Of a DNA stretch of 64,000 nt, positions 1-64,000 are shown piece after piece. Numbering within the stretch: position 1 is the stretch's first letter; each line of letters begins with the position of its first letter. This DNA comes from an uncultured Clostridia bacterium. GTDB taxonomy: Bacteria; Bacillota; Clostridia; Oscillospirales; Ruminococcaceae. Under the pieces are notes generated by a model. It was not told the DNA's origin and did not search any database. It was given only the letters and a program-made list of their open reading frames with translations. Position numbers and translations under genes: made by a program. Location of the stretch: positions 1 to 64,000 of the forward strand of contig CALWNN010000079.1 in NCBI GenBank assembly GCA_944382845.1, read 5' to 3'.

Positions 1-262
1 TCCATTCAGTTTTTCAGTGGGGGTTTTAATCCCCCACTGAAACCCTGAGGAGCAAAGCTCCTCGGCGACAGATTGCAATCGTCGCAACGTGATTAAGCGA
101 GCTTATCACGCTTTGCTCCGATTTAAACCAAGTCGCCTGTGTCCCCATGTCGAGTATTCGGCAGGGGTCATTCAGTCTTTCAGTGGAGATCGTTAGGAAT
201 CCTATACTGAAACCCTCCTGCGGAGCAGACTGCGACGAGTTGAATTCAAAAGGGCATATATC
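1..262 (-). repeat. Dispersed structured repeat, copy 1 (one and a half tandem units)
   Basis: Read on the minus strand, this interval carries the repeat also found near 8.9, 27.3, 36.4, 38.8 and 56.4 kb. One truncated unit lies at about 126-262. A second runs from about 128 to the window edge and continues beyond it. The units join at a TTTAAA next to the box TCGGAGCAAAG. Visible parts are a TTTCAGTGGGG/CCCCACTGAAA hairpin (13-42), GGAGCAAAGCTCC (49-61), the box ACTGAATG, and the closing box with GGGGACA and GGCGACTTGG (about 127-146, minus sense). No convincing gene is present; an 84-codon frame at 26-280 is made of repeat sequence. Confidence 0.8.
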
Positions 263-285
263 AATAAAAAATATCTGCACAATTA

Positions 286-1545
286 TTATTTAAGATAAAA
301 TGCCTTTGCTCCGTGAGAAGGAATTGTTACTTTTATTGATTCTTCAAACTTATATCCTTTTCCGCTCCAAAGCTCATCAGCCGATACATTGTTATAAATT
401 TCAAGATCTGAAAGAGGGAAGTCAGCTTCGGCGGTTTTGTCGCCTGTGTTAAAGACAGCAACGTACTGCCCGCCATCTGAACTTACAGCTGTCCACAAAA
501 TAAACTCGTTTCCGTTTATTTTCCTCTTCCAAACCTGATGAGCATGGCGGGAATTTCTGTGCATTGAAAGAATTCCTTCGTTTGTCAGAAGGCTCATTGT
601 AAAGTTGTCCAAGGCTGTCATTTCACCGCCGATCATAAGCGGAGAGCGGAAAATGCTCCACAAGGTCATCATTGTTATCTGTTCGTCTTTTGTAAACTTT
701 GTAAAGTTGTCCTTGCCGTAATCCTGCAAGATAGGACCTACGGGAAGCATATCGGCGTCGGGGAAATGACCTGCACCCGAATGTATGCTCCACTTTTCCG
801 CACGTTCAAACATTGCGTATAAAAGCTCCCACTGATCCCAGAAATCGTCGGTTATTCGCCACATATTTGAAACCTGCTTGTAAAGCTCAGCTTTTTCAAG
901 AAGAGCGGGTCCCGGAGATATGCTGAGTACCATATCCCTGCCGCAGTTTTTAAGCGCTTCCGACAGCATGACAAGCTCCGTTTCCTCATGAGGAAGCTCT
1001 CTTGCAATATCGTCGCACTTAATAAAATCAACTCCCCACTGGGCATAAAGCTTGAAAATGCTTTCATAGTATTCCTTTGCTCCCTCTTTTTCAGGGTCAA
1101 CGCCATACATATCGGTATTCCAATTACAAATGCTCGAGGTCTTTGCAATCTGTCTTGCAGTCTTGTTTGTTCCTAAAATTTTAAGGTTTTTATGAACAGC
1201 TTGTCTTGGGATTCCTCTCATAATGTGAATACCGAATTTAAGTCCGAGGGAGTGAATAAATTCCGCCAAAGGAGCAAATCCCTTTCCTCCTTTAGCCGAG
1301 GGGAATCTATTCTCAGCAGGGATAAGCCGTGAATATTCATCCATGCACAGATCACAGAAAGGCTCGTACTCGTGATTCTTTGCGGTCTCATTACTCCACT
1401 GAATATCCACAACTATATATTCCCATCCGAATTTTTTAAGGTTTTTTGCCATGAATTCAGCATTTTTCCGTACAATTTCTTCGTTTACAGCCGCACCGTA
1501 ACAGTCCCAGCTATTCCAGCCCATTGGGGCAGTCATTAATTTCAT
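286..1545 (-). CDS. GH27 family glycoside hydrolase (alpha-galactosidase or beta-L-arabinopyranosidase)
   Basis: A 419-residue clan GH-D hydrolase with no signal peptide, so it probably works in the cytoplasm on imported oligosaccharides. The N terminus has the GH27 signature APMGWNSWDCYG (residues 6-17). The nucleophile is predicted as Asp178 in FIKCDD and the acid/base as Asp234 in WRITDDFWD. A (beta/alpha)8 barrel is followed by a C-terminal beta domain from about residue 335. It is the last gene of a minus-strand operon, 2 bases after the GH43 gene and downstream of AraD and a pentulose kinase. GH27 includes alpha-galactosidases and beta-L-arabinopyranosidases; the pentose context makes the second a real option. 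Substrate is not decided by sequence alone. Confidence 0.88.
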   Translation of the reverse strand: MKLMTAPMGWNSWDCYGAAVNEEIVRKNAEFMAKNLKKFGWEYIVVDIQWSNETAKNHEYEPFCDLCMDEYSRLIPAENRFPSAKGGKGFAPLAEFIHSLGLKFGIHIMRGIPRQAVHKNLKILGTNKTARQIAKTSSICNWNTDMYGVDPEKEGAKEYYESIFKLYAQWGVDFIKCDDIARELPHEETELVMLSEALKNCGRDMVLSISPGPALLEKAELYKQVSNMWRITDDFWDQWELLYAMFERAEKWSIHSGAGHFPDADMLPVGPILQDYGKDNFTKFTKDEQITMMTLWSIFRSPLMIGGEMTALDNFTMSLLTNEGILSMHRNSRHAHQVWKRKINGNEFILWTAVSSDGGQYVAVFNTGDKTAEADFPLSDLEIYNNVSADELWSGKGYKFEESIKVTIPSHGAKAFYLK

Positions 1546-1547
1546 TG

Positions 1548-3041
1548 TCAGATCTCCCTTTCATTGCTGTCAGTATAGTTAATAGTGAAATCCGTAAACT
1601 CGGCAGTGTTGTTTCCTATGGCGTAAAGACCTAAAACAACTCCCGTAAAGCCGCCCGAAACCTCGCTTGAAAGGTATTTTGCGCTTCCATATCCCAAGGA
1701 AGTAGTTGTTCCATTGTCGTTAACCATAAAGCTATAACCAAAGTTATCGGATTTTATAACAAGTTGAGCTTTATTGTCCGATAGCCTTACTGCATTCTGA
1801 ATATGCTTGATGTCACCGATGTTAAGCTTTAGTACAGCTTCGTAATATTCTCCGTTTTTCTTTATGGCAATATCATAATGCTCGTTTTCGCACATATATA
1901 CAGTTACTCCGCCCTCTCCGCTGTCAATTTCAACCGAAACAGAAAGGTCCATTTTAAAATCACGTTGTCTGAGTCCTATAAACGTAGGAGTATCAGCCAT
2001 ATCAAGAGTAATTTCAGTTCCGTTTAAAATAGCCTTATGTGGAAGTAATGTATAATTCTCCTTTTTGGGGTGACGAAGATACAGCCATTCAATATCCCAC
2101 GGAGTATTCTCAAAAGTGTACGATGTTTTTCTGGTCTGGGCAAAATCTCCCGTTATTTCATATTCAAATTCTGTTGTTCCGTCATTTCCGGCAGTAAACC
2201 AACCGTCCTTCCACTTGACAGGAGTCAAGAACACCTCTCTGCCAAGGTGATGATATGGCTGCCAGTGATGTATCTGACGAAAGCCTAAGGAAAGAATGAA
2301 CCAATCTCCGTCAGGAGTCTCGATAAGGTCGCCGTGACCTATACCCTGAATTATATAAGGGGCTTTGTTGCGGTTTGTAAGAACAGGATTCTTGCTGTAG
2401 TTTTCAAATGGTCCCCAAGGAGAATCCGACCGTCCGTAGGTTATCATATGTCCGTATTCGGTTCCTCCTTCAGCAGCCATAAGATAGTAATATTCGCCTA
2501 TTTTATAAAGGTGAGGGCTTTCAAGATAACGTCCTCCCGAACCTTTCCAGATACATTTTGTCCTTGAGAGTTTTTTTCCTGTTTTTATGTCGATCTCACA
2601 CTGGCAAACTCCTCCCTCGCCATCATCGTCTGTACCGTTTGACGTGAAATATACCTTTTCACCGTCAAACAGCAGGGAAGGGTCTATTCCACCCTGGTCA
2701 ACATAAACAGGCTCGCTCCACTCGCCGTATATATCATCTGTATAAACATAAAAATTCTTATGTGTGGTATCGTTTGTGGTAACCATGTAGAATCTTTCGT
2801 TGTTATAACGTATAGTCGGAGCAAACACTCCACCTGAGCTATTGATCTTATCAAGCTCGACCTGTGACTTTCTTGTCAAAACGTTTCCTATCTGTTTAAA
2901 ATTCACAAGGTCGTCGCTTTCAAAAAGAGGAACTCCCGGAAAGTACTGAAACGAACTGCACACAAGATAGTATTTCCCGTTGGCATAGCACACGCTTGGA
3001 TCGGGATAAAACCCTTTGATAATCGGATTTACATACTTCAT
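1548..3041 (-). CDS. GH43 family glycoside hydrolase (beta-xylosidase / alpha-L-arabinofuranosidase)
   Basis: About 497 residues. It is a five-bladed beta-propeller GH43 enzyme that removes xylose or arabinose from short xylan or arabinan oligomers. The three acidic landmarks are visible: Asp in NPIIKGFYPDPSV near the N terminus (base), Asp in GGIDPSLLFDG (pKa modulator) and Glu in RYLESPHLYK (acid). A C-terminal beta-sandwich of about 190 residues follows, as in long beta-xylosidases. The ATG at 3041 is chosen because AAGGAG lies just upstream; a longer frame from 3071 would overlap the end of AraD. No signal peptide, so intracellular. It sits between AraD and GH27 in one operon. Substrate preference remains open. 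Confidence 0.88.
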   Translation of the reverse strand: MKYVNPIIKGFYPDPSVCYANGKYYLVCSSFQYFPGVPLFESDDLVNFKQIGNVLTRKSQVELDKINSSGGVFAPTIRYNNERFYMVTTNDTTHKNFYVYTDDIYGEWSEPVYVDQGGIDPSLLFDGEKVYFTSNGTDDDGEGGVCQCEIDIKTGKKLSRTKCIWKGSGGRYLESPHLYKIGEYYYLMAAEGGTEYGHMITYGRSDSPWGPFENYSKNPVLTNRNKAPYIIQGIGHGDLIETPDGDWFILSLGFRQIHHWQPYHHLGREVFLTPVKWKDGWFTAGNDGTTEFEYEITGDFAQTRKTSYTFENTPWDIEWLYLRHPKKENYTLLPHKAILNGTEITLDMADTPTFIGLRQRDFKMDLSVSVEIDSGEGGVTVYMCENEHYDIAIKKNGEYYEAVLKLNIGDIKHIQNAVRLSDNKAQLVIKSDNFGYSFMVNDNGTTTSLGYGSAKYLSSEVSGGFTGVVLGLYAIGNNTAEFTDFTINYTDSNEREI

Positions 3042-3057
3042 GATTAAAAAAACTCCT

Positions 3058-3750
3058 TCAGCCTTGTCCATAGTAGGCGTTTTTGCCGTGTTTTCTTAAA
3101 TAATGCCTGTCAAGAAGCTCTTTTGAAAGATCAGACGCATTACTGTTTAACATTAAAGCGTGGAAATTCATAAAAGCAACTTCTTCCAGAACAACTGCAT
3201 TATGAACCGCTTCAAAGGGGTCTTTTCCCCATGCAAAAGGTCCGTGATTTTTAACAAGAACAGCAGGAACAGTAAGGGGATCGATACTTCCGAATGTTTC
3301 AATGATCACCTTTCCTGTTTCCTTTTCGTATTCACCTTTTATTTCCTCAGGTGTCATATCCCTTGTGCAGGGTATTTCACCGTAAAAATAATCTCCGTGA
3401 GTCGTTCCCATAGGCGTTATCCCAAGCCCTGCCTGAGCAAACGATGTGGCCCAGCGGCTGTGGGTGTGAACTATTCCGCCCAGATTGTTGTATCTCCTGT
3501 AAAGTTCAAGATGAGTCGGGGTATCGCTTGAGGGACGATAATTTCCCTCAACGGATTCACCTGTTTTTATATCCACAACTACCATATCATCTGAAGTCAT
3601 TTCTTTGTATGATACTCCAGAAGGCTTGATTACCATAAGACCAGTTTCAGCGTCCCTTGCGGAAACGTTTCCCCATGTAAATGTTACAAGTCCGTATTCG
3701 GGAAGCATTAAATTTGCCTTTAAAACTTCTTCCTTTAATTTTTCAAGCAT
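3058..3750 (-). CDS. araD: L-ribulose-5-phosphate 4-epimerase
   Basis: A 230-residue class II aldolase-fold enzyme that converts L-ribulose 5-phosphate to D-xylulose 5-phosphate, feeding arabinose into the pentose phosphate pathway. Features seen are the N-terminal FTWGNVSAR phosphate-binding segment, KPSGVSY, and [12 protein letters not shown]. The zinc-binding histidines are in [16 protein letters not shown], with a further histidine in [12 protein letters not shown]. Length is typical of AraD. The stop lies one base from the downstream end of the kinase gene, so the two genes are almost certainly co-transcribed and translationally coupled. L-arabinose isomerase (AraA) is not in this window, so the pathway is completed elsewhere or an isomerase is shared. 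Confidence 0.92.
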
Positions 3751-3751
3751 A

Positions 3752-5320
3752 CTATTTCACCTCTTCAAGCTTTCTTTGGGCCGACAGTCCTGTTTTATAA
3801 AGCTTCATGTAATCGTCAAAGCCTTTTACTCCATCTTTCAAAGGCGTTACAGTCTGTTTTTTCATATTGGCAAAAACCTTGTTTTCAAGCCAGTCGGGAA
3901 GTTCCTCTTTGCCGCCGTCAGCCATATATGCCGCAAGAATGGACATTCCCCATGCGCCGCCCTCTCCTGCGGTTTTCATTACCGAAACAGGAGTGTTCAA
4001 AGCGTCTGAAAGTATCTGTTGAGCCGCACCCTGAACCTTGAAAAGTCCTCCGTGGGCTGTAAATTGCAAAGCCTTTACATACTCGTTTTCAAACAAAATA
4101 TCCATTCCCATTTTAAGGGCAGCCATTGACGAATAAAGCTGGCTTCTCATAAAATTAGAAAGATTCATTTTTCCCTCCGGAAGTCTGAAATACGTTGGTC
4201 TGCCTTTGTCTACATATGCTACAGGCTCGCCTGAAAGAAAGTTATAAGAAATAACCTTTCCGCAGTCGGTATCTCCTTTCATTGCGTTTAGATAAAGCTT
4301 TTGGTACAATTCCGACTTGTCCGCACTTATTCCCATAAGAGTGCAAAATTCATCAAAGATATTTACCCACACGTCAAGTTCGCTACAGCAGTTATTGCAG
4401 TGTACCATTGCAACAGGTGCGCCATGGGGAGTGGTTACCATATCTATTTCCGGATAAACCCCTTTCAGATCATTATCAAGAACAAGCATTGAAAAGATTG
4501 ACGTTCCGCCTGAAACATTTCCTGTTCCGGGTCTTACGGCGTTTGCCGCAGTCATACCTGTTCCTGCGTCTCCTTCGGGAGGGCAGAGAGCAACTCCTGC
4601 TTTGAAGACTCCTGTAGGGTCAAGGAATTTAGCTCCGGATTCGGTTAATATCCCACCGTGTTCTCCTGCAAGTCTGACTTCGGGGAAAATACGGAGTATC
4701 TTTTTATCAAAGCCTTTTTCACAAAGCAGGCTTTCATATTTCGCCGTCATTTCGGGGTTATAATTATTTTTTAAAACAGGGAAAATTCCTGAGGCTTCGC
4801 CGATACCAACGACTTTTTCACCTGTGAGAATATAGTGGACATATCCCGCAAGGGTCGTTACATAAGAAATATTATCTATATGCTTTTCCTTTGAAAGAAC
4901 AGCCTGATAAAGATGCGCGCAGGTCCATCGCTGAGGAATGTTGAATCCCAATGCTTTGGTAAGTTCATCTGCGGCTTGCGAAGTAATTGTATTTCTCCAG
5001 GTCCTGAATGGAACAAGAAGGTTATCGTTTTCATCAAAAGCCATATAGCCGTGCATCATTGCAGAAATTCCCATTGCGCCGCAGGTGGAAAATTCTACAT
5101 TATATTTACTTGAAACGTCTTTAGAAAGATCAGCAAAGCAGCTTTGAAGTCCGGTTTTTATATCCTCAAGAGAATACGTCCATATACCGTTTTCAAGTCG
5201 GTTTTCCCATGTGTAGCTACCCATTGCCAACGGGTTAAGGTTTTCGTCGGACAAAACGGCTTTTATTCTTGTTGAACCAAGTTCTATGCCTAAGTAAGTC
5301 TTATTAAGATCAATTGTCAC
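3752..5320 (-). CDS. FGGY-family pentulose kinase, probable L-ribulokinase
   Basis: About 522 residues of the FGGY sugar kinase fold. The first ATP-binding motif is [15 protein letters not shown] at the N terminus. The second domain shows [14 protein letters not shown] and [17 protein letters not shown]. It should phosphorylate a ketopentose. Because AraD follows directly, L-ribulose is the most likely substrate, although the sequence also resembles xylulokinases. A GTG start at 5320 is preferred: it has GGAG about nine bases upstream and leads straight into the conserved N terminus. A longer ATG frame from 5380 would overlap the promoter at 5352-5380. First gene of the operon kinase-araD-GH43-GH27. 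Confidence 0.8.
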
Positions 5321-5351
5321 AATATCATCTCCATGCACAAATGTTATCATA

Positions 5352-5380
5352 AGTATACAACTAAAACGAATTATTTTCAA
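5352..5380 (-). promoter_or_regulatory. Sigma-A promoter of the arabinose operon
   Basis: On the minus strand TTGAAA (5375-5380) is followed after exactly 17 bp by TATACT (5352-5357). Transcription would begin about 25-30 bases before the GTG start of the kinase, supporting that start. A GTATAC palindrome overlaps the -10; whether it belongs to an operator cannot be told. Confidence 0.65.
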
Positions 5381-5434
5381 GGGGATATCAAAAAAATATA
5401 CAAAAATAGCGCCGCTTAATGCAGCGCATTCATT

Positions 5435-5827
5435 CTACTGATAATCTATTCTTTCGATTTTAAATATAACAGGTCTTGTTCCGTCAGAGCAGCAGGTTAT
5501 CATAGTATTTTCTTCTTTCATCCACTGTTTCATTATAGAGCCGCCCTGAAGTCCTGCATAGATATATCTTGCGATAGCGTCCCACGCTTCAGAGCAAAAA
5601 GGGATCTTCGGTCCTCCGGCAACTGTGTCTGGATCTGCGTTTGTTTTGACAAGAGTATTAATTCCCATATGCCAGAAATCATCTCTTGTATCGTCACGGT
5701 AAAATTCAAAAACATCTCCCACATTATAGCAGGGACAAGCTCCGGAATTTGGGTCGATACAGTATTCCTGCTGAAGCTCAGGATAGAGCTTTTTGTCTAT
5801 AACGGTTACTCGCACTTTGTGTTTCAT
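5435..5827 (-). CDS. TIGR04076 family protein
   Basis: A 130-residue cytoplasmic protein. It has the pattern I associate with the TIGR04076 family of clostridia and archaea: an N-terminal VRVTVIDKKLYPEL strand, a cysteine-containing segment GACPCYNVGD, FCSEAWDAIARYIYAGLQGG in the middle, and a late CCSDGTRPVIFKIE. The cysteines (including CPC and CC) could bind metal, but no biochemical role is established. The stop of the MFS gene at 5824 overlaps this ATG by 4 bases, so it is the second gene of a small MFS-TIGR04076 operon. Regulation is not visible. Confidence 0.72.
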   Translation of the reverse strand: MKHKVRVTVIDKKLYPELQQEYCIDPNSGACPCYNVGDVFEFYRDDTRDDFWHMGINTLVKTNADPDTVAGGPKIPFCSEAWDAIARYIYAGLQGGSIMKQWMKEENTMITCCSDGTRPVIFKIERIDYQ

Positions 5828-7008
5828 TTTTTTCCTCCTTTACAAGCCTTCTGTGTTTTGTTTATCATTATCAGAAGAAGTACAAGGAAAAACGCCGTGT
5901 AAATCGGCATTATTCTCAGACTTATGTGATTGGCAATGATCCCGAATAACGGCGGCATGAAGGTAGAACCGACATAAGCGCTTGCCATTTGTATGCCGAT
6001 TATTCCCTGTGAATTTTCAGCTCCGAAATTATCGGGAGTCGAATGTATTATACAAGGATAAACAGGAGCACAGCCAAGACCGATTATTATAAAGCCTAAA
6101 GTTGCTGTGATATCAAACGGAACAGCAGTACAGATCACGCCTGCAAGGGCAATTGACGTTCCTATTTTTATCATTTTGTTATCCCCGAATTTATCAGAGA
6201 TAAATCCCGAAAGGAATCGTCCTGCGGTTATACCTATAAAAAACAGCGAAGCAAAGGCGGCGGCTTTTTCCTTTGAAATACCTCTTGTTCCCTCCAGATA
6301 GCTGCTTGCCCAGAGCATAGTTGTTGATTCCGCTGCACAGTATGCAAGAAATCCAAGAAGAAGATAAGGAACTCCCCGTATTTTTAACGCACCCTTTATA
6401 CCAAGAACCCTACGGCTTTGTTCTTTTTGTTCTGAGGATATATCAGCTTTCTGATTAATCTTCCAAAGAGGAAAACTTAAAGCGAGTATAACCACGATAA
6501 AGAATTGCAGGTAAGACACCCATCTGTATCCATCGTTCCATGTAGAATGACTAAGAGCAAAACTCATGATATACGGGCTTATGATAGTCCCAACACCCCA
6601 GAAACAGTGAAGCCAGCTCATGTGTCTTGAATTGTAATGAAGAGCAACATAGTTATTAAGTGCGGCGTCGATCGCGCCTGCTCCCAATCCGTATGGTATT
6701 CCCCAAAGGCACATCTGAAAAAATTCTGTTGAAAGTGAAAATCCGAACATTGCCACTGCCGTTAAAAACACGCTTACGGTTGTGACCGCACGTGTTCCGA
6801 GAGATTTGGTAAGTCTTTCGGACATAAGCCCCGAAATTATAGTTCCTCCTGAAATGATCATAGAAATTATACCCATGTACGACAAAGGAACATCAAAATC
6901 CACACGCATGGTAGGCCATGCAGATCCCAGAAGCGAGTCCGGAAGTCCGAGGCTTATAAAAGCTAAATATATGACGGCCAAAAGTAATAAATACATCTTA
7001 TCACCCAA
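5824..7008 (-). CDS. Major facilitator superfamily transporter
   Basis: A 394-residue integral membrane protein with about 12 hydrophobic segments. The first helix MYLLLLAVIYLAFISLGLPDSLLGSAWP resembles sugar/efflux MFS proteins of the FucP/YbjJ-like type, and the loop 2-3 motif is present as GLMSERLTKSLGTRAV. A basic cytoplasmic loop near residues 185-205 separates the two six-helix halves. Substrate cannot be read from sequence. Position next to the pentose operon suggests sugar uptake, but it has its own upstream region and a TIGR04076 gene lies between. The start could also be the second methionine, four codons in. Confidence 0.85.
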   Translation of the reverse strand: MGDKMYLLLLAVIYLAFISLGLPDSLLGSAWPTMRVDFDVPLSYMGIISMIISGGTIISGLMSERLTKSLGTRAVTTVSVFLTAVAMFGFSLSTEFFQMCLWGIPYGLGAGAIDAALNNYVALHYNSRHMSWLHCFWGVGTIISPYIMSFALSHSTWNDGYRWVSYLQFFIVVILALSFPLWKINQKADISSEQKEQSRRVLGIKGALKIRGVPYLLLGFLAYCAAESTTMLWASSYLEGTRGISKEKAAAFASLFFIGITAGRFLSGFISDKFGDNKMIKIGTSIALAGVICTAVPFDITATLGFIIIGLGCAPVYPCIIHSTPDNFGAENSQGIIGIQMASAYVGSTFMPPLFGIIANHISLRIMPIYTAFFLVLLLIMINKTQKACKGGKK

Positions 7009-7156
7009 TTTTCATGTTGTTTTTTAGTAATTTTCAGACAGTAGGCATTATACTATGAAAGCGTTCTGTTGTCAATCGGTGATACAATGTATAATTTATT
7101 AATTTTTCAAGATAAAGCGTTACGCAAAAAAGCCGGAATTATTCGCAGATTAAAAT

Positions 7157-7591
7157 TTATACGGGAATTTCAATACTATTATCTGTGAAATGTTCCAGCA
7201 TAGGTCTAATTATCCATTTGTCAATAAACTCTTCAAATTCGCCTTTTTCAACTCCGAAACAATGGTCGCCGTAATAAAAGTTACCCTCTGCGTCAGACAA
7301 GATAAGAGAACCGTCTCCGATAAAGCTTCCTATTGCGTAGTATCCTTTGAAATCATCGGGAAAATCAAGCTTTGTGATATTGCTTAACGGATAGATTTCC
7401 GAGCCGCTTTTTCTGAAGCCGTTTGCAAGGGCAATAAAATTCTTGTATCCTGTCGGAAGTTTTGCGTTATTTGATTTTTCCCACTCATCAATCTGCTCCT
7501 GTGAAACAGGTTCGGGAAACTTAAAGTTGTCTATGTCGTTCTCTTCAAGAGCGTTGGCAAGAACGGCTATTCTATTAAATTTTTTCTTCAT
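7157..7591 (-). CDS. SMI1/KNR4 (SUKH) family protein
   Basis: About 144 residues from the ATG at 7591; the frame is open to 7738, which would overlap the neighbouring gene. The SUKH pattern is clear: VSQEQIDEWEKSNNAKLPTGYKNFIALANGFR near the middle, then a strand-rich segment with GSFIGDGSLILSDAEGNFYYGDH. SUKH proteins act as immunity proteins for secreted or contact-dependent toxins, or as general binding modules. No toxin gene is seen beside it, so an orphan immunity role is only a suggestion. The ATG has no strong ribosome binding site, which makes the exact start uncertain. The next gene upstream is FkbM-like. Confidence 0.7.
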   Translation of the reverse strand: MKKKFNRIAVLANALEENDIDNFKFPEPVSQEQIDEWEKSNNAKLPTGYKNFIALANGFRKSGSEIYPLSNITKLDFPDDFKGYYAIGSFIGDGSLILSDAEGNFYYGDHCFGVEKGEFEEFIDKWIIRPMLEHFTDNSIEIPV

Positions 7592-7710
7592 ATTGACACA
7601 TCTATTCTTGAATTTTAGCATGAATCTTTTGCAAAAGGAATTGCTTGAATTTGTTGCGACAAAGTCTGCTAAATATTTCAGGAATTTATCATAAAATATC
7701 AAATCATTTT

Positions 7711-8850
7711 TCAGACGCAGAACAAATTTGTTTCCCATGCAGGATAATAAGGATAGTGACGCACATAAAATTTATATTCAGGGTTTAATTTTTTTATCTG
7801 AAGAGGAATATCTATCATGTCCTCAAGGCGGTGATAAAGAGCAATGCACAGCTTTGGCTTATATTGCGAAATGGTTTTTCTTGCACCGGCTATAGCTTCC
7901 ATTTCAGCGCCTTCAACGTCGAATTTTATGTAGTCGCAGTTTTTTCCATCAAGAAGGTCGTCTACAGATACGCACTTTGTGACCGTTCCGTTTTCGTCTG
8001 CTTTAGCCATTCGTCCGCCACCCTTTGAAAACTTTATCTCCCCGGAAAAGCTCCAACCGGCAGCGTTGACCGGTATGATATTCTCAATATTCCCAGCATA
8101 CTCAGACAGCTTTCTGAAATTTCTTCCGTTTGGCTCAACAGCAAATATCTTTTTACATTTCCCGTTTGTGAATTCAAGCAGTTCTCTTACAGTATCTCCG
8201 TTGTAAGCTCCAAGGTCAACAGCCGTCCATAGTCTGTCAGGTTTTAAAATTTCTCTATATGCTTCTTCCGGCATAGTGGTGATCTTTCGTAAAAAGTCAA
8301 TATCGCCGGTAATTTTATAGGCAATTATATTTTCGTAAACAGCCTTTGAAAAATCATCTTCAAAAAGCTCATACACCTTTTTTATATCATCAAATCTTGA
8401 CCGCAAATAATCCTTTGTAAAAGGCTCTCCTCCGATGACTGCCGTATCAGGAACAAGAAGCTTATGCTTTTGAGATATACGGTCGACTTTATTTATAAGA
8501 CTTTCGTACCCTGCACCAAATGCAAGAGCAATAACAAAATCCTTGTTTTCCTCTTCCACTTGAGAAAGGGTCTTAACCTTATGCCCCAAAAAGGAATGTC
8601 CTCTTACAAACTCATCGCTTGCAAAAATACCTTCTTCTTTTATGCCGTACTTCTGAAATTGATTTACAAGCTTGATACATCCGTCGCCCATTCCGTAAAT
8701 GAATATCGGCTTTTGACAGCTTTTGAAGTATTCCCAGCTTGAGGTGAGATCCAGAAAATATTCAAGTGAAAACATAGTACTCCCCAATTCGTATTTTTTT
8801 ACAACAAAACAGGGAATCCCGTAAACATCAGGGTTCCCCTTGAACTTCAT
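7711..8850 (-). CDS. FkbM family methyltransferase
   Basis: A 379-residue protein. The C-terminal half is an SAM-dependent Rossmann methyltransferase of the FkbM type: motif I TAVDLGAYNGDTV, the acidic IFAVEPNGRN, and CDYIKFDVEGAEMEAIAGA. The N-terminal part contains PIFIYGMGDGCIKLVNQF, a nucleotide-binding-like segment seen in FkbM proteins of clostridia that modify glycans. It probably methylates a sugar hydroxyl on a surface or secondary polymer, but no glycosyltransferase lies nearby. The gene stands between the SUKH gene and repeat copy 2. Confidence 0.8.
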   Translation of the reverse strand: MKFKGNPDVYGIPCFVVKKYELGSTMFSLEYFLDLTSSWEYFKSCQKPIFIYGMGDGCIKLVNQFQKYGIKEEGIFASDEFVRGHSFLGHKVKTLSQVEEENKDFVIALAFGAGYESLINKVDRISQKHKLLVPDTAVIGGEPFTKDYLRSRFDDIKKVYELFEDDFSKAVYENIIAYKITGDIDFLRKITTMPEEAYREILKPDRLWTAVDLGAYNGDTVRELLEFTNGKCKKIFAVEPNGRNFRKLSEYAGNIENIIPVNAAGWSFSGEIKFSKGGGRMAKADENGTVTKCVSVDDLLDGKNCDYIKFDVEGAEMEAIAGARKTISQYKPKLCIALYHRLEDMIDIPLQIKKLNPEYKFYVRHYPYYPAWETNLFCV

Positions 8851-8860
8851 GATTTAATTC

Positions 8861-8982
8861 TTATAACCTTGTCACAGATATTCCCCTGCCGATTAATGCG
8901 GTGGATTTGATTCGGAATTTCAGCTGAGGCCGTTAGGGATCCTATACTGAAACCCTCCTGAGGAGCAAAACTCCCTGTGACG
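8861..8982 (-). repeat. Dispersed structured repeat, copy 2
   Basis: Minus-strand copy, truncated at its 5' end. It keeps GGAG...TTTTGCTCCTCAGGAGGG, the hairpin variant TTTCAGTATAGGATCCC...AGCTGAAA, and the closing CGGCAGGGG with a degraded GACATCGGCGACTTGG. It fills the gap between the FkbM gene and the PH-like gene. The same hairpin variant occurs in copy 1 (about 180-222) and in copy 5. Confidence 0.75.
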
Positions 8983-8994
8983 ATTAAAAAAAAC

Positions 8995-9432
8995 TTAAAA
9001 GTCCTCGTCAAAGGCCTCGTCAATATTACCTTGGTGAGGTCCGGGACCGCCAACCATATCCCTTCCTCTTATGCCATAACGGTCACGCTGAATATTAACA
9101 TACTTGTCAATAAGGTTTAGTACCATTCTTGGATTTTTTACGCCGTCAATAGTTTTAACCGGTGTGTCAACGTCCTTGACATTTACAATTATAGTTCCGC
9201 ATTTAAATAAGCGCTGGAAAAACGGCAACCGAAGCTTTTTATCGGTTACTCTGTAAAGATCGCATTCATCTTCGGTTATTGAAAGAAAGCCTTTTCTGGT
9301 GATGATTTTTTCCTTTGTTATAAAATATCTTGTAAAGGACAGAGGAAGTCCGAAAAGAGTTCTCTTTTTATCTGTCCATATATATTCAAATTCTTCTTTT
9401 TTCATAATGTGTTCATTCCCGCATCGGGGCAA
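8995..9432 (-). CDS. PH-domain-like hypothetical protein
   Basis: A 145-residue protein. Residues about 12-110 form alternating strands (YIWTDKKRTLFGLPLSFTRYFITKEKIITRKGFLSI, then LYRVTDKKLRLPFFQRLFKCGTIIVNV), as in bacterial PH-like (bPH2, YdbS/YdbT) domains. There is no membrane segment. The C-terminal tail is Gly/acid rich and disordered (GIRGRDMVGGPGPHQGNIDEAFDEDF). A TTG start at 9432 is chosen because GAGGAGGAG lies directly upstream. The internal ATG at 9405 has no ribosome binding site. Function is unknown; such domains often sit on membrane-associated assembly proteins. Confidence 0.65.
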   Translation of the reverse strand: MPRCGNEHIMKKEEFEYIWTDKKRTLFGLPLSFTRYFITKEKIITRKGFLSITEDECDLYRVTDKKLRLPFFQRLFKCGTIIVNVKDVDTPVKTIDGVKNPRMVLNLIDKYVNIQRDRYGIRGRDMVGGPGPHQGNIDEAFDEDF

Positions 9433-9561
9433 ATGCTCCTCCTCTCATTAAGACTGTACAATAAAGCAAACGATATCCGCCTAATACTTACATATATTTT
9501 ACCATACTTATACCAAAAGTCAAGAGGTATTTCGGTATTTTTAACAAATTTTATGCTGATG

Positions 9562-9590
9562 TTGACAATATTATTTCAGTGATTTATAAT
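9562..9590 (+). promoter_or_regulatory. Consensus sigma-A promoter of the HAD phosphatase gene
   Basis: TTGACA (9562-9567), a 17-bp spacer, then TATAAT (9585-9590): a full consensus. Transcription would begin near 9597. This rules out the GTG at 9579 as a start and points to the TTG at 9612. Confidence 0.85.
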
Positions 9591-9611
9591 TTTATCAAAG
9601 GACGTGATATT

Positions 9612-10442
9612 TTGAGCAACACTTTATTTATTTCAGACCTTGACGGAACGCTCTTAACTCCCGACTGTATAATTTCCAAAAACACCGCCGGAATATTAAA
9701 TTCACTTATAGAAAAAGGCATGAGGTTTTCAATTGCGACAGCCAGAACTTCAGCCACTGTGGAAAAACTTCTTTCAGACGTGAACATGAACATTCCCGTA
9801 ATACTTATGAATGGCGCAGCAATGTTCGACCTCAGAACAAGCAGATATGTGTGTGCTGAAATTTTCACACAGAAAACCAAAGAATTATTTGCAGAAGTTC
9901 TTGTCAAAAATCAAAATCCGGGGTTTTTGTATACAATTTCAGACGGTGTTCTTGACACATGGTATGTAAAAGTCACAAATGAATATTCTGAGAAATTCAT
10001 GGAAGAAAGAAAAGTCAGCTTCGGGAAAGTCTTTAAGCAAGTGGAAAGCTTTAAGGATTGCATAAATTTCGGTGCCGTGCATTACTCACTTTCTGACAGC
10101 TATGAAAAGCTTGAACCAATATACGATGATCTTAAAAAAATCGAAGGACTTCACGCTGAGTTTTACATGGATATCTACAACGATGGAATATGGTATCTGG
10201 AAGCCTGTTCAGCTTTTGCGTCAAAATTCAACGCCGCAAAAAAACTCAAAGAAATGGTCGGAGCTGAAAGAACAGTGGCTTTCGGGGATAATTTAAACGA
10301 CCTTCCTCTTTTTGAAGCGGCTGATGTTAAAGTGGCGGTTGCAAACGCCGGGAAAGAAGTCAAAGCAAAGGCGGATATTGTTATAGATTCAAACAGCAAA
10401 GACGCCGTTGCAAGGTTTCTTCTTGAAAATCAAGACATCTGA
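9612..10442 (+). CDS. Cof-type HAD-superfamily hydrolase
   Basis: About 276 residues. A phosphatase of the HAD IIB (Cof/YbiV) group, probably acting on sugar phosphates or flavin-type metabolites. Motif I is FISDLDGTLL near the N terminus, with the nucleophile Asp followed by the acid Asp two residues later. Motif II is the Thr in SIATART. A C2B cap occupies about residues 85-190, and motifs III/IV are KFNAAKKLK and VAFGDNLNDLPLF. The TTG at 9612 has AAAGGA nine bases upstream and lies 15 bases after the predicted transcription start. The 3' end overlaps the converging DUF2079 gene by 13 bases. Confidence 0.87.
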   Translation: MSNTLFISDLDGTLLTPDCIISKNTAGILNSLIEKGMRFSIATARTSATVEKLLSDVNMNIPVILMNGAAMFDLRTSRYVCAEIFTQKTKELFAEVLVKNQNPGFLYTISDGVLDTWYVKVTNEYSEKFMEERKVSFGKVFKQVESFKDCINFGAVHYSLSDSYEKLEPIYDDLKKIEGLHAEFYMDIYNDGIWYLEACSAFASKFNAAKKLKEMVGAERTVAFGDNLNDLPLFEAADVKVAVANAGKEVKAKADIVIDSNSKDAVARFLLENQDI

Positions 10443-12196
10443 TTTCTTTTGTAAATTGCGATATACGGGTTTATGCATATTTCTTCGTATTCGCTTGTTT
10501 TATATTTTTCAAGTTCGGAGCCTTCAGCCACTCTCAGATCGATAATATAATAATCCGCTTCATTTTCGGTAGATTCAAGTTCATAGATCTCATCGCGCTG
10601 AGAAAGGTTTGCAACAAAGAATGTTGAAGCCGCAACCGAAGCGTCGTCCGGAACAAGTTCAAGAGCCTGAGCAATGGAGTTGTGTTCTTCCATGTGCAAG
10701 GCGTATGTTTTTAAATAATCCGCTTTTGAAACAAACATTGAAGAAAATACAAGAGCCGAGCAAACTGCTGCCGTTATTGCAAGCTTTGAGCGCTTGACAT
10801 TTTCAATATCGCTTAAATTGAGAACTGTGAGGTAAACGACAAAAGCTCCCGGTCCGAAAACATACTGATAACCCATGTCGTGCTGATAATAGTAATCTGA
10901 CATGAGGTTTACAAGTATCACAGGGCATAAAAGTATAAATCTTGAATAATGCTTTGTGAAAAACGGCAGAAACAACACGGGAAGGAAAAATTGAATAAAG
11001 AACTGTATTTTACCGTTCTCGAAGCACTCTGAGATAAAATATGCAGGGTTTCTGAATACAGTAAGGATAACTCCCGTCATTGTTGCCGGCTTTCCGTCCT
11101 TTGAAAAATTATCAAACCGGTTAAACATCGCTCCGTCTCCGAATTTTTCGATACAGCCTGTGACTATTACAAAATATACAAGTGCAATTCCCGTCAAGAC
11201 TGCGCCAAGACGAATATTTATTTTTGAAAACAGCAGATAAAGTCCGATGAAAATTATATAGACGGGAGCGTCCTCCTTAACGGACATAACAAGCAGAGCC
11301 CAGACAACAACGGGAACTGCTTTATTTTTTTCAATAAAATAAAACAACCATAATAGAAATGGGGCAAGGAAAACGTTCTCGTGAATATAGTAGAAATTTC
11401 CGCCAACTATTCCGGGTATACCGAAATACACTACAGAGGCACAGAAAGAAGTCAGATTTGAAAATTTATATTTCCTGCATAAAAGATAAAGCGGGATAAC
11501 TCCGCTTGATATGATTACCGACTGCATAACAAGGAGAGTTATTGGACTTGGGAACACAAAATAAACAGGCAGCAGCAGGTAATATACCGGTGAAAAATGA
11601 ACTGCAAAATGTGAAAGAAGCTCATCGCGCTCACAAGTGGTAAGAGGCTGAAGAGTTTCTTTCATGTAATAGAACATCTGAGAGAAAATACCGAAATCAT
11701 AAGTGGGAGTCCAGTAAGCCTTATAAAGAATGATGGTAACAGCCGCGATAAAGGTTCCTACTCCCGCAGCAACTACAGTTGTCATTATATAAGCAGGCAT
11801 TTTCGGAATATCCTTGTCAAACTTTACTCCTGAGAAAACATATCTGCAAATAAGGGTCATTAAAATGCAGGCGCCGATGCAATATCCAAACTCTCTTTTC
11901 TCAGGAAGAGTCATCCAGAACATAAGAAAAAAGCTTGAAAAAAGCAAGGGCTTTATCATATTTTCAAATACAGGAATACAAAGGACGGCAAATATGATTA
12001 CAAAAGAAACCGCGCTTTTTACAAGGGTGAATTCCGAAAAAAACAAATCAGATGTAAAAATGTTTTGGCTTATGAGATTTTGAAAAACGCTCATAACAGC
12101 CCATGCGGTGAGAAGTCTTACTATAACCATTTCAGGAGTTATTTTTTTAAGTTCAGATATAAACGCCGCAAGCTTCTCTTTTGTCATAATCCTCAC
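10430..12196 (-). CDS. DUF2079 domain-containing membrane protein
   Basis: A 588-residue integral membrane protein with roughly 12-13 hydrophobic segments. The DUF2079 signature is visible in the middle: TYDFGIFSQMFYYMKETLQP, a loop with LLSHFAVHFSPVYYLLLPVY, and NFYYIHENVFLAPFLLWLFY, with late KEDAPVY. DUF2079 proteins resemble GT-C glycosyltransferases (PMT/ArnT-like) by topology, with acidic residues in the first external loop, so a lipid-linked sugar transferase role is plausible but unproven. The last 90 residues form a soluble domain with DDASVAAS and YIIDLR. It is monocistronic between converging genes. Confidence 0.75.
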   Translation of the reverse strand: MRIMTKEKLAAFISELKKITPEMVIVRLLTAWAVMSVFQNLISQNIFTSDLFFSEFTLVKSAVSFVIIFAVLCIPVFENMIKPLLFSSFFLMFWMTLPEKREFGYCIGACILMTLICRYVFSGVKFDKDIPKMPAYIMTTVVAAGVGTFIAAVTIILYKAYWTPTYDFGIFSQMFYYMKETLQPLTTCERDELLSHFAVHFSPVYYLLLPVYFVFPSPITLLVMQSVIISSGVIPLYLLCRKYKFSNLTSFCASVVYFGIPGIVGGNFYYIHENVFLAPFLLWLFYFIEKNKAVPVVVWALLVMSVKEDAPVYIIFIGLYLLFSKINIRLGAVLTGIALVYFVIVTGCIEKFGDGAMFNRFDNFSKDGKPATMTGVILTVFRNPAYFISECFENGKIQFFIQFFLPVLFLPFFTKHYSRFILLCPVILVNLMSDYYYQHDMGYQYVFGPGAFVVYLTVLNLSDIENVKRSKLAITAAVCSALVFSSMFVSKADYLKTYALHMEEHNSIAQALELVPDDASVAASTFFVANLSQRDEIYELESTENEADYYIIDLRVAEGSELEKYKTSEYEEICINPYIAIYKRNQMS

Positions 12197-12279
12197 CCTC
12201 TTTCCTGTGTTCAGAAAAATACATACATTTTATATTAGCACATTTTGCAAGGTTATGCAACCTGTTTTGCCATAAAAAA

Positions 12280-12306
12280 ATACCGCCGTTATAAAAACAG
12301 CGGTAT
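12280..12306 (-). terminator. Intrinsic terminator of the PrsA-like gene
   Basis: Arms ATACCGC and GCGGTAT (12280-12286/12300-12306), extended inward by three more pairs after one mismatch, followed in minus sense by a run of T. It lies 11 bases past the stop of the foldase gene. Confidence 0.8.
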
Positions 12307-12317
12307 CCGAAAATCTG

Positions 12318-13547
12318 TTATGAGATAGAATCGTAAGAAAGCCCGTTATATTCGTCGGAATAAGTAAAGGTCATTTTGTTTATCTCAGCTTCAAGAAGCT
12401 CGGTGGCTTTTGCGCTTGCCATTTCAGAAAAATAGCTTTCATAAAGCTCTTCGACATTTTCGTTTACATAATCCATATCAACAGGTTCTCTTTTAAGGAT
12501 ATGATATCCGTAGTTTGATTCAACGACTCCGCTTATCTCCCCCTCTTTAAGCTTGAAAGCAGCGTCGATAAACTGTTCAACAAAGCTTGTATCCCTTGTT
12601 ATGAAATATCCTTCCGGAGAACTTTCCATGCCGGGATCCCAGCCGTAGGTTTTAATAAGTTCGTCAAAATCATCTCCCGATTCGGCTTTTTTCAATACCT
12701 CATCAATTTTGATTTTTGCCTTTTCCATAACGGCAGATCTTTCGTCCTCGCTAAGCGCTGTATAAGCTTGATCCTTAAGTGAAAGCTTTTCTGAGAGAGA
12801 AAGGTCGTCAAAGCCCTCTGCGTCCTCATCGGAAAGCTCAGCCTGACTTGAGTAGGTTATAAGAACGTGCTTCACCTGAGCATAGTCCTCGGTTTCGGCA
12901 AATTTCAGAAAATCCTCTTGAGAAACGTAATAAGTTCCGTTTTCACCAAAAAGGGCATTATCTATTTTATCGTAAAGAAGATCCTGAGTTATCATATCCT
13001 TTACAACATCGCTTGTAGCGTACATTGAAAGATAATACTTTTCACAGTCCTCCTCAGAACCGAACAAATCCACGTCTTCCTGATATGTATCTTCAACAAT
13101 CTGTTTATCGTTGTCGGTAACTTCAATATTATTTGCCTCAGCAAGAGCATAATATGAATAATAGTTTGTAAGAAGAGTGTCTACGGTATCCTTCAGCTCC
13201 TTGAATACTTCCTCTCTCTGAGCCTCGTCAATATCCGCAAAATCAATTCCGGAGTTTTCAAGGATATAGTGATAGAAATATCTGTATTGATCGAATGTAA
13301 CATCATACTTGTCGTTTATCGTAAGCATGACAAGTCCGTCGGTATCCACCTCTTCACCGTTTATAACAAGCTTTTTTTCAGGAATGACAAGCTTGTCTAC
13401 ATCTATTGTTGATGAATCGTCGGTAGTTTCAGAGGAGCTGTCGGTAATCGAACTGCTCTGGGAGCTTGTATCGTTATTTCCACAGGCAGATAGGCAGGAA
13501 GCCGCCATAATAATTGCCATAATACAAGCAGCGAATTTCTTTAACAT
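12318..13547 (-). CDS. PrsA-like peptidylprolyl isomerase lipoprotein
   Basis: A 409-residue exported foldase. The lipoprotein signal is MLKKFAACIMAIIMAASCLSACG, with lipobox LSAC (Cys22), followed by a Ser/Thr/Asp-rich linker to about residue 50. A SurA/PrsA-type helical N domain covers about 60-210. A parvulin (PpiC) domain covers about 225-370: YAQVKHVLITYSS, DFDELIKTYGWDPGMESSPEGYFI, FKLKEGEISGVVESNYGYHILKRE. It should assist folding of secreted proteins on the outer face of the membrane. A terminator follows at 12280-12306 and the gene seems monocistronic. Confidence 0.88.
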   Translation of the reverse strand: MLKKFAACIMAIIMAASCLSACGNNDTSSQSSSITDSSSETTDDSSTIDVDKLVIPEKKLVINGEEVDTDGLVMLTINDKYDVTFDQYRYFYHYILENSGIDFADIDEAQREEVFKELKDTVDTLLTNYYSYYALAEANNIEVTDNDKQIVEDTYQEDVDLFGSEEDCEKYYLSMYATSDVVKDMITQDLLYDKIDNALFGENGTYYVSQEDFLKFAETEDYAQVKHVLITYSSQAELSDEDAEGFDDLSLSEKLSLKDQAYTALSEDERSAVMEKAKIKIDEVLKKAESGDDFDELIKTYGWDPGMESSPEGYFITRDTSFVEQFIDAAFKLKEGEISGVVESNYGYHILKREPVDMDYVNENVEELYESYFSEMASAKATELLEAEINKMTFTYSDEYNGLSYDSIS

Positions 13548-13664
13548 TTTTATTTCCTCCTGTTTTAAGGTTATTTACAAAAGCATAAATCAAATTATAC
13601 TTTATTAATATGTTGATTTTGTGAAAGTTGATTAAAACTTTTTATGGAAGACCACATTTTGCTG

Positions 13665-13693
13665 TTGAAAAACCAATTTAAATATTGTATAAT
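13665..13693 (+). promoter_or_regulatory. Sigma-A promoter of the GDPD gene
   Basis: TTGAAA (13665-13670), 17-bp spacer, TATAAT (13688-13693). The ATG follows 46 bases later with AAAGGAG in between. Confidence 0.75.
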
Positions 13694-13738
13694 CATTATA
13701 AAAAGCATGAACCAATTCTTTTCTGAAAGGAGTTTTTT

Positions 13739-14470
13739 ATGGATTATCCCAAGCTTATAGCTCACAGAGGACTTCACGGAGCCGACATATGCGAAAATTC
13801 AATGTCTGCATTCAAAGCGGCTGTAGACGAAGGCTATGCCATTGAGCTGGATGTTCGTCTTACAAAAGACTGTCGGTTAATAGTTTTTCACGATGAAAAT
13901 CTTTTAAGAATGACCGGCATAGACGCCAGACCCGAAGAATTCACATATGAACAGCTAAAAGCATTTACATTAAAAGGCAGTGACGAGAAGATACCTCTTT
14001 TAAAGGATGTTTTAAAGCTGGTTGGTGGAAAGGTTGCTCTTTTTATTGAAATTAAATCAAGCTCTCTTGTAGGAGTTGCAGAAAAGCGTCTTAACGCTCT
14101 TATGAAAGGCTACAAAGGTGATTGGGCGGTAATGTCCTTTGACCTGAGACGTGTGTTATGGTTTCGCATTTTCGCTCCTTCTGTCACAAGAGGCGTTTTG
14201 CTTTCGCGGTTCAAGTCAAAGCCTGCATGGGAATATTTTGTGAGGATTATAAGCGCGGTTCCCGGTGTCTGGAACTTTGTTGCAAAACCGGACTATATTG
14301 CCTGTGATTTAAGGAGCGCTGATATCAAGGACGTTATTGAGGCGTTTAACCGTGATGTAAAATACATTTCATGGACTGCAAAGGGAGATGATCTGTTTTC
14401 CGAAGCGGAGAAATTCAGCGGTTCGGTAATTTTTGAGAATGTTTCAAAAGATATTCTTTCGCAACATTAA
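13739..14470 (+). CDS. Glycerophosphodiester phosphodiesterase family protein
   Basis: A 243-residue cytoplasmic GDPD-fold enzyme that hydrolyses glycerophosphodiesters to glycerol 3-phosphate and an alcohol. The signature is near the N terminus: LIAHRGLHGADICENSMSAFKAAVDEGYAIELDVRLTKDCRLIVFHD. The catalytic His pair (AHRG, FHD) and metal-binding Glu/Asp (EN, ELD) are all present, and FIEIKSS supplies a further metal-binding Glu. No signal peptide. The ribosome binding site AAAGGAG fits the ATG at 13739. It has its own promoter and terminator. Confidence 0.88.
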   Translation: MDYPKLIAHRGLHGADICENSMSAFKAAVDEGYAIELDVRLTKDCRLIVFHDENLLRMTGIDARPEEFTYEQLKAFTLKGSDEKIPLLKDVLKLVGGKVALFIEIKSSSLVGVAEKRLNALMKGYKGDWAVMSFDLRRVLWFRIFAPSVTRGVLLSRFKSKPAWEYFVRIISAVPGVWNFVAKPDYIACDLRSADIKDVIEAFNRDVKYISWTAKGDDLFSEAEKFSGSVIFENVSKDILSQH

Positions 14471-14551
14471 GGAGACATCTGAAATCACTTATCAACATCA
14501 TGTACAGCTTGTATTGAAAACTGTCAAAGCAAAAGAAAAAATGATTTTCTG

Positions 14552-14586
14552 AACGGAGTACGGATAAACGCACTCCGTTTTATTTA
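14552..14586 (+). terminator. Terminator of the GDPD gene
   Basis: AACGGAGT (14552-14559) pairs with ACTCCGTT (14572-14579), followed by TTTTATTTA. It lies 82 bases after GDPD and touches the end of the converging HxlR gene, so it may serve both. Confidence 0.75.
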
Positions 14587-14907
14587 TTGCTGTTCTTTAA
14601 AATTTCTGCCCCAGTCTTCCATTGCGTCAAGAATCGGACTCATGCTTTTTCCGAGGTCGGTAAGAGTGTATTCAACTCTCGGCGGGACCTCTGCAAAAAC
14701 CTCCCTTGTCAAAAGCCCGCTGTCCTCCATATCCCTAAGATTTGAAGTGAGCACCTTCTGAGAGATTCCGCCAATAGAACGCTTGAGCTCGCCGAAACGC
14801 TTTGTTCCCGTTCTCAGATCACGCAGAATAAGAACCTTCCATTTGTCGCCGATAAGCATTAAAGTTGTTTCGACGGGACATTCGGGGAGAGTAAGTTTGC
14901 TTGCCAT
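14584..14907 (-). CDS. HxlR family transcriptional regulator
   Basis: A 107-residue winged-helix regulator with the HxlR pattern: CPVETTLMLIGDKWKVLILRDLRTGTKRFGELKRSIGGISQKVLTSNLRDMEDSGLL. The N-terminal cysteine (CPVE, residue 11) matches the conserved Cys used as a redox or electrophile sensor in YodB/HypR-type members. It is divergent from the MBL-like gene at 15201 and likely controls it and itself from the 293-bp region between. The start has a clear GGAGG upstream. Confidence 0.9.
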   Translation of the reverse strand: MASKLTLPECPVETTLMLIGDKWKVLILRDLRTGTKRFGELKRSIGGISQKVLTSNLRDMEDSGLLTREVFAEVPPRVEYTLTDLGKSMSPILDAMEDWGRNFKEQQ

Positions 14908-15062
14908 AAATGTCGTACCTCCTCAATAGTTTCTATTTGAATGTAACATTACGTGAGAGAAATTATATCATATTGAGTGTTAGCTGTCAAGTTTGACCGT
15001 TCATAAATTGTTTACAAAAAATATTGTGTTTAATACTGAGCGAAAAACCGCAATGGTTACCT

Positions 15063-15122
15063 CCTGTAAACTATGCCACAAAAAAGTGCTTACTTTACAG
15101 GGGAAAAGGGCTGTGTTATTAT
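15063..15122 (+). promoter_or_regulatory. Promoter and inverted repeat of the HxlR-divergent gene
   Basis: TTTACA (15094-15099), a 17-bp spacer and TATTAT (15117-15122) form a promoter for the MBL-like gene. CCTGTAAA (15063-15070) and TTTACAGG (15094-15101) are a perfect 8-bp inverted repeat whose right arm overlaps the -35 box. That is a sensible place for an HxlR operator; binding by the adjacent regulator is inference. Confidence 0.5.
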
Positions 15123-15200
15123 ATACTCAAGGAAAGAGATTAAGCGCTTACATCTTCCGAAAAAGTAGATTAACAATATAGCTTTCAGGAGGAATTTATT

Positions 15201-15992
15201 ATGAACAAAAACACATTTACAACAGTAAAACTCGCAAAGGGCGAGATGAATATTTATGATTTCGGAACAATCAAGCTTCATGCATATAAGACTAACGATT
15301 TTATCGACGACGAGGTATTTGCTGTTGAAAAAAACGGGAAAGCAGTTGTTATTGAGTCGCCCTGCTTCTTTGACAACAATAAGGAGCTTGAAGAATATTT
15401 AAAGGACATTGAAGTTGACGGCGTGCTTGTTGCATATCATGGCGCAGGAGCTACATTCCTTCTGAATGTTCCGAAGTATTCGACTCAGAACGCTAAGGAA
15501 TATTCGGAAAACGGGGGCGGAAAGGCTCTCATAGATAACTTTACGGCGGCTTTCGGGGAGGCATTTGATAACTCTGTTCATAAGATAACAAACGTTATTG
15601 GCGAGGGAAAGATAAACATCGGCGGAATAGATTTTATCATCAAACAGACTTCGGAAGCGTTCGATATTGAGATTCCGGAAATAAATGCGGTTTATACTCA
15701 TATGCTGGGTCATGACTGCCACTCTATTGTTGCAGGAAAGGACCACGCAGACGCAATTATTGCTCAGCTTAACGGCTACATTGCAAAAGGTTACGATCTT
15801 ATCCTTACATCTCATTATACTCCCGAAGATCTCAAGGACGCAAAAACCAAGATCGACTACCTTGAGAACCTTAAAAAGATCGCTGAAAAATGCGAAAACG
15901 CAGAGCAGTTCAAGGCTGAAGTAAACAAGGAATATCCGAACTACAGCGGGGCAAATTATCTTGATATGACCACAGGATTCTTCTTCAGCTAA
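15201..15992 (+). CDS. Metallo-beta-lactamase-fold-like protein without the metal motif
   Basis: A 263-residue soluble protein. The order of elements resembles MBL-fold hydrolases: an early strand pair with VFAVEKNGKAVVIESPC, a segment GVLVAYHGAGATFLLNVP where HxHxDH is expected, NIGGIDFIIKQTSE, a late histidine-bearing AVYTHMLGHDCHSIV, and ILTSHYTPED. The canonical HxHxDH is not seen, so a hydrolase role like that of true MBLs is doubtful. It is divergent from HxlR, which suggests induction by an electrophile or oxidant. An 11-bp stem at 16001-16026 follows it without a strong T run. Exact function unknown. Confidence 0.6.
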   Translation: MNKNTFTTVKLAKGEMNIYDFGTIKLHAYKTNDFIDDEVFAVEKNGKAVVIESPCFFDNNKELEEYLKDIEVDGVLVAYHGAGATFLLNVPKYSTQNAKEYSENGGGKALIDNFTAAFGEAFDNSVHKITNVIGEGKINIGGIDFIIKQTSEAFDIEIPEINAVYTHMLGHDCHSIVAGKDHADAIIAQLNGYIAKGYDLILTSHYTPEDLKDAKTKIDYLENLKKIAEKCENAEQFKAEVNKEYPNYSGANYLDMTTGFFFS

Positions 15993-16056
15993 AATCTAAT
16001 AAGGGGCTGTCTGTCTGACAGTCCCTTAAATTAAATGGATATACAGGAGGCACACA

Positions 16057-16815
16057 ATGTCGGATAAAAAACTTAAATACCTTGTAAACTATCTTCTTTC
16101 CGAAAGGGGAGAGAAGGGTTTTATCCTTCCCGAAGACAACGACGAACTTTTTACTGTTTACAGAAGTCTTGTAAATATCCGTCCCGCAAATAAAATAAGC
16201 GAAGAATATCTGAAAATCGAGGATGAATTTCTTACAGACCTGAATAACAAAAGGGGAATAACTGACATTTCACAGCTTGTTCCTGTAAGTGAAGGGCTGT
16301 ATCTGTGGCATGGGGATATAACTACATTAAAATGCGGAGCAATTGTAAACGCTGCAAATTCTGGAATGACCGGCTGCTACAGACCGTGCCATAACTGTAT
16401 AGACAATTGTATACACACATACGCAGGGGTAAGGCTTCGACTTGAATGTTCTGAAATTATGGAAAAACAAGGCTTTGAGGAACCGACAGGGAAAGCAAAA
16501 ATAACGTCTGCTTATAACCTGCCCGCAAAATACGTTATCCACACGGTAGGACCTGTCGTTTCAGGCAGGCTTAACAACGAGCATTGCAGGCTTCTTGAAA
16601 GCTGCTATAAGTCCTGCCTTGAAGCTGCTGTAAAAAACAATGTGAAAAGCATAGCCTTCTGCTGTATTTCAACAGGCGTATTCGGTTTTCCTAAGCAAGA
16701 AGCGGCTGAAATTGCAGTCAATACAATTAAGGAATTTAAAAAGCCAAGAGATATAGAGGTGATTTTCAATGTTTTTACAAAGCAGGATCTTGACATCTAC
16801 AGGAAATTACTCTGA
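16057..16815 (+). CDS. Zinc-dependent macrodomain protein-ADP-ribose hydrolase
   Basis: A 252-residue protein. A helical N-terminal region of about 80 residues precedes a macrodomain: LYLWHGDITTLKCGAIVNAANSGMTGCYRPCHNCIDNCIHTYAGVRLR. The Cys/His cluster GCYRPCHNCIDN is the mark of the zinc-containing class found with SirTM sirtuins in staphylococci and streptococci, where it removes ADP-ribose from modified protein. Later motifs AKITSAYNLPAKYVIHTVGP and CCISTGVFGFP complete the ADP-ribose pocket. The downstream sirtuin gene overlaps its 3' end by 47 bases, so the two are translated together. A good GGAGG precedes the ATG. Confidence 0.9.
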   Translation: MSDKKLKYLVNYLLSERGEKGFILPEDNDELFTVYRSLVNIRPANKISEEYLKIEDEFLTDLNNKRGITDISQLVPVSEGLYLWHGDITTLKCGAIVNAANSGMTGCYRPCHNCIDNCIHTYAGVRLRLECSEIMEKQGFEEPTGKAKITSAYNLPAKYVIHTVGPVVSGRLNNEHCRLLESCYKSCLEAAVKNNVKSIAFCCISTGVFGFPKQEAAEIAVNTIKEFKKPRDIEVIFNVFTKQDLDIYRKLL

Positions 16816-17644
16816 TGAGATAAAAAAACTCAGGGAAAAGCTGTCCGGGTGCGACGCTGTAATTATCGGAGCGGGAGCGGGACTTTCCACATCCGCAGGC
16901 TTTACCTACAGCGGAAAGAGATTTAAGGATAACTTTTCGGATTTTCAAGAAAAATACGGCTTTAATGATATGTACACAGGGGGATTCTATACATTTGAAA
17001 CAATAGAAGAAAATTGGGCTTACTGGTCGAGATTTATTTATCTCAACAGATATACGGACGCTCCCAAGGACACATATAAACGGCTTTTTAATATAGTAAA
17101 GGACAAAGAATATTTTGTGATTACAACAAATGTGGATCATCAGTTCCAAAAAGCAGGCTTTGATAAAAACAGATTGTTTTACACTCAGGGAGATTACGGA
17201 CTTTTTCAATGTTCAAAGCCTTGCCATAATAAGACCTATGATAACGAGAAAGTCATAAAAAAGATGTACGAACTGCAAAAGGATATGAAAATACTCTCAG
17301 AACTTGTTCCCCGATGTCCCGAATGCGGCAGGGAAATGACGATGAATTTAAGAAAGGACGATACGTTTGTCCAGGACGAGGGCTGGTACAAAGCCAGTTA
17401 CCGTTACAGAGAATTTTTAAACCGCTTTGAAGGAAAAAGAATACTGTTTTTAGAACTTGGGGTGGGCTTTAATACCCCGGTAATAATAAAATATCCATTC
17501 TGGCAGATGACGGCTGAGAATAAAAACGCATTTTTTGCCTGCATTAATTTTAACGAGGGTGTTTGTCCCGGTGAGATAAAGGACCGCTCCGCAGTTATAA
17601 ACGAAGATATTTCAAAGGCGATAAACGATATATCCGCCATGTGA
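16769..17644 (+). CDS. SirTM-type sirtuin, probable protein ADP-ribosyltransferase
   Basis: A 291-residue Sir2-fold protein. The NAD pocket starts with CDAVIIGAGAGLSTSAGFTY (residues about 29-48). The catalytic-loop segment is FVITTNVDHQFQKAGF, with the TNVDHQF form of class M sirtuins rather than the usual THNID. Zinc-binding cysteines appear as CSKPCHNK and CPECG. SirTMs linked to macrodomains ADP-ribosylate lipoylated GcvH-L in pathogenic firmicutes; no GcvH-L or lipoate ligase gene is in this window. The ATG at 16769 has GAGGTGA seven bases upstream, which supports this overlapping start. A terminator follows directly. Confidence 0.88.
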   Translation: MFLQSRILTSTGNYSDEIKKLREKLSGCDAVIIGAGAGLSTSAGFTYSGKRFKDNFSDFQEKYGFNDMYTGGFYTFETIEENWAYWSRFIYLNRYTDAPKDTYKRLFNIVKDKEYFVITTNVDHQFQKAGFDKNRLFYTQGDYGLFQCSKPCHNKTYDNEKVIKKMYELQKDMKILSELVPRCPECGREMTMNLRKDDTFVQDEGWYKASYRYREFLNRFEGKRILFLELGVGFNTPVIIKYPFWQMTAENKNAFFACINFNEGVCPGEIKDRSAVINEDISKAINDISAM

Positions 17645-17654
17645 TAACGTAAAG

Positions 17655-17680
17655 AAATCCCGATTAGTTCGGGATTTTTT
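17655..17680 (+). terminator. Terminator of the macrodomain-SirTM operon
   Basis: AAATCCCGA (17655-17663) pairs with TCGGGATTT (17669-17677), followed by T residues. It sits only 10 bases past the SirTM stop and 3 bases before the next promoter. Confidence 0.85.
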
Positions 17681-17682
17681 GA

Positions 17683-17711
17683 TTGACAAATCCAAAGTGG
17701 AAGTTTATAAT
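17683..17711 (+). promoter_or_regulatory. Consensus sigma-A promoter of the VWA operon
   Basis: TTGACA (17683-17688), 17-bp spacer, TATAAT (17706-17711). The GTG start of the VWA gene lies 34 bases downstream behind AGGGAGGG. The match to consensus suggests strong basal transcription. Confidence 0.85.
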
Positions 17712-17744
17712 TAAAGTGTATAAAATTTATAGGGAGGGATTGCT

Positions 17745-20700
17745 GTGAACGGTATTTTGCAAATAGGAATAGGACTGCTTCCAGCCGTAGCGGCGCTGTG
17801 GTTTATTCTTGTAAAAAGAAAAGCCGCTGGATTAAAAAATGTATTTTGCGTGCTTGGAATGACTGCAATTTGTCTTGGCACTGTTGCAGGGGGCGTGGCT
17901 TTCGGCTCAGGGGGAGTCCGGACGGAAAAACAGATGTCAAAGGAGGATATGATATCCTTTGCAAACGCTCTTGTTGAAAACGGCGGAATGGATTTTGCTT
18001 CTGAGGTAATAGATGATTACAGCGATATTTACGGCTATGACGAGGAATGTTCTCTGCTGAGCGCAAGAATCTTTGCGTCTCAGGGGGATTATATCCGTGC
18101 AAACGGAATTTATCAGAGGCTTATTGCTGACAAGAAATTTTCCGACAGGATAAAAGATGAGGCTGAACTTGTAAAGACAAAGTGCGAGCAAAACGAAATA
18201 GATAACACTCTTGCGGATTATATAACCGAAATCGGAGAAGACCCGGCTGAATACGGCATAAAGAGTTATGACGAGTCGGATAAGGTCACTTCGGGACAGG
18301 TTCTTGAGGCTGTTCTTGCCGGAATAAATAAGGACAATGAAAAGGCTGATGAAACTATAGTTGACTGTGCGGCGTATGCTGTAACTGCCGGCGAATATTA
18401 CAGCAACTTTTTTGACGATGATTCAGATATAAGCAGGTCAGATGTAAAAAAGCTTATTAAGAAAATGAATTCTGCAGGTGAAAATGAAGACAGCGTGTTC
18501 TCTCTTGACGTAATGAGAATGGCAAGACTGAAAATGCTTGTTCTATCGGGAGAATACGGAGAAATTGCAGGAAAGATAAATAATAACGCATCTTACGATG
18601 AACTTATAATAGCCACCGAACTTTATGTTTCCGACAAGGTCGATGAAGATGATTTTTCAACTGATTATTCAGAAATCTCCGAAAATGATGTCGAAAAGGT
18701 TCTTGAAAAGGTAAAAAAGTTAAGCGATAAGCTTTCAGAGGATATGTCCGGGAAAGAAAGAAAAGACCTTGACGAACGTGTTGAAGCAATTGAAAAACAG
18801 CTTGAAGCTCCATCACTTTCAAAGGTAAAGGGCGAACTTGAGGAAAAAGCTGAAAGCGAGGCCGGAACAGATAAATCAAAGGTTTATCTTTCTGTTGCTA
18901 AGATAGATAATTATTTTGGAAACGAACAAGCATCTGAAACAAACATAAATAAGGCTATATATAACAGTCCCGACTGCGAGGACAGCGACTATACAGTTCC
19001 TATGTCTCAGATTATCAGCGTTATTGACAACGACGGAACGACCGATACGGAAGATATCAAAAACGTAAGCGAGTATGTAGAAGCCGTCCTTGATAACTCG
19101 ACCACTATCGGAAAGCTTGACCTCCAAGCAGGCTCCGACAGTGAAGAGCAACAGAATCAAGAGCAGACGGGAACCGGCGAGAGTTCCGTTTCCGATAAAT
19201 TCTCCGATACCATGACCGACTATGTAAGTAAGATAAAAAGCGTTATTTCTATCGGAAAAATCAATACAGATGAGTTTGATACCATATCCGCTCAGGTTCA
19301 GATAGCAAGCGAATTTGCCGATACTCCCGAAAAGCTTAAAAAGGTGCTGTCGGTTTACGACTGCGGCGTCAGAATCGAAGATTATACAATTGAAAAGCTT
19401 GATTTTGACTGCTCGAATATTATGCTTATATGTGACGTTTCGGGAAGCATGAGCGACAGTATTGAATCCCTTAAGACCGCTGTTTCAGAGTTTGTAAGCA
19501 ATAAAACCGAAGATGAAAACATTGCTGTTGTAAAGTTTGAAAGCTCTGTAACCGGAGAGGCGGATTTTTCAAGCACCGACGAACAGCTTCAGAACTTTAT
19601 ATCAAATATGAGCGCCGGCGGAGGAACGGCTATTTACTCCACAACGTACAACAAGCTTGAGGAATTTAACGGATCTGAAAAGTCAAATGATATTTTCATA
19701 GTTATGACCGACGGCGAGGACGGAGATTATGCCGACGGCGAAATGATAGCAGAACTCGGAGAACTTGCCCGGTCAAAGGGAGTTACTCTGTATACTCTCG
19801 GACTTGGTTCGTCTGTCAATACAGATTATCTTCTGAGTATTGCAAACGCAGGAAACGGTGACTTTGTTTACGTTTCAGATGCGACAAGCCTTGAAAAGTT
19901 CTATGATATGCTCCATGAACAGCTTGCAAACCAGTATCTTATCACCTATACCGCAAGAGATACTTTTACATCGTATGGAAGAACTCTTGAAGTTGCAATA
20001 AGAGAAGAAAATATAAAGGACGTAAAGACATATAATCTCGAATCGTATTTTGATAATCCTGACGGTACTGTAAATGTGCTTCCTATCGTGGGAACAGTCC
20101 ACGGACTCAGCACAAGGTTCATAATCAAGGGAAACGCTGATACGTCGAACAGTCTTATAGGTACCGGATTCAAAGAGGACGTGAATGCAACCCTTGAACT
20201 TAAGGGAAATATAGATTACAATATTGAACTTACATATGTGAGCGATACTGAATACAGCCTTACTGTCCCCGCAACGATTGCAGTGGGCACATATGACGTT
20301 GAAGTAACTCTCAACGGCAGACGGGTCGTTATTGAAAACGGACTTACTGTTGCAAATCCGGGAAGCGAAAAGAAGCTTGAATTTGGTCCGTATGTTTTCA
20401 CGGCAATTGAAATTGCAGAGCAGTCTGGCGGAAGCTATCTGCTAAGAGGAAACGTTGCGATGAACGGCTGGCTGAAATTCAAGGACGATCTGGTTATAAC
20501 CGGAGATGTTAAAAATGGCGGGTCTGTTCGGGTGAGCGACTACGGCGGTTCATATATAACATATGATAAGTCAACAGCCGTGGGAGTGGGAGCGTTCTTT
20601 GCAGAATACGGCATTTCTGCAGATATACCTGCCTTGGGAGATTTCACACTGTATAATGACGGCAACACGGAAGAAAATTATGAGAATTATCTTGTTGACG

Positions 20701-21812
20701 ACATAACACCGGGGCTGATGAAGATATTTAATCTTATAAATGTTTCCAATGTCAGCGTAAATCTCTATCCCGATAAGATAACGGGAAATCTCAAATCAGG
20801 CTCAACAGCGTTTCCGGGACAAAGCACCATATTCAAATGCCTTACGGATTCTGATATTTTTAAATTTGAAGTTGACGAAAAAATAGTATTTACCGACAAG
20901 AATATAGGACTTAAAATGAAAAGGGAAGTTGACAACATCGTTGATACGGTAAACTATATCAGAGGAACAATGATGAACGCACCGGTGAATTTCGCCGCTG
21001 ATGGATTGAAATATGATATAGACACTATCAAGAACAAATATTCATTCGGATTTATGCTTACCCTTGGCTGGTTTGATACTGAATTGGGCGCAGATGTTTC
21101 AATGAAGGACGGACTTGGATTTTCAAAGATCGACGGATTTGTTATCCATGTGGACCATGACTTCACTCACCCTATAGGCGGTATACCGATCACTTTCAGC
21201 GACTTCTCATTCGGAGCGGAAAATATACAGGAAGCCGTACAGAATAATAATTTCGGTAACGTTACCTTTAAAGCGGGACTTTCTATATCTGCTGTAAAGC
21301 TCTCAGCGATTGCTCCCGGAATATCAAAGGTCATCGGAGATTTTTCACTGCTTTCCCTTGATGAAACAGAATTCAAGCTCAGAATCGAACCGTTTATGAT
21401 GTCTGCAAAAACAGAACTGAAATTTTTGGGAGATATAAAGCTTGCGGAATCAGAGCTTGAGTACGGAACTTTCGACTACACCAATCTTATTCTCGGAATA
21501 GAAAATGAAGAAACCAAAGGATTCAGAGCAATGCTCTCAGCGGGACTTGTGTGGGAAGGCTCCAATTGTAACGTCAATATTACCGGAACGGGCGAATTGA
21601 GCGTTCATTCAAAATTTACGGGAGTCAAATATCAAGGCACAGGCAAATTTGATATCCAGTGGTGGATTCTGAATTACGAAGTAAGCAAGGAAGGAGAAGT
21701 AACCCTTGGACTTCAGACGACTCAAAGCGGTCAAAAACAGTTCGTGCTTGCAATAAGAGAAATAAAATCCAACGGCAAGGTAAAAAAGACAATGTATACT
21801 TTGGACGCCTGA
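17745..21812 (+). CDS. Large membrane-anchored von Willebrand factor A domain protein
   Basis: A 1355-residue protein of unrecognised family. Two hydrophobic segments at about residues 5-24 and 31-52 are separated by basic KRKAAGLK, so both ends should face outside. Residues about 65-330 are helical, TPR-like and acidic; a coiled-coil segment rich in Lys/Glu follows to about 400, then a Glu/Ser linker. A VWA domain spans about 550-735 with a complete MIDAS: Asp564-x-Ser566-x-Ser568, Thr628, and Asp656 in MTDGED. The last 600 residues are beta-rich, with Ig-like repeats and a late segment full of Gly and aromatic residues. It is followed after 39 bases by the membrane protein at 21852. A metal-dependent adhesion or assembly role is inferred. 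Confidence 0.8.
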   Translation: MNGILQIGIGLLPAVAALWFILVKRKAAGLKNVFCVLGMTAICLGTVAGGVAFGSGGVRTEKQMSKEDMISFANALVENGGMDFASEVIDDYSDIYGYDEECSLLSARIFASQGDYIRANGIYQRLIADKKFSDRIKDEAELVKTKCEQNEIDNTLADYITEIGEDPAEYGIKSYDESDKVTSGQVLEAVLAGINKDNEKADETIVDCAAYAVTAGEYYSNFFDDDSDISRSDVKKLIKKMNSAGENEDSVFSLDVMRMARLKMLVLSGEYGEIAGKINNNASYDELIIATELYVSDKVDEDDFSTDYSEISENDVEKVLEKVKKLSDKLSEDMSGKERKDLDERVEAIEKQLEAPSLSKVKGELEEKAESEAGTDKSKVYLSVAKIDNYFGNEQASETNINKAIYNSPDCEDSDYTVPMSQIISVIDNDGTTDTEDIKNVSEYVEAVLDNSTTIGKLDLQAGSDSEEQQNQEQTGTGESSVSDKFSDTMTDYVSKIKSVISIGKINTDEFDTISAQVQIASEFADTPEKLKKVLSVYDCGVRIEDYTIEKLDFDCSNIMLICDVSGSMSDSIESLKTAVSEFVSNKTEDENIAVVKFESSVTGEADFSSTDEQLQNFISNMSAGGGTAIYSTTYNKLEEFNGSEKSNDIFIVMTDGEDGDYADGEMIAELGELARSKGVTLYTLGLGSSVNTDYLLSIANAGNGDFVYVSDATSLEKFYDMLHEQLANQYLITYTARDTFTSYGRTLEVAIREENIKDVKTYNLESYFDNPDGTVNVLPIVGTVHGLSTRFIIKGNADTSNSLIGTGFKEDVNATLELKGNIDYNIELTYVSDTEYSLTVPATIAVGTYDVEVTLNGRRVVIENGLTVANPGSEKKLEFGPYVFTAIEIAEQSGGSYLLRGNVAMNGWLKFKDDLVITGDVKNGGSVRVSDYGGSYITYDKSTAVGVGAFFAEYGISADIPALGDFTLYNDGNTEENYENYLVDDITPGLMKIFNLINVSNVSVNLYPDKITGNLKSGSTAFPGQSTIFKCLTDSDIFKFEVDEKIVFTDKNIGLKMKREVDNIVDTVNYIRGTMMNAPVNFAADGLKYDIDTIKNKYSFGFMLTLGWFDTELGADVSMKDGLGFSKIDGFVIHVDHDFTHPIGGIPITFSDFSFGAENIQEAVQNNNFGNVTFKAGLSISAVKLSAIAPGISKVIGDFSLLSLDETEFKLRIEPFMMSAKTELKFLGDIKLAESELEYGTFDYTNLILGIENEETKGFRAMLSAGLVWEGSNCNVNITGTGELSVHSKFTGVKYQGTGKFDIQWWILNYEVSKEGEVTLGLQTTQSGQKQFVLAIREIKSNGKVKKTMYTLDA

Positions 21813-21851
21813 TAGAATTCAAATATATATTATTCAAGGGGAATCTGACAA

Positions 21852-23738
21852 ATGAAAAAAATTAAATTAAAAAAATTATATTCCGGGCTTATCTGTTTTG
21901 CTGCTGCTTTTGCAATGATCCTTTCTTCAGGCGCTGTAAACAGTATGAATGCTTACGCTGAAACCGTTACCACAACACTTGCCGAAATGAAGCAGGAGGG
22001 CGAGCTTATTGCGGTCTTCACATTTGATAAGGAAAAGCCGTCAATAACTCTTGTTTCTCCTTCGGGAGATAAATATACCGAATCTTCCTCGGGAATTGAG
22101 TTTGCTGAGGGGGATAACTGGTGTACCTTTAAAATAACTGATGCCGAAACGGGAATATGGACTGTTGAGTACGACCGCGGAGAAAATACGGAATTTGATT
22201 TTTCTGTAATGAACGGTACAGAGGCAATTGCTATTCAAAACTTTACTGTAAACAACATTTCCGGCACTGAGGCGGAGGTTTCATTTCTTTCCGAAATGGG
22301 AAGCATCACTGAAGAATATAATTACATAATAAGCGCAGTTATCGGCGAGGACAGCGGTGCAAGAGAGCTTGCTTCGGGCAAAGCTGTCCTCGGCGAGCAA
22401 ACCAACCTCAAAGTCGACCTTTCAAAGCTTTCTTCATATTCTGATTATAAGCTTCTTCTTGAGGTTTATTACGAGGGAGCAACAGAGGTTTCAGACGCGG
22501 TGTATTCTGACAGCTTTTCCTACGCAAACCCCAACGAGGGCGAACCCGTTTCAGATTTCAAGCTCTATGTTGACAGCGCACAGGGAAGCGTAAGGGTTGA
22601 CTGGGGAGAGTTTTCCGATTACAGGGCTGACGGATATGCAGTAATATGTTATGCGGACGATAATAAGGACGAGCCTGTTTACACAAGCGATCTCATGACC
22701 GAAACAGCCTGCGAATTCAGCTATCCTTTTGACACGATGAAAATCGAGGTTGAACTTTATAAAAGCACAGACAGCGTTCTTTCTAAGGCTATCTCAAAAA
22801 CAATCGATTTTGAAAACGGCGAGTATCTTAAAATCAATACCGAAGACATGACAAACTCCGCTCAGGCGGAAATCGCTTATAATGCCGCCAATGACGCAAT
22901 ACTCAGAGTTGTTGTAAACGAAGAAGAGGCAATAGAATATAACATCAGCGGACAAAGCACGGCAGGAATCTCACTTTCGCAGGGAACAAATTCTTTCTAC
23001 TGCGAGTTTGAGGGTGAAAACGGAATAATTTACACCGCTTCAAAAGAGATATATGTTTCAAATATAACTCCGGAGATAATTCTTTATGAGAATCTTTCAG
23101 GTAAAAGCTTTGACAAGGGAACGATCACTGTTTCGGGAAAAGCTGTAAACGCATCTAAAGTAACTGTAAACGGAAATGAAATAACTCTTTCCGATAATGG
23201 AGAATTTTCGTTTGAAGCGGAGATAAAGGAAAAGATAAACAATTATCTTGTTGAAGCTGAAAGCGTTACGGGAAATATCACTAATCAGAATGTTGAGTTA
23301 AAGCTTAAAAGCGCAAACGGAAGCATCCTTTCAAACTCAAGCTATCTTCCTCTAATAGTTTCACTTTGCGCAAGCGCAGTAATCATAATATTAGGATTTG
23401 TGTTTCTAAAGAATAATCCCAATTCCAAAGTCAAAGGTGCGTCAAAGAGCATTAATCCAAGGACAAACCGAATTATTCTTGTTGTAGCGGACGTTCTCGC
23501 TATTGTAACGGAAGTTATCTGCATAATTAAATTTATTGCGCTTTATAAAATTGTAAACGGCATTGAGTTTATCCGGATAGCAGAAGACTCAACTGCAAAA
23601 GCACTAAAATACCTTAACGCAGAAACAAGAGGCGGAATAATAATTATTGCGCTGGGCGTTCTTATAATTCTTCTCGAAATATTTACCTTTGCAGCGTTCA
23701 GGAAAAAAATTCTGCGGAAACAAAAAAATAAAGAATAA
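21852..23738 (+). CDS. Secreted Ig/FnIII-like protein with C-terminal membrane helices
   Basis: A 628-residue protein of no family I can name. A signal peptide is visible (basic MKKIKLKKLYSGLICFAAAF..., probable cut near AYAETV, residue about 36). Residues about 40-490 are beta-rich and built of Ig/fibronectin-like units; one copy near 235-310 has VDWGEFSDYRADGYAVICY, typical of FnIII strand B-C, and one near 415-460 has GTITVSGKAVNASKVTVNGNEI. Three hydrophobic segments close the protein (about 498-518, 538-560 and 592-615) with a basic tail. It is the second gene of the VWA operon and ends before a strong terminator. The two proteins probably act together at the cell surface. Confidence 0.75.
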   Translation: MKKIKLKKLYSGLICFAAAFAMILSSGAVNSMNAYAETVTTTLAEMKQEGELIAVFTFDKEKPSITLVSPSGDKYTESSSGIEFAEGDNWCTFKITDAETGIWTVEYDRGENTEFDFSVMNGTEAIAIQNFTVNNISGTEAEVSFLSEMGSITEEYNYIISAVIGEDSGARELASGKAVLGEQTNLKVDLSKLSSYSDYKLLLEVYYEGATEVSDAVYSDSFSYANPNEGEPVSDFKLYVDSAQGSVRVDWGEFSDYRADGYAVICYADDNKDEPVYTSDLMTETACEFSYPFDTMKIEVELYKSTDSVLSKAISKTIDFENGEYLKINTEDMTNSAQAEIAYNAANDAILRVVVNEEEAIEYNISGQSTAGISLSQGTNSFYCEFEGENGIIYTASKEIYVSNITPEIILYENLSGKSFDKGTITVSGKAVNASKVTVNGNEITLSDNGEFSFEAEIKEKINNYLVEAESVTGNITNQNVELKLKSANGSILSNSSYLPLIVSLCASAVIIILGFVFLKNNPNSKVKGASKSINPRTNRIILVVADVLAIVTEVICIIKFIALYKIVNGIEFIRIAEDSTAKALKYLNAETRGGIIIIALGVLIILLEIFTFAAFRKKILRKQKNKE

Positions 23739-23764
23739 AAAGTAATTCAGATCTAATGCCTGCG

Positions 23765-23797
23765 GACCGGTTTTTCCTATTAAACCGGTCTGCTTTT
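23765..23797 (+). terminator. Terminator of the VWA operon
   Basis: GACCGGTTT (23765-23773) and AAACCGGTC (23782-23790) form a perfect 9-bp stem, followed by TGCTTTTTT. Confidence 0.9.
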
Positions 23798-23967
23798 TTG
23801 ATATGTTTTTGTGGAATTGCTTATCCCGGTAATGTCTGGAGAAAAGAACCTAAACGTGATATTCTTTGTCTTTTGGACGGAATTTATATTAATATTGACG
23901 CCGACCGCTGCGTTAAAAAAATCTAAATTTTTACTGTAAACAGACAATCCTGAGGAGATTTTTGCTA

Positions 23968-23996
23968 TTGACAAAATCATGCCCAGGGTTTATAAT
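23968..23996 (+). promoter_or_regulatory. Consensus sigma-A promoter of the hydrogenase operon
   Basis: TTGACA (23968-23973), 17-bp spacer, TATAAT (23991-23996). The first coding start is 158 bases downstream, leaving a leader of about 150 bases. Confidence 0.85.
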
Positions 23997-24000
23997 TTAA

Positions 24001-24113
24001 TTGATATTATGTGCGTAAAAAGTGCGGAAATTTTTCTTTTGGGTGTGGCTTTGGGTCGTAATATCAATTCATCAGAATCAGTATTCATAGGCTGCAACCG
24101 GCGCAGCTTTTTT
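24001..24113 (+). promoter_or_regulatory. Structured leader with attenuator-type terminator before the hydrogenase operon
   Basis: Right at the predicted transcript start TTGATATTA (24001-24009) pairs with TAATATCAA (24059-24067), closing a 49-base loop. A second hairpin, AGGCTGC (24089-24095) with GCAGCTT (24103-24109), is followed by six T (24108-24113) and looks like an intrinsic terminator 40 bases before the first gene. This arrangement is that of a riboswitch or attenuator. The loop matches no class I can identify with confidence. Confidence 0.5.
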
Positions 24114-24153
24114 GGAATGATGAGGTAATTTGACATTTAGGAGGAATAAAGAA

Positions 24154-24402
24154 ATGACTACAGTCAGCGTTTGTGTCGGAAGTTCGTGCCATTTAAAAGG
24201 CTCATATAATATTATAAACCTTCTCAAAGAAGCTGTAGAGAAAAATCAGCTTGATGAAAAGGTGGAGGTAAAGGCAGCCTTTTGTCTCGGAAAATGCCAG
24301 AACGGTGTTTCGATGAAGGTAGATGATGAGATAGTAACAGGAGTGAATACTGAAAATTTCTCTGAGATATTTGAAAAATATATTCTCAGCAAGGTAAAAT
24401 AA
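24154..24402 (+). CDS. Thioredoxin-like [2Fe-2S] ferredoxin domain protein (NuoE/HydC-like)
   Basis: An 82-residue protein matching the C-terminal half of NuoE/HydC-type subunits. The cluster ligands are visible as CVGSSCHLKGS (two Cys, residues about 6 and 11) and AAFCLGKCQNGVSMKV (two Cys, about 43 and 47). It should pass single electrons to the hydrogenase-type proteins encoded next. The ATG at 24154 has GGAGGAATAAAG upstream; the frame is open 24 bases further without a better site. The following gene begins 15 bases after its stop. First gene of the hydrogenase operon. Confidence 0.85.
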   Translation: MTTVSVCVGSSCHLKGSYNIINLLKEAVEKNQLDEKVEVKAAFCLGKCQNGVSMKVDDEIVTGVNTENFSEIFEKYILSKVK

Positions 24403-24417
24403 AGGTGGTTGACTGGG

Positions 24418-26094
24418 TTGAACAAATATCTCGGCTTAAAAAAATCAAACTGCAAAAACTGTTATAAATGTATAAGACACTGCCCGGTTAAGGCAATCAA
24501 ATTTTCCGATAACCAGGCCCATATCGTTGAGGACGAGTGTGTGCTTTGCGGTCAATGCTTTGTAAATTGTCCACAGAACGCAAAAGAAATCAGAAACGAC
24601 GTAGGCAGGGCAAAGGAGCTTATTGCTACCGGAAAACCTGTAATAGTAAGTATTGCACCGTCTTTTGTTGCAAATTTTGACAACGTTAACTTTACGTCAA
24701 TGAAAAATGCCCTTATAAAGCTTGGGTTTGCTGACGCTGAGGAAACGGCTGTCGGCGCTGCTATCGTGTCCGAAGCTTATGATAAAATGGTAAATGAAAA
24801 CCGGTCGGAGGTAATTATCTCCTCATGCTGTCATTCGGTGAACACCCTTATCCAAAAGTATTATCCCGAGGCAATATCACATCTTGCCCATGTTAAATCA
24901 CCAATGCTTGCTCATTGCGATAAGATCAAGCGCGAAAGAGGCGACTGCTACACTGTATTTATCGGACCTTGCATCTCTAAGAAGTCCGAGGCTGAGATGT
25001 ATGAGGGAATTACAGACTGCGTACTTACATATGAGGAGCTTACCGAGTGGATGATTGAGGAAAAAGTCACTTTTGAACCCTGCGAGGATACCGCTTCGGG
25101 GGGAAAGACAAGACTTTATCCCATAACAAGCGGAATACTAAAGACAATGAAAAAGGAAAACCCGGACTACGTTTATCTTGCTATCGACGGTATGGATAAC
25201 TGCATGAAGGCGCTTAAAGATGTGGTTGATGGAAATCTTTCAAATTGTTTTATCGAAATGTCTGCCTGTGCGGGAAGCTGTATCGGCGGACCTGTTATGG
25301 ATAAAAAGCACAGAGCCCTTGTAAGAGAGATTCTTGCTGTAAATAAATATGCTCCCGAAACAAAATTCAAATATGAAATGCCTGATGAGGATAAACTCAA
25401 AAAGGATATTCCTTTCATCGGACTTCATAGGACAATGCCGGGAAGCGCTGCTATTGCTGAAATTTTAAAGCAAATGGGTAAGCATAAGCCGGAAGATGAG
25501 CTTAACTGTGGCTCTTGCGGATATGATACCTGTCGTGAAAAGGCTGTTGCAGTTATTCAGGGAAAGGCTGACCTTTCGATGTGCTTGCCTTACCTTAAAG
25601 AAAAAGCTGAAAGCTTTTCGGATACGATCATAAAGAATACTCCTAATGGAATTATCGTGCTTAATGAGGATCTGGAGGTTCAGCAGATAAACAATGCCGC
25701 AAAGAATATTATGAATATAAAGTATTCGGGGGATGTTCTTGGAAATCCTGTTATCCGAATCCTTGAGCCGGGAATTTTCATGGACGTTCTGGCAACAGGC
25801 AAAAATGTTCATAACAAAAAGGTTTATCTTGCGGAATATGACAAGTACGTTGAAGAGACCATAATTTACGATAAGAGTTATCATATAGTTATGGCTATAA
25901 TGCGTGATATTACCGATGAAGAAAAGCAAAGGAATCGCAAGGAAGATATAAGCAGAAACGCTGTCGAAATAACAGATAAGGTAATTGAAAAACAGATGAG
26001 AGTCGTTCAGGAAATCGCTTCGCTTTTGGGTGAAACAACTGCTGAAACAAAAGTTGCTCTCACAAACCTTAAGGAGACGCTGACCGATGAATAA
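24418..26094 (+). CDS. hydS: Sensory [FeFe]-hydrogenase with C-terminal PAS domain (HydS-like)
   Basis: About 558 residues. Two [4Fe-4S] motifs open the protein: CKNCYKCIRHCP and CVLCGQCFVNCP. The H-cluster domain follows, with Cys137 in SSCCHSVN, Cys185 in IGPCISKK, and Cys284/Cys288 in EMSACAGSCIGGP. An additional cysteine motif near 361-380 (CGSCGYDTC) precedes a PAS domain at about 398-510. This order defines the group C putative H2-sensing hydrogenases. The L1 motif lacks the Pro of catalytic enzymes (CCH instead of CCP), which suits a sensor. A TTG at 24418 with AGGTGG nine bases upstream is preferred over the TTG at 24409. It overlaps the phosphatase gene by 8 bases. Confidence 0.88.
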   Translation: MNKYLGLKKSNCKNCYKCIRHCPVKAIKFSDNQAHIVEDECVLCGQCFVNCPQNAKEIRNDVGRAKELIATGKPVIVSIAPSFVANFDNVNFTSMKNALIKLGFADAEETAVGAAIVSEAYDKMVNENRSEVIISSCCHSVNTLIQKYYPEAISHLAHVKSPMLAHCDKIKRERGDCYTVFIGPCISKKSEAEMYEGITDCVLTYEELTEWMIEEKVTFEPCEDTASGGKTRLYPITSGILKTMKKENPDYVYLAIDGMDNCMKALKDVVDGNLSNCFIEMSACAGSCIGGPVMDKKHRALVREILAVNKYAPETKFKYEMPDEDKLKKDIPFIGLHRTMPGSAAIAEILKQMGKHKPEDELNCGSCGYDTCREKAVAVIQGKADLSMCLPYLKEKAESFSDTIIKNTPNGIIVLNEDLEVQQINNAAKNIMNIKYSGDVLGNPVIRILEPGIFMDVLATGKNVHNKKVYLAEYDKYVEETIIYDKSYHIVMAIMRDITDEEKQRNRKEDISRNAVEITDKVIEKQMRVVQEIASLLGETTAETKVALTNLKETLTDE

Positions 26095-27265
26095 TCTTTG
26101 TGCCGACGTGGGATACAGAAGTATCAATAAAAAAGGCGAACAGCTCTGCGGCGACCATGTAAAAATCATAAAGCAGGGCGAGGACAATATGATAATGGTT
26201 CTTGCCGACGGATTGGGAAGCGGCGTAAAGGCTTGTATCCTTTCAACACTTACTTCAACTATAATTTCAACAATGATGGCAAACAATATGTCTGTTGAGG
26301 AATGTGTAAGCACAATCGCTGCAACTCTCCCTGTGTGCGAGGTAAGAGGGATAGCGTATTCAACATTTACCATTATCCATATTATCGACAATGAAGAGGC
26401 TGAACTTATTCAGTTTGACAATCCTCATGTCATAATGCTCCGTGACGGGAAGAATTACGACTATCCGAAGAGCAGTATGGAAATCGGAGGAAAAACCATT
26501 TACCGTTCAAAAGTAAGTCTGAGAATCAACGACGTTTTTATCGCAATGTCCGACGGAGCTATTTATGCCGGTGTTGGAATGGAACTTAATTATGGCTGGC
26601 AGAGAAATAATATTATCGACTATATCGAAAAATATTACGAAAACGGACTTACCGCAAAAACAATTTCTTCAATCATTCTGGATAAATGCGAGGAACTTTA
26701 CGGCGGTCCCGGCATGGCCGGCGATGACACCACTATAGGTGCGATAAAAATAAGGGAAAGAAATCAGATAAATCTTCTTATAGGTCCGCCGTCAGATCCG
26801 GCAGACTGTAATAAAATGATGACTCTTTTCTTCTCGAAGGGCGGGAAACATATTGTCTGCGGCGGAACGACTTCCTCCATTGCGGCTCAGTACCTTGGAA
26901 AGACAGTCGTACCTGTGCTTGATTATATCGACCCGGAAATTCCTCCTATTGCAAAGATAGAAGGAGTTGACCTTGTAACGGAGGGAGTTATCACAATAAA
27001 TAAAGTTCTTAACTACGCCGAGGATTACCTTGGAAAAAACGAGCTCTATTTTGACTGGAGCGTTAAGGACGATGGGGCTTCGAGAATAGCAAGAATGTTG
27101 TTTGAAGAGGCTACCGACATAAACTTTTACGTTGGAAGAGCTGTTAATCCTGCTCACCAGAATCCTAATCTTCCTATTAATTTCAGTATAAAAATGCGCC
27201 TTGTTGACCAGCTTTCCGAATGTCTTGACAAAATGGGGAAACGCATCAAGGTAAGCTATTTTTAA
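26087..27265 (+). CDS. PP2C/SpoIIE-type serine phosphatase with extra C-terminal domain
   Basis: A 392-residue protein. Residues about 1-225 form a PP2C (SpoIIE-type) phosphatase: MIMVLADGLGSGVKACILSTL, VFIAMSDGAIYAGVG, and MAGDDTTIGAIKI supply the metal-binding aspartates. The remaining 165 residues (from NLLIGPPSDPADCNKMM) form a separate domain with GGTTSSIAAQYLG and a conserved-looking WSVKDDGASRIARMLFEEATDINFYVGRAVNPAH. It overlaps HydS by 8 bases, so HydS and phosphatase are likely produced together. The expected role is to turn the H2 or redox state read by HydS into dephosphorylation of an unknown protein. Confidence 0.85.
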   Translation: MNNLCADVGYRSINKKGEQLCGDHVKIIKQGEDNMIMVLADGLGSGVKACILSTLTSTIISTMMANNMSVEECVSTIAATLPVCEVRGIAYSTFTIIHIIDNEEAELIQFDNPHVIMLRDGKNYDYPKSSMEIGGKTIYRSKVSLRINDVFIAMSDGAIYAGVGMELNYGWQRNNIIDYIEKYYENGLTAKTISSIILDKCEELYGGPGMAGDDTTIGAIKIRERNQINLLIGPPSDPADCNKMMTLFFSKGGKHIVCGGTTSSIAAQYLGKTVVPVLDYIDPEIPPIAKIEGVDLVTEGVITINKVLNYAEDYLGKNELYFDWSVKDDGASRIARMLFEEATDINFYVGRAVNPAHQNPNLPINFSIKMRLVDQLSECLDKMGKRIKVSYF

Positions 27266-27270
27266 GGCTT

Positions 27271-27456
27271 AAAACGAAGCAAACTGCGACGAAAAGCAAC
27301 TCGTGATTGACAATGACAAGTCATTGTTTAGAGTTAGCGGCTCAGAGGGTTTCAATTAGGGGTTTTATACCCCGCTGAAAGACTGAATGGAATCTGTCGT
27401 CTATAGAGGCAGACCTGACGATTATTCGGCAGGGGGACATCGGTAACTTCATTTAA
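27271..27456 (+). repeat. Dispersed structured repeat, copy 3, inside the hydrogenase operon
   Basis: A nearly full copy (about 186 bp) starting six bases after the phosphatase stop. It contains GACAATGAC and GTCATTGTT arms (perfect hairpin), the GGGTTTCAA...CCCCGCTGAAA hairpin, AGACTGAATGGA, and the closing box CGGCAGGGGGACATCGG. It separates the phosphatase from HydA2, which starts 37 bases later. No -10 box is evident in it. Confidence 0.85.
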
Positions 27457-27492
27457 GCCAATAATAAATTCATTCACAGAAAGGAAATTCAG

Positions 27493-28920
27493 ATGAGAAA
27501 GTTTGATACCAAAGTTCAGTATCTTAAGTACAAAGTTTTGAGGGAGGTTGCCCGTCACTCATGGAACGATGAACTGGTTTTTGAATTTTTCAATGATATC
27601 GCAAAAACTATTGTAAAAACCAAGGAAGCAACAATGAGATGCTGTATCTATAAGGAGAGGGCAATTGTTGCGGAAAGAATAAAGCTTGCGGCAGGAGGCG
27701 ACAAGACAAACCCAAATGTTATCGAGGTTATCGACATTGCCTGCGATGAATGCCCTGTTGGCGGTTATACAGTTACCGAGGCTTGCAGAGGCTGTCTTGC
27801 TCACAGATGCGAGGACGTCTGCAAGAGGGGAGCTATTTCCTTTGATGAAAACCAGAAATGCATTATAGACAAGACAAAATGCGTTGACTGCGGAAAGTGC
27901 GCTCAGGTTTGTCCTTATGGGGCAATTTTAAACATGAAGCGTCCCTGTGAAAGAGCCTGCAAAGTAAATGCTATCAATATGTCTCCCGAAACAAAACAGG
28001 CTACTATTGATAATTCAAAATGCATCTCCTGCGGCGCATGCGTTTATCAGTGCCCATGGGGGGCTATTATGGATAAGTCGTTTATCCTTGAAGCTATCCA
28101 GATATTGAAGGAAAGTGAAAACAACGAAAGGTATAAGACATACGCTATTGTGGCACCGTCTATTTCAAGCCAGTTTGTTTACGCTAAGCTTGGTCAGGTT
28201 GTTTCTGCTATCAAGGTCTTAGGCTTCCATAGCGTAGTTGAGGCCGCTCTCGGTGCAGATATGGTTGCATATGCCGAGGCTAAGGAGCTTTCGGAAAAAG
28301 GCTTTCTTACAAGTTCATGCTGTCCCGCTTTTGTTGATTATATTGAAAAGCAATTTCCTATGCTTAAAGAACACATTTCACATAATCTTTCGCCAATGGC
28401 TACGATCGCTAAGTACATAAAGAGCGTTGATCCTACCTGTAAGATTGTATTTATCGGACCATGTACCGCAAAGAAAATGGAATTTCAAAAGGAAAAAGTA
28501 CGCCCGTACATTGACTGCGTTCTTACATTTGAGGAACTTCAGGCTCTTATTGACAGCAAGGATATTGAACTTGATCAGCTTCCGGAAGACGTTCTTGACA
28601 ACGCTTCATACTACGGAAGAATTTTTGCAAGAAGCGGCGGACTTACCGACGCAGTTTTACAGGCGGCAAAGGAGCAGAATCTTGACTTTGAAGTCAAGCC
28701 GATTTCCTGTGATGGAATCGAAGCCTGTAGAATGGCGCTTCTCAAAGCTTCAAAAAATGTTCTTCCTGCAAACTTCATTGAGGGAATGGCTTGTAATGGC
28801 GGTTGTATCGGCGGAGCAGGATGTCTTACTCATGAAGAAAAGGATAAGAATCAGGTTGATAAGTACGGAAGAGAAGCTCTTGAAAAGACTATTACTGACG
28901 CTATCACACATATGATATGA
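27493..28920 (+). CDS. Monomeric [FeFe]-hydrogenase (HydA2-like, group B)
   Basis: A 475-residue enzyme that produces or oxidises H2. An N-terminal region of about 85 residues precedes ferredoxin-type cysteines: CDECPVGGYTVTEACRGCLAHRC, CVDCGKCAQVCPYG, and CISCGACVYQCPWG. The H-cluster is complete: Cys276 in TSSCCPAF, Cys324 in IGPCTAKK, Cys434 and Cys438 in EGMACNGGCIGGAG. The order and spacing fit the ferredoxin-dependent non-bifurcating hydrogenase that accompanies HydS in Ruminococcus albus, as I recall it. The ATG has AAAGGAAA upstream. A terminator hairpin follows the stop. Repeat copy 3 separates it from the phosphatase gene. Confidence 0.9.
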   Translation: MRKFDTKVQYLKYKVLREVARHSWNDELVFEFFNDIAKTIVKTKEATMRCCIYKERAIVAERIKLAAGGDKTNPNVIEVIDIACDECPVGGYTVTEACRGCLAHRCEDVCKRGAISFDENQKCIIDKTKCVDCGKCAQVCPYGAILNMKRPCERACKVNAINMSPETKQATIDNSKCISCGACVYQCPWGAIMDKSFILEAIQILKESENNERYKTYAIVAPSISSQFVYAKLGQVVSAIKVLGFHSVVEAALGADMVAYAEAKELSEKGFLTSSCCPAFVDYIEKQFPMLKEHISHNLSPMATIAKYIKSVDPTCKIVFIGPCTAKKMEFQKEKVRPYIDCVLTFEELQALIDSKDIELDQLPEDVLDNASYYGRIFARSGGLTDAVLQAAKEQNLDFEVKPISCDGIEACRMALLKASKNVLPANFIEGMACNGGCIGGAGCLTHEEKDKNQVDKYGREALEKTITDAITHMI

Positions 28921-28936
28921 TTTAATATGCAAAAAG

Positions 28937-28964
28937 ACCTGCCTTGAAAAAGACGGGTTTTTTT
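28937..28964 (+). terminator. Terminator of the hydrogenase operon
   Basis: ACCTGCCT (28937-28944) with AGACGGGT (28951-28958), one mismatch and one GU pair, then a run of T to 28964. Confidence 0.7.
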
Positions 28965-28998
28965 GAGCAATATTCCTGTTGTCACAGATTATAGCCGA

Positions 28999-29517
28999 CT
29001 AATAAAATAAGATTCTCACTGTAAGGACAGAAGCTACAAACCCTGTAAAATCTGCTGTAAGAGCGCAGGGAAGAGTATGTCTTGTGTGTTTTATCTTTGC
29101 TGCTCCGTAATATACCGCAATAGTATAAAAGGTAGTTTCTGTAGAACCCATAAGTACGCTTGCAACCCGGCCTGCAAAGCTGTCAGGGTGATTTTGAGTT
29201 AAGATCGTTTCAAGCATGGCGGTTGCTCCGCTTCCGGAAATCGGGCGCAATATTGCCAGAGGTACGCACTCGGCAGGAAAACCCAAAAGGGAAGTCAGCG
29301 GAGAGATTACCTTTGTAACAAAGTCTAAAAGCCCTGAAGCATTCAGCATTGCAATGCAGGTCATAAGGGCAATGAGGGCAGGAAGGATGGAAACAGCTGT
29401 CTGTAAATTTTCAGCCGCTCCATCTAAAAATTCCTCGAACACATCAATCTTCTTAATAAGTCCGGTTATAAGGACGGCTGAGATAACAAATGGAATTATT
29501 ATATCGGAAAAATTCAT
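28999..29517 (-). CDS. spmB: Spore maturation protein B
   Basis: About 172 residues with five hydrophobic segments and the nucleoside-recognition (Gate) domain. In Bacillus SpmA and SpmB are needed for spore core dehydration. Visible features are FLDGAAENLQTAVSILPALIALMTCIAML, RPISGSGATAMLETILTQNHPDSFAGRVASVLMGSTETTFYTIAVYYGAA, and the C-terminal FTGFVASVLTVRI. The ATG at 29517 overlaps the spmA stop as ATGA and gives the usual family length. A longer frame to 29577 would lie inside spmA. It is the downstream partner of spmA. Confidence 0.93.
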   Translation of the reverse strand: MNFSDIIIPFVISAVLITGLIKKIDVFEEFLDGAAENLQTAVSILPALIALMTCIAMLNASGLLDFVTKVISPLTSLLGFPAECVPLAILRPISGSGATAMLETILTQNHPDSFAGRVASVLMGSTETTFYTIAVYYGAAKIKHTRHTLPCALTADFTGFVASVLTVRILFY

Positions 29518-30125
29518 GTTTTTAGCATCCTCCCTGCATAACGACTGAGTTGTGCGGTTTTTCCAAGGGCTTTGCACATAAAAACACCTGCTGTAACGGA
29601 TATCAGTGAGGAGATCAGTATTGCAGGCAAAATGTCAAGTGGAGAAACACTTCCATGAGAAAGGCGCATGGCTGCTATGGTCGTTGGGAGAAGCTGAATT
29701 GAAGCGGTGTTTAAAACTACAAGCATAACTATGTTGTCACTTGCAGCGTTTTCAGTGCTTTCTTCCTCTTTAAGCCTTCTTACAGCTTCTATTCCAAGGG
29801 GAGTTGCGGCGTTTCCAAGTCCCAAAAGGTTTGCTGTAAGGTTCATGGTAATTGCTTTAAAAGCCTTGCCGTTAAGGTCAAGTCCTCTGAAAAGAAGTCT
29901 TGCTACGGGCTTAAAAAGTTTTGCAATAAAGTCGGTAATTCCGCTCTTCTGGGCAACTCTCATGATTCCGCCCCAGAAAGCCATCGAGCCTGCAAGTGTG
30001 ATCGTAAGCTGCACTGCGTCTCCACAGCCTGAAATTGCAGCGTTTGAGACCGAATTTGTATTTTCGTTGAATATACCGTAGACAAAAGAGATTGAGATAA
30101 GAAAAGCAAAGATGAATTTCATCAT
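29514..30125 (-). CDS. spmA: Spore maturation protein A
   Basis: A 203-residue membrane protein of the nucleoside-recognition family and partner of SpmB. Recognisable segments are SISFVYGIFNENTNSVSNAAISGCGDAVQLTITLAGSMAFWGGIMRVAQKSGITDFIAKLFKPV, LTANLLGLGNAATPLGIEAVRRL, and VMLVVLNTASIQLLPTTIAAMR. The start is the first methionine, MKFIFAFLI or one codon earlier. Presence of the pair suggests the organism makes, or descends from a lineage that makes, endospores. It is divergent from the AbrB-like regulator. Confidence 0.93.
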   Translation of the reverse strand: MMKFIFAFLISISFVYGIFNENTNSVSNAAISGCGDAVQLTITLAGSMAFWGGIMRVAQKSGITDFIAKLFKPVARLLFRGLDLNGKAFKAITMNLTANLLGLGNAATPLGIEAVRRLKEEESTENAASDNIVMLVVLNTASIQLLPTTIAAMRLSHGSVSPLDILPAILISSLISVTAGVFMCKALGKTAQLSRYAGRMLKT

Positions 30126-30220
30126 AAAACTTACTATCGCCTCCGATGATTAAAATGTTTCTGATAAGTTAAAATTTTTGTGGTTTTATCTTTAACTTGC
30201 ATTTTTTTCATAAAAACCTA

Positions 30221-30249
30221 TTGACAAATAATATAATGTAGTGTAAAAT
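30221..30249 (+). promoter_or_regulatory. Sigma-A promoter of the AbrB-like gene
   Basis: TTGACA (30221-30226), 17-bp spacer, TAAAAT (30244-30249). The leader to the ATG at 30340 is about 85 bases and holds paired CAGTA/TACTG and GGCTG/CAGCC segments, so it may fold. Confidence 0.7.
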
Positions 30250-30339
30250 ATAGGTTGTAGGCTGGTAGTCTGCAAAGCAGCCAGTAGCATACTGCCGGAC
30301 TGCAGGGGTAATAATTTTTTATGAAAGGGATATTGCACT

Positions 30340-30591
30340 ATGAAATCAACAGGAATCGTAAGAGAAATCGACACACTTGGCAGAATCGTACTTCCGATCG
30401 AACTCAGAAGAACTTTTGACATCAGCGCAAAGGATGCTATTGAGGTTTATACCGATCATGATATGATCATACTCAAGAAGTTCCAGCATTCTTGCCTCTT
30501 CTGTGGCGAAGGCGACAACCTTATCGAATATAAGGATAAGTATGTTTGCCCTAATTGCCTCAAGGCTCTTAACAAGAGAAGCGAAGACTAA
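30340..30591 (+). CDS. AbrB/SpoVT-type transition-state regulator with zinc ribbon
   Basis: An 83-residue DNA-binding protein. The SpoVT-AbrB swapped-hairpin domain occupies residues 1-50: MKSTGIVREIDTLGRIVLPIELRRTFDISAKDAIEVYTDHDMIILKK. A C-terminal zinc ribbon follows, CLFCGE and YVCPNCL. This arrangement is common in clostridial AbrB proteins that control transition-phase and sporulation genes. It lies back to back with spmA/spmB, so local control of the spore maturation genes is possible. It has its own promoter and terminator. Confidence 0.9.
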   Translation: MKSTGIVREIDTLGRIVLPIELRRTFDISAKDAIEVYTDHDMIILKKFQHSCLFCGEGDNLIEYKDKYVCPNCLKALNKRSED

Positions 30592-30623
30592 TTTCTTGAG
30601 AGCAAGTGTACACATGAGAATTT

Positions 30624-30652
30624 GACCTCTGTTACAGAGGTCTTTTCTTTTA
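30624..30652 (+). terminator. Terminator of the AbrB-like gene
   Basis: GACCTCTG (30624-30631) pairs with CAGAGGTC (30635-30642) around a TTA loop, followed by TTTTCTTTTA. Confidence 0.88.
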
Positions 30653-30679
30653 TTTTATGAAAAAAAAATTATATTAGAA

Positions 30680-30722
30680 CAAATAAGCCGCCCTGTTTCA
30701 GAATAACAAGGCAGCTTGTTTT
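30680..30722 (-). terminator. Terminator of the rpoD-rrf2 operon
   Basis: In minus sense AAGCTGCC...TTGTT pairs with AACAGGGCGGCTT with two wobble or mismatched positions. T-rich sequence follows. It lies about 17 bases past the Rrf2 stop. Confidence 0.65.
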
Positions 30723-30738
30723 TTTATATTATATTGGT

Positions 30739-31200
30739 TTACTGATTGGCTTTTACTTCTTCATCGCTGCGTAAAGGACAACTTTCGTTTATTTCATCCT
30801 GAAGTTCAAGCATATCCTGAAAATTGTGTGAGCTTAGTTTTTCACGCACATCACGACTTATGTCTGCAAAAATACGCTGGTAGCAGCATATTCCCGACAT
30901 TCCTCTTGAGCAGGCATAATCAGAGTCAAGGCACCTGCTGAAACTGTATGTACCCTCGATAGTTTCAATAACATCTCTGAGAGTAATATCCTTGGGATCT
31001 TTTGCAAGCTGGTATCCGCCTTGTGTGCCCTTGTAGGATCTGACAATCCCTCCGGAGACAAGCTTTCTTAAGATTTTAAGGGCAAATCGAATTGTTACAT
31101 TTGTCTTTTCGGAAATTGATTTAGCGTCAAGACGCTTATTTTCATAAGCAAGACAATATGTTATTCTTACCGCATAATCCGATTCAAGAGTAATATACAT
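30739..31200 (-). CDS. Rrf2 family transcriptional regulator
   Basis: A 153-residue winged-helix protein. The family pattern is at the N terminus: MYITLESDYAVRITYCLAYENKRLDAKSISEKTNV, RFALKILRKLVSGGIVRSYKGTQGGYQLAK. The middle carries several cysteines (RCLDSDYACSRGMSGICCYQRIF), placed where IscR/NsrR-type members bind an Fe-S cluster, so an iron-sulphur or redox sensor is plausible. The gene starts 17 bases after rpoD and seems to be transcribed with it. Targets cannot be told; the hydrogenase operon needs many Fe-S clusters, but no shared site was found. Confidence 0.88.
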   Translation of the reverse strand: MYITLESDYAVRITYCLAYENKRLDAKSISEKTNVTIRFALKILRKLVSGGIVRSYKGTQGGYQLAKDPKDITLRDVIETIEGTYSFSRCLDSDYACSRGMSGICCYQRIFADISRDVREKLSSHNFQDMLELQDEINESCPLRSDEEVKANQ

Positions 31201-31217
31201 TTATCCTACCTCTCATA

Positions 31218-32321
31218 TCAGTCAAGATAATCACGCACTTTGTTGCTTCTGTTTGGGTGACGGAGCTTTCTTAAAGCTTTTGCTTCAATCTGACGGATAC
31301 GCTCCCTTGTTACGTTAAACTGCTGACCAACTTCCTCAAGAGTTCTTGAACGTCCGTCCTCAAGTCCGAAACGAAGTCTTAAAACCTTTTCCTCACGTTC
31401 TGTAAGCGTGGAAAGCACCTGGTTTATCTGTTCCTTAAGAAGAACAAGTGAAGCAGCCTCTGCCGGAGCGGGAGCGTCCTCGTCGGGAATAAAGTCGCCA
31501 AGATGCGAATCCTCTTCTTCGCCGATAGGGGTTTCAAGGGAAACGGGATCCTGAGCGATTCTCATAATTTCTCTTACACGTTCAACAGGCATTTCAAGCT
31601 CTGACGCAATTTCCTCAGGTGTCGGGTCGTGTCCGTTCTGGTGAAGAAGATGACTTGACACCTTCTTTACTTTTGTGATGGTCTCAACCATGTGAACGGG
31701 AATTCTGATAGTTCTTGCCTGATCTGCAATTGCTCTTGTAATAGCTTGTCTTATCCACCATGTAGCATAAGTGGAAAACTTAAAGCCCTTTGTGTAGTCG
31801 AATTTTTCAACTGCCTTGATAAGACCTAAATTTCCTTCCTGTATAAGGTCGAGAAAGCTCATTCCTCTTCCGACGTAACGCTTTGCAATTGAAACTACAA
31901 GACGAAGGTTTGCCTCTGCAAGCCTTTTTCTTGCGTTAGCAGCCTTTCTTTCATCGTTTCCTGTCATTTGCTCTGCAAGCTGAATCTCTTCTTCGGCGGA
32001 AAGAAGCGGAACTCTTCCGATTTCTTTGAGATAAATCTTTACCGGGTCGTCAATGGCAATTCCATCTGTTGAGAGGCTGAGATCAACGCTGTCCTCAGAG
32101 ATCTCCTCATCTGGAGGAATAAGATCAAGAGCGTCGTCAGTTGTAATGTCGTCAATGATCTCAATGTTGTAGGCGGCGCAATTGTCATAAAATGAGTCCA
32201 TTTGTTCAACATCATAATCAAGCTTTTCCAAAGCGTCGGTGATTTCCTTTGTGGTAAGCTTGCCGTTAGCCTTGCCTTGTTCCATAAGCTCGTCAATAAT
32301 GTGCTTTTTGTCGTTGGTCAT
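31218..32321 (-). CDS. rpoD: RNA polymerase primary sigma factor RpoD/SigA
   Basis: A 367-residue group 1 sigma-70 factor. Region 1.1-like residues open the protein, and [29 protein letters not shown] marks region 1.2. Region 2 contains [61 protein letters not shown]. Region 4 ends with [30 protein letters not shown]. Length matches SigA of Firmicutes. It is 39 bases downstream of dnaG in the classical dgt-dnaG-rpoD order, with an Rrf2 gene after it. The many TTGACA-17-TATAAT sites in this window are its expected targets. Confidence 0.97.
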
Positions 32322-32360
32322 AGCAATTCTCCTTTTGATTTCCTATAAATTTAATAACAA

Positions 32361-34121
32361 TTATTTTTTTGAATTTCTTAAACTTTTCTGTAGGTCAAGA
32401 AGATCTTCGTCGGTTATATCCGAATTACTTTTTTGCGGTGCATAATTGTTAAGGACCTTAATATAGTCTGCGATTGTCTGACTTGTTTCGGTCTGTTCCT
32501 TTGAAAGTGCGATTATTTCGGATATTTTACCCATTTCATCAGAAGAAAATTCATCATGAAATGAAGAAATGGAGTGATCCTCTGAATTTTTTATCTTATT
32601 TAACAGGCTTGCGTAGATTTTTCTGTAAACAGGGGTTATGAATTTGTCCTCGGAAAGTTCGCTGCTTATATTATCAGCGCAGTCCGGATTTAAGAATATG
32701 TAACTTAAGATCCCCTTTTCAGCTCTTACCTCCCTTGGATTTGAAGCCTCTTCGGGAGAAAGCCCCTTAGGTTTGCTGTCTGCAAAGGTAACCGTCCTTG
32801 TCCATTCACGCTTTTTGCGAGCTTTGGTTTTTTTGCGGATAATGCTTTGCACTTCAGCCTCGACAACTGATTTGGAAACTCCGTTTTCATTTGCAACCTT
32901 AGAGATATAAAACTCTCTTTCAATGGGACTTAAAATGTCTGCAAGAACGTTAAAACATCTTTTCATGTACTCTATCCTGCCAACATCGCTTTCAATATCA
33001 ATTCCTGACGCACACTTTTCAAGTTCAAAATTAATAGCGCCCTCCGAACTGTTTATAAGATGAGCAAAAGCAGGCGCACCGTACTTTTGAATGTATTCGT
33101 CAGGGTCTTTTGCACCCTTCATTTTAATGACTTTCGTACTTATGCCTACCTCGGACAGAATGTTCAGGGCCTTTTGTGTTGCCTTTTGTCCCGCTTCGTC
33201 AGAGTCGTAACAGATAACCACTTCATTGCAGTACTGTGACATAAGCCTTGCGTGCTCAGGAGTTATGGCTGTTCCGCAGGTGGCGACCGCATTTTCAAAG
33301 CCTGCCTGATGAAGGGAGATAACGTCCATATTTCCTTCGCAAAGAAGTATCTGTTTTTTCTTTGCGGCTTCACTCTTTGCGTAGTTCAGACAAAATAACG
33401 TCTTGTTTTTCTGAAACACAAGAGTCTCCTTGGAGTTTAAATATTTTCTGTTGTCATCGCCTAAGGTCCTTCCGCCGAAAGCTATAACATTTCCCCTAAG
33501 GTCAAAGAAAGGAAACATAACTCTGTTCATAAAAAAATCAAAGGAGTTCCTGCTTTTTCCCGAAACGGTAATTAAACTTCCGTCAATAAGCTCCTGCTCG
33601 GTAAAGCCTTGGGAGGTAAGAGCATATTTAAGTCCGTTCCAACTGTCAATTGCGACTCCCAATCCGAATTTTTTTATAGTTTCAAGCTTAAGGCCTCTTT
33701 TTAATAGATATTCAAGTCCTTTTTTTCCTTGTTCGGTTTTCAGATTAGAGTAAAAATATTTGGCGGCAGCCCTGTTCATTTCGTAAAGGCGCTGTTTTCT
33801 TTTTGCAAAATTATCGCCCTGCCTTTCGTCCTCAGGCATTTCAAGTCCGCTTCTTTGCGCAAGAAGTCTTACCGCTTCAATATAGCTTAAATTTTCTATT
33901 TTCATTATAAAGGTGATAACATCTCCGCCTGCGCCGCATCCAAAGCAGTAAAAGCTGTCAGTGTCGGGGTATATGGTGCAGGACGGAGTTTTTTCGCTGT
34001 GAAAAGGGCAGAGGCATTTTGAAATGCGATTTGTCCGTTTTAACGTTACATAGCTTGAAACAACGTCCTCTATTCTGTTCATTGAACGAAGCCTGTCAAG
34101 AAAATCTCCGGGCAGCGGCAT
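32361..34121 (-). CDS. dnaG: DNA primase
   Basis: A 586-residue primase that makes RNA primers for the replisome. The N-terminal CHC2 zinc domain is visible as CLCPFHSEKTPSCTIYPDTDSFYCFGCGAGGD. The RNA polymerase domain follows with RVMFPFFDLRGNVIAFGGRTL and the TOPRIM motifs ILLCEGNMDVISL and VVICYDSDEAGQKA. The C-terminal part (from about 440) is helical and would bind the DnaB helicase. The total is close to the usual 590-600 residues. It lies between dgt and rpoD on the minus strand. Confidence 0.96.
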   Translation of the reverse strand: MPLPGDFLDRLRSMNRIEDVVSSYVTLKRTNRISKCLCPFHSEKTPSCTIYPDTDSFYCFGCGAGGDVITFIMKIENLSYIEAVRLLAQRSGLEMPEDERQGDNFAKRKQRLYEMNRAAAKYFYSNLKTEQGKKGLEYLLKRGLKLETIKKFGLGVAIDSWNGLKYALTSQGFTEQELIDGSLITVSGKSRNSFDFFMNRVMFPFFDLRGNVIAFGGRTLGDDNRKYLNSKETLVFQKNKTLFCLNYAKSEAAKKKQILLCEGNMDVISLHQAGFENAVATCGTAITPEHARLMSQYCNEVVICYDSDEAGQKATQKALNILSEVGISTKVIKMKGAKDPDEYIQKYGAPAFAHLINSSEGAINFELEKCASGIDIESDVGRIEYMKRCFNVLADILSPIEREFYISKVANENGVSKSVVEAEVQSIIRKKTKARKKREWTRTVTFADSKPKGLSPEEASNPREVRAEKGILSYIFLNPDCADNISSELSEDKFITPVYRKIYASLLNKIKNSEDHSISSFHDEFSSDEMGKISEIIALSKEQTETSQTIADYIKVLNNYAPQKSNSDITDEDLLDLQKSLRNSKK

Positions 34122-34177
34122 AGTTATCCCTCCTTTTTAATTGCTGTCTTTATATGTTTGAAGTTTGAAGCCAGTTG

Positions 34178-35191
34178 TTAAACGCGTTGCCAACCCTTTG
34201 GGATAAAAAGTTCGGAAAAGACTCTTATTGCATAGCTGTCGGTCATTCCCGCAACATAGTCGCACACAGCTTTTTCTATTCCGAATTTTTCTCCAAGGTC
34301 TCGATAAAGTTCAGGAAGCTCGTCCTTGTTTCTGACAAAATGTTCGTAAAGTTTTTCTATCATTCCTTGTGCCTTTGATTCTTCAGACTTGCACACAGGA
34401 TTTGTATAAACGCTTTCAAACATAAATTTATGAAGCGCCTGATGAGCGGATTTGTACGGCTCTTCAATATCTATGTTTTCTCCTCCGTGCCGTATGATCG
34501 AATTAACAAGAGTAGTTATTCTTTTTGATTTTGAATTTCCCAGGACTTCGGTTATTTCCTTTGGAATGTCCTGTTCAGTCATTACTCCGGCACGGATAGA
34601 GTCGTCAATGTCGTGATTAATGTAAGCAATAACGTCCGCAAGCCGCACGATATAACCTTCTCTTGTATCTGCGATATCATTTGTATGTTTTAGTATACCG
34701 TCACGGACTTCATATGTAAGGTTAAGCCCTTTTCCGTCGTTTTCAATATTGTCCACAACTCTCAAACTCTGCTTGTAGTGCTTGAAACCATCGGGGCAAA
34801 GCTTGTCAAGCATTCTTTCCCCGGCGTGACCAAACGGAGTATGTCCAAGGTCGTGACCCAAGGCAATGGCTTCAGTCAGGTCTTCGTTTAGCAAAAGAGC
34901 TTTGGCAATAGTTCTTGCTATCTGGGAAACCTCAAGGGTATGTGTAAGCCTTGTACGGTAATGATCCCCTGAAGGAATAAGAAAAACCTGTGTTTTGTGT
35001 TTTAATCTTCTGAATGAATTACAGTGGATTATCCTGTCACGGTCACGTTGAAATTCCGTCCTTACACTGTCTTTTTCGGCCGGAGAAAGTCTGCCTTTTG
35101 ACTCGCACGAAAGGCAGGCATAAGGAGAAAATATCTGCTTTTCAATCTTTTCAGAAACAATTCTCGGACAGATTTCAATATCAGTCGTCAT
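34178..35191 (-). CDS. dgt: Deoxyguanosinetriphosphate triphosphohydrolase-like HD protein
   Basis: A 337-residue HD-domain phosphohydrolase that splits dNTPs into deoxynucleoside and triphosphate. The metal-binding residues appear in YRTRLTHTLEVSQIARTIAKAL, ALGHDLGHTPFGHAGERML, and VRLADVIAYINHDIDD. An early FRRLKHKTQVF loop is also typical. Dgt-like proteins preceding dnaG-rpoD are widespread in clostridia and may affect sporulation or dNTP pools. No unusual insert or truncation is seen. Confidence 0.9.
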   Translation of the reverse strand: MTTDIEICPRIVSEKIEKQIFSPYACLSCESKGRLSPAEKDSVRTEFQRDRDRIIHCNSFRRLKHKTQVFLIPSGDHYRTRLTHTLEVSQIARTIAKALLLNEDLTEAIALGHDLGHTPFGHAGERMLDKLCPDGFKHYKQSLRVVDNIENDGKGLNLTYEVRDGILKHTNDIADTREGYIVRLADVIAYINHDIDDSIRAGVMTEQDIPKEITEVLGNSKSKRITTLVNSIIRHGGENIDIEEPYKSAHQALHKFMFESVYTNPVCKSEESKAQGMIEKLYEHFVRNKDELPELYRDLGEKFGIEKAVCDYVAGMTDSYAIRVFSELFIPKGWQRV

Positions 35192-35299
35192 ATCATTCAG
35201 CCCCCTTCAAAGCGAGATTTTACCTTTCTAATATAAATATACGTCCAAAATAAAAATACACCTTTAAAGTATACAAAACTTTGTAGAATTGCACAAATT

Positions 35300-35920
35300 T
35301 CAAGCAAAATCGGCATTAAAAATTTTCGATTGTGACAATAGAACACTGCCATTGCAGATATCAGTTATTTTTTCTTTCAGTGAAGAAATAAATATCTTTT
35401 TCACAAGCATTTTAATTGTAACGTCGTTTTCAAAAATCGTATCAAGGATTTTCACTTGAAACTCAGGCAAAACATACGAAATTTTTCCGTATAGGGAGTA
35501 GTCGCACGAGACAGTAATTTCAGCACATTCGCACATTATCATTTTCTGCGCTGCGTCAACAGCTATTTTGCATCCCTTTGAATATGCCCGTACAAGTCCG
35601 CCGCCTCCAAGAAGTATACCTCCGAAATAACGGGTAACAACAACGCACACATCCGTAAGACCTTCCTTTTGCAGTACATCGAGAACAGGAACTCCAGCAG
35701 TACCCTGAGGCTCGCCGTCGTCGGAATATCTGATTGTGTTTTCTTCTCTTAGGATATATGCGTAGACGTTGTGCCTGGCTTTGCGGTTTTTTGCCCTTAT
35801 TTCATTGATAAATGCGACAGCTTCTTCCGATGTTTCAACGTGTTTTATATAGCCTACAAATTCAGATTTTTTTTCAATAAATGAATCTTCCGCACTGCCG
35901 TTTATTGTAATGTAGTCCAT
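35300..35920 (-). CDS. YigZ/IMPACT family protein
   Basis: A 206-residue protein. The N-terminal IMPACT domain has SFIEKKSEFVGYIKHV, NAYIL-type spacing seen here as KARHNVYAYIL, SDDGEPQGTAGVPVLDVL, and VVTRYFGGILLGGGGLVRAYS. The C-terminal 70 residues form the ferredoxin-like domain found in YigZ. Bacterial members interact with translation or stress regulation, but no reaction is proven. The gene is separate from dgt by about 100 bases and upstream of it. Confidence 0.88.
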   Translation of the reverse strand: MDYITINGSAEDSFIEKKSEFVGYIKHVETSEEAVAFINEIRAKNRKARHNVYAYILREENTIRYSDDGEPQGTAGVPVLDVLQKEGLTDVCVVVTRYFGGILLGGGGLVRAYSKGCKIAVDAAQKMIMCECAEITVSCDYSLYGKISYVLPEFQVKILDTIFENDVTIKMLVKKIFISSLKEKITDICNGSVLLSQSKIFNADFA

Positions 35921-35991
35921 GATTTCTCCTTAGAATATTTAAAAAAATAAACGGGGAAGTCATACAGCCCCGTTTATTTAAATTACAAATA

Positions 35992-36192
35992 TTAGTCAAG
36001 ATTGAATCTCTTCTTGAATCTGTCAACACGTCCGCCTGTATCAACAAGCTTCTGCTTGCCGGTGAAGTATGGGTGGCACTTTGAGCAGATTTCAACCTTG
36101 ATGTCCTTCTTTGTTGAACGAGTTTCAATAACGTTTCCGCAAGCGCAGGTAATAGTTGTTGCCTCGTACTTAGGATGGATTCCTTCCTTCAT
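35992..36192 (-). CDS. rpmE: 50S ribosomal protein L31
   Basis: A 66-residue ribosomal protein of the zinc-binding (C+) type: [59 protein letters not shown]. The ligands are CxC and CxxC, so zinc is needed and a zinc-free paralogue might exist elsewhere. GGAGGAAG precedes the ATG. A promoter lies at 36323-36351 on the minus strand, leaving a leader of about 125 bases that could hold an autoregulatory L31 structure. Confidence 0.96.
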
Positions 36193-36322
36193 TGCACTTC
36201 CTCCTTTCCAAACTAAAAATTATGACTCATAGAAGCCCATCATCCTTAGTTCAGACAGTAGTTCTATGGATTTATCATAAAAGCGCATATTATAAAAAAG
36301 TAATATAACATACAGCCTTATA

Positions 36323-36351
36323 ATTATAGCACATTTAAAATTATTTTGCAA
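36323..36351 (-). promoter_or_regulatory. Sigma-A promoter of rpmE
   Basis: In minus sense TTGCAA (36346-36351), 17-bp spacer, TATAAT (36323-36328). Confidence 0.7.
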
Positions 36352-36416
36352 GGCTTTTTTTAAAAAAATATGCTTGAAATTTTCAACAAATGTGATATAA
36401 TTAAACTATATATTTT

Positions 36417-36470
36417 TAAATCGGAGCAAAGCTCCTCAAGGGGACATCGGCAAACCGGGTTATATATTTT
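36417..36470 (+). repeat. Dispersed structured repeat, copy 4, internally deleted
   Basis: Only the two ends of the element remain: TCGGAGCAAAGCTCC joined to CTCAAGGGGACATCGG and the terminal GGTTATATATTTT. The interior hairpins are missing. It gives the outer boundaries of the family and shows the ends can stay together without the core. Confidence 0.75.
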
Positions 36471-36496
36471 AACTACGAAAAGAGGGAGGATAAGTT

Positions 36497-36712
36497 ATGC
36501 GAGAAAAACTGTTATTTTTAGGAATGCTTATAATGAGCGTACTTTACTGTGTGGAAGTTATCCCTAAGGGAAGCTTTGAAGCTCTAAACTACATAGGTTT
36601 CGGGATTGCAATAATTACAATTATCCCGTGGCTTTTAAGCATACTCTTGTCTGTAAGGAAGAAAAACCGCACAAAAGCCGCAGAAAAAGCATATAAAAAT
36701 TCCAAGAAATAA
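36497..36712 (+). CDS. Small membrane protein of unknown function
   Basis: A 71-residue protein with no family I recognise. Two hydrophobic helices are seen at about residues 5-22 and 31-52, followed by a strongly basic tail (RKKNRTKAAEKAYKNSKK). The positive-inside rule places both ends in the cytoplasm. AGAGGGAGG precedes the ATG at a good distance, and a terminator follows at 36750, so it is likely a real one-gene unit. Its transcript probably starts in or before repeat copy 4. Confidence 0.65.
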   Translation: MREKLLFLGMLIMSVLYCVEVIPKGSFEALNYIGFGIAIITIIPWLLSILLSVRKKNRTKAAEKAYKNSKK

Positions 36713-36749
36713 GATCCCGGAGCGATAAGCTCAGCAGTCATAGAGAAGT

Positions 36750-36786
36750 TTAACCCGTGAGGAATTTTTCTTCACGGGTTAATTTT
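36750..36786 (+). terminator. Terminator of the small membrane protein gene
   Basis: TTAACCCGTGA (36750-36760) and TCACGGGTTAA (36772-36782) form a perfect 11-bp stem, followed by TTTT. It may also stop transcripts of the converging phosphohexomutase gene. Confidence 0.8.
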
Positions 36787-36908
36787 AAAACTTCTTCTTA
36801 GATAATGTGCCCAAAGCCAGATGTCACAAGAAACGGAAAGTCGCTTTTCGTATGTTTCAATATGGCACGTATCCTCATTTTACGGGAATTTTGTTATATA
36901 GCTTTTAT

Positions 36909-38627
36909 TTAAAAGCCAAGTATCTTTTTAAAGTCAGCGGCGATGGTATCTTCAAGGGCTTTTGCAGCTTCTCTTGTTTCGCCGATAGTTGTGTAATAAG
37001 CTTTTATCTTAGGCTCAGTTCCGGAAGGTCTGATAATAACGCTTGCACCGCCTTCAAGCATAAACGCAAGAACATCAGACTTTGGAAGTGTGATCTTAGT
37101 CTTTGCGCCTGTTGCAACATCGGTAGTTTCCGAGGCAACATAGTCGGAAATAGTAGTAACTTTAAGTCCGCCGATTTCAGCAGGGGGATTTGAGCGGAGT
37201 CCGCTCATGATCTCCTGCATACGTTCCATTCCGCTTGCGCCTTCGCACTGGAAAGAAATCTGGCTGTGAACATAATTTCCGTACTGCTTATACATAGCTT
37301 CTCTTGCGTCAAGAAGGGAAATTCCCTTTGTGCGATAAAATGCAGCCATTTCACAAATGAGCATTGAGCCTACAACGGCGTCCTTATCTCTTACATAAGA
37401 GCCTGCAAGATATCCGTAGCTTTCCTCGAATCCGAAGATGTAGCGGTTTTCTTCGCCTTTTTCTTCAAGAAAACCGATCTGCTCGCCGATAAATTTGAAT
37501 CCTGTAAGAACTTCTCTTAATTCAACACCGTATTCAGCAGCTATCTTTTTGCAGATATCCGTTGTAACGATAGTCTTTACTGCAACAGGATTTTTTGGCA
37601 TGGTGCCCATTGCGATCCTTTCCTGGCAGATGTACTTAAGAAGCATTGCTCCTACCTCGTTTCCGCTGAAGAGAACGTAGTTTCCGTCCTTGTCCGGAAC
37701 AGCAATACCTACTCTGTCGCAGTCCGGGTCTGTTGCGAGAAGAAGGTCAGGCTTTACTTTTTCGCAAAGTTCAAGTCCCTTAGCAAGAGCTTCCTTGATT
37801 TCAGGGTTAGGGAACGGGCAGGTAGGGAAGTTTCCGTCGGGGTTTTCCTGCTCGGGAACAACTGTGACTTCCTTAATGCCAATCTTTTTGAGAATTGCTC
37901 TTACAGGCTTGTTTCCTGTTCCGTTAAGAGGAGTGTAAACCACCTTGAGTCCGCTTTCTGCAACAAGATCTGTGTGAATACCCTGCTCGCTAACCTTGTC
38001 AAGATAGCTTTCAATAACGTCCTGAGAAATATATTCAATAGTTCCGTTTTCAATGCCCTCGCTGAAACTTACAAGCTTTGCTCCGTCAAACATTGGAACA
38101 GAGTTTATCTTTCCGATAACTGTGTTTGCAACGTCAAGGGTTATCTGACAGCCGTCGTCGCCGTAAACCTTGTAGCCATTGTATTTTGCAGGGTTATGTG
38201 AAGCAGTGATAACGATACCTGCCGAGCATTTAAGGTTTCTGACAGCGTAAGAAAGCATAGGGGTAGGCATCAACTCAGGATAGATATAAACCTTTATTCC
38301 GTTTGCAGCAAGAACCCTTGCGGCTTCCTTTGCAAAAACATCTGATTTTATTCTGCTGTCATAAGCAATAGCAACAGAACCGTTTTCAAATGCGCCGTTT
38401 ACATAGTCGGCAAGACCCTGAGTAGCGCGTCTTATGGTATAAACGTTAAGTCTGTAGGCGCCTGCGCCGATAACTCCTCTTAATCCTCCTGTACCAAATT
38501 CAAGGTTTCTGTAAAAACGGTCTGTTATAGCGTCCTTGTCACCTTCAATTGATCTGAGTTCTTCCTGAAGGTCAGGATCATCAACAGCTTTTTTACACCA
38601 AAGCTTGTATAATTCCATCTCTGTCAT
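36909..38627 (-). CDS. Phosphoglucomutase/phosphomannomutase
   Basis: A 572-residue alpha-D-phosphohexomutase that interconverts sugar 1- and 6-phosphates for glycogen, cell wall and nucleotide-sugar synthesis. The phosphoserine loop is SAGIVITASHNPAKYNGYKVY, the metal loop is LATDPDCDRVGIAVPD, the sugar-binding loop is FGFEESYGYL, and the C-terminal phosphate-binding loop is RPSGTEPKIKAYYTT. The length and motifs fit the PgcA-like group of Firmicutes. It is transcribed from a minus-strand promoter and is divergent from rpoB. Confidence 0.93.
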   Translation of the reverse strand: MTEMELYKLWCKKAVDDPDLQEELRSIEGDKDAITDRFYRNLEFGTGGLRGVIGAGAYRLNVYTIRRATQGLADYVNGAFENGSVAIAYDSRIKSDVFAKEAARVLAANGIKVYIYPELMPTPMLSYAVRNLKCSAGIVITASHNPAKYNGYKVYGDDGCQITLDVANTVIGKINSVPMFDGAKLVSFSEGIENGTIEYISQDVIESYLDKVSEQGIHTDLVAESGLKVVYTPLNGTGNKPVRAILKKIGIKEVTVVPEQENPDGNFPTCPFPNPEIKEALAKGLELCEKVKPDLLLATDPDCDRVGIAVPDKDGNYVLFSGNEVGAMLLKYICQERIAMGTMPKNPVAVKTIVTTDICKKIAAEYGVELREVLTGFKFIGEQIGFLEEKGEENRYIFGFEESYGYLAGSYVRDKDAVVGSMLICEMAAFYRTKGISLLDAREAMYKQYGNYVHSQISFQCEGASGMERMQEIMSGLRSNPPAEIGGLKVTTISDYVASETTDVATGAKTKITLPKSDVLAFMLEGGASVIIRPSGTEPKIKAYYTTIGETREAAKALEDTIAADFKKILGF

Positions 38628-38685
38628 GTAAAAATCAATCCTTTCATTACTTGTTACGGCCCATAAAGCACATATTCGTACTCTA

Positions 38686-38713
38686 ATTATATCACAAATA
38701 TTAAATGTTGCAA
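38686..38713 (-). promoter_or_regulatory. Promoter of the phosphohexomutase gene
   Basis: In minus sense TTGCAA (38708-38713), 16-bp spacer, TATAAT (38686-38691). The start codon is 58 bases downstream. Confidence 0.65.
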
Positions 38714-38787
38714 CAGTTTAAGAAATTATTTTACTATTTGTCAACAGTTTTTAGTTACAGAAGGGTTAGTTTTTAAACGGATTTATT

Positions 38788-38958
38788 AAAATCGGAGCAA
38801 AGCAGATTAAGCTTGCTTAAAATTGGCTGTGGCAGGTCATTGTTTAGAGCTTGCTTCTAAGGAGGGTTTGGGTATAGGATTTCTAAACGACCTCCACTGA
38901 ATTCCTGGATTAAACCATCCGCCTCAGAGGCGGGGGACATTGGCGACTTGGTTATATA
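38788..38958 (+). repeat. Dispersed structured repeat, copy 5
   Basis: A full-length copy of about 171 bp. It opens with AATCGGAGCAAAGC and shares GTCATTGTTTAGAG with copies 3 and 6. Its core is the second hairpin type, GGGTATAGGATTTC...CCTCCACTGAAT. It closes with GGGGGACATTGGCGACTTGG and TTATATATTTTA. It lies between the divergent phosphohexomutase and rpoB promoters. Confidence 0.85.
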
Positions 38959-39065
38959 TTTTATAGTATATGATACTTTCGATTTGTCATAACGCCAAAT
39001 TTAAAAAGAAAACTATTACACAAACTGGTGAAAGTGACGAAAATAATTCTTTTGATAATTTATTA

Positions 39066-39094
39066 TTGACAAATTTATTCTGATATTATATAAT
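39066..39094 (+). promoter_or_regulatory. Consensus promoter of rpoB-rpoC
   Basis: TTGACA (39066-39071), 17-bp spacer, TATAAT (39089-39094). Confidence 0.88.
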
Positions 39095-39100
39095 AGTATA

Positions 39101-39336
39101 CTGTATCATAATGGAGTTTTACACCTTTAATATTGAAAAACGGTTTGAAAATAAGCTTTTTGATTCGCTCTGACCCGTGGTTTTACAGGGGTTTACAACG
39201 TTTTTGTGAAAGCGGAATGCTTATCGTCTTTCTGATAAGAAGCAGTTAAAGCTTTGCGGATACAACAGTCATCACAAATAACTTCCGTTTTTTGCGGAAG
39301 AAGATTCATTAAATTTTATGAGGAGTGATTCAGCCT
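39101..39336 (+). promoter_or_regulatory. Long leader of rpoB with possible hairpins
   Basis: About 236 bases separate the promoter from the rpoB ATG. CTTATC and GATAAG (about 39220-39240) and CTTCCG/CGGAAG (39282-39287/39295-39300) can form stems. No rplJ-rplL genes precede rpoB here, and no known ribosomal-protein leader was identified. Between repeat copy 5 and the promoter (38959-39065) nothing else is seen. Confidence 0.4.
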
Positions 39337-42300
39337 ATGGTGAATGTCAAGGACGTGCAGCTTGGCAAAAACATCCGGAAGAGTTTTGCTAAGATTAATG
39401 AAGTCTTGGAAATGCCAAACCTTATTGAGGTACAGAAGAATTCTTACAAGTGGTTCATCGACGAAGGTCTGAGAGAGGTTTTCAGAGATGTGGGAACTAT
39501 TACCGACTACAACGGAATTCTTGAGCTTAATTTTGTGGATTTCAAAATCGACGAAACTCCGAAATATACAGTTGCGGAGTGTAAGGAAAGAGACGTAACT
39601 TATGCTGCTGCTCTGAGAGTGACCGCAAGGCTTAATAACACCGAGACCGGCGAGATAAAGGAAAGCGAAGTTTATATGGGGGATTTCCCTCTTATGACAG
39701 ACAGCGGAACATTCGTTATAAACGGCGCTGAACGTGTTATCGTATCTCAGCTTGTTCGTTCTCCCGGCGTATATTATGCTGTTGAAAAGGACAAGACAGG
39801 TAAGGATCTTTTCAAGTCCACTGTTATCCCTAACAGAGGTGCATGGCTTGAATACGAAATGGATTCAAACGACGTTGTTTATGTCCGTATCGATAAAAAC
39901 AGAAAAATTCCTCTTACTACATTTTTAAGGGCTTTGGGTCTTGGAACAAACGAACAGCTTGAGGAAACCTTCTGCAATGATCACAGACTTAATCAGACTG
40001 TTCTTCTTCAGAAGGATCAGACCCAGAACAAGGAAGAAGCTCTTCTTGAAGTATATAAGAAGCTCCGTCCGGGGGAGCCTCCCACAGTTGAAAGTGCTGT
40101 AAATCACCTTAACAATCTTTTCTTTGACGCAAGAAGATACGATCTTTCAAGATTCGGAAGATATAAGTACAATAAAAAGCTCGGCGTCGCTTCTCGTCTT
40201 GCAGGTCATGTTCTTTCAAGACCTGTTGTAAATCCAATGACAGGCGAGGTTATGGCTGAAGCAGGGGAGCTTGTAAAGATTGATAAGGCTCTTGAGATAG
40301 AAGCTGCCGGTGTATACGAGGTATTTATTACCGTTGAAGCAAAGGAATTTGTAAATGTAAACGGTGAAAATGTAGTTCATACTGAGAATAAGGAAGTAAA
40401 GATAATCGGAAACGGAATGGTTGACATTGATAAGTATGTCGATTTTGACGTTGCCGAATACGGAATAAACGAAAAAGTTTCCTTTAATGTTTTGAAATCC
40501 ATCCTTGAAGAAAGCGAAAACGAAGAGGAACTCAGAGAAAATATAAAAGCAAGGGCGGACGAGCTTGTTCCCAAGCATATTACACTTGACGATATTTTTG
40601 CGTCTGTATCGTATTTTCTTAACCTCTGCGAGGGCGTGGGAAATGTCGATGATATAGACCATCTGGGAAACAGACGTATCCGTTCGGTTGGCGAGCTTCT
40701 TCAGAACCAGTTCAGAATAGGCTTTACAAGAATGGAAAGAGTTGTTCGTGAAAGAATGAACACTCAGTCCCAGGACGCAGAAACTATCACTCCTGCAGCT
40801 CTTATAAATATTAGACCTATTACTGCTGCAATAAAGGAATTCTTTGGATCTTCGCCTCTTTCACAGTTCATGGATCAGAACAACCCCCTTGCGGAACTTA
40901 CTCATAAGAGAAGACTTTCGGCTCTTGGACCGGGAGGTCTTTCAAGAGACAGAGCAGGATTTGAAGTTCGTGACGTTCACTACTCGCATTATGGAAGAAT
41001 GTGTCCTATTGAAACTCCTGAAGGTCCTAACATCGGACTTATCTCATATCTTGCGTCATTTGCAAGAATTAACGAATACGGCTTTATCGAAGCTCCTTAC
41101 AGAAAAGTTGATAAAGAAACAGGCGTTGTTACCGACGAGGTAGTTTACATGACCGCCGATGTTGAGGATAATTATATAGTTGCTCAGGCAAATGAACCTC
41201 TTGACGAACAGGGTAGGTTTGCAAGCAAGAGAGTAAACGGACGTTACCGTGACCAGATCTCTGAATTTGACAGAGAACAGATTGACTATATGGATGTTTC
41301 TCCGAGAATGATGGTATCTGTTGCTACAGCGTGTATCCCGTTCCTCGAAAATGACGATGCTAACCGTGCTCTCATGGGTTCAAATATGCAGAGGCAGGCT
41401 GTTCCGCTTCTTAAAACAGAGGCGCCAATTGTTGGTACAGGTATGGAGTACAAGGCTTGTGTTGACTCCGGCGTTGCCGTAGTTTCCGAAAAAGCAGGCG
41501 TTGTAGAAAGCGTTGATGCCGACAGGATAGTTGTAAGAGAGGACGACGGAAATGTCCGCACATACCATCTTACAAAGTTCAAGAGATCAAATGCTGGAAC
41601 CTGTACAAATCAGCGTCCTATCGTTGACAAGGGAGAAAGGATCGAGGCTCATCAGGTTATCGGCGACGGACCTGCTACCTGCAACGGCGAACTTTCGCTT
41701 GGAAAGAACGCACTTATCGGCTTCATGACATGGGAAGGCTATAACTACGAGGACGCTGTACTTCTTAATGAGAATCTTGTTAAGGAAGACAGATATACCT
41801 CTATTCACATTGAAGAATATGAGATCGAATGCCGTGATACAAAACTCGGACCTGAAGAGATCACAAGAGATATTCCTAACGTTGCAGAGGACGCACTTAA
41901 AGACCTTGACGAAAACGGAATTATCAGAATCGGTGCCGAGGTTCGCTCAGGCGATATTCTTGTAGGTAAGGTAACTCCTAAGGGAGAGACTGAGCTTACT
42001 GCTGAAGAAAGACTTCTTAGAGCTATTTTCGGCGAAAAAGCAAGGGAAGTAAGGGATAATTCCCTTAAGGTTCCTCACGGCGAAGCAGGTATTGTTATTG
42101 ACGTTAAAATATTCACAAGAGATAACTGCGAAGAGCTTTCTCCCGGAGTAAGTATGTTGGTAAGATGCTATATTGCTCAGAAGAGAAAGATATCCGTAGG
42201 CGATAAAATGGCGGGAAGACACGGAAACAAGGGTGTTGTTTCAAGGATTCTCCCTCAGGAAGATATGCCTTTCCTTGAGGATGGAACTCCTCTTGATATT

Positions 42301-43101
42301 GTTCTTAATCCTCTGGGTGTACCTTCTCGTATGAATATCGGTCAGGTGCTTGAAGTTCATCTTGGTATGGCGGCAAAGGCTCTTGGCTGGAAGATAATGA
42401 CTCCTGTATTTGACGGCGCTCACGAAGATGATATCAGAGAGTGCTTCAAGCTTGCAGGTATGGCGGAAGATGGAAAGACGACACTCTACGACGGAAGAAC
42501 AGGCGAAAAGTTTGATAACCGTGTAACCGTAGGATATATGTACTACCTTAAACTCCATCATCTTGTTGACGATAAGATCCACGCTCGTTCTGTTGGTCCT
42601 TACTCACTGGTAACACAGCAGCCTCTTGGCGGTAAGGCACAGTTCGGCGGACAGAGATTCGGAGAAATGGAAGTTTGGGCTCTGGAAGCTTACGGTGCGG
42701 CATATACACTTCAGGAGATCCTTACAGTTAAATCAGACGATACAGTGGGAAGAGTCAAGACCTACGAGGCGATTGTTAAGGGTCAGAATGTTCCTAAGCC
42801 GGGCGTTCCCGAATCCTTTAAGGTTCTTATTAAAGAACTCCAGTCGCTCTGTCTTGATGTTAAGGTTTATAACGAAAACCATGAAGAGATCGATCTGAAG
42901 CAGTCCTTTGAAGATGACGATGATTTTGTTCCAAACAATGCTTCGCCGGCTGATGAGGAAATGGATTTCAGTCTTGATGACGGCGACCTTGATGAAGGCT
43001 TTATGGCTGAGGACGAGGACGGAGTGTCAGAGCTTGATCTTGATTCGGATGACTATGTAGGACTTGACAGCGGGGACTACTTTGACAACGAAGAAAATTA
43101 A
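39337..43101 (+). CDS. rpoB: DNA-directed RNA polymerase beta subunit
   Basis: About 1254 residues, the beta subunit of RNA polymerase. Motifs include RSPGVYY near residue 145, the rifampicin-region segment [29 protein letters not shown], and [14 protein letters not shown]. Near the C terminus are [14 protein letters not shown] and [29 protein letters not shown]. The tail of about 60 residues is very acidic ([19 protein letters not shown]). The ATG at 39337 is chosen: GAGGAG lies 11 bases upstream and [17 protein letters not shown] begins the usual N terminus. rpoC follows after 140 bases. Confidence 0.98.
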
Positions 43102-43168
43102 ACCACCATCGGGAAATATATGTGTTCTGCGCATAAAATGCGTAGGATTCCATTCGGTCACGCTTTAT

Positions 43169-43201
43169 AAAAGGGAGTTTTGAGTTTTGAAATTCCCTTT
43201 T
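43169..43201 (+). promoter_or_regulatory. Hairpin between rpoB and rpoC
   Basis: AAAAGGGA (43169-43176) can pair with TCCCTTTT (43194-43201), directly before the rpoC ribosome binding site. It could modulate rpoC translation or RNA processing; no T run makes it a normal terminator. Confidence 0.4.
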
Positions 43202-43241
43202 GAAAGCAAACTTGCAATAATAAAGGAAGAAGGGTCGTATA

Positions 43242-46200
43242 TTGGAATTTAATACTTTTGAATCAATAAAAATCGGTCTTGCTTCGCCTGAACAGATCAG
43301 GGAATGGTCATACGGCGTTGTTGAAAAGCCTGAAACAATAAATTACAGAACACAAAAACCTGAGACCGGCGGACTTTTCTGCGAAAGGATCTTCGGACCG
43401 TCAAAGGACTGGGAATGTCACTGTGGAAAGTATAAGAAGATACGCTATAAGGGCAAAGTCTGTGAACGCTGCGGAGTTGAGGTTACAAGAGCTAAGGTGA
43501 GACGTGAAAGAATGGGTCATATCGAGCTTGCGGCTCCCGTTTCACATATCTGGTACTTCAAGGGTACTCCTTCAAGAATAGGACAGATACTTGAAGTTTC
43601 TCAGAAACGCCTTGAGGAAGTTCTTTACTTCACAAAGTATATAGTTATTGACGCCGGAAATACAAGTCTTATCAAAGGTCAGCTCCTTTCCGAAAAGGAC
43701 TACATGGATATGCGCGAAAAGTACGAGGATGAGTTCTTCGCTATGATGGGTGCAGAAGCTATCGAGATCATGCTTAAGGAATATGCTCCTGATAGGTATG
43801 AGACTTTTATGGCTGCTCATAAGTCGAAGTTCATCGATGTTACAGGAATAGACCCGGCTGATTTTGATAAATATCTTTACGGAAGAAAATATATAATCAC
43901 AGCTCATGAAAACACCAAGCACGCAGAGGATAATCCTGTGGGAAAGGTTATTTCAAGAGAAGAGTATTTCGATCTTTTAAGAGCTGCAGAAAGAGAACGT
44001 ACAACCTATAAGGAAGAAAATGTCGGATCCGACGCAAGCCATATCGTTTTTGAAGCGGCAAGCAACTCCACATACATCAAGTCTCTCTTTGATGAAAACT
44101 GGAGCAACTTTGCGGGAAAAGAAGAGTATGCTGAGCTTGATCCGTCTCTCTGGTGCAACAAGGAGGACAAGAATTTTGACCTCAATAACCTTAAAATGCT
44201 TTCAAATTCCCTTAAGGAAGAACTCAGAGACCTTCCTCATGGTCAGAAAAAAATAAAGCTTCTTAAAAGACTTGAGATTGTTGAAGCGTTTATCCAGTCG
44301 GGAAATTCTCCTGCATGGATGGTACTTGATGTTGTTCCGGTTATTCCTCCTGATATCAGACCTATGGTCATGCTTGACGGCGGAAGATATGCAACATCTG
44401 ACTTGAACGACCTTTACAGACGAGTTATCAACAGAAACAATCGTTTGAGAAAAATGCTCCAGCTTGAAGCTCCTGACATTATTGTAAGAAATGAAAAGAG
44501 AATGCTTCAGGAAGCCGTAGACGCACTTATTGACAACGGCAGACACGGCAGACCTGTTACAGGACCCAATAACAGAGCTTTCAAGTCTCTTTCCGATATG
44601 CTTAAAGGTAAGCAGGGAAGATTCCGTCAGAACCTTCTGGGTAAGCGTGTTGACTATTCAGGACGTTCGGTTATCGTTGTAGGACCTGAACTTAAAATGT
44701 ACCAGTGCGGACTTCCTAAGGAAATGGCTCTCGAACTTTTCAAGCCGTTCGTTATGAAACGCCTTGTTGATACGAACCAGCAGATCAATATCAAATCCGC
44801 AAGAAAGAAAGTTGACAGAGCAAATCCTGAGGTTTGGGACGCTCTTGAAAATGTAATTCAGGGACACCCTGTAATGCTTAACCGTGCCCCGACCCTTCAC
44901 AGACTTGGTATACAGGCATTTGAACCTGTACTTGTTGAGGGAAGAGCTATCAAGCTCCATCCTCTTGTATGTACAGCTTTCAACGCTGACTTCGACGGAG
45001 ACCAGATGGCTGTTCACGTACCTCTTTCAGCTGAAGCTCAGGCTGAAGCAAGGTTTCTTATGCTTGCGGCAAATAACCTTCTTAAACCTTCCGACGGACG
45101 ACCTGTTACTGTTCCTACACAGGACATGGTTCTTGGTTCATATTACCTTACACTTGAAAAGAAAGGCGAACCGGGAGAGGGTAAGGTGTTCAGAGATGTA
45201 AACGAAGCTCTTATGGCCTATGACGCCGGAGTTGTTTCACTCCATGCACCTATCAAGGTAAAGATCGTTAAGAATATCGGTGATAAACAGGTTTCAAAGC
45301 TTATTGACGCTACTGTGGGACGCCTTATATTCAATGAAAATATTCCTCAGAATTTAGGTTTTGTTGACAGAACAAATTCTGATAAAATGTTTGATCTTGA
45401 AGTTTCATTCCTTGTTAAGAGAGGTCAGCTTTCCGACATTATCGAAAGATGTATAAAGATACACGGAACAGCAACAACTTCGGAAGTTCTTGACAAAGTA
45501 AAGGCGCTTGGCTTCAAATATTCAACCAAGGCTGCCATTACTGTAGCGGTCTGCGATGCTGAAATTCCGCCTCAGAAAAAGGATATCCTCGCTAATGCCG
45601 ACGCTCTTGTAAGCAAGATTGATGCTCAGTACAAGAGAGGTTATATTTCAAGAGAAGAAAAATCCAAGAAGTTTATCGAAATATGGAACAACGCTACAGA
45701 AGAGGTTACAAAAGCCCTTAAAGACGGACTTGATCCATATAACCCAATCAACATGATGGCTGACTCCGGAGCCCGTGGTTCTATTAACCAGATAAGACAG
45801 CTTGCAGGTATGAGAGGACTTATTGCAAATACCTCAGGTTCAACAATCGAAATGCCTATCAGGGCCAACTACCGTGAGGGACTTAACGTTCTCGAATATT
45901 TTATTTCCTCACGAGGCGCAAGAAAGGGACTTGCCGATACCGCTCTTCGTACAGCGGACTCGGGATATCTTACAAGACGACTTGTTGACGTTTCTCAGGA
46001 CGTTATTATCAGCGAAGAGGACTGCGGAACTCATACGGGTATCGATGTATTTGAGATCAGAAACGGAAACGAAAAGATCGAAAAGCTTTCAGAAAGACTT
46101 GTTGGCAGATACCTTGTTGAAGATCTTTATGATCCTGAAAATCATGAGGTTGCTGTTTCTCACAATAAGCTTATGAACGAAGCTGACGCTGAAAAGGTGT

Positions 46201-47216
46201 GCGAGATACTTGAGGCAATGGGTGAAACAAAGATTGCTATACGTTCCGTTCTTCAGTGCCAGTCCAAACACGGCGTATGCGCAAAGTGCTATGGTGCAAA
46301 CCTTGCAAACGGAAAGGTCGTTTCGGTAGGAGAAGCTGTTGGAGTTATTGCCGCTCAGTCTATCGGCGAACCCGGTACACAGCTTACTATGAGAACATTC
46401 CACACCGGCGGTATAGCTTCTGCCGAGGACATTACACAGGGTCTTCCTCGTGTTGAAGAACTGTTTGAAAGCAGACGTCCTAAGGGCGCTGCAATCATCT
46501 CCAAGATCGATGGCGTATGCAAAATTGAGGAAGTCAAGAAAAATTCAAGACAGATCACAGTTACGAATGAAAAACTTGGCGAGGCGGCATCAGAAACTTA
46601 CGCAATTCCTTATGGACAGAAGATAAAGGTTATCGACGGTCAGGAGATAAAGGCCGGAGATCCTCTTACCGAAGGTTCTATCAATCCTGCGGATATCCTC
46701 CCTGTAAACGGCGAAAAGGCAGTTCAGAACTATATTATCACCGAAGTACAGAAGGTTTACCGCCTCCAGGGTGTTGATATCAACGACAAGCACATTGAAG
46801 TTATCGTTCGTCAGATGATGAAGAAGGTCAAGATTGAGGACAGCGGAAGCAGCTTCCTTCTCCCGGGAAGTCTTGTTGATAAGAACGAGGTTGAAGAGAT
46901 CAACGCTCAGATACAGGAAGAGATCGATAATGGCGATGTTTCTGCAAGGCTCATTAAGGTTGTTCCGGTTCTTCAGGGTATCACAAAGGCTTCTTCCAAT
47001 TCCGACTCCTTCCTCTCTGCCGCTTCATTCCAGGAAACAACAAAAGCTCTTACAGATGCTGCAATCAGAGGTAAAAGCGACAAGCTCCAAGGACTTAAGG
47101 AAAATGTTATTATCGGTAAACTTATTCCTGCCGGAACAGGTATGGACGTTTATAATAATGTTCAAATTGTTAAAAATGAAAGCGTTTCCGAACACACTAT
47201 CCCTCAGCAGATATGA
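43242..47216 (+). CDS. rpoC: DNA-directed RNA polymerase beta' subunit
   Basis: A 1324-residue catalytic subunit. The N-terminal zinc finger is [50 protein letters not shown]. The active-site magnesium motif is NADFDGDQM. The bridge and trigger-loop region has [19 protein letters not shown] and [18 protein letters not shown], and the second zinc site shows [22 protein letters not shown] start at 43242 is used, with AAGGAAGAAGGG upstream and the usual [15 protein letters not shown] following. A hairpin lies after the stop. Confidence 0.98.
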
Positions 47217-47233
47217 TACAAAATAAACTAAAT

Positions 47234-47281
47234 TAACCATGGTCCTCTTGTAAAATTAAGTAACAAGAGGACCGTTGGTTA
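47234..47281 (+). terminator. Hairpin after rpoC
   Basis: GGTCCTCTTGT (47241-47251) and ACAAGAGGACC (47263-47273) form a perfect 11-bp stem, lengthened outward by TAACCA/TTGGTTA with a bulge. No long T run follows, so termination may be factor-assisted or the stem may protect the 3' end. Confidence 0.6.
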
Positions 47282-47317
47282 AATGTAAAAGCTCAGAAAA
47301 TGACATTTGATATCTAT

Positions 47318-47344
47318 ATATTTTGTACAACCTATACAAAATAT
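47318..47344. promoter_or_regulatory. Perfect inverted repeat, operator-like
   Basis: ATATTTTGTA (47318-47327) and TACAAAATAT (47335-47344) form a perfect 10-bp inverted repeat with a 7-bp spacer. It lies 57 bases upstream of the -35 box of the following surface-protein gene. Confidence 0.45.
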
Positions 47345-47401
47345 AAGGGAAAGTTTGTGCATAATTAAAGTGGGAAATTTTAAACAACTTAAAAAAAACA
47401 C

Positions 47402-47430
47402 TTGATTTTGTGTTTAAAAAGTGATATAAT
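47402..47430 (+). promoter_or_regulatory. Promoter of the surface protein gene
   Basis: TTGATT (47402-47407), 17-bp spacer, TATAAT (47425-47430). The start codon is 56 bases downstream behind GGAGGAG. Confidence 0.7.
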
Positions 47431-47485
47431 AATCACAGAATTGAAATTCAGTTCAAAAATACATTTAATTTGGAGGAGATTAATT

Positions 47486-48253
47486 ATGAAACTCAAGAAG
47501 ATTCTTGCTGTAGTTTCGGCTGCTGCTCTCGCATCAGTAATGGCGGTTGTTGCTTCTGCTGAGACATATGAAGTTCCTGCTGAGTACATCAAGGATGCCG
47601 GCGACGGAACAGCTACAGTTTATCTTGCCGGAGATGAAACAAAGGGTGAAAACGGACCTTTCACCGACAACATGGCTGAACTTGCTAAGTACACAACAGT
47701 AACATTTACAATTCAGCTTGACGAAGCTGAGGCTGCTGATTGTGCCGGCGGCGGAGAAACATGGGTAGGCGGCGGAGTTGGATTTAACTCTGAATCTACC
47801 GGCTGGGAAAGCCATGAGTGGACTCCTAAGGCTTATGAAGTTGGTGAAGATGGTAATCCTGTTGACGCTGATGGTGACGGAACTCCTGATCCTCTTAAGG
47901 AGATTACACTTACTAAGGTTTCCGATGGAGTATATCAGGCTGTTTACACCGATCCCGATGGATCTATTTTTGCTGAAACCGATACATATGCACAGCTTTG
48001 GATGCAGGACTGGTCAACCAAGAATGCAGTTCTTACCGGTGTAACACTTTCTGACGGAAATGATGCACCCACAACAGAAGAACCCACAACAGAAGAACCC
48101 ACAACTGAAGAGCCTACAACTGAAGAACCTACTACTGAAGAACCTGCAACTGAACCTGAAACTCAGGCTCCTACAACAGGTCTTGCCGGTGTTGCTCTCG
48201 TTGGACTTGCTCTTTCCGGTGCTGCTGCTGTAGCTGCTAAGAAGAGAAAGTAA
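47486..48253 (+). CDS. Secreted surface-anchored protein with PTTEE repeat stalk
   Basis: A 255-residue protein. A signal peptide (MKLKKILAVVSAAALASVMAVVASA, cut near AETY) is followed by a beta-rich domain of about 165 residues containing ETWVGGGVGFNSESTGWESHEWTP and a DADGDGTPDP loop that could bind calcium. Next come five PTTEE-type repeats forming a stalk. The end is APTTG, a hydrophobic helix and AAKKRK, which resembles a variant sortase signal of ruminococci. A carbohydrate-binding or adhesion role is likely but not shown. The short motif WVGG..G.N is shared with the lipoprotein at 52241. ATG 47486 has GGAGGAG; the frame is open upstream but without a start signal. Confidence 0.75.
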   Translation: MKLKKILAVVSAAALASVMAVVASAETYEVPAEYIKDAGDGTATVYLAGDETKGENGPFTDNMAELAKYTTVTFTIQLDEAEAADCAGGGETWVGGGVGFNSESTGWESHEWTPKAYEVGEDGNPVDADGDGTPDPLKEITLTKVSDGVYQAVYTDPDGSIFAETDTYAQLWMQDWSTKNAVLTGVTLSDGNDAPTTEEPTTEEPTTEEPTTEEPTTEEPATEPETQAPTTGLAGVALVGLALSGAAAVAAKKRK

Positions 48254-48277
48254 TTTCTGATATAACTTAAATTATTT

Positions 48278-48310
48278 AAAAGCGATTCCTTCATGGAGTC
48301 GCTTTTTTAT
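48278..48310 (+). terminator. Terminator of the surface protein gene
   Basis: AAAGCGATTCC (48279-48289) and GGAGTCGCTTT (48295-48305) form an 11-bp stem with one GU pair, followed by TTTTAT. Confidence 0.88.
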
Positions 48311-48419
48311 TTTGCAGGGATTTTATTTTTGAACTCTATATATCCGTTATATAAAAAATATCCGTAAAAAAAGTTTTAATTTCGGTCAAAAAACAGTGGT
48401 AAAAATTATTTAGATGTGC

Positions 48420-48425
48420 TATAAT
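48420..48425 (+). promoter_or_regulatory. Extended -10 promoter element before the alpha/beta hydrolase gene
   Basis: TATAAT (48420-48425) is preceded by TGC, an extended -10. The -35 region at 48397-48402 is weak. It would drive the hydrolase-murF-ddl genes. Confidence 0.5.
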
Positions 48426-48465
48426 GTTATTATAAATGTGCAAATCCAGTATTGGAGTGTTTAAT

Positions 48466-49251
48466 ATGAAAAAAATAATTGATAATATAGAGGTGAATTT
48501 TGATTTAAGGGGTGAAGATAATGGCGGAGATACCCTTGTTGTGCTTCTTCATGGCTGGGGATCAAATATCAAGCTCTTTGATAATCTTTTAAATCTTGTT
48601 TCAGTTAGATTTCCTGTTGTGGCTCTTGATATGCCGGGGTTTGGAGATACATCTGAACCTGCCGAGCCTTGGGATGTTGGAAATTATACGGACTTCGTTA
48701 TAAAATTCATTGATAGCTTTAATTTCAAGAAGATAATACTCTTGGGTCATTCCTTTGGGGGAAGAGTAATAATTAAAATGCTTACCGAGAGAAAAACCGA
48801 CTTTGAAGTTTTGAAAATCATTCTTGTTGATTCGGCAGGAATCAAGCCTAAAAAGACTTTCAAACAGAAACTAAGACAGCGTATTTTTAAAATAGGAAAA
48901 GCAATTTTCACATTCAAACCTGTAAGCAATCTGTTTCCGGACGCTATTGATAACTGGAGGAAGAAATTCGGTTCGGCAGATTATAATAATGCCTCAGAAA
49001 TTATGAAAAATACCCTTGTCAAAACAGTTAATGAGGATCTTACTGAAAATCTTTCTCGGATAACTCAGGATACTTTGCTTATTTGGGGTGATAATGATAT
49101 GGCAACTCCTATTTCCGATGGTAGGCTTATGGAAAAGCTTATAAAAAACTCAGGACTTGTTACGCTTCAGGGAGCAGGGCATTACAGCTTCCTTGAACAA
49201 CAATTTACCTTTAACAGGGTCATTGCCTCATACCTTGATATTAATATATAA
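48466..49251 (+). CDS. Alpha/beta hydrolase
   Basis: A 261-residue alpha/beta-fold hydrolase. The oxyanion loop is LVVLLHGWGSN, the nucleophile elbow is ILLGHSFGGRV with Ser in GHSFG. The acid is probably Asp in LLIWGDNDMATP and the base His in LQGAGHYSFLEQ. A lid of about 60 residues lies in between (KPKKTFKQKLRQRIFKIGKA, strongly basic). Substrate unknown; the family includes esterases, lipases and peptidases. It is 24 bases upstream of murF and appears to start that operon. GGAGTG precedes the ATG at 48466. Confidence 0.83.
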   Translation: MKKIIDNIEVNFDLRGEDNGGDTLVVLLHGWGSNIKLFDNLLNLVSVRFPVVALDMPGFGDTSEPAEPWDVGNYTDFVIKFIDSFNFKKIILLGHSFGGRVIIKMLTERKTDFEVLKIILVDSAGIKPKKTFKQKLRQRIFKIGKAIFTFKPVSNLFPDAIDNWRKKFGSADYNNASEIMKNTLVKTVNEDLTENLSRITQDTLLIWGDNDMATPISDGRLMEKLIKNSGLVTLQGAGHYSFLEQQFTFNRVIASYLDINI

Positions 49252-49275
49252 TTATGTAACGAAAGGAAATCATTG

Positions 49276-50817
49276 ATGCTCGAATCTGTTTTTTTGTTTA
49301 TTATAATGCTTATCTTTACTGCTTTAGGAACAATTAAAATGCTCCATATGTTTCAGCTTAATTCCTATAAGCCCAAGGAACAAATAAAGTGGTATAAGAA
49401 AAATATTTCAAAATTGCTCCCGTTTTATGCAGCATTTGTCGGTTTGTCTGCACTTACAATTATTGATAGGTGGTATGGAGCCTTTCTTGTCTTTGTTTTC
49501 TCGTATTCCCTTAATCCTTTTGAAAAGGCAAAAAAACCTCTTGTTTATACCCCGAGAGTGAAAAGGCTTCTTGTGACCTGTACAATAGTTTTTGCAGTTT
49601 TTGCGGTTGCGGTGTTTGTTGTTCCAAGTTCAAGAATAAAACTTCTTATTGCAGCCGTTGAAATGGGATTTATCCCGCTTACACTGCTTTTGTGTAACTA
49701 TATAAACAAGCCTGTTGAACTTTCGATTAATAAGCATTATATAAATGACGCCAAGAGAATGCTTGCCGCTTGTCCAAAGCTTAAAATTATCGGAGTAACG
49801 GGAAGCTTCGGCAAAACAAGTGTTAAATTCTACCTTAACACTCTTTTGAGAGCCAAATACAACGTACTTATGACTCCGGAAAGCTATAACACGCCAATGG
49901 GTATAGTTAAAACTATAAGAGGAAAGCTTAAAGCCACTCACGAAATTTTTATTTGCGAAATGGGTGCGAGAAATGTGGGTGATATCAAGGAAATATGCGA
50001 TATAGTTCACCCGGACCATGGTGTTATTACTTCTATCGGAGAGCAACACCTTGAAACCTTTAAAACTGTTGACAACATCATAAACACTAAGTTTGAGCTT
50101 GCAGACAGCCTTAATGACAAGGGTATCTTGTTTGTAAACGGCGACTGTGAGGCTATAACAACTCATAAGCATAAAAAAATGGAAAACGCAGTCACATACG
50201 GACTTGGTGAAAACTGTGCTTATCGTGCTTGTAACCTTAAAATTTCCGAAAAGGGAAGCGAGTTTACTGTTGTTGCGCCAAACGGAGAAAAATGTGATTT
50301 TGTTACAAAGCTAATAGGCACTCACAATGTTATTAATATCGTGGGAGCAATTGCCGTTTCAAATACACTAAGTACTCCTCTTGAAAAGCTCAAACCTCAG
50401 GTGAGAAAACTTGAATGCGTTCCTCACAGACTTCAGCTTATCAATCGCGGTGAGGTGATAGTTGTGGACGACGCTTATAACTCAAACCCAAGCGGAGCAA
50501 AAGCGGCTCTTGATACTATATCATATTTTGACGGAATGAAAATTCTTGTTACACCGGGAATGGTTGAGCTTGGTGAAAAACAGGAGGAACTTAACTACAA
50601 CTTTGGCAGACAGGCGGCAAATGTCTGCGATTGTATAATTCTTGTGGGAGAACGTCAGACAAAACCTATTTATAACGGAGTAAAAGACGCAGGCTATGAC
50701 ATGACCAAATGCTATGTTGCAAAGGATCTGAAAGACGCAGTCGATTACGCTTACGGACTCAAAACCGACAAAAAGAAGATAATGCTCCTTGAAAATGACC
50801 TGCCGGATAATTATTGA
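49276..50817 (+). CDS. Membrane-anchored MurF-like Mur ligase
   Basis: About 513 residues. The N-terminal 140 residues hold about four hydrophobic helices (MLESVFLFIIMLIFTALG, LLPFYAAFVGLSALTII, LLVTCTIVFAVFAVAVFVV, LLIAAVEMGFIPLTLLLC), which replace the usual substrate-binding domain. The Mur ATPase domain follows: GVTGSFGKTSVKFYL P-loop, EMGARNVGDIKEICDIVHPDHGVITSIGEQHLETF, and the C-terminal ligase domain with VVDDAYNSNPSGAKAALD. MurF adds D-Ala-D-Ala to UDP-MurNAc-tripeptide, and the ddl gene follows immediately. Whether this form is the only MurF or acts on a lipid-linked substrate is open. AAAGGA precedes the ATG. Confidence 0.82.
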   Translation: MLESVFLFIIMLIFTALGTIKMLHMFQLNSYKPKEQIKWYKKNISKLLPFYAAFVGLSALTIIDRWYGAFLVFVFSYSLNPFEKAKKPLVYTPRVKRLLVTCTIVFAVFAVAVFVVPSSRIKLLIAAVEMGFIPLTLLLCNYINKPVELSINKHYINDAKRMLAACPKLKIIGVTGSFGKTSVKFYLNTLLRAKYNVLMTPESYNTPMGIVKTIRGKLKATHEIFICEMGARNVGDIKEICDIVHPDHGVITSIGEQHLETFKTVDNIINTKFELADSLNDKGILFVNGDCEAITTHKHKKMENAVTYGLGENCAYRACNLKISEKGSEFTVVAPNGEKCDFVTKLIGTHNVINIVGAIAVSNTLSTPLEKLKPQVRKLECVPHRLQLINRGEVIVVDDAYNSNPSGAKAALDTISYFDGMKILVTPGMVELGEKQEELNYNFGRQAANVCDCIILVGERQTKPIYNGVKDAGYDMTKCYVAKDLKDAVDYAYGLKTDKKKIMLLENDLPDNY

Positions 50818-50842
50818 AAATTAATGAAAGGAAATGACATAT

Positions 50843-52033
50843 ATGAAAATCAAACTTGGAGTACTGTTCGGAGGAAAAAGCGTTGAACACGAAATTTCCG
50901 TTATTTCCGCCATTCAGGCAATAAACTCTCTCGACCGTGAGAAATATGACGTTATACCGATTTACATTACTAAAAATAACGAATTTTATGTTGGTGAAAA
51001 AATCGGAGATATTTCTTCATACAAGAATATTCCCTCGCTTTTAAAGGAAAGCCAGAGAGTTATTTTCGTTTCCGGGGACAACAAGACCGAGCTTGTGAGA
51101 TATCCTTTTAAGGCATTCGGAAAGAATGTGGTTGACTATATCGATATCGCTTTTCCAATAGTTCACGGAACAAATGTTGAGGACGGCGCTTTGCAGGGCT
51201 TTCTGAAAACTCTTAACCTTCCATTTGTGGGCTGCGATGTGCTTTCTTCCGCTGTTGGAATGGATAAATATGTTATGAAAACAGTTTTAAAGGATAACGG
51301 TATCCCTGTTCTTGATTGCAAATGCTTCCTTGCAAGCGACTATTCAGACCCTGAAAAAGTCATGGACGCAATTGAAAAGGAAATAGGATATCCTGTTATT
51401 GTAAAGCCGGTAAATCTGGGTTCTTCTGTGGGGATTTCCATGGCGGACGACAGAAACAGCCTTTACGACGCACTGAGCAATGCTTTTGACTACGCTTCAA
51501 AGGTGCTTGTTGAAAAGTATATAAAGAATTTAAAGGAAATAAACTGCTCTGTTGTAGGGGACGTTGATGAGGCAGAGGCTTCAGAATGTGAACAGCCTGT
51601 AAATAATGATAAAATACTTTCCTATGACGAAAAATATCTTGGTAATAAAAAGGGTGGCGCAAGCAAAGGCATGGCGTCAACATCTCGTCTTATTCCGGCA
51701 GATATAACAAGCGCTGTCCGCGAGGAGATACGAACTCTTGCAGTTAAAGCCTTTAAATGCCTCGGCTGTAACGGCGTTTCAAGAATTGATTTTATGATAG
51801 ATATGGATACTGATAAGATATGGTTTAACGAAATAAATACCATTCCCGGAAGTCTTTCCTTCTATCTCTGGAAGCCTCTTGGAGTTTCATATACAGAGCT
51901 TCTTGACCGCATGATAAATCTCGCTCTTAAGCGTGAGAGGGAACAGGAAAATATAACCTATTCCTTTGACACAAATGTACTTGAAGGGATAAATCTTTCG
52001 GGCACAAAAGGTTCAAAAGGAACAAAAATGTAA
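50843..52033 (+). CDS. ddl: D-alanine--D-alanine ligase
   Basis: About 396 residues, an ATP-grasp enzyme that makes the D-Ala-D-Ala dipeptide for peptidoglycan. Motifs are LFGGKSVEHEISVISA at the N terminus, VHGTNVEDGALQGFL, KPVNLGSSVGIS, and the omega-loop YDEKYLG...GGASKGMASTSRLIP. The end motif is RIDFMIDMDTDKIWFNEINTIPGSLSFYLW. A Lys/Glu-rich insert of about 20 residues (EAEASECEQPVNNDK) extends one loop. It directly follows the MurF-like gene, the classical pairing. ATG 50843 is preferred over the ATG at 50834, which lies too close to the AAAGGA. Confidence 0.94.
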   Translation: MKIKLGVLFGGKSVEHEISVISAIQAINSLDREKYDVIPIYITKNNEFYVGEKIGDISSYKNIPSLLKESQRVIFVSGDNKTELVRYPFKAFGKNVVDYIDIAFPIVHGTNVEDGALQGFLKTLNLPFVGCDVLSSAVGMDKYVMKTVLKDNGIPVLDCKCFLASDYSDPEKVMDAIEKEIGYPVIVKPVNLGSSVGISMADDRNSLYDALSNAFDYASKVLVEKYIKNLKEINCSVVGDVDEAEASECEQPVNNDKILSYDEKYLGNKKGGASKGMASTSRLIPADITSAVREEIRTLAVKAFKCLGCNGVSRIDFMIDMDTDKIWFNEINTIPGSLSFYLWKPLGVSYTELLDRMINLALKREREQENITYSFDTNVLEGINLSGTKGSKGTKM

Positions 52034-52123
52034 GATTGATCCAAGAATTTCTGCTTAAAAAATTATATCTCATTTTAATATTTTTGTATCCGACTGTTAT
52101 TGTGTAATCGTTTTTCGTGTTAA

Positions 52124-52154
52124 TTGCACAATTTGATAGCTAATAATTGTGCAA
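52124..52154. promoter_or_regulatory. Perfect inverted repeat upstream of the lipoprotein promoter
   Basis: TTGCACAATT (52124-52133) and AATTGTGCAA (52145-52154), 10-bp arms with an 11-bp spacer, 8 bases upstream of the -35 box. Spacing of about two helical turns suits a dimeric regulator. Confidence 0.5.
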
Positions 52155-52162
52155 AAAACCAA

Positions 52163-52191
52163 TTGTATAACAGTTAGAATTCTGATATAAT
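52163..52191 (+). promoter_or_regulatory. Promoter of the lipoprotein gene
   Basis: TTGTAT (52163-52168), 17-bp spacer, TATAAT (52186-52191). Confidence 0.65.
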
Positions 52192-52240
52192 TTTAGATGT
52201 AAATAAACTTTGATTAATTCAAAGATATGGAGGAAAAAAC

Positions 52241-53128
52241 ATGAAAAAGCTTTTAGCTGCAGCACTTGCTGTAATTATGACTTGTTCAGTTATGACAGCC
52301 TGCGGAAATGATGAATCTTCATCTGATACAGGCTCATCAAACGATTCATCTACCACCACAACAACCCCAGCAGCGACAACACCTGCTGAAACACCTGCTT
52401 CTTCTGAAGAAGGCGATTCTCCTTCTGAAAGTGAAGGAGATGGAAGCGAAGAGGACGTTCCTCAGCCAAGAGATATTTCTGAGGCTGCAGGCGAACTCAA
52501 GTACCTTGAAGGCGCTTCTATCACATTTGATGGTATGGAAGAAGCTCCTGCTTATGTTTCAATGTTCAATGAGGAAAAAGGCGGACTTCTCCCCGGCGAC
52601 GAAGGTTATACAGGCGATGAGGCTATTCTTGAATTTTCAATTGAAGAAGTTTCAGGCGTTGATATGCTCAAAGTAAATAACGTTCCTAAGGATGACGGAA
52701 CATACAATGGTTCAAAGATTCGTTTTGACATGGCTAAGATTTTTGAAGGTCAAGAAGATAAAATGAATGATATCTTCACTGTTAAGGCAGACCTTATCCT
52801 TGTAGCTAAGGACGAGGCAACAAACGATCAGGGTGAATCTGCACTTGTTCCCGGCTGGGTAGGCGGTTCCTTCGGTACAAACAACAACGGTGAATGGAAC
52901 GGTAACATGATCGAATGGTCAGGAAATGAATGGACATCTGAATGGTGCTACGTTGAACTTAAGATCACTCCCGGTATCTATGGCGCAGACAGTGCAGCAA
53001 CCTTTAACAGTTCTTATGAAACAAATTATCTTGCACTTATGGAGTGGGGTATTTCACATGATATAGATCTTTACATTGCTGATCTCGTATTTGAAACTGA
53101 AGACGGAACAGTAATTACTGTTGACTGA
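52241..53128 (+). CDS. Secreted lipoprotein with beta-sandwich domain
   Basis: A 295-residue lipoprotein: signal MKKLLAAALAVIMTCSVMTACG with lipobox MTAC (Cys21). A 70-residue linker rich in Ser, Thr, Pro and Glu follows. Residues about 90-295 form one domain, beta-rich, with WVGGSFGTNNNGEWNGNMIEW, WTSEWCYVELKITPG, and a last strand IDLYIADLVFETEDGTV. That layout resembles a carbohydrate-binding jelly-roll, with several exposed Trp, but I cannot name the family. The motif WVGG..G.N with later EW repeats recurs in the anchored protein at 47486. It is a one-gene unit with promoter, inverted repeat and terminator. Confidence 0.72.
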   Translation: MKKLLAAALAVIMTCSVMTACGNDESSSDTGSSNDSSTTTTTPAATTPAETPASSEEGDSPSESEGDGSEEDVPQPRDISEAAGELKYLEGASITFDGMEEAPAYVSMFNEEKGGLLPGDEGYTGDEAILEFSIEEVSGVDMLKVNNVPKDDGTYNGSKIRFDMAKIFEGQEDKMNDIFTVKADLILVAKDEATNDQGESALVPGWVGGSFGTNNNGEWNGNMIEWSGNEWTSEWCYVELKITPGIYGADSAATFNSSYETNYLALMEWGISHDIDLYIADLVFETEDGTVITVD

Positions 53129-53162
53129 TCTAAAGATTAAGTTATTGGTTACATAACAAAAC

Positions 53163-53197
53163 AAAGCAGTATCGATATAATTCGGTACTGCTTTTTT
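53163..53197. terminator. Bidirectional terminator between converging lipoprotein genes
   Basis: AAAGCAGTATCG (53163-53174) pairs with CGGTACTGCTTT (53183-53194); T runs occur on the plus strand after and A runs before on the other side. Confidence 0.85.
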
Positions 53198-53200
53198 AAT

Positions 53201-53713
53201 CTAAATTTTTTTGAAATCTGAAATCTTTACTTCAAATTCATTTCCGCTTATTTCGATCAGAAGTGGTATTTTGTTTTTGAATGTGACTTTGTAATCTGCT
53301 CCGTCAACCACGCCTGAAACAATAATGTTTTCGCCATCTATTTCAGCTTTTGCCGACGAGTCGTTCAAGGCATTGTCAATTACTTTTGATATCAGAGATG
53401 GGATAGAGGTTTCAGGAAGATTTTCACGCTGTCCTGTGACGCTTATTCCGTCAAAATCAATGGTAAGCTTTTCGTTTTCAAGTGTGAAATCCATGCCGTT
53501 AAGACTGTCGGGAGATGTGTATGAAAGCTCCCATACATCGCTTTTTCTTGTTATATCCGCTTCATAATCGTGTTCTGAGTAATTAATCTGTGCAGTGAAA
53601 GTAAAATCTCCGTCGATTTTAGGCTTTTGAACTTCATCCTTTGAACATGAACAAAAAAGGACGGCAAGAATAACTGTCGCCCCGGTAAAAATAGCTTTTG
53701 CCATATGCTTCAT
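53201..53713 (-). CDS. Small lipoprotein, possibly LolA-like
   Basis: A 170-residue lipoprotein with signal MKHMAKAIFTGATVILAVLFCSC and lipobox-type FCSC. The rest is strand-rich (GDFTFTAQINYSEHDYEADITRKSDVWELSYTSPDSL... KVTFKNKIPLLIEISGNEFEVKISDF). It forms one curved sheet of the LolA/YdcC kind. In Bacillus a YdcC-type lipoprotein lies by acpS, as here. Function unknown. It is the last gene of a minus-strand group with nnr and acpS, 15 bases after nnr. The start could also be three codons later. Confidence 0.68.
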   Translation of the reverse strand: MKHMAKAIFTGATVILAVLFCSCSKDEVQKPKIDGDFTFTAQINYSEHDYEADITRKSDVWELSYTSPDSLNGMDFTLENEKLTIDFDGISVTGQRENLPETSIPSLISKVIDNALNDSSAKAEIDGENIIVSGVVDGADYKVTFKNKIPLLIEISGNEFEVKISDFKKI

Positions 53714-53728
53714 AAGCGTTCCAGCTCC

Positions 53729-55255
53729 TTAAATAGAAAGTTCTTTCATGACGCAGGGCAAAGCTGACAGTATATCTGAAGCTACAATTCCACGCTGGGA
53801 CGCAGACTCTGAAAGCTTCTCGGAAGTAACTCCGAGAAGTATGCTTGCAGCGGCACAAGCTTCGGCAGGGCTTACCCCCTGGGCAATAAACGAGCCTGTT
53901 ATTCCTGCAAGCATATCGCCGCTTCCTCCTTTAGAAAGCGCAGTATTGCCGAAATCCGCAAAATAAACCTTGTCTGTGTCTGAGTCGGCAATAAACGTTC
54001 CTGCGCCCTTTGCCATTACGACAGTATTAAACTCCTTTGAAAGCTTAACTGCAAAATCAAGCCTGCCTGCTGCCGCATCGCTTAACGAAACTCTGCAAAG
54101 CCGTGCAAGTTCAGCCGGATGAGGAGTTAAAACAATCTTTGCCTTTGCGCCTGATAATACATTTATATTCAGACTTAGAGAATTAATTCCGTCGGCGTCA
54201 ATAATCACCGGGATTTCAACGTTTTTTATAATTGCTTCAATCATTTTAAGGTTGTTCAAAGATTTTGTTATGCCGCAGCCGATAAGAATAGCAGAAGCCT
54301 TTCTGGCCTTTTCAACAACTGCCATTGCAGTCCTGTAAGGCGTTAAAAAATCGCAGGGGGTGTAGATTATTTCAGGAGAAAGTCCCCACATTCCGCTTAT
54401 GACTTTTTCGCTGCTGAAAAGCTCTACAAGCCCGACTCCTGTTCTCATTGCAGCAGTTGCAGACAAAGCAGCAGCGCCCCGGTAATTGTCGCTTCCACAG
54501 AGGCAAAGAAGCTTTCCAAAAGTACCCTTGTGACCGTTTTCAGGTCGCTTTGGAAGATTCCGAAAAGGGAAGTCGCCGTTTACCTTTATAATTTCATATT
54601 CCGAATATTTTTCAGATTCTTTTGGAATTTCAATGTCTACTGTAACCATATCTCCGCAGTAAGACTTGGCAGGCTTCATAAGACAGCCTATTTTTTCAGC
54701 GTGAAATGTTACCGTAAAGTCAAATTTCATAGTGCCGAATGAGGTTTCACCTGTAAGGCAATTTACTCCGGACGGCATATCGCAAGCTATCTTCAAACCG
54801 CTGTATTTATCTGCAAGATTGAAAATCTCCGTAATATTTTCAGGCAGTTCGCCGTGAAATCCTGTTCCGAAAACTGCGTCAACAATAACTGAACATCCCT
54901 CGAAAGCCGTTGAAAAATCATTTTCAACAACTTTAACAGACTGACTGAGCTTTGAATAAGCATTGATTGCAAGTTCGGTTTTGGGTTTTCCGCAAACAAG
55001 ACAGACAGTAACGTCAAATCCGTCTGCGCAAAGATGGTTGGCGCACACAAATCCATCGCCACCATTGTTTCCTCTGCCGCATAGGATAACTATTTTCTTT
55101 GAGGAAAGTTCGCCTTTTGTGAGCCTTTCCATTGCGGTTTTTCTTATAAAACGGCCGAGCTCATATCCTGCATTGTCCATAAGTCTGCCAAGGGAAATGC
55201 CGCATTTTACTGCGTACTGCTCAGCAGCGGTCATTTGCTTCGGAGTAAGTATCAT
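53729..55255 (-). CDS. nnr: Bifunctional NAD(P)H-hydrate repair enzyme
   Basis: A 508-residue fusion of two repair enzymes for hydrated NAD(P)H. The N-terminal YjeF_N epimerase domain (about 1-215) shows CGRGNNGGDGFVCANHLCADG and VDAVFGTGFHGELP. The C-terminal ADP/ATP-dependent dehydratase (about 225-505) shows GHKGTFGKLLCLCGSDNYRGAAALSATAAMRTGVGLV, LTPHPAELARL, and GNTALSKGGSGDMLAGITGSFIAQG. It lies 2 bases after acpS, so the two are translationally linked. A cofactor-repair role in the cytoplasm is well supported. Confidence 0.94.
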   Translation of the reverse strand: MILTPKQMTAAEQYAVKCGISLGRLMDNAGYELGRFIRKTAMERLTKGELSSKKIVILCGRGNNGGDGFVCANHLCADGFDVTVCLVCGKPKTELAINAYSKLSQSVKVVENDFSTAFEGCSVIVDAVFGTGFHGELPENITEIFNLADKYSGLKIACDMPSGVNCLTGETSFGTMKFDFTVTFHAEKIGCLMKPAKSYCGDMVTVDIEIPKESEKYSEYEIIKVNGDFPFRNLPKRPENGHKGTFGKLLCLCGSDNYRGAAALSATAAMRTGVGLVELFSSEKVISGMWGLSPEIIYTPCDFLTPYRTAMAVVEKARKASAILIGCGITKSLNNLKMIEAIIKNVEIPVIIDADGINSLSLNINVLSGAKAKIVLTPHPAELARLCRVSLSDAAAGRLDFAVKLSKEFNTVVMAKGAGTFIADSDTDKVYFADFGNTALSKGGSGDMLAGITGSFIAQGVSPAEACAAASILLGVTSEKLSESASQRGIVASDILSALPCVMKELSI

Positions 55256-55257
55256 AT

Positions 55258-55626
55258 TTATTCCTTCCTTTTAAATGCAATAACAACAGCGCTTGCAAGC
55301 TCATGAGTGTGAGTGATGCTCACTGAAAAGTCAAGCCCAAGCCTGTCTGCAAGTTCTTTTGCTTTGCCCTCAAGTTCAATATAAGGCGCCCCCAATTTGT
55401 CGCGGAGAATTGATATTTCGCATAATGAAAAATCTCTTACTCCTGTTCCTACGGCTTTTGAAAAAGCTTCTTTCGCCGCCCAGTTTCCCGCCATGGACTC
55501 CGTAGGGTTTTTCTTTGACAAAAAAAGGGCAAGCTCCTTTTCGGAGAAGACCCTTTCCATAAAACGAGGCTTTGCGGAACAGCGTTTTATTCGTTCAATC
55601 TCGATCATGTCAATTCCAACAAGCAT
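55258..55626 (-). CDS. acpS: Holo-[acyl-carrier-protein] synthase
   Basis: A 122-residue 4'-phosphopantetheinyl transferase that activates acyl carrier protein. Motifs: MLVGIDMIEIERIKRC with the metal-binding Asp, FSEKELALF, WAAKEAFSKAVGTGVR with the conserved Glu, and SITHTHELASAVVIA. Length and motifs are standard. It sits between the putative DUF6106 gene and nnr in one minus-strand group. No anomaly. Confidence 0.95.
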   Translation of the reverse strand: MLVGIDMIEIERIKRCSAKPRFMERVFSEKELALFLSKKNPTESMAGNWAAKEAFSKAVGTGVRDFSLCEISILRDKLGAPYIELEGKAKELADRLGLDFSVSITHTHELASAVVIAFKRKE

Positions 55627-55652
55627 AAAATTACCTCAGTTATATTTAAAAA

Positions 55653-56165
55653 TTAATTATCCTGCATTCTTAATTTTCTTGGAAGATAGCCTTTAATAAG
55701 TTCAAGCATTTCTTCGTTGGGAGTAAAAATGAGATAGCAGTTTCCGTGATCCTTGTGATTAAATTCCATGTACCAATCTCCCTCGCCAAGTCCGGAGGAA
55801 GCAATAACTGTAACATAGTCGTCGTTAAATTGAACATCATCTGTCACGGGTCCGATTGCGGTTGCAGTGGAGATCTTGAAAGTTATAAGTCTTTTTCTTG
55901 AACGTTGACCTGTAATCTTGTCAATGTCAAGTTCTCCGTTTGTAAAGAGGTATTCGTACTCGACACTCATGCCCTTAATAAGAAAAGCAAGTCCGTAAAA
56001 CATTGCAAGAACAAGAAAAATGCCGATAACAGCAAAAATTGTTGGCAAGGTAAGTACCAAAATAAATGCGGCAAGGGAAATTGCCATTAAAATAAGTATA
56101 AATTTTTTAAAATCGTCCCTTTGAGTGGTTGCTTTTTTAACAAGCTGTTCCTTATAAACGTCCAT
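55653..56165 (-). CDS. Membrane protein of unknown function (DUF6106-like)
   Basis: A 170-residue protein. A basic N terminus (MDVYKEQLVKKATTQRDDFKK) precedes two hydrophobic helices at about residues 22-43 and 46-66. The C-terminal 100 residues form a strand-rich cytoplasmic domain with EYEYLFTNGELDIDKITGQRSRKRL and VTDDVQFNDDYVTVIASSG. The pattern resembles the DUF6106 proteins I recall from clostridia. It shares the strand with acpS, 26 bases upstream of it. Function unknown. Confidence 0.6.
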   Translation of the reverse strand: MDVYKEQLVKKATTQRDDFKKFILILMAISLAAFILVLTLPTIFAVIGIFLVLAMFYGLAFLIKGMSVEYEYLFTNGELDIDKITGQRSRKRLITFKISTATAIGPVTDDVQFNDDYVTVIASSGLGEGDWYMEFNHKDHGNCYLIFTPNEEMLELIKGYLPRKLRMQDN

Positions 56166-56310
56166 AGTAGCTCCTTTAAAATTATTATAATAAGTAATTA
56201 TACCACATAACTAATTATTTCACAAGTGTTTTTTGCAAAAATCCAGCGTGACCTGTGTGACTCTGAATCAGTTTCATTTCTATCTTGTAAATTTTTTGCA
56301 TTTGCCGGAA

Positions 56311-56490
56311 TATAACCAAGTCGCCGATGTTCTCCTGATTAAACGGTAGATCTGTCTCATATAGGATGCGGAATCCATTCAGTTATTCAGTGGGGTGATA
56401 ATTTCCCGCTGAAACCCGAGGAGCAAACTCTAAACAATGACTTGTCATTGTTAATAACGAGTTGCAATAACGCTTTGCTCCGATTTAAAA
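56311..56490 (-). repeat. Dispersed structured repeat, copy 6
   Basis: A full minus-strand copy of about 180 bp. It has TCGGAGCAAAGCG, AACAATGAC/GTCATTGTT arms, the first hairpin type (TTTCAGCGGG...CCCCACTGAAT), AACTGAATGGA, and closing GAACATCGGCGACTTGG. Between the DUF6106 gene and this copy (56166-56310) and from here to the terminator at 56629 I see no gene. Confidence 0.85.
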
Positions 56491-56628
56491 TTGAAAATAT
56501 AAAAAATTCATCTGCAAGGGCATTACTCACACTGAGTTTGCAAAAACATAGCAGATACTATATACTTTTACAATATTCTAAAACAGATAGAAAATTCCTT
56601 TGTTATAATTTAAAGCATAAAATAAAAA

Positions 56629-56648
56629 GTCCCTCATAAAAGAGGGAC
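56629..56648 (-). terminator. Terminator of tRNA-Arg
   Basis: GTCCCTC (56629-56635) and GAGGGAC (56642-56648) form a perfect stem. In minus sense it is followed by TTTTTATTTTA. Confidence 0.85.
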
Positions 56649-56673
56649 AAATAAGTTGCAGGAACTTTCCTGC

Positions 56674-56750
56674 TGGCGCGCTGCAAGGGACTCGAACCCC
56701 TGACCTACTGGTTCGTAGCCAGTCACTCTATCCAGCTGAGCTAGCAGCGC
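56674..56750 (-). tRNA. tRNA-Arg(ACG)
   Basis: A full cloverleaf in minus sense with acceptor GCGCTGC/GCAGCGC, encoded CCA, D arm, T arm GGGGTTCGAGTCCC, and anticodon stem CTGGC/ACCAG-type around CTACGAA, giving anticodon ACG, read as ICG. It lies some 1.4 kb downstream of argS. Its own promoter is at 56770-56798. Confidence 0.96.
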
Positions 56751-56769
56751 AATTCTATCACGATTATTT

Positions 56770-56798
56770 ATTATATCATATAAGATAGAATTTGTCAA
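56770..56798 (-). promoter_or_regulatory. Consensus promoter of tRNA-Arg
   Basis: In minus sense TTGACA (56793-56798), 17-bp spacer, TATAAT (56770-56775). Confidence 0.85.
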
Positions 56799-56825
56799 GT
56801 GATTTTTTGAAAAAACTAAGGATTT

Positions 56826-57167
56826 TTACTCCCATGTTTTCCATACTTCAGGCTTGTAGCCTATTGTTGCAAGTCTGCCGTTTCTCACGACCGGAGTTTT
56901 TATAAGCTTTGGATTTTCAAGAAGCTTTTCAATTTTAGCGGATTCTTCTGAAAGATACTTAACTAAAAGTGCGTCCTTGTCTTTTGAAGAGGAATCAAAA
57001 ACCTGTTCAACCCCGCCGACAGCTTTCAAAACGCTGTCAAGCTCACCCCTGCTCATGCCCTTGACAGTCAGGTCTATAAACTGAAATTTTATTCCCCGCT
57101 CTTTAAAATAACGCTGTGCTTTCTTTGTATCAAAACACTTGTTTTTTCCGAAAATCTGAATATTCAT
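56826..57167 (-). CDS. ArsC/Spx family thioredoxin-fold protein
   Basis: A 113-residue thioredoxin-fold protein. The N-terminal motif KNKCFDTKKAQRYFKERGIKFQFIDL has a single Cys followed by three residues, then helix. C-terminal LIKTPVVRNGRLATIGYKPEVWKTW completes the ArsC/Spx fold. It resembles the YffB/ArsC-like group rather than true arsenate reductases, which need an arsenic operon context that is missing. It could be a redox or RNA-polymerase-binding regulator like Spx; a CxxC is absent. It follows the MetH-like gene by 17 bases. Confidence 0.8.
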   Translation of the reverse strand: MNIQIFGKNKCFDTKKAQRYFKERGIKFQFIDLTVKGMSRGELDSVLKAVGGVEQVFDSSSKDKDALLVKYLSEESAKIEKLLENPKLIKTPVVRNGRLATIGYKPEVWKTWE

Positions 57168-57184
57168 ATCGCTCTCCTGCCTGA

Positions 57185-58126
57185 TTAATAAACTATAGCT
57201 CCGAAATAATCGGAGATTTCACGGAGACTTTCCTTGTCAACAGGACACTTGCTGTCTACCAAAGCTCTTCCATTGTAGTAATATAACGCCATTCTAAGAT
57301 CCTCGGCTGTCTGAGCGGTAAACATTACCGGAAGTTCAAGCCAGTGAAGATTCTGACTAAGCCTGAATCCATCGTCATGAAAATTAATTTCAACATTTAT
57401 AACATCATATACCTCATCGTCAAAATCAATAAGCTCATCAGCCATATCGCATTCAATGTCAATAGGCGGCGAAAAGGTTATATGTTCAGGATTCAAGAAA
57501 AACGCCTGAAGGTGATTTGCCGCAACGAATGAGGTATCCTCTGGTTGGGTGTCGACAGGTGAAAGTTCTGAAATTATTTTATTCACAGCTTCAAGCCTTT
57601 GTCCGTCAAGCCCTGCACAGTCAAAAACAACCTTACTGTACTTTTCGTACTTTTTTATTGCAACAGGATAAGCGTTGCTTTCATCAAGCTTAACATAAAT
57701 GGGAATACTGCTGAATTTCATAATTTCCTCAGTAATATCCCTTACTTCCGCAGGGTCGCTTCCCGGATCCATTTCAAATCCGATGGCAGTTATTCCAAGG
57801 CTTTGAAGGGTGATAAGGTAACCAAGCTCTTTACCGCCGATGGTTTCATCAGCGTCTGAATCGATGCCTAAAATAACTATCACAGGCTTTTCAAACTGAC
57901 GACAGGCAAGCACCGCCGCTCTTAGCTCAGAAAGCTCAGTTATTCCATTTAAAATAAAGGAAGTAGCGCCATCCTCGTCAAGAGCATAAGCCTTGTCGTA
58001 AAAAACGTCTATCATCTTGAAAAAGCTAAGCTCGCCAAAAGGTTCGCAAGGCTCTCCCAAGGTAGAAATAACGCCCGGTTTTGAATTGTCAAGCCACGAT
58101 TGCGGCAGAGATAACGGAATATCCAT
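57185..58126 (-). CDS. MetH-like remnant protein of unknown function
   Basis: A 313-residue protein that resembles pieces of cobalamin-dependent methionine synthase. Residues about 60-160 match the end of the homocysteine-binding barrel: ILNGITELSELRAAVLACRQFEKPVIVILGI, LQSLGITAIGFEMDPGSDPAEVRDI, SSIPIYVKLDESNAYPV. Residues about 205-310 match the start of the pterin-binding barrel: NPEHITFSPPIDIECD, ELPVMFTAQTAEDLRMALYYYNGRALVDS, KESLREISDYFGAIV. The zinc-cysteine motif (GGCC) of a functional MetH and the cobalamin domains are not seen. It stands between argS and the ArsC-like gene as part of one minus-strand group. It is probably stable and coding but not a methyltransferase in the usual sense. 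Confidence 0.65.
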   Translation of the reverse strand: MDIPLSLPQSWLDNSKPGVISTLGEPCEPFGELSFFKMIDVFYDKAYALDEDGATSFILNGITELSELRAAVLACRQFEKPVIVILGIDSDADETIGGKELGYLITLQSLGITAIGFEMDPGSDPAEVRDITEEIMKFSSIPIYVKLDESNAYPVAIKKYEKYSKVVFDCAGLDGQRLEAVNKIISELSPVDTQPEDTSFVAANHLQAFFLNPEHITFSPPIDIECDMADELIDFDDEVYDVINVEINFHDDGFRLSQNLHWLELPVMFTAQTAEDLRMALYYYNGRALVDSKCPVDKESLREISDYFGAIVY

Positions 58127-58148
58127 CGGCTTTTCCTTTCTTGTATTT

Positions 58149-59837
58149 TTACATTGACTCAGGACAGGTAATTTTCAGCATATCAAGAATGTTTGCGATT
58201 ATCTGCTTTACGGCCTTGCAAAGTCCGAGCCTTGCCTGCATAAGATGTTCATCTTCACCCTTAACTCTGCACTGACTGTAGAATTTGTGGAACATTGTTG
58301 CAATTTCCACAACGTAGTGCGTAACTTTTGCAGGGTCATATGTCCTTGCAGAATCGTTTATGGTATTCGGTAATGAAGCCATGTACTTTACAAGTTCTTT
58401 TTCCTCATCAGTGACAAGAAGATTTGCCATATTCGGAGTAAAGTCCGATATAACAATTCCTTCCTCTTCAATAGCTTTCAGAATTGAACAAATTCTTGCG
58501 TGAGCGTACTGAACATAGTAAACAGGGTTTTTAGATGTCTGGGAAACCGCAAGGTCAAGGTCAAAATCAAAATGAGAATTAGGTTCTCTCAGATTAAAGA
58601 AAAATCTTGCGGCGTCAATGGGAATTTCATCAAGCAGGGTTGAAAGAGTAATAGCTTTTCCTGAACGTTTTGAAAGCTTATATTTTTCTCCGTCTTTAAC
58701 GAGGTTTACCATCTGCATTATGACCATGTCAAGTCGGTTAGGATCAACCCCGAGAGCCTTCATTGCGGCTTTCATTCGGGGAATATAGCCATGGTGGTCA
58801 GCGCCCAGAATATCTATTGCTTTGTCAAAGCCTCTTGTAACAAGCTTGTTGTAATGATATGCGATATCGGGAACGGTGTATGTGGGAACTCCGTTTGCTC
58901 TTACAAGAACCCTGTCCTTTTCGTCTCCAAGCTCGGAAGCCTTGAACCACAGTGCGCCTTCCTGTTCATAGGTATAACCGCTTTTCTTGAGCTTTTCGAT
59001 TATTTCATCAACAGAGCCGTTTTTGTGAAGCTCACTTTCCCTGAACCATTTATCATAAACGATCCTGTATTTTTTAAGATCTTTTTCAAGGTTTTCAATA
59101 TTAATAGGAAGGGCATAGTCGCAGAGAGCCTGACGTCTTTGCTCGCTGTCGCAGTCAACATACTTATCTCCGTAAATCTCAGCAAAATTCTTTGCATGGT
59201 TTACTATATCCTCACCGAGATATGCGTCCTCCGGCATTTCGATACCGTCCTTGTAAAGCTGAAGATATCTTACTTCAAGTGAGGTCTTGAATTTTTCTAT
59301 CTGATTTCCAGCGTCATTTACATAAAACTCACGATTTACGTTGTAGCCTGCCTTTTCAAGAACTGCTGAAAGACAGTCGCCGATTGCTCCACCTCTTGCG
59401 TTTCCGATATGCATAGGTCCCGTAGGGTTTGCGGAAACAAATTCCACAAGAACGCTTTTTCCTTTTCCCATGTCGGTTGAGCCGTAATTTTCCTTGTCGT
59501 TAAGAACAGCGCCTACAACATCGCCGAACCACACAGGAGAAAAAAAGAAGTTTATAAAACCCGGACCTGCCACTTCACATTTTTCAAAATAGCTTCCTCC
59601 GAGATAGACTTTACTTACAATCTTTTCGGCAATTGCTCTTGGAGCGGACTTGAAGGTCTTTGCGCATACAAGAGCCACATTTGTTGACATATCTCCGTTT
59701 TTGGAGTCAGCAGGTATCTCAACATTAAAGCTTGGGATAGGCTCGTTTGCAAGTTCGCCTTCCGCAACAAGTTGTCCCAAAGCGTTTAAGATTATTTCTT
59801 TTACGTCGTCCTGAGCTGATTTTATTAGATTTGTCAT
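58149..59837 (-). CDS. argS: Arginyl-tRNA synthetase
   Basis: A 562-residue class I synthetase. The HIGH motif is in VSANPTGPMHIGNARGGAIGD, the KMSKS equivalent is in YKLSKRSGKAITL. The N-terminal additional domain has NGDMSTNVALVCAK and the C-terminal DALR domain has QYAHARICSIL and LMQARLGLCKAVKQIIANILDMLKI. Length is typical. A DUF1934 (YwiB-type) gene precedes it, as in Bacillus. tRNA-Arg lies downstream. Confidence 0.97.
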   Translation of the reverse strand: MTNLIKSAQDDVKEIILNALGQLVAEGELANEPIPSFNVEIPADSKNGDMSTNVALVCAKTFKSAPRAIAEKIVSKVYLGGSYFEKCEVAGPGFINFFFSPVWFGDVVGAVLNDKENYGSTDMGKGKSVLVEFVSANPTGPMHIGNARGGAIGDCLSAVLEKAGYNVNREFYVNDAGNQIEKFKTSLEVRYLQLYKDGIEMPEDAYLGEDIVNHAKNFAEIYGDKYVDCDSEQRRQALCDYALPINIENLEKDLKKYRIVYDKWFRESELHKNGSVDEIIEKLKKSGYTYEQEGALWFKASELGDEKDRVLVRANGVPTYTVPDIAYHYNKLVTRGFDKAIDILGADHHGYIPRMKAAMKALGVDPNRLDMVIMQMVNLVKDGEKYKLSKRSGKAITLSTLLDEIPIDAARFFFNLREPNSHFDFDLDLAVSQTSKNPVYYVQYAHARICSILKAIEEEGIVISDFTPNMANLLVTDEEKELVKYMASLPNTINDSARTYDPAKVTHYVVEIATMFHKFYSQCRVKGEDEHLMQARLGLCKAVKQIIANILDMLKITCPESM

Positions 59838-59863
59838 ATTATCCGTTCCTTTTCTGTATTTAA

Positions 59864-60286
59864 TTATACCGTAACTGTTATATCTATCTCGAAATCACCC
59901 AGATAGCAGGCGTTGATATCGAGAACATAGCATATTTTTACTCTCCCGCCGTTCTTGTCAAGAGAATTTTCAATTGCAGACGATGTTATCCCGAGGGTAA
60001 AATCGCCGAATGGAGTATTGTACCGGCAAAAATGTTTTTTATCATTTTCAATGATAAGTTCGCTTTTCATTTCGCCCATACGCCGTATAACAGCCTTTTT
60101 GTTGTCAAACACCTCGACAGATGTTTTAGCGTTTTCAAAGCCCGTAGCTTCGGTATCGTCGTAAGAGATAACAAAGCTTTCAGGAGTTTTCAGAAATGTT
60201 CCCTTTGAGAATATTTCGGTAGTCTGAGTGGTCTCGCCGTCAGACTGTTTGCTTACAAGGCATATGGTTACTTTCTTTTCTTTCAA
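59864..60286 (-). CDS. DUF1934 family protein (YwiB-like)
   Basis: A 140-residue lipocalin-like beta-barrel. VTICLVSKQSDGETTQTTEIFSKGTFLKTPESFVISYDDTEATGF and later KHFCRYNTPFGDFTLGITSSAIENSLDKNGGRVKICYVLDIN fit DUF1934. The gene precedes argS with a 26-base gap, the same neighbour relation as ywiB-argS in Bacillus subtilis. Ligand and role are unknown. Confidence 0.82.
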   Translation of the reverse strand: MKEKKVTICLVSKQSDGETTQTTEIFSKGTFLKTPESFVISYDDTEATGFENAKTSVEVFDNKKAVIRRMGEMKSELIIENDKKHFCRYNTPFGDFTLGITSSAIENSLDKNGGRVKICYVLDINACYLGDFEIDITVTV

Positions 60287-60426
60287 CGAGAAAGCTCCTT
60301 TTCAAATTTGATCTTGTCATTAACAGACACGATAATTATATCACATTAATATAAAAATTGCAACAGTAATAATATTAATGATATCCTTTTGGAGATCAGA
60401 CCGTTTATTTGCAGTCAAAAGCAAAA

Positions 60427-60453
60427 ATAATGCAGGTAAAGTTCCTGCATTAT
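60427..60453 (-). terminator. Terminator of dtd
   Basis: ATAATGCAGG (60427-60436) and CCTGCATTAT (60444-60453) form a perfect 10-bp stem; in minus sense TTTTTGC follows. Confidence 0.82.
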
Positions 60454-60500
60454 CATAAAAAACATTCAGTAATTCAAAATCATTCTTGTCACAGCATTAT

Positions 60501-60959
60501 TTAAATTATAACACCTTTGTCGCACTGAAGCATAACGGTAAAAGGTCCGTCATTTAACAATTCGACCTTCATGTCTGCTCCGAAAATTCCCGTTTGAACG
60601 TTTTCGGTAATTTTCTCTTTGCATTTTTCTATGAAATACAAGTACAGTTGTTCAGCTTTGTCGGGCTTTGCAGCATGGACAAAGCTTGGCCTGTTGCCCT
60701 TTCTGCAATCTGCGTAAAGGGTAAACTGAGATACGACCAGAATTCCTCCGGAAACATCCTTGAGAGAAAGATTTATCTTGTCGTTTTCATCTGAAAAAAT
60801 TCTGAGTCCGGATATTTTGTCAACAAGTCTGTCGCAATCTGATTCGCTGTCATCAGGGGAAACTCCTAAAAAAATAAGAAATCCGCTTCCGATCTGACCT
60901 GTTATTTTCCCGTGGACCGTAACGCTTGCACGGCTTACTCTTTGAATCAAAGCTTTCAT
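60501..60959 (-). CDS. dtd: D-aminoacyl-tRNA deacylase
   Basis: A 152-residue proofreading enzyme that frees tRNA from D-amino acids and glycine mischarges. It starts with MKALIQRVSRASVTV, carries the catalytic SQFTLYADCRKGNRPSFVHAAKP, and ends with KVELLNDGPFTVML, where the Gly-Pro cis pair is preserved. Length and motif order are standard. It lies 9 bases after the aldose-1-epimerase gene and a terminator follows. Confidence 0.95.
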   Translation of the reverse strand: MKALIQRVSRASVTVHGKITGQIGSGFLIFLGVSPDDSESDCDRLVDKISGLRIFSDENDKINLSLKDVSGGILVVSQFTLYADCRKGNRPSFVHAAKPDKAEQLYLYFIEKCKEKITENVQTGIFGADMKVELLNDGPFTVMLQCDKGVII

Positions 60960-60968
60960 GTTTTCTCC

Positions 60969-61829
60969 TTATTCAACAACTATTTCATAGCTGTAAGTAT
61001 ATTTTGAACCGCTTGCAAGCTTTATTGCGTGAGGTTTTAACTCAATGTCTTCGACTTCGTCATCAAAGTAAATCGGCACGGATGTCCACGCTTCAAGGCA
61101 GACAAAAGAAGCATTGTTGTCGCCGGATGGAGACCATACAGCTATGCAGTCGCTGTCAGGGAAATTGACGGTTACTTTTCTTGAGGTCTTATCTGAGCAA
61201 AGGGTAATGCTTTTTGAGTTTGGTTTATCCTTTAATATAACGTCATAGTCAAAAAGCTCTCTTGTAAGACCGAAGCTGTCGGAGTTATCGAGGATAGTTC
61301 TTTCCTTGCCGTCCGGAAGAGTCTGGATAATCGTTTCAGGCTTCTGGTAAACTATTTTATAATCATCAAAGGAAGTATTTTCATCAAGGGGACAGTTAAA
61401 AGCCGGGTGGCTTCCAAGATAAAAATACATTGACTTTTCATCAGTGTTTTCAACGATATTTATTACCTTAACGGTGTTTTCGCAAACCTCGTATTTTACT
61501 GTGAGTCTGAAGCTGTATGGGTATATTTCTATAGTCTTTTTGTTGCTTTCAAGAGAAAACTCAATAGAGTTTTCAGTTGTCTCAACAAGGGTAAATTCAC
61601 TGTCGCGTGCAAAGCCATGGTTTGTTGGCATGGTGTATTCCACGCCGCCTGATTTGTATTTCTTAGTTGATGTATTGCACACGAAAGGGAAGAGTATGGG
61701 AGCGTATCTTTTCCACGACTCGCCGCACTGCCACAGATATTCTGTTTTTCCAGCTTTTATTGAGTGAAGCTCCGCACCGAAGGTGTCAGCGGAAATTGTA
61801 ACCTTTTTTGATTTAGCTGTATAAAGCAT
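60969..61829 (-). CDS. Aldose 1-epimerase family protein
   Basis: About 286 residues with a galactose-mutarotase beta-sandwich. Features: FGAELHSIKAGKTEYLWQC at the N terminus, TNHGFARDSEF with a conserved His, LGSHPAFNCPL with the second His, and WTSVPIYFDD. It is of the YeaD-like or LACX group and interconverts sugar anomers; substrate unknown. ATG 61829 has AGAGGAA seven bases upstream; the ATG at 61847 has none. It shares the strand with dtd. Confidence 0.85.
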   Translation of the reverse strand: MLYTAKSKKVTISADTFGAELHSIKAGKTEYLWQCGESWKRYAPILFPFVCNTSTKKYKSGGVEYTMPTNHGFARDSEFTLVETTENSIEFSLESNKKTIEIYPYSFRLTVKYEVCENTVKVINIVENTDEKSMYFYLGSHPAFNCPLDENTSFDDYKIVYQKPETIIQTLPDGKERTILDNSDSFGLTRELFDYDVILKDKPNSKSITLCSDKTSRKVTVNFPDSDCIAVWSPSGDNNASFVCLEAWTSVPIYFDDEVEDIELKPHAIKLASGSKYTYSYEIVVE

Positions 61830-61850
61830 AAGGGTTCCTCTTTTCATAAT

Positions 61851-62021
61851 TATTTACTATAGGCAACACTGCACAACTACCGCCTTACCTGAATATTTTC
61901 ATCAAAATTACCTAAATCCTTTTTGACTGACATGAGTTAGCCACGTTGGATCCAGGCAACATGACGAATAATTTTACGTCGAAATTCATACACAATAGTT
62001 GTGCGGTATTACCTGTAAATA
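61851..62021. mobile_element. MITE-like element with long imperfect inverted termini
   Basis: Arms at 61851-61879 and 61996-62021. AGGCAACACTGCACAACTA (61861-61879) pairs with TAGTTGTGCGGTATTACCT (61996-62014) at 16 of 19 positions plus one GU. Outward, TATTTAC and GTAAATA pair again after a 3-base bulge. The 171-bp element has no coding frame and no clear target duplication. It could be a MITE or a long hairpin RNA. Confidence 0.45.
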
Positions 62022-62090
62022 TTGTAACTCAAATAAACGTTTTGTTCAACGAATATATATGAATTAGTTAATTGACCCGGAACACAACAG

Positions 62091-62273
62091 CTATTTTTCA
62101 GAAAAAGTATCCGTAAGTTCTTTTATTTCAGACCGGATAAGATTAACTGCGGTCATAATTTCAGAATAATCATTACAAGTATTATTTGGGTTTTGTAGGT
62201 AAAGTTCATGAATTTTTTCGATTTCTTCATCCAATTGGTTAAGCAGTTTGTTAATGTCATTGAGATTATTCAT
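62091..62273 (-). CDS. Small coiled-coil protein of unknown function
   Basis: A 60-residue protein, helical and charged: MNNLNDINKLLNQLDEEIEKIHELYLQNPNNTCNDYSEIMTAVNLIRSEIKELTDTFSEK. Two short amphipathic helices are separated by an Asn-rich turn. AGGTGACACT precedes the ATG with correct spacing, which supports expression. There is no partner beside it. Function unknown. The 270 bases beyond it (62274-62543) hold only the tRNA promoter. Confidence 0.55.
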   Translation of the reverse strand: MNNLNDINKLLNQLDEEIEKIHELYLQNPNNTCNDYSEIMTAVNLIRSEIKELTDTFSEK

Positions 62274-62470
62274 AGTGTCACCTCATCGGGAAGTATTGTT
62301 GTTTTTATCATAAATTAAAATTAACTCGGAAAAAAACGGAAGCCTCTTATACTATTTATTATAAATACATATGCATTTAATTTCAACAATTATTTTTCGA
62401 CAAAATTCGTCAAAAATCGAGCTTTTCCGAGTTTAAATATTAATAAAATGTAAAAGATAATAAATAGGTA

Positions 62471-62499
62471 TTGCAATCTGAAATAAAAACTGATATAAT
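62471..62499 (+). promoter_or_regulatory. Promoter of the tRNA-Gln genes
   Basis: TTGCAA (62471-62476), 17-bp spacer, TATAAT (62494-62499). The first tRNA starts 45 bases downstream. Confidence 0.75.
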
Positions 62500-62543
62500 A
62501 AATAAGCGCTTTAAAGAGGAAACAAAGCGTAAGACTTGTATAA

Positions 62544-62619
62544 TGGGGCATCGCCAAGTGGTAAGGCACTGGATTCTGATTCCAGCATTCCCAAGGTTCG
62601 AATCCTTGTGCCCCAGCCA
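62544..62619 (+). tRNA. tRNA-Gln(CTG)
   Basis: Acceptor TGGGGCA/TGCCCCA, encoded CCA, D loop with AAGTGGTAAGG, anticodon stem CTGGA/TCCAG around TTCTGAT, and T arm AGGTTCGAATCCT. Anticodon CTG. Confidence 0.95.
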
Positions 62620-62623
62620 GCTT

Positions 62624-62662
62624 AACGCTGGACCCATAGAAAAAGGGTTCAGCGTTATTTTT
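62624..62662 (+). terminator. Terminator after tRNA-Gln(CTG)
   Basis: AACGCTGGACCC (62624-62635) pairs with GGGTTCAGCGTT (62645-62656) over 12 positions with one GU, followed by ATTTTTA. It may split the two tRNA genes or leak into the second. Confidence 0.75.
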
Positions 62663-62675
62663 ATTTTAATGATAT

Positions 62676-62751
62676 TCAGCCATAGCCAAGTGGTAAGGCA
62701 GAGGATTTTGATTCCTCCATCCCGCTGGTTCGAATCCAGCTGGCTGAACCA
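62676..62751 (+). tRNA. tRNA-Gln(TTG)
   Basis: Acceptor TCAGCCA/TGGCTGA, encoded CCA, anticodon stem GAGGA/TCCTC around TTTTGAT, giving TTG. The D loop and anticodon-arm borders match the preceding tRNA, as expected from duplication. Confidence 0.94.
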
Positions 62752-62772
62752 CAAGCCTAACGCTGGGCGCAT

Positions 62773-62803
62773 AACCCCGTCTTTGAGTAGTCGGGGTTTA
62801 TTT
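62773..62803 (+). terminator. Terminator after tRNA-Gln(TTG)
   Basis: AACCCCG (62773-62779) pairs with CGGGGTT (62792-62798), followed by TATTTTA. From here to 63094 I see no gene. Confidence 0.8.
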
Positions 62804-63094
62804 TATGTTCATCAACATCACATATATATTCGCTGAGCTGAGGTTGTAGATGTGCTTCAGGTAAAATCATATAATTCGTATGCAACTTAGTTATAGAAAA
62901 TGTAGAATTTTCTTCAGCGTTAATTACGATTTAAATTATTTTTATACAATGTAAGATTTCTAAAAGGGAACCAAATTAAAACGTTTTGCTCTTTCTTTTA
63001 TTGCAATAACTGTGTTTCTTTGCAAATGGCGAAAGCATAATTTTCTTTCATTTAAAAATAATAATTGAAAGAAAACTTAACGGAGGACTATCTT

Positions 63095-64000
63095 ATGTGT
63101 ACGGCAATTGCTATGAGAAACAGCGGCTTTTATTTTGGTAGAAATATGGATATTGATTATGGATTCGGAGAAAGGGTCATAGTGACTCCTGAAAACTTTC
63201 CCCTTAAGCTAAGGTATGAAAAGCCGATAATTTCCCATTCTGCACTTATCGGAATGGGATCTTGCATTGATAATTATCCGCTTTATGCAGAGGCGGCAAA
63301 TGAAAAAGGACTTTGCATGGCGGGACTTTATTTTCCGGGAAATGCAAGCTATGGCAGAGAAATTATTTTGGATAAGCACAATATCTGTGTGTTTGAGCTT
63401 ATTCCATTTGTGTTAGGAAACTGTTCAGATGTAAAGGAAGCCGTTAAGCTTCTTTATAGAACAAATATTATGTCAACTCCTTTTCGTGAGGACATACCGC
63501 CGGTTCCTTTGCACTGGTTTATTGCTGATGTGGAAAACTCGATAGTGCTTGAAAAAACAAGCCGTGGACTTGAAATCTATGACGATCCTTATGATGTTCT
63601 CACAAACAACCCCACTTTTGATTTTCACCTTTCAAATGCTGCTCAATATGCAAACCTTGATGTCACTCCCAGTAAGGGGACGCTTGGGAAAAATGCAAGG
63701 ATTTTCGGAAAAGGTCTTGGAAGCTTTGGACTTCCGGGAGACTTTTCTCCGGGCTCACGGTTTATAAAATCGGCTTATCTTCTTGCAAATTCTTATGACG
63801 GAAAAACAGTAGAGGAAAGTGTGGCTCAGTTTTTTCATATTTTGGACTCTGTGGCGATTGTAAAGGGAAGCGTTGAGGACGACCCGAAGTCCTCTTACTG
63901 CACAACATACTCATGCTGTATTGACGTAAGGGATCTTGTTTACTACTTTAAAACTTATAATAACAGCAGTCTGAGGTGCGTTTCAATGAAAAGCGAAAAC
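63095..64000 (+). CDS. Choloylglycine hydrolase family protein (bile-salt-hydrolase or acylase-like), partial
   Basis: The first 302 codons are in the window; the gene runs off the right edge. It is an N-terminal nucleophile hydrolase that breaks linear amides. The active-site set of the family is complete: Cys2 (exposed when Met1 is removed), Arg16 and Asp19 in FGRNMD, Asn83 in YFPGNA, Asn171 in LTNNPTF, and Arg222 in PGSRF. This fits conjugated bile acid hydrolases as well as penicillin V acylase relatives. CGGAGG sits eight bases before the ATG. Real substrate cannot be settled from this part. Confidence 0.88.
   Translation, partial: MCTAIAMRNSGFYFGRNMDIDYGFGERVIVTPENFPLKLRYEKPIISHSALIGMGSCIDNYPLYAEAANEKGLCMAGLYFPGNASYGREIILDKHNICVFELIPFVLGNCSDVKEAVKLLYRTNIMSTPFREDIPPVPLHWFIADVENSIVLEKTSRGLEIYDDPYDVLTNNPTFDFHLSNAAQYANLDVTPSKGTLGKNARIFGKGLGSFGLPGDFSPGSRFIKSAYLLANSYDGKTVEESVAQFFHILDSVAIVKGSVEDDPKSSYCTTYSCCIDVRDLVYYFKTYNNSSLRCVSMKSEN

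Follow-up and report, generated by a model that had tools for sequence, protein, structure and literature searches.

The stretch of DNA analysed here (the window, 64,000 nucleotides) carries copies of a repeat family that most likely hops as single-stranded DNA, and we lean towards regarding these repeats as non-autonomous, IS200/IS605-like mobile single-strand DNA elements served in trans by a Y1/HUH transposase. The observed features agree more closely with a single-strand element than with an RNA gene or a MITE, the Y1/HUH mover being inferred. The behaviour of the family, as far as it could be learned, is that of DNA: sharp ends, a fixed adjacent pentamer, head-to-tail chains, absence from matching places in relatives and a replication-strand bias.

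Within the window, GGGGACATCGGCGACTTGG is found at 3 places with up to 3 mismatches (0.00 expected) and TCGGAGCAAAG at 10 places with up to one mismatch (1.38 expected); four of the latter are exact and all lie inside the sites of the original prediction, the six one-mismatch places all lying outside them. The genome under study, from which the window was taken (G000, 2.14 Mb), contains the right-end 21-mer at 141 places and its reversed control at 0, far more copies than the six sites first described. By covariance model, the check proposed at the outset, relatives occur in 28 genomes out of 397 sampled within the same taxonomic family, where 7 was the highest number of matches scored per carrier, and in 17 of 375 sampled from the order, spread over six families as grouped by the search tool. 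At up to 2 mismatches, the right end is absent (0 places) from four other genomes of the genus; the covariance model nevertheless detects diverged matches in G003 and G004 (2 and 3), though in neither of the remaining two genomes. No match to the element was obtained in viral contigs (exact 19-mer) or in phages and plasmids (blastn with one copy), and in an Rfam scan of the window and 20 element-bearing loci it matched nothing above the gathering cut-off, the only hits elsewhere in these sequences being tRNA, FMN, SRP and Gut-1. Several contigs of the assembly have element copies at their very ends.

The size of the element ranges from one 24-base unit to about 330 bases. Paired ends in G000 lie 86-328 bases apart (with one further pairing at 673), full copies in CAMMVF01/CALXIQ01 measure 163-190 bases and most copies in G379 143 bases; copies of 86-328 bases, as in G000, or of 50 bases, as in one derivative, are too short to encode a transposase. 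Median copy identity, compared in three genomes only, is 95.8% in G379 (19 copies), 90.8% in CAMMVF01 (18) and 78.3% in G000 (32). The original prediction had seen no transposase, and this holds: in 833 kb of G000 there is no gene-carrying copy with ends up to 700 bases apart, nor was a gene found beside the lone ends that were read. Lone left ends were considered as gene-carrying copies and rejected, being mostly partners of mutated right ends, truncations or chance matches in genes.

The majority of the copies in the window are decayed (Table 1). Six related sites of consistent order and orientation had been described, and these stand, although not as one fixed set of blocks, since composition varies by site: judged by eye, the ACAATGAC/GTCATTGT hairpin can be made out clearly at 27271 and 56311 and in part at 38788, while the sites 1-262, 8861 and 36417 lack it. 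The site at 1-262 is related sequence as supposed, but holds two elements arranged head to tail, of which the first is truncated where the contig begins, rather than a single one; the CCAAGTCGCC end of copy 1b abuts the TTTAA of copy 1a, in the usual place of TTATA. Copy 3 carries the ACAATGAC/GTCATTGT hairpin and is 75% identical to copy 6 over 27296-27449 (blastn), and copy 4 gives no match to R1 at E up to 5.

Table 1. Element copies in the window. R1, covariance model built from other genomes.
Feature	Positions	Strand	Remarks
Copy 1a	1..127	-	Best-preserved in the window; 3' part lost at contig start; R1 110.3 bits, model 1-126
Copy 1a left end	TTTAAATCGG, running downwards from 127	-	Sequence
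Copy 1b	128..244	-	Head-to-tail with 1a; left edge by eye; no separate R1 score
Copy 2	8862..9000	-	Decayed; R1 37.6 bits; TATAA edge 8862-8866
Copy 3	27269..27456	+	Decayed, both ends mutated; R1 18.9 bits over 27307-27456, E = 0.002; left edge by eye
Copy 4	36415..36464	+	50-base derivative; two ends only, TTTAAATCGGAGC ... GGTTATA
Copy 5	38786..38956	+	Both ends kept; R1 16.4 bits, E = 0.0094
Copy 6	56311..56489	-	Both ends kept, with ACAATGAC/GTCATTGT hairpin; R1 27.9 bits

Conservation drops to background outside TTTAAATC on the left and GGTTATA on the right (110 left and 93 right ends), and 76 of 95 copies terminate in GTTATA; the unit boundaries first drawn had omitted the conserved outer edges, TTTAA and TTATA. 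Between these ends, the hairpin units form a mosaic in which each unit opens with TTYAA and TTATA stands directly 3' of the last one, and end modules enclose a variable middle, as in BOX elements. Left and right pentamers consistently differ; read on the other strand, the element runs TATAA, hairpins, TTRAA. The predicted fold has two domains, with changes on both sides in 59 of 61 pairs and slid controls at background, which bears out the earlier claim that the stems vary in sequence but remain paired. Folded as DNA (z = -11.8), its stems start after 4 bases and end 3 bases before the terminus, and palindromes lie near both termini. Copies in CAMMVF01 show an imperfect terminal inverted likeness, TTTAAATCTTCGCC / TATAACCAAGTCGCC, which the G379 unit lacks. 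At the foot of the right-hand domain AAC pairs with GTT (columns 140-142 with 356-358 of alignment A4), the outer two pairs failing in 1 and 2 rows and the third in 13. Such an AAC/GTT closing triplet is reminiscent of integron attC sites, which were considered for this reason and set aside because the remaining core bases disagree with the attC consensus.

Chains of units were counted in G379. In 385 kb of this genome, 33 copies of the 24-base unit TTCAATAAGGGGCTTGCCCCGTCA are followed by the TTCAA of another unit in 26 cases, by TTATA in 6 and by something else in 1, TTATA making up 0.2% of all 5-mers there; among unchained units, TTATA comes next in 6 of 7. Tandem copies in G000 obey the same rule, next unit or TTATA. 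Because chains replace TTATA by the next unit, it is not carried along with the unit, which goes part of the way towards showing that TTATA would be the target and predate the insertion. Target duplications were looked for at every offset and in lengths of 2-9 bases, and none recurred consistently in 95 copies with both flanks (61 pairs from G000 and 34 from CAMMVF01/CALXIQ01, leaving out those with a left-end score below 14 or too near a locus edge), a test which a duplication hidden within the constant edges (TT or TA) would escape.

Empty sites were sought in related genomes. Orthologous places in G002 and G003 were compared for 95 candidates of G000, both flanks being placed for 15, at least 3 of which (indices 1, 68 and 91) are chance end pairs in conserved coding sequence; one clean empty site resulted. 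Here a copy is absent from the matching place in G002, a member of the same genus, and by eye TTYAA fits the target slightly better than TTATA. A second site is that of a copy in G379 which lies within an ORF located between atpD and atpC; this ORF is continuous in G759, and the flanks share 32 and 36 matches of 60 bases each. Among 29 ways of placing the 5-base difference, the junction (or the next base) scores best by a single match (68 vs 67), and MAFFT placed this difference some bases upstream of the junction. The two empty sites, in G000 and G379, hint at a possible target but fall short of being decisive.

In 60 of 78 cases in G000, 19 of 29 in G379 and 21 of 32 in CAMMVF01, the element runs against the G-rich strand (pooled 100 of 139, p = 2e-7). 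Taken alone, only G000 is significant (G379, p = 0.14; CAMMVF01, p = 0.11), fork direction was read from GC skew, and the counts are not independent, copies within one genome being related; the 78 right ends of G000 include at least 2 chance matches in genes, and unchained 24-base units are among the 29 places of G379. Restricted to symmetric gene contexts, the count is 28 of 40 against the G-rich strand (p = 0.017), again from related copies. For copies flanked on both sides by genes on the C-rich strand, the bias is reversed in G379 (0 vs 6), and in G000 it is 5 vs 1. The overall direction is the one that entry of the TATAA...TTRAA strand into the lagging-strand template would produce.

In the mechanism we favour, a Y1/HUH transposase belonging, now or formerly, to an IS605-type element would act in trans on the folded single strand, with TATAA outside the left end serving as target, subterminal hairpins behind it, TTRAA closing the right end and no target duplication being produced. 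The enzyme would cut at the TATAA and TTRAA sites and join the strand 3' of TATAA, and modules might be gained and lost through insertion into existing copies and through slippage between hairpins. Hairpin D of the element resembles the left-end hairpins of IS605-type (tnpA+tnpB) elements in G379 and G234 (GTCCCC..CCTCTAAGG and GTCTCC..CCTCTTAGG), which lie at a similar distance from TAAC; the IS605 left-end hairpin of CAMMVF01 is less like it, the tnpA-only left-end hairpins in five genomes and G345 are unlike it, and the right end of the element bears no resemblance to those of local IS605 elements. Uninterrupted Y1 genes coincide with the more uniform copies of G379 and CAMMVF01, not with those of G000, which has a broken fragment only; G269 and G342 are among the other carriers in which such genes occur. 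Over the 1,984 bases surrounding the broken fragment, right ends are absent and the left end is matched once, at up to 4 mismatches and in a chance-like manner.

As a marker of carriers, however, the Y1 transposase had to be rejected: PF01797 is present in 10 of 28 carriers vs 141 of 369 non-carriers (Fisher p = 0.84), and five genomes with 6 or 7 matches each (G147, G166, G232, G290 and G304) have no Y1 at E up to 0.05. A bolder proposal, which we put forward as doubtful, is an order-wide class of self-folding single-strand DNA parasites without dedicated transposase, whose minimal mobile unit would be a 24-base hairpin; units would insert before one another at TTYAA and before genomic TTATA, building and shuffling multi-hairpin composites under selection for a joint fold, by means of host or unrelated single-strand enzymes at lagging-strand replication. 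It is likewise unlikely that the repeats are a BOX-like composite mobilised in trans by some enzyme outside the Y1 and DDE classes, with the IS200/IS605 likeness due to convergence on single-strand hairpin substrates. The missing association of PF01797 with carriers, the AAC-GTT foot and the modular units between fixed ends, as in BOX (PMC3049150), would suit such a composite, whereas the chain rule, the missing duplication and the strand bias are traits of Y1 elements, and uninterrupted Y1 genes are present in both genomes whose copies are more uniform.

The original prediction favoured an RNA structure, a view that we do not share, because covariation alone is insufficient, the behaviour learned is DNA-level and the wobble signs conflict between methods. 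In this explanation, which we rate as quite improbable, the copies of a transcribed regulator or an RNA-borne retroelement would have spread as RNA or been kept for regulation, the fold being under selection. The covariation is indeed very strong; on the reported strand, G.T outnumbers A.C in model-fitted alignments (110:73 and 160:121), and the same strand gives the more stable RNA fold in 28 of 40 cases of the divergent set (p = 0.017), where copies of one genome are again related and not independent. However, such alignments reward G-U, and of their rows 11 of 56 in A4 (antisense readings) and 31 of 98 in A3 (overlapping readings) were dropped or are doubtful; strand-neutral stem calling, which does not favour G.T, reverses the sign, with 53 wobble pairs on the TATAA...TTRAA strand vs 29 on the reported strand overall, the reversal being seen in three sets out of four. 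We therefore do not take wobble asymmetry to prove an RNA strand, the two methods giving opposite signs. RNA energy has no significant strand preference in G000, CAMMVF01 or G379, and the high copy number, the turnover within the genus (0 right ends in the 4 other genomes) and the lack of a matching Rfam family also speak against RNA.

A MITE mobilised by a DDE transposase, for instance an IS630/Tc1 one, whose TA duplication would be hidden and whose short imperfect terminal repeats would be TTTAAATCTTCGCC / TATAACCAAGTCGCC, is very improbable: the two edges are partly inverted and TA is present in both, so that a TA duplication would be invisible to the flank test, but the tandem junctions GG/TTTAAATCGG and CA/TTCAA are unfit for a TA shared between copies, no other duplication was seen, the pentamers at the two ends differ consistently and the 24-base unit of G379 is devoid of such repeats.

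If the repeats are indeed mobile single-strand DNA, a fold conserved more than its sequence over six families (by the grouping of the search tool) gives an unusual opportunity to observe how selection acts on the secondary structure of a mobile DNA strand, and the element supplies natural series in which units are gained, lost and exchanged. General caution should also be taken in RNA discovery via intergenic covariation, as strong covariation may not indicate RNA.

We recognised no earlier description of the element in the open-licence PMC literature, and the family, called unrecognised at first, indeed has no match in Rfam; its kind, on the other hand, is familiar, fitting by description the small mobile repeats of the PATE, REP and BOX type. 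IS200/IS605 elements follow a target pentanucleotide rule and produce no target duplication. For the family (IS608, ISDra2), PMC7290912 describes subterminal hairpins, single-strand transposition and a lagging-strand preference, to which the hairpins and, tentatively, the strand bias of our element correspond, and reports no leading/lagging preference in that study's own genome (10/22); unlike these insertion sequences, the present element has no gene, a more elaborate fold and a right end differing from that of local IS605 elements. REP sequences with their TnpA-REP (RAYT) are likewise (PMC6006769) small palindromes with proposed spread by Y1-type enzymes, but the present units have TTYAA/TTATA edges, and the RAYT side is covered here by PF01797 alone. 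BOX of Streptococcus pneumoniae (67-637 bp) is also composite and structured, with optional or repeated middle modules and no transposase of its own, but has terminal inverted repeats and target duplications, the latter missing here; this comparison is by description (PMC3049150). The PATEs, palindrome-associated transposable elements of Haloquadratum walsbyi, share the lack of a transposase, palindromes near the ends, the absence of target duplication, a conserved terminal oligonucleotide read as a targeting sequence, heterogeneous members and, here tentatively, a link to IS605-type ends (PMC3119063). Unlike PATEs as described there, our element resembles local IS605 at only one end, is assembled from units that can be chained and may be as short as 24 bases, and keeps a whole covarying multi-hairpin fold across several families.

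In G379, which belongs to another genus, the matches of the family's covariance model, R1 (23 sense matches in 385 kb at E <= 0.001), show that the element consists of chained units. In these 385 kb, the 24-base imperfect palindrome TTCAATAAGGGGCTTGCCCCGTCA is found at 33 places (up to four mismatches): at 26 of them TTCAA, the start of another unit, comes next, at six the unit stands alone before TTATA and at one neither motif follows; the doubled 24-base unit occurs in two cases. The genome of the window (G000) contains two tandem junctions (see the table) and a doubled minimal form, in which TTTAAATCGG is repeated immediately before TTATA. The junctions of both genomes imply that a unit stands directly 5' of either TTATA or the TTYAA of another unit, and that TTATA is not carried along where one unit precedes another.

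TTATA is probably the target, a reading taken mainly from these chains. No consistent duplicated flank was found among 95 copies. For one G000 copy the corresponding place in G002, of the same genus, is cleanly empty: by eye, TTCAA plus an adjacent one-base indel stands there instead of the element, an arrangement that leans slightly against TTATA. An ORF located between atpD and atpC contains a copy in G379 and is continuous in G759, the length difference being the element minus five bases. Placed by eye at the junction, these five bases, as a former TATAA (TTATA in element orientation), keep the ORF in frame (H F I I T M S vs H F I V T I S), and TTGAA would create a stop; it should be noted that this placement is best by one match only, that flank identity is only 32/60 and 36/60, and that MAFFT put the gap upstream of the junction.

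The original prediction described six intergenic sites in the window sharing one ordered set of blocks. Common sequence with constant order and orientation is indeed present, but the sites are not six complete copies, one being a head-to-tail pair and another a remnant. The ACAATGAC/GTCATTGT hairpin is, by eye, clear in two window copies and partial in a third. The R1 values in the table come from a model built from genomes other than G000, trained on 18 copies from CAMMVF01 and CALXIQ01. In some copies at L103, L037 and L098 the TTTCAGTGG hairpin encloses a further AT-rich one (TTGTTTTTATC...GATAAAAACAA or the like), perhaps a different small repeat that has inserted there.

Positions of element copies, tRNA genes and other sequences
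Feature	Location	Strand	Remark
Two elements, head-to-tail	window 1-262		first cut by contig start; R1 match at 1-127, E < 1e-4
Tandem junction, GG then TTTAAATCGG	window 121-129		
Element copy	window 8862		R1 match, E < 1e-4
Element copy	window 27307		weaker R1 match, E = 0.002
Derivative	window 36415-36464		nothing but both ends kept; not matched by R1 in the window scan
Element copy	window 38786		weaker R1 match, E = 0.0094
Element copy	window 56311		R1 match, E < 1e-4
tRNA gene	window 56677-56750	-	some 190 bases from the copy at 56311
tRNA gene	window 62544-62616	+	
tRNA gene	window 62676-62748	+	
Tandem junction, GA then TTTAAATCGG	contig C3 of G000, near 8.9 kb		
Palindromic derivative (TTTAAATCGGAGC ... 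GCTCCGATTTAAA)	L113:19203-19330, contig C7 of G000		left end at both sides
Broken Y1 fragment	L267 (contig C31:251-484 of G000)		two in-frame stops
Gut-1 RNA match	L082:6825-6907	-	near CAMMVF01 element copies

Both edges are abrupt, with composition near background outside: TTTAAATC on the left (110 ends aligned, conservation being understated because this set contains chance hits) and GGTTATA on the right (93 ends). The predicted fold has two domains, the first a stem enclosing one long hairpin immediately after TTTA, the second a stem ACCGTCGCCG/CGGCGACTTGGT enclosing three hairpins and stopping immediately before ATA; its end pairs AAC with GTT, the latter being that of GTTATA. The DNA fold of a CAMMVF01 copy has an energy of -60.9 kcal/mol, shuffles giving -25.7 +/- 3.0 (z = -11.8); for a G000 copy taken with some flank, the RNA fold has z = -10.0. 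In 56 aligned matches, fitted to the tested structure and including 11 antisense readings, 89.9% of cells pair; without these 11 rows, 84.3% are Watson-Crick and 4.5% G.T. The compensatory changes anticipated from the window are borne out by this larger alignment, with both sides changed in 59 of 61 pairs (554 cells, against 140 in shuffles and 85-115 when columns are slid by one to three), and several pairs of the second closing stem show all four Watson-Crick types.

Whether this fold acts as RNA, as originally favoured, is a matter of contradictory evidence. Model-fitted alignments have more G.T than A.C on the reported strand (110:73 and 160:121), but the sign is reversed over four sets when stems are called without favouring G.T (29:53), although the divergent set still gives 14:10. 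By RNA energy, the reported strand has the more stable fold in 28/40 of the divergent set, and neither strand is significantly favoured in the other three. The verdict on the element does not rest on wobble or RNA energies.

The family is large. Its 21-base right end occurs at 76 + 65 places in the 2,135,633-base G000 genome (<=3 mismatches), where the reversed control gives none; at <=2 mismatches, four further genomes of the genus lack this end and 2/397 sampled family genomes have it. Exact copies of the 21-mer are present in 27 stretches of two assemblies in a public genome collection, CAMMVF01 (uncultured Clostridia) and CALXIQ01 (uncultured Ruminococcus), which yield 34 distinct copies, 20 of them 163-190 bases long. 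R1 marks 98 places in 833 kb of G000 at E <= 0.01, antisense and overlapping readings included, or 67 once overlaps are removed. Relatives diverged in sequence keep the order of parts and are matched by R1 in 28/397 genomes of the family (13/126 genera) and 17/375 of the order (12/167 genera, six families), samples that overlap by seven carriers; E-values are rough, weak single matches may be false, and copy numbers per genome are lower bounds (at most seven candidates scored each). Within the window's own genus, G003 and G004 are among the 28, with two and three diverged matches, and G001 and G002 have none.

Median pairwise identity is 95.8% in G379 (n=19), 90.8% for full CAMMVF01 copies (n=18) and 78.3% in G000 (n=32). 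Contigs C7, C20, C25, C29, C55, C79 and C84 of G000 start within a copy or at most about 50 bases away from one, so the most uniform G000 copies may be under-represented. The transposase family Y1 (PF01797) is found in 10/28 carriers compared with 141/369 other genomes, and in none of five carriers with six or seven R1 matches even at E = 0.05, a threshold at which G000 has only the broken fragment. Uninterrupted Y1 genes are present in G379 and CAMMVF01 (as G767), whose copies are more alike, in two genomes only. With this distribution, an IS200/IS605-like model requires that many lineages have lost the enzyme, that it is supplied from outside or that a different enzyme acts.

In bacteria the G-rich strand is generally the leading strand, and fork direction is here inferred from skew. 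The element runs against the G-rich strand in G000 (60/78, p = 2e-6), G379 (19/29, p = 0.14) and CAMMVF01 (21/32, p = 0.11), pooled 100/139 (p = 2e-7, copies not being fully independent), and likewise between convergent or divergent genes (28/40, p = 0.017). With both flanking genes on the C-rich strand, cases for and against this rule are 5:1 in G000 and 0:6 in G379, so that gene direction may be a second influence.

On its other strand the element runs TATAA, hairpins, TTRAA, a layout as in IS200/IS605. In members of that family, a short target lies outside the left end and no duplication arises. Subterminal hairpins and preferential use of the lagging-strand template are among the traits given in PMC7290912 and PMC6006769, although the former gives no strand preference for its own genome (10/22). 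The element probably resembles them in these respects. Left-end hairpins of IS605-type elements in G379 (GTCCCCTACCTCTAAGG) and G234 (GTCTCCTTCCTCTTAGG) are like its hairpin D (ATGTCCCCCGCCTCTAAGG), with TAAC at similar distance, but their right ends are unlike its own, the CAMMVF01 IS605 hairpin is less like hairpin D, and tnpA-only elements of five genomes have other hairpins. The element has no Rfam match, in keeping with the first failure to recognise it, and we recognised no earlier description in searches of open-licence PMC papers. Relatives without transposase, the PATEs, appear in a passage of PMC3119063. Small non-autonomous mobile repeats with palindromes are a known kind; new here are units that can be chained and a large covarying fold that is conserved across families.
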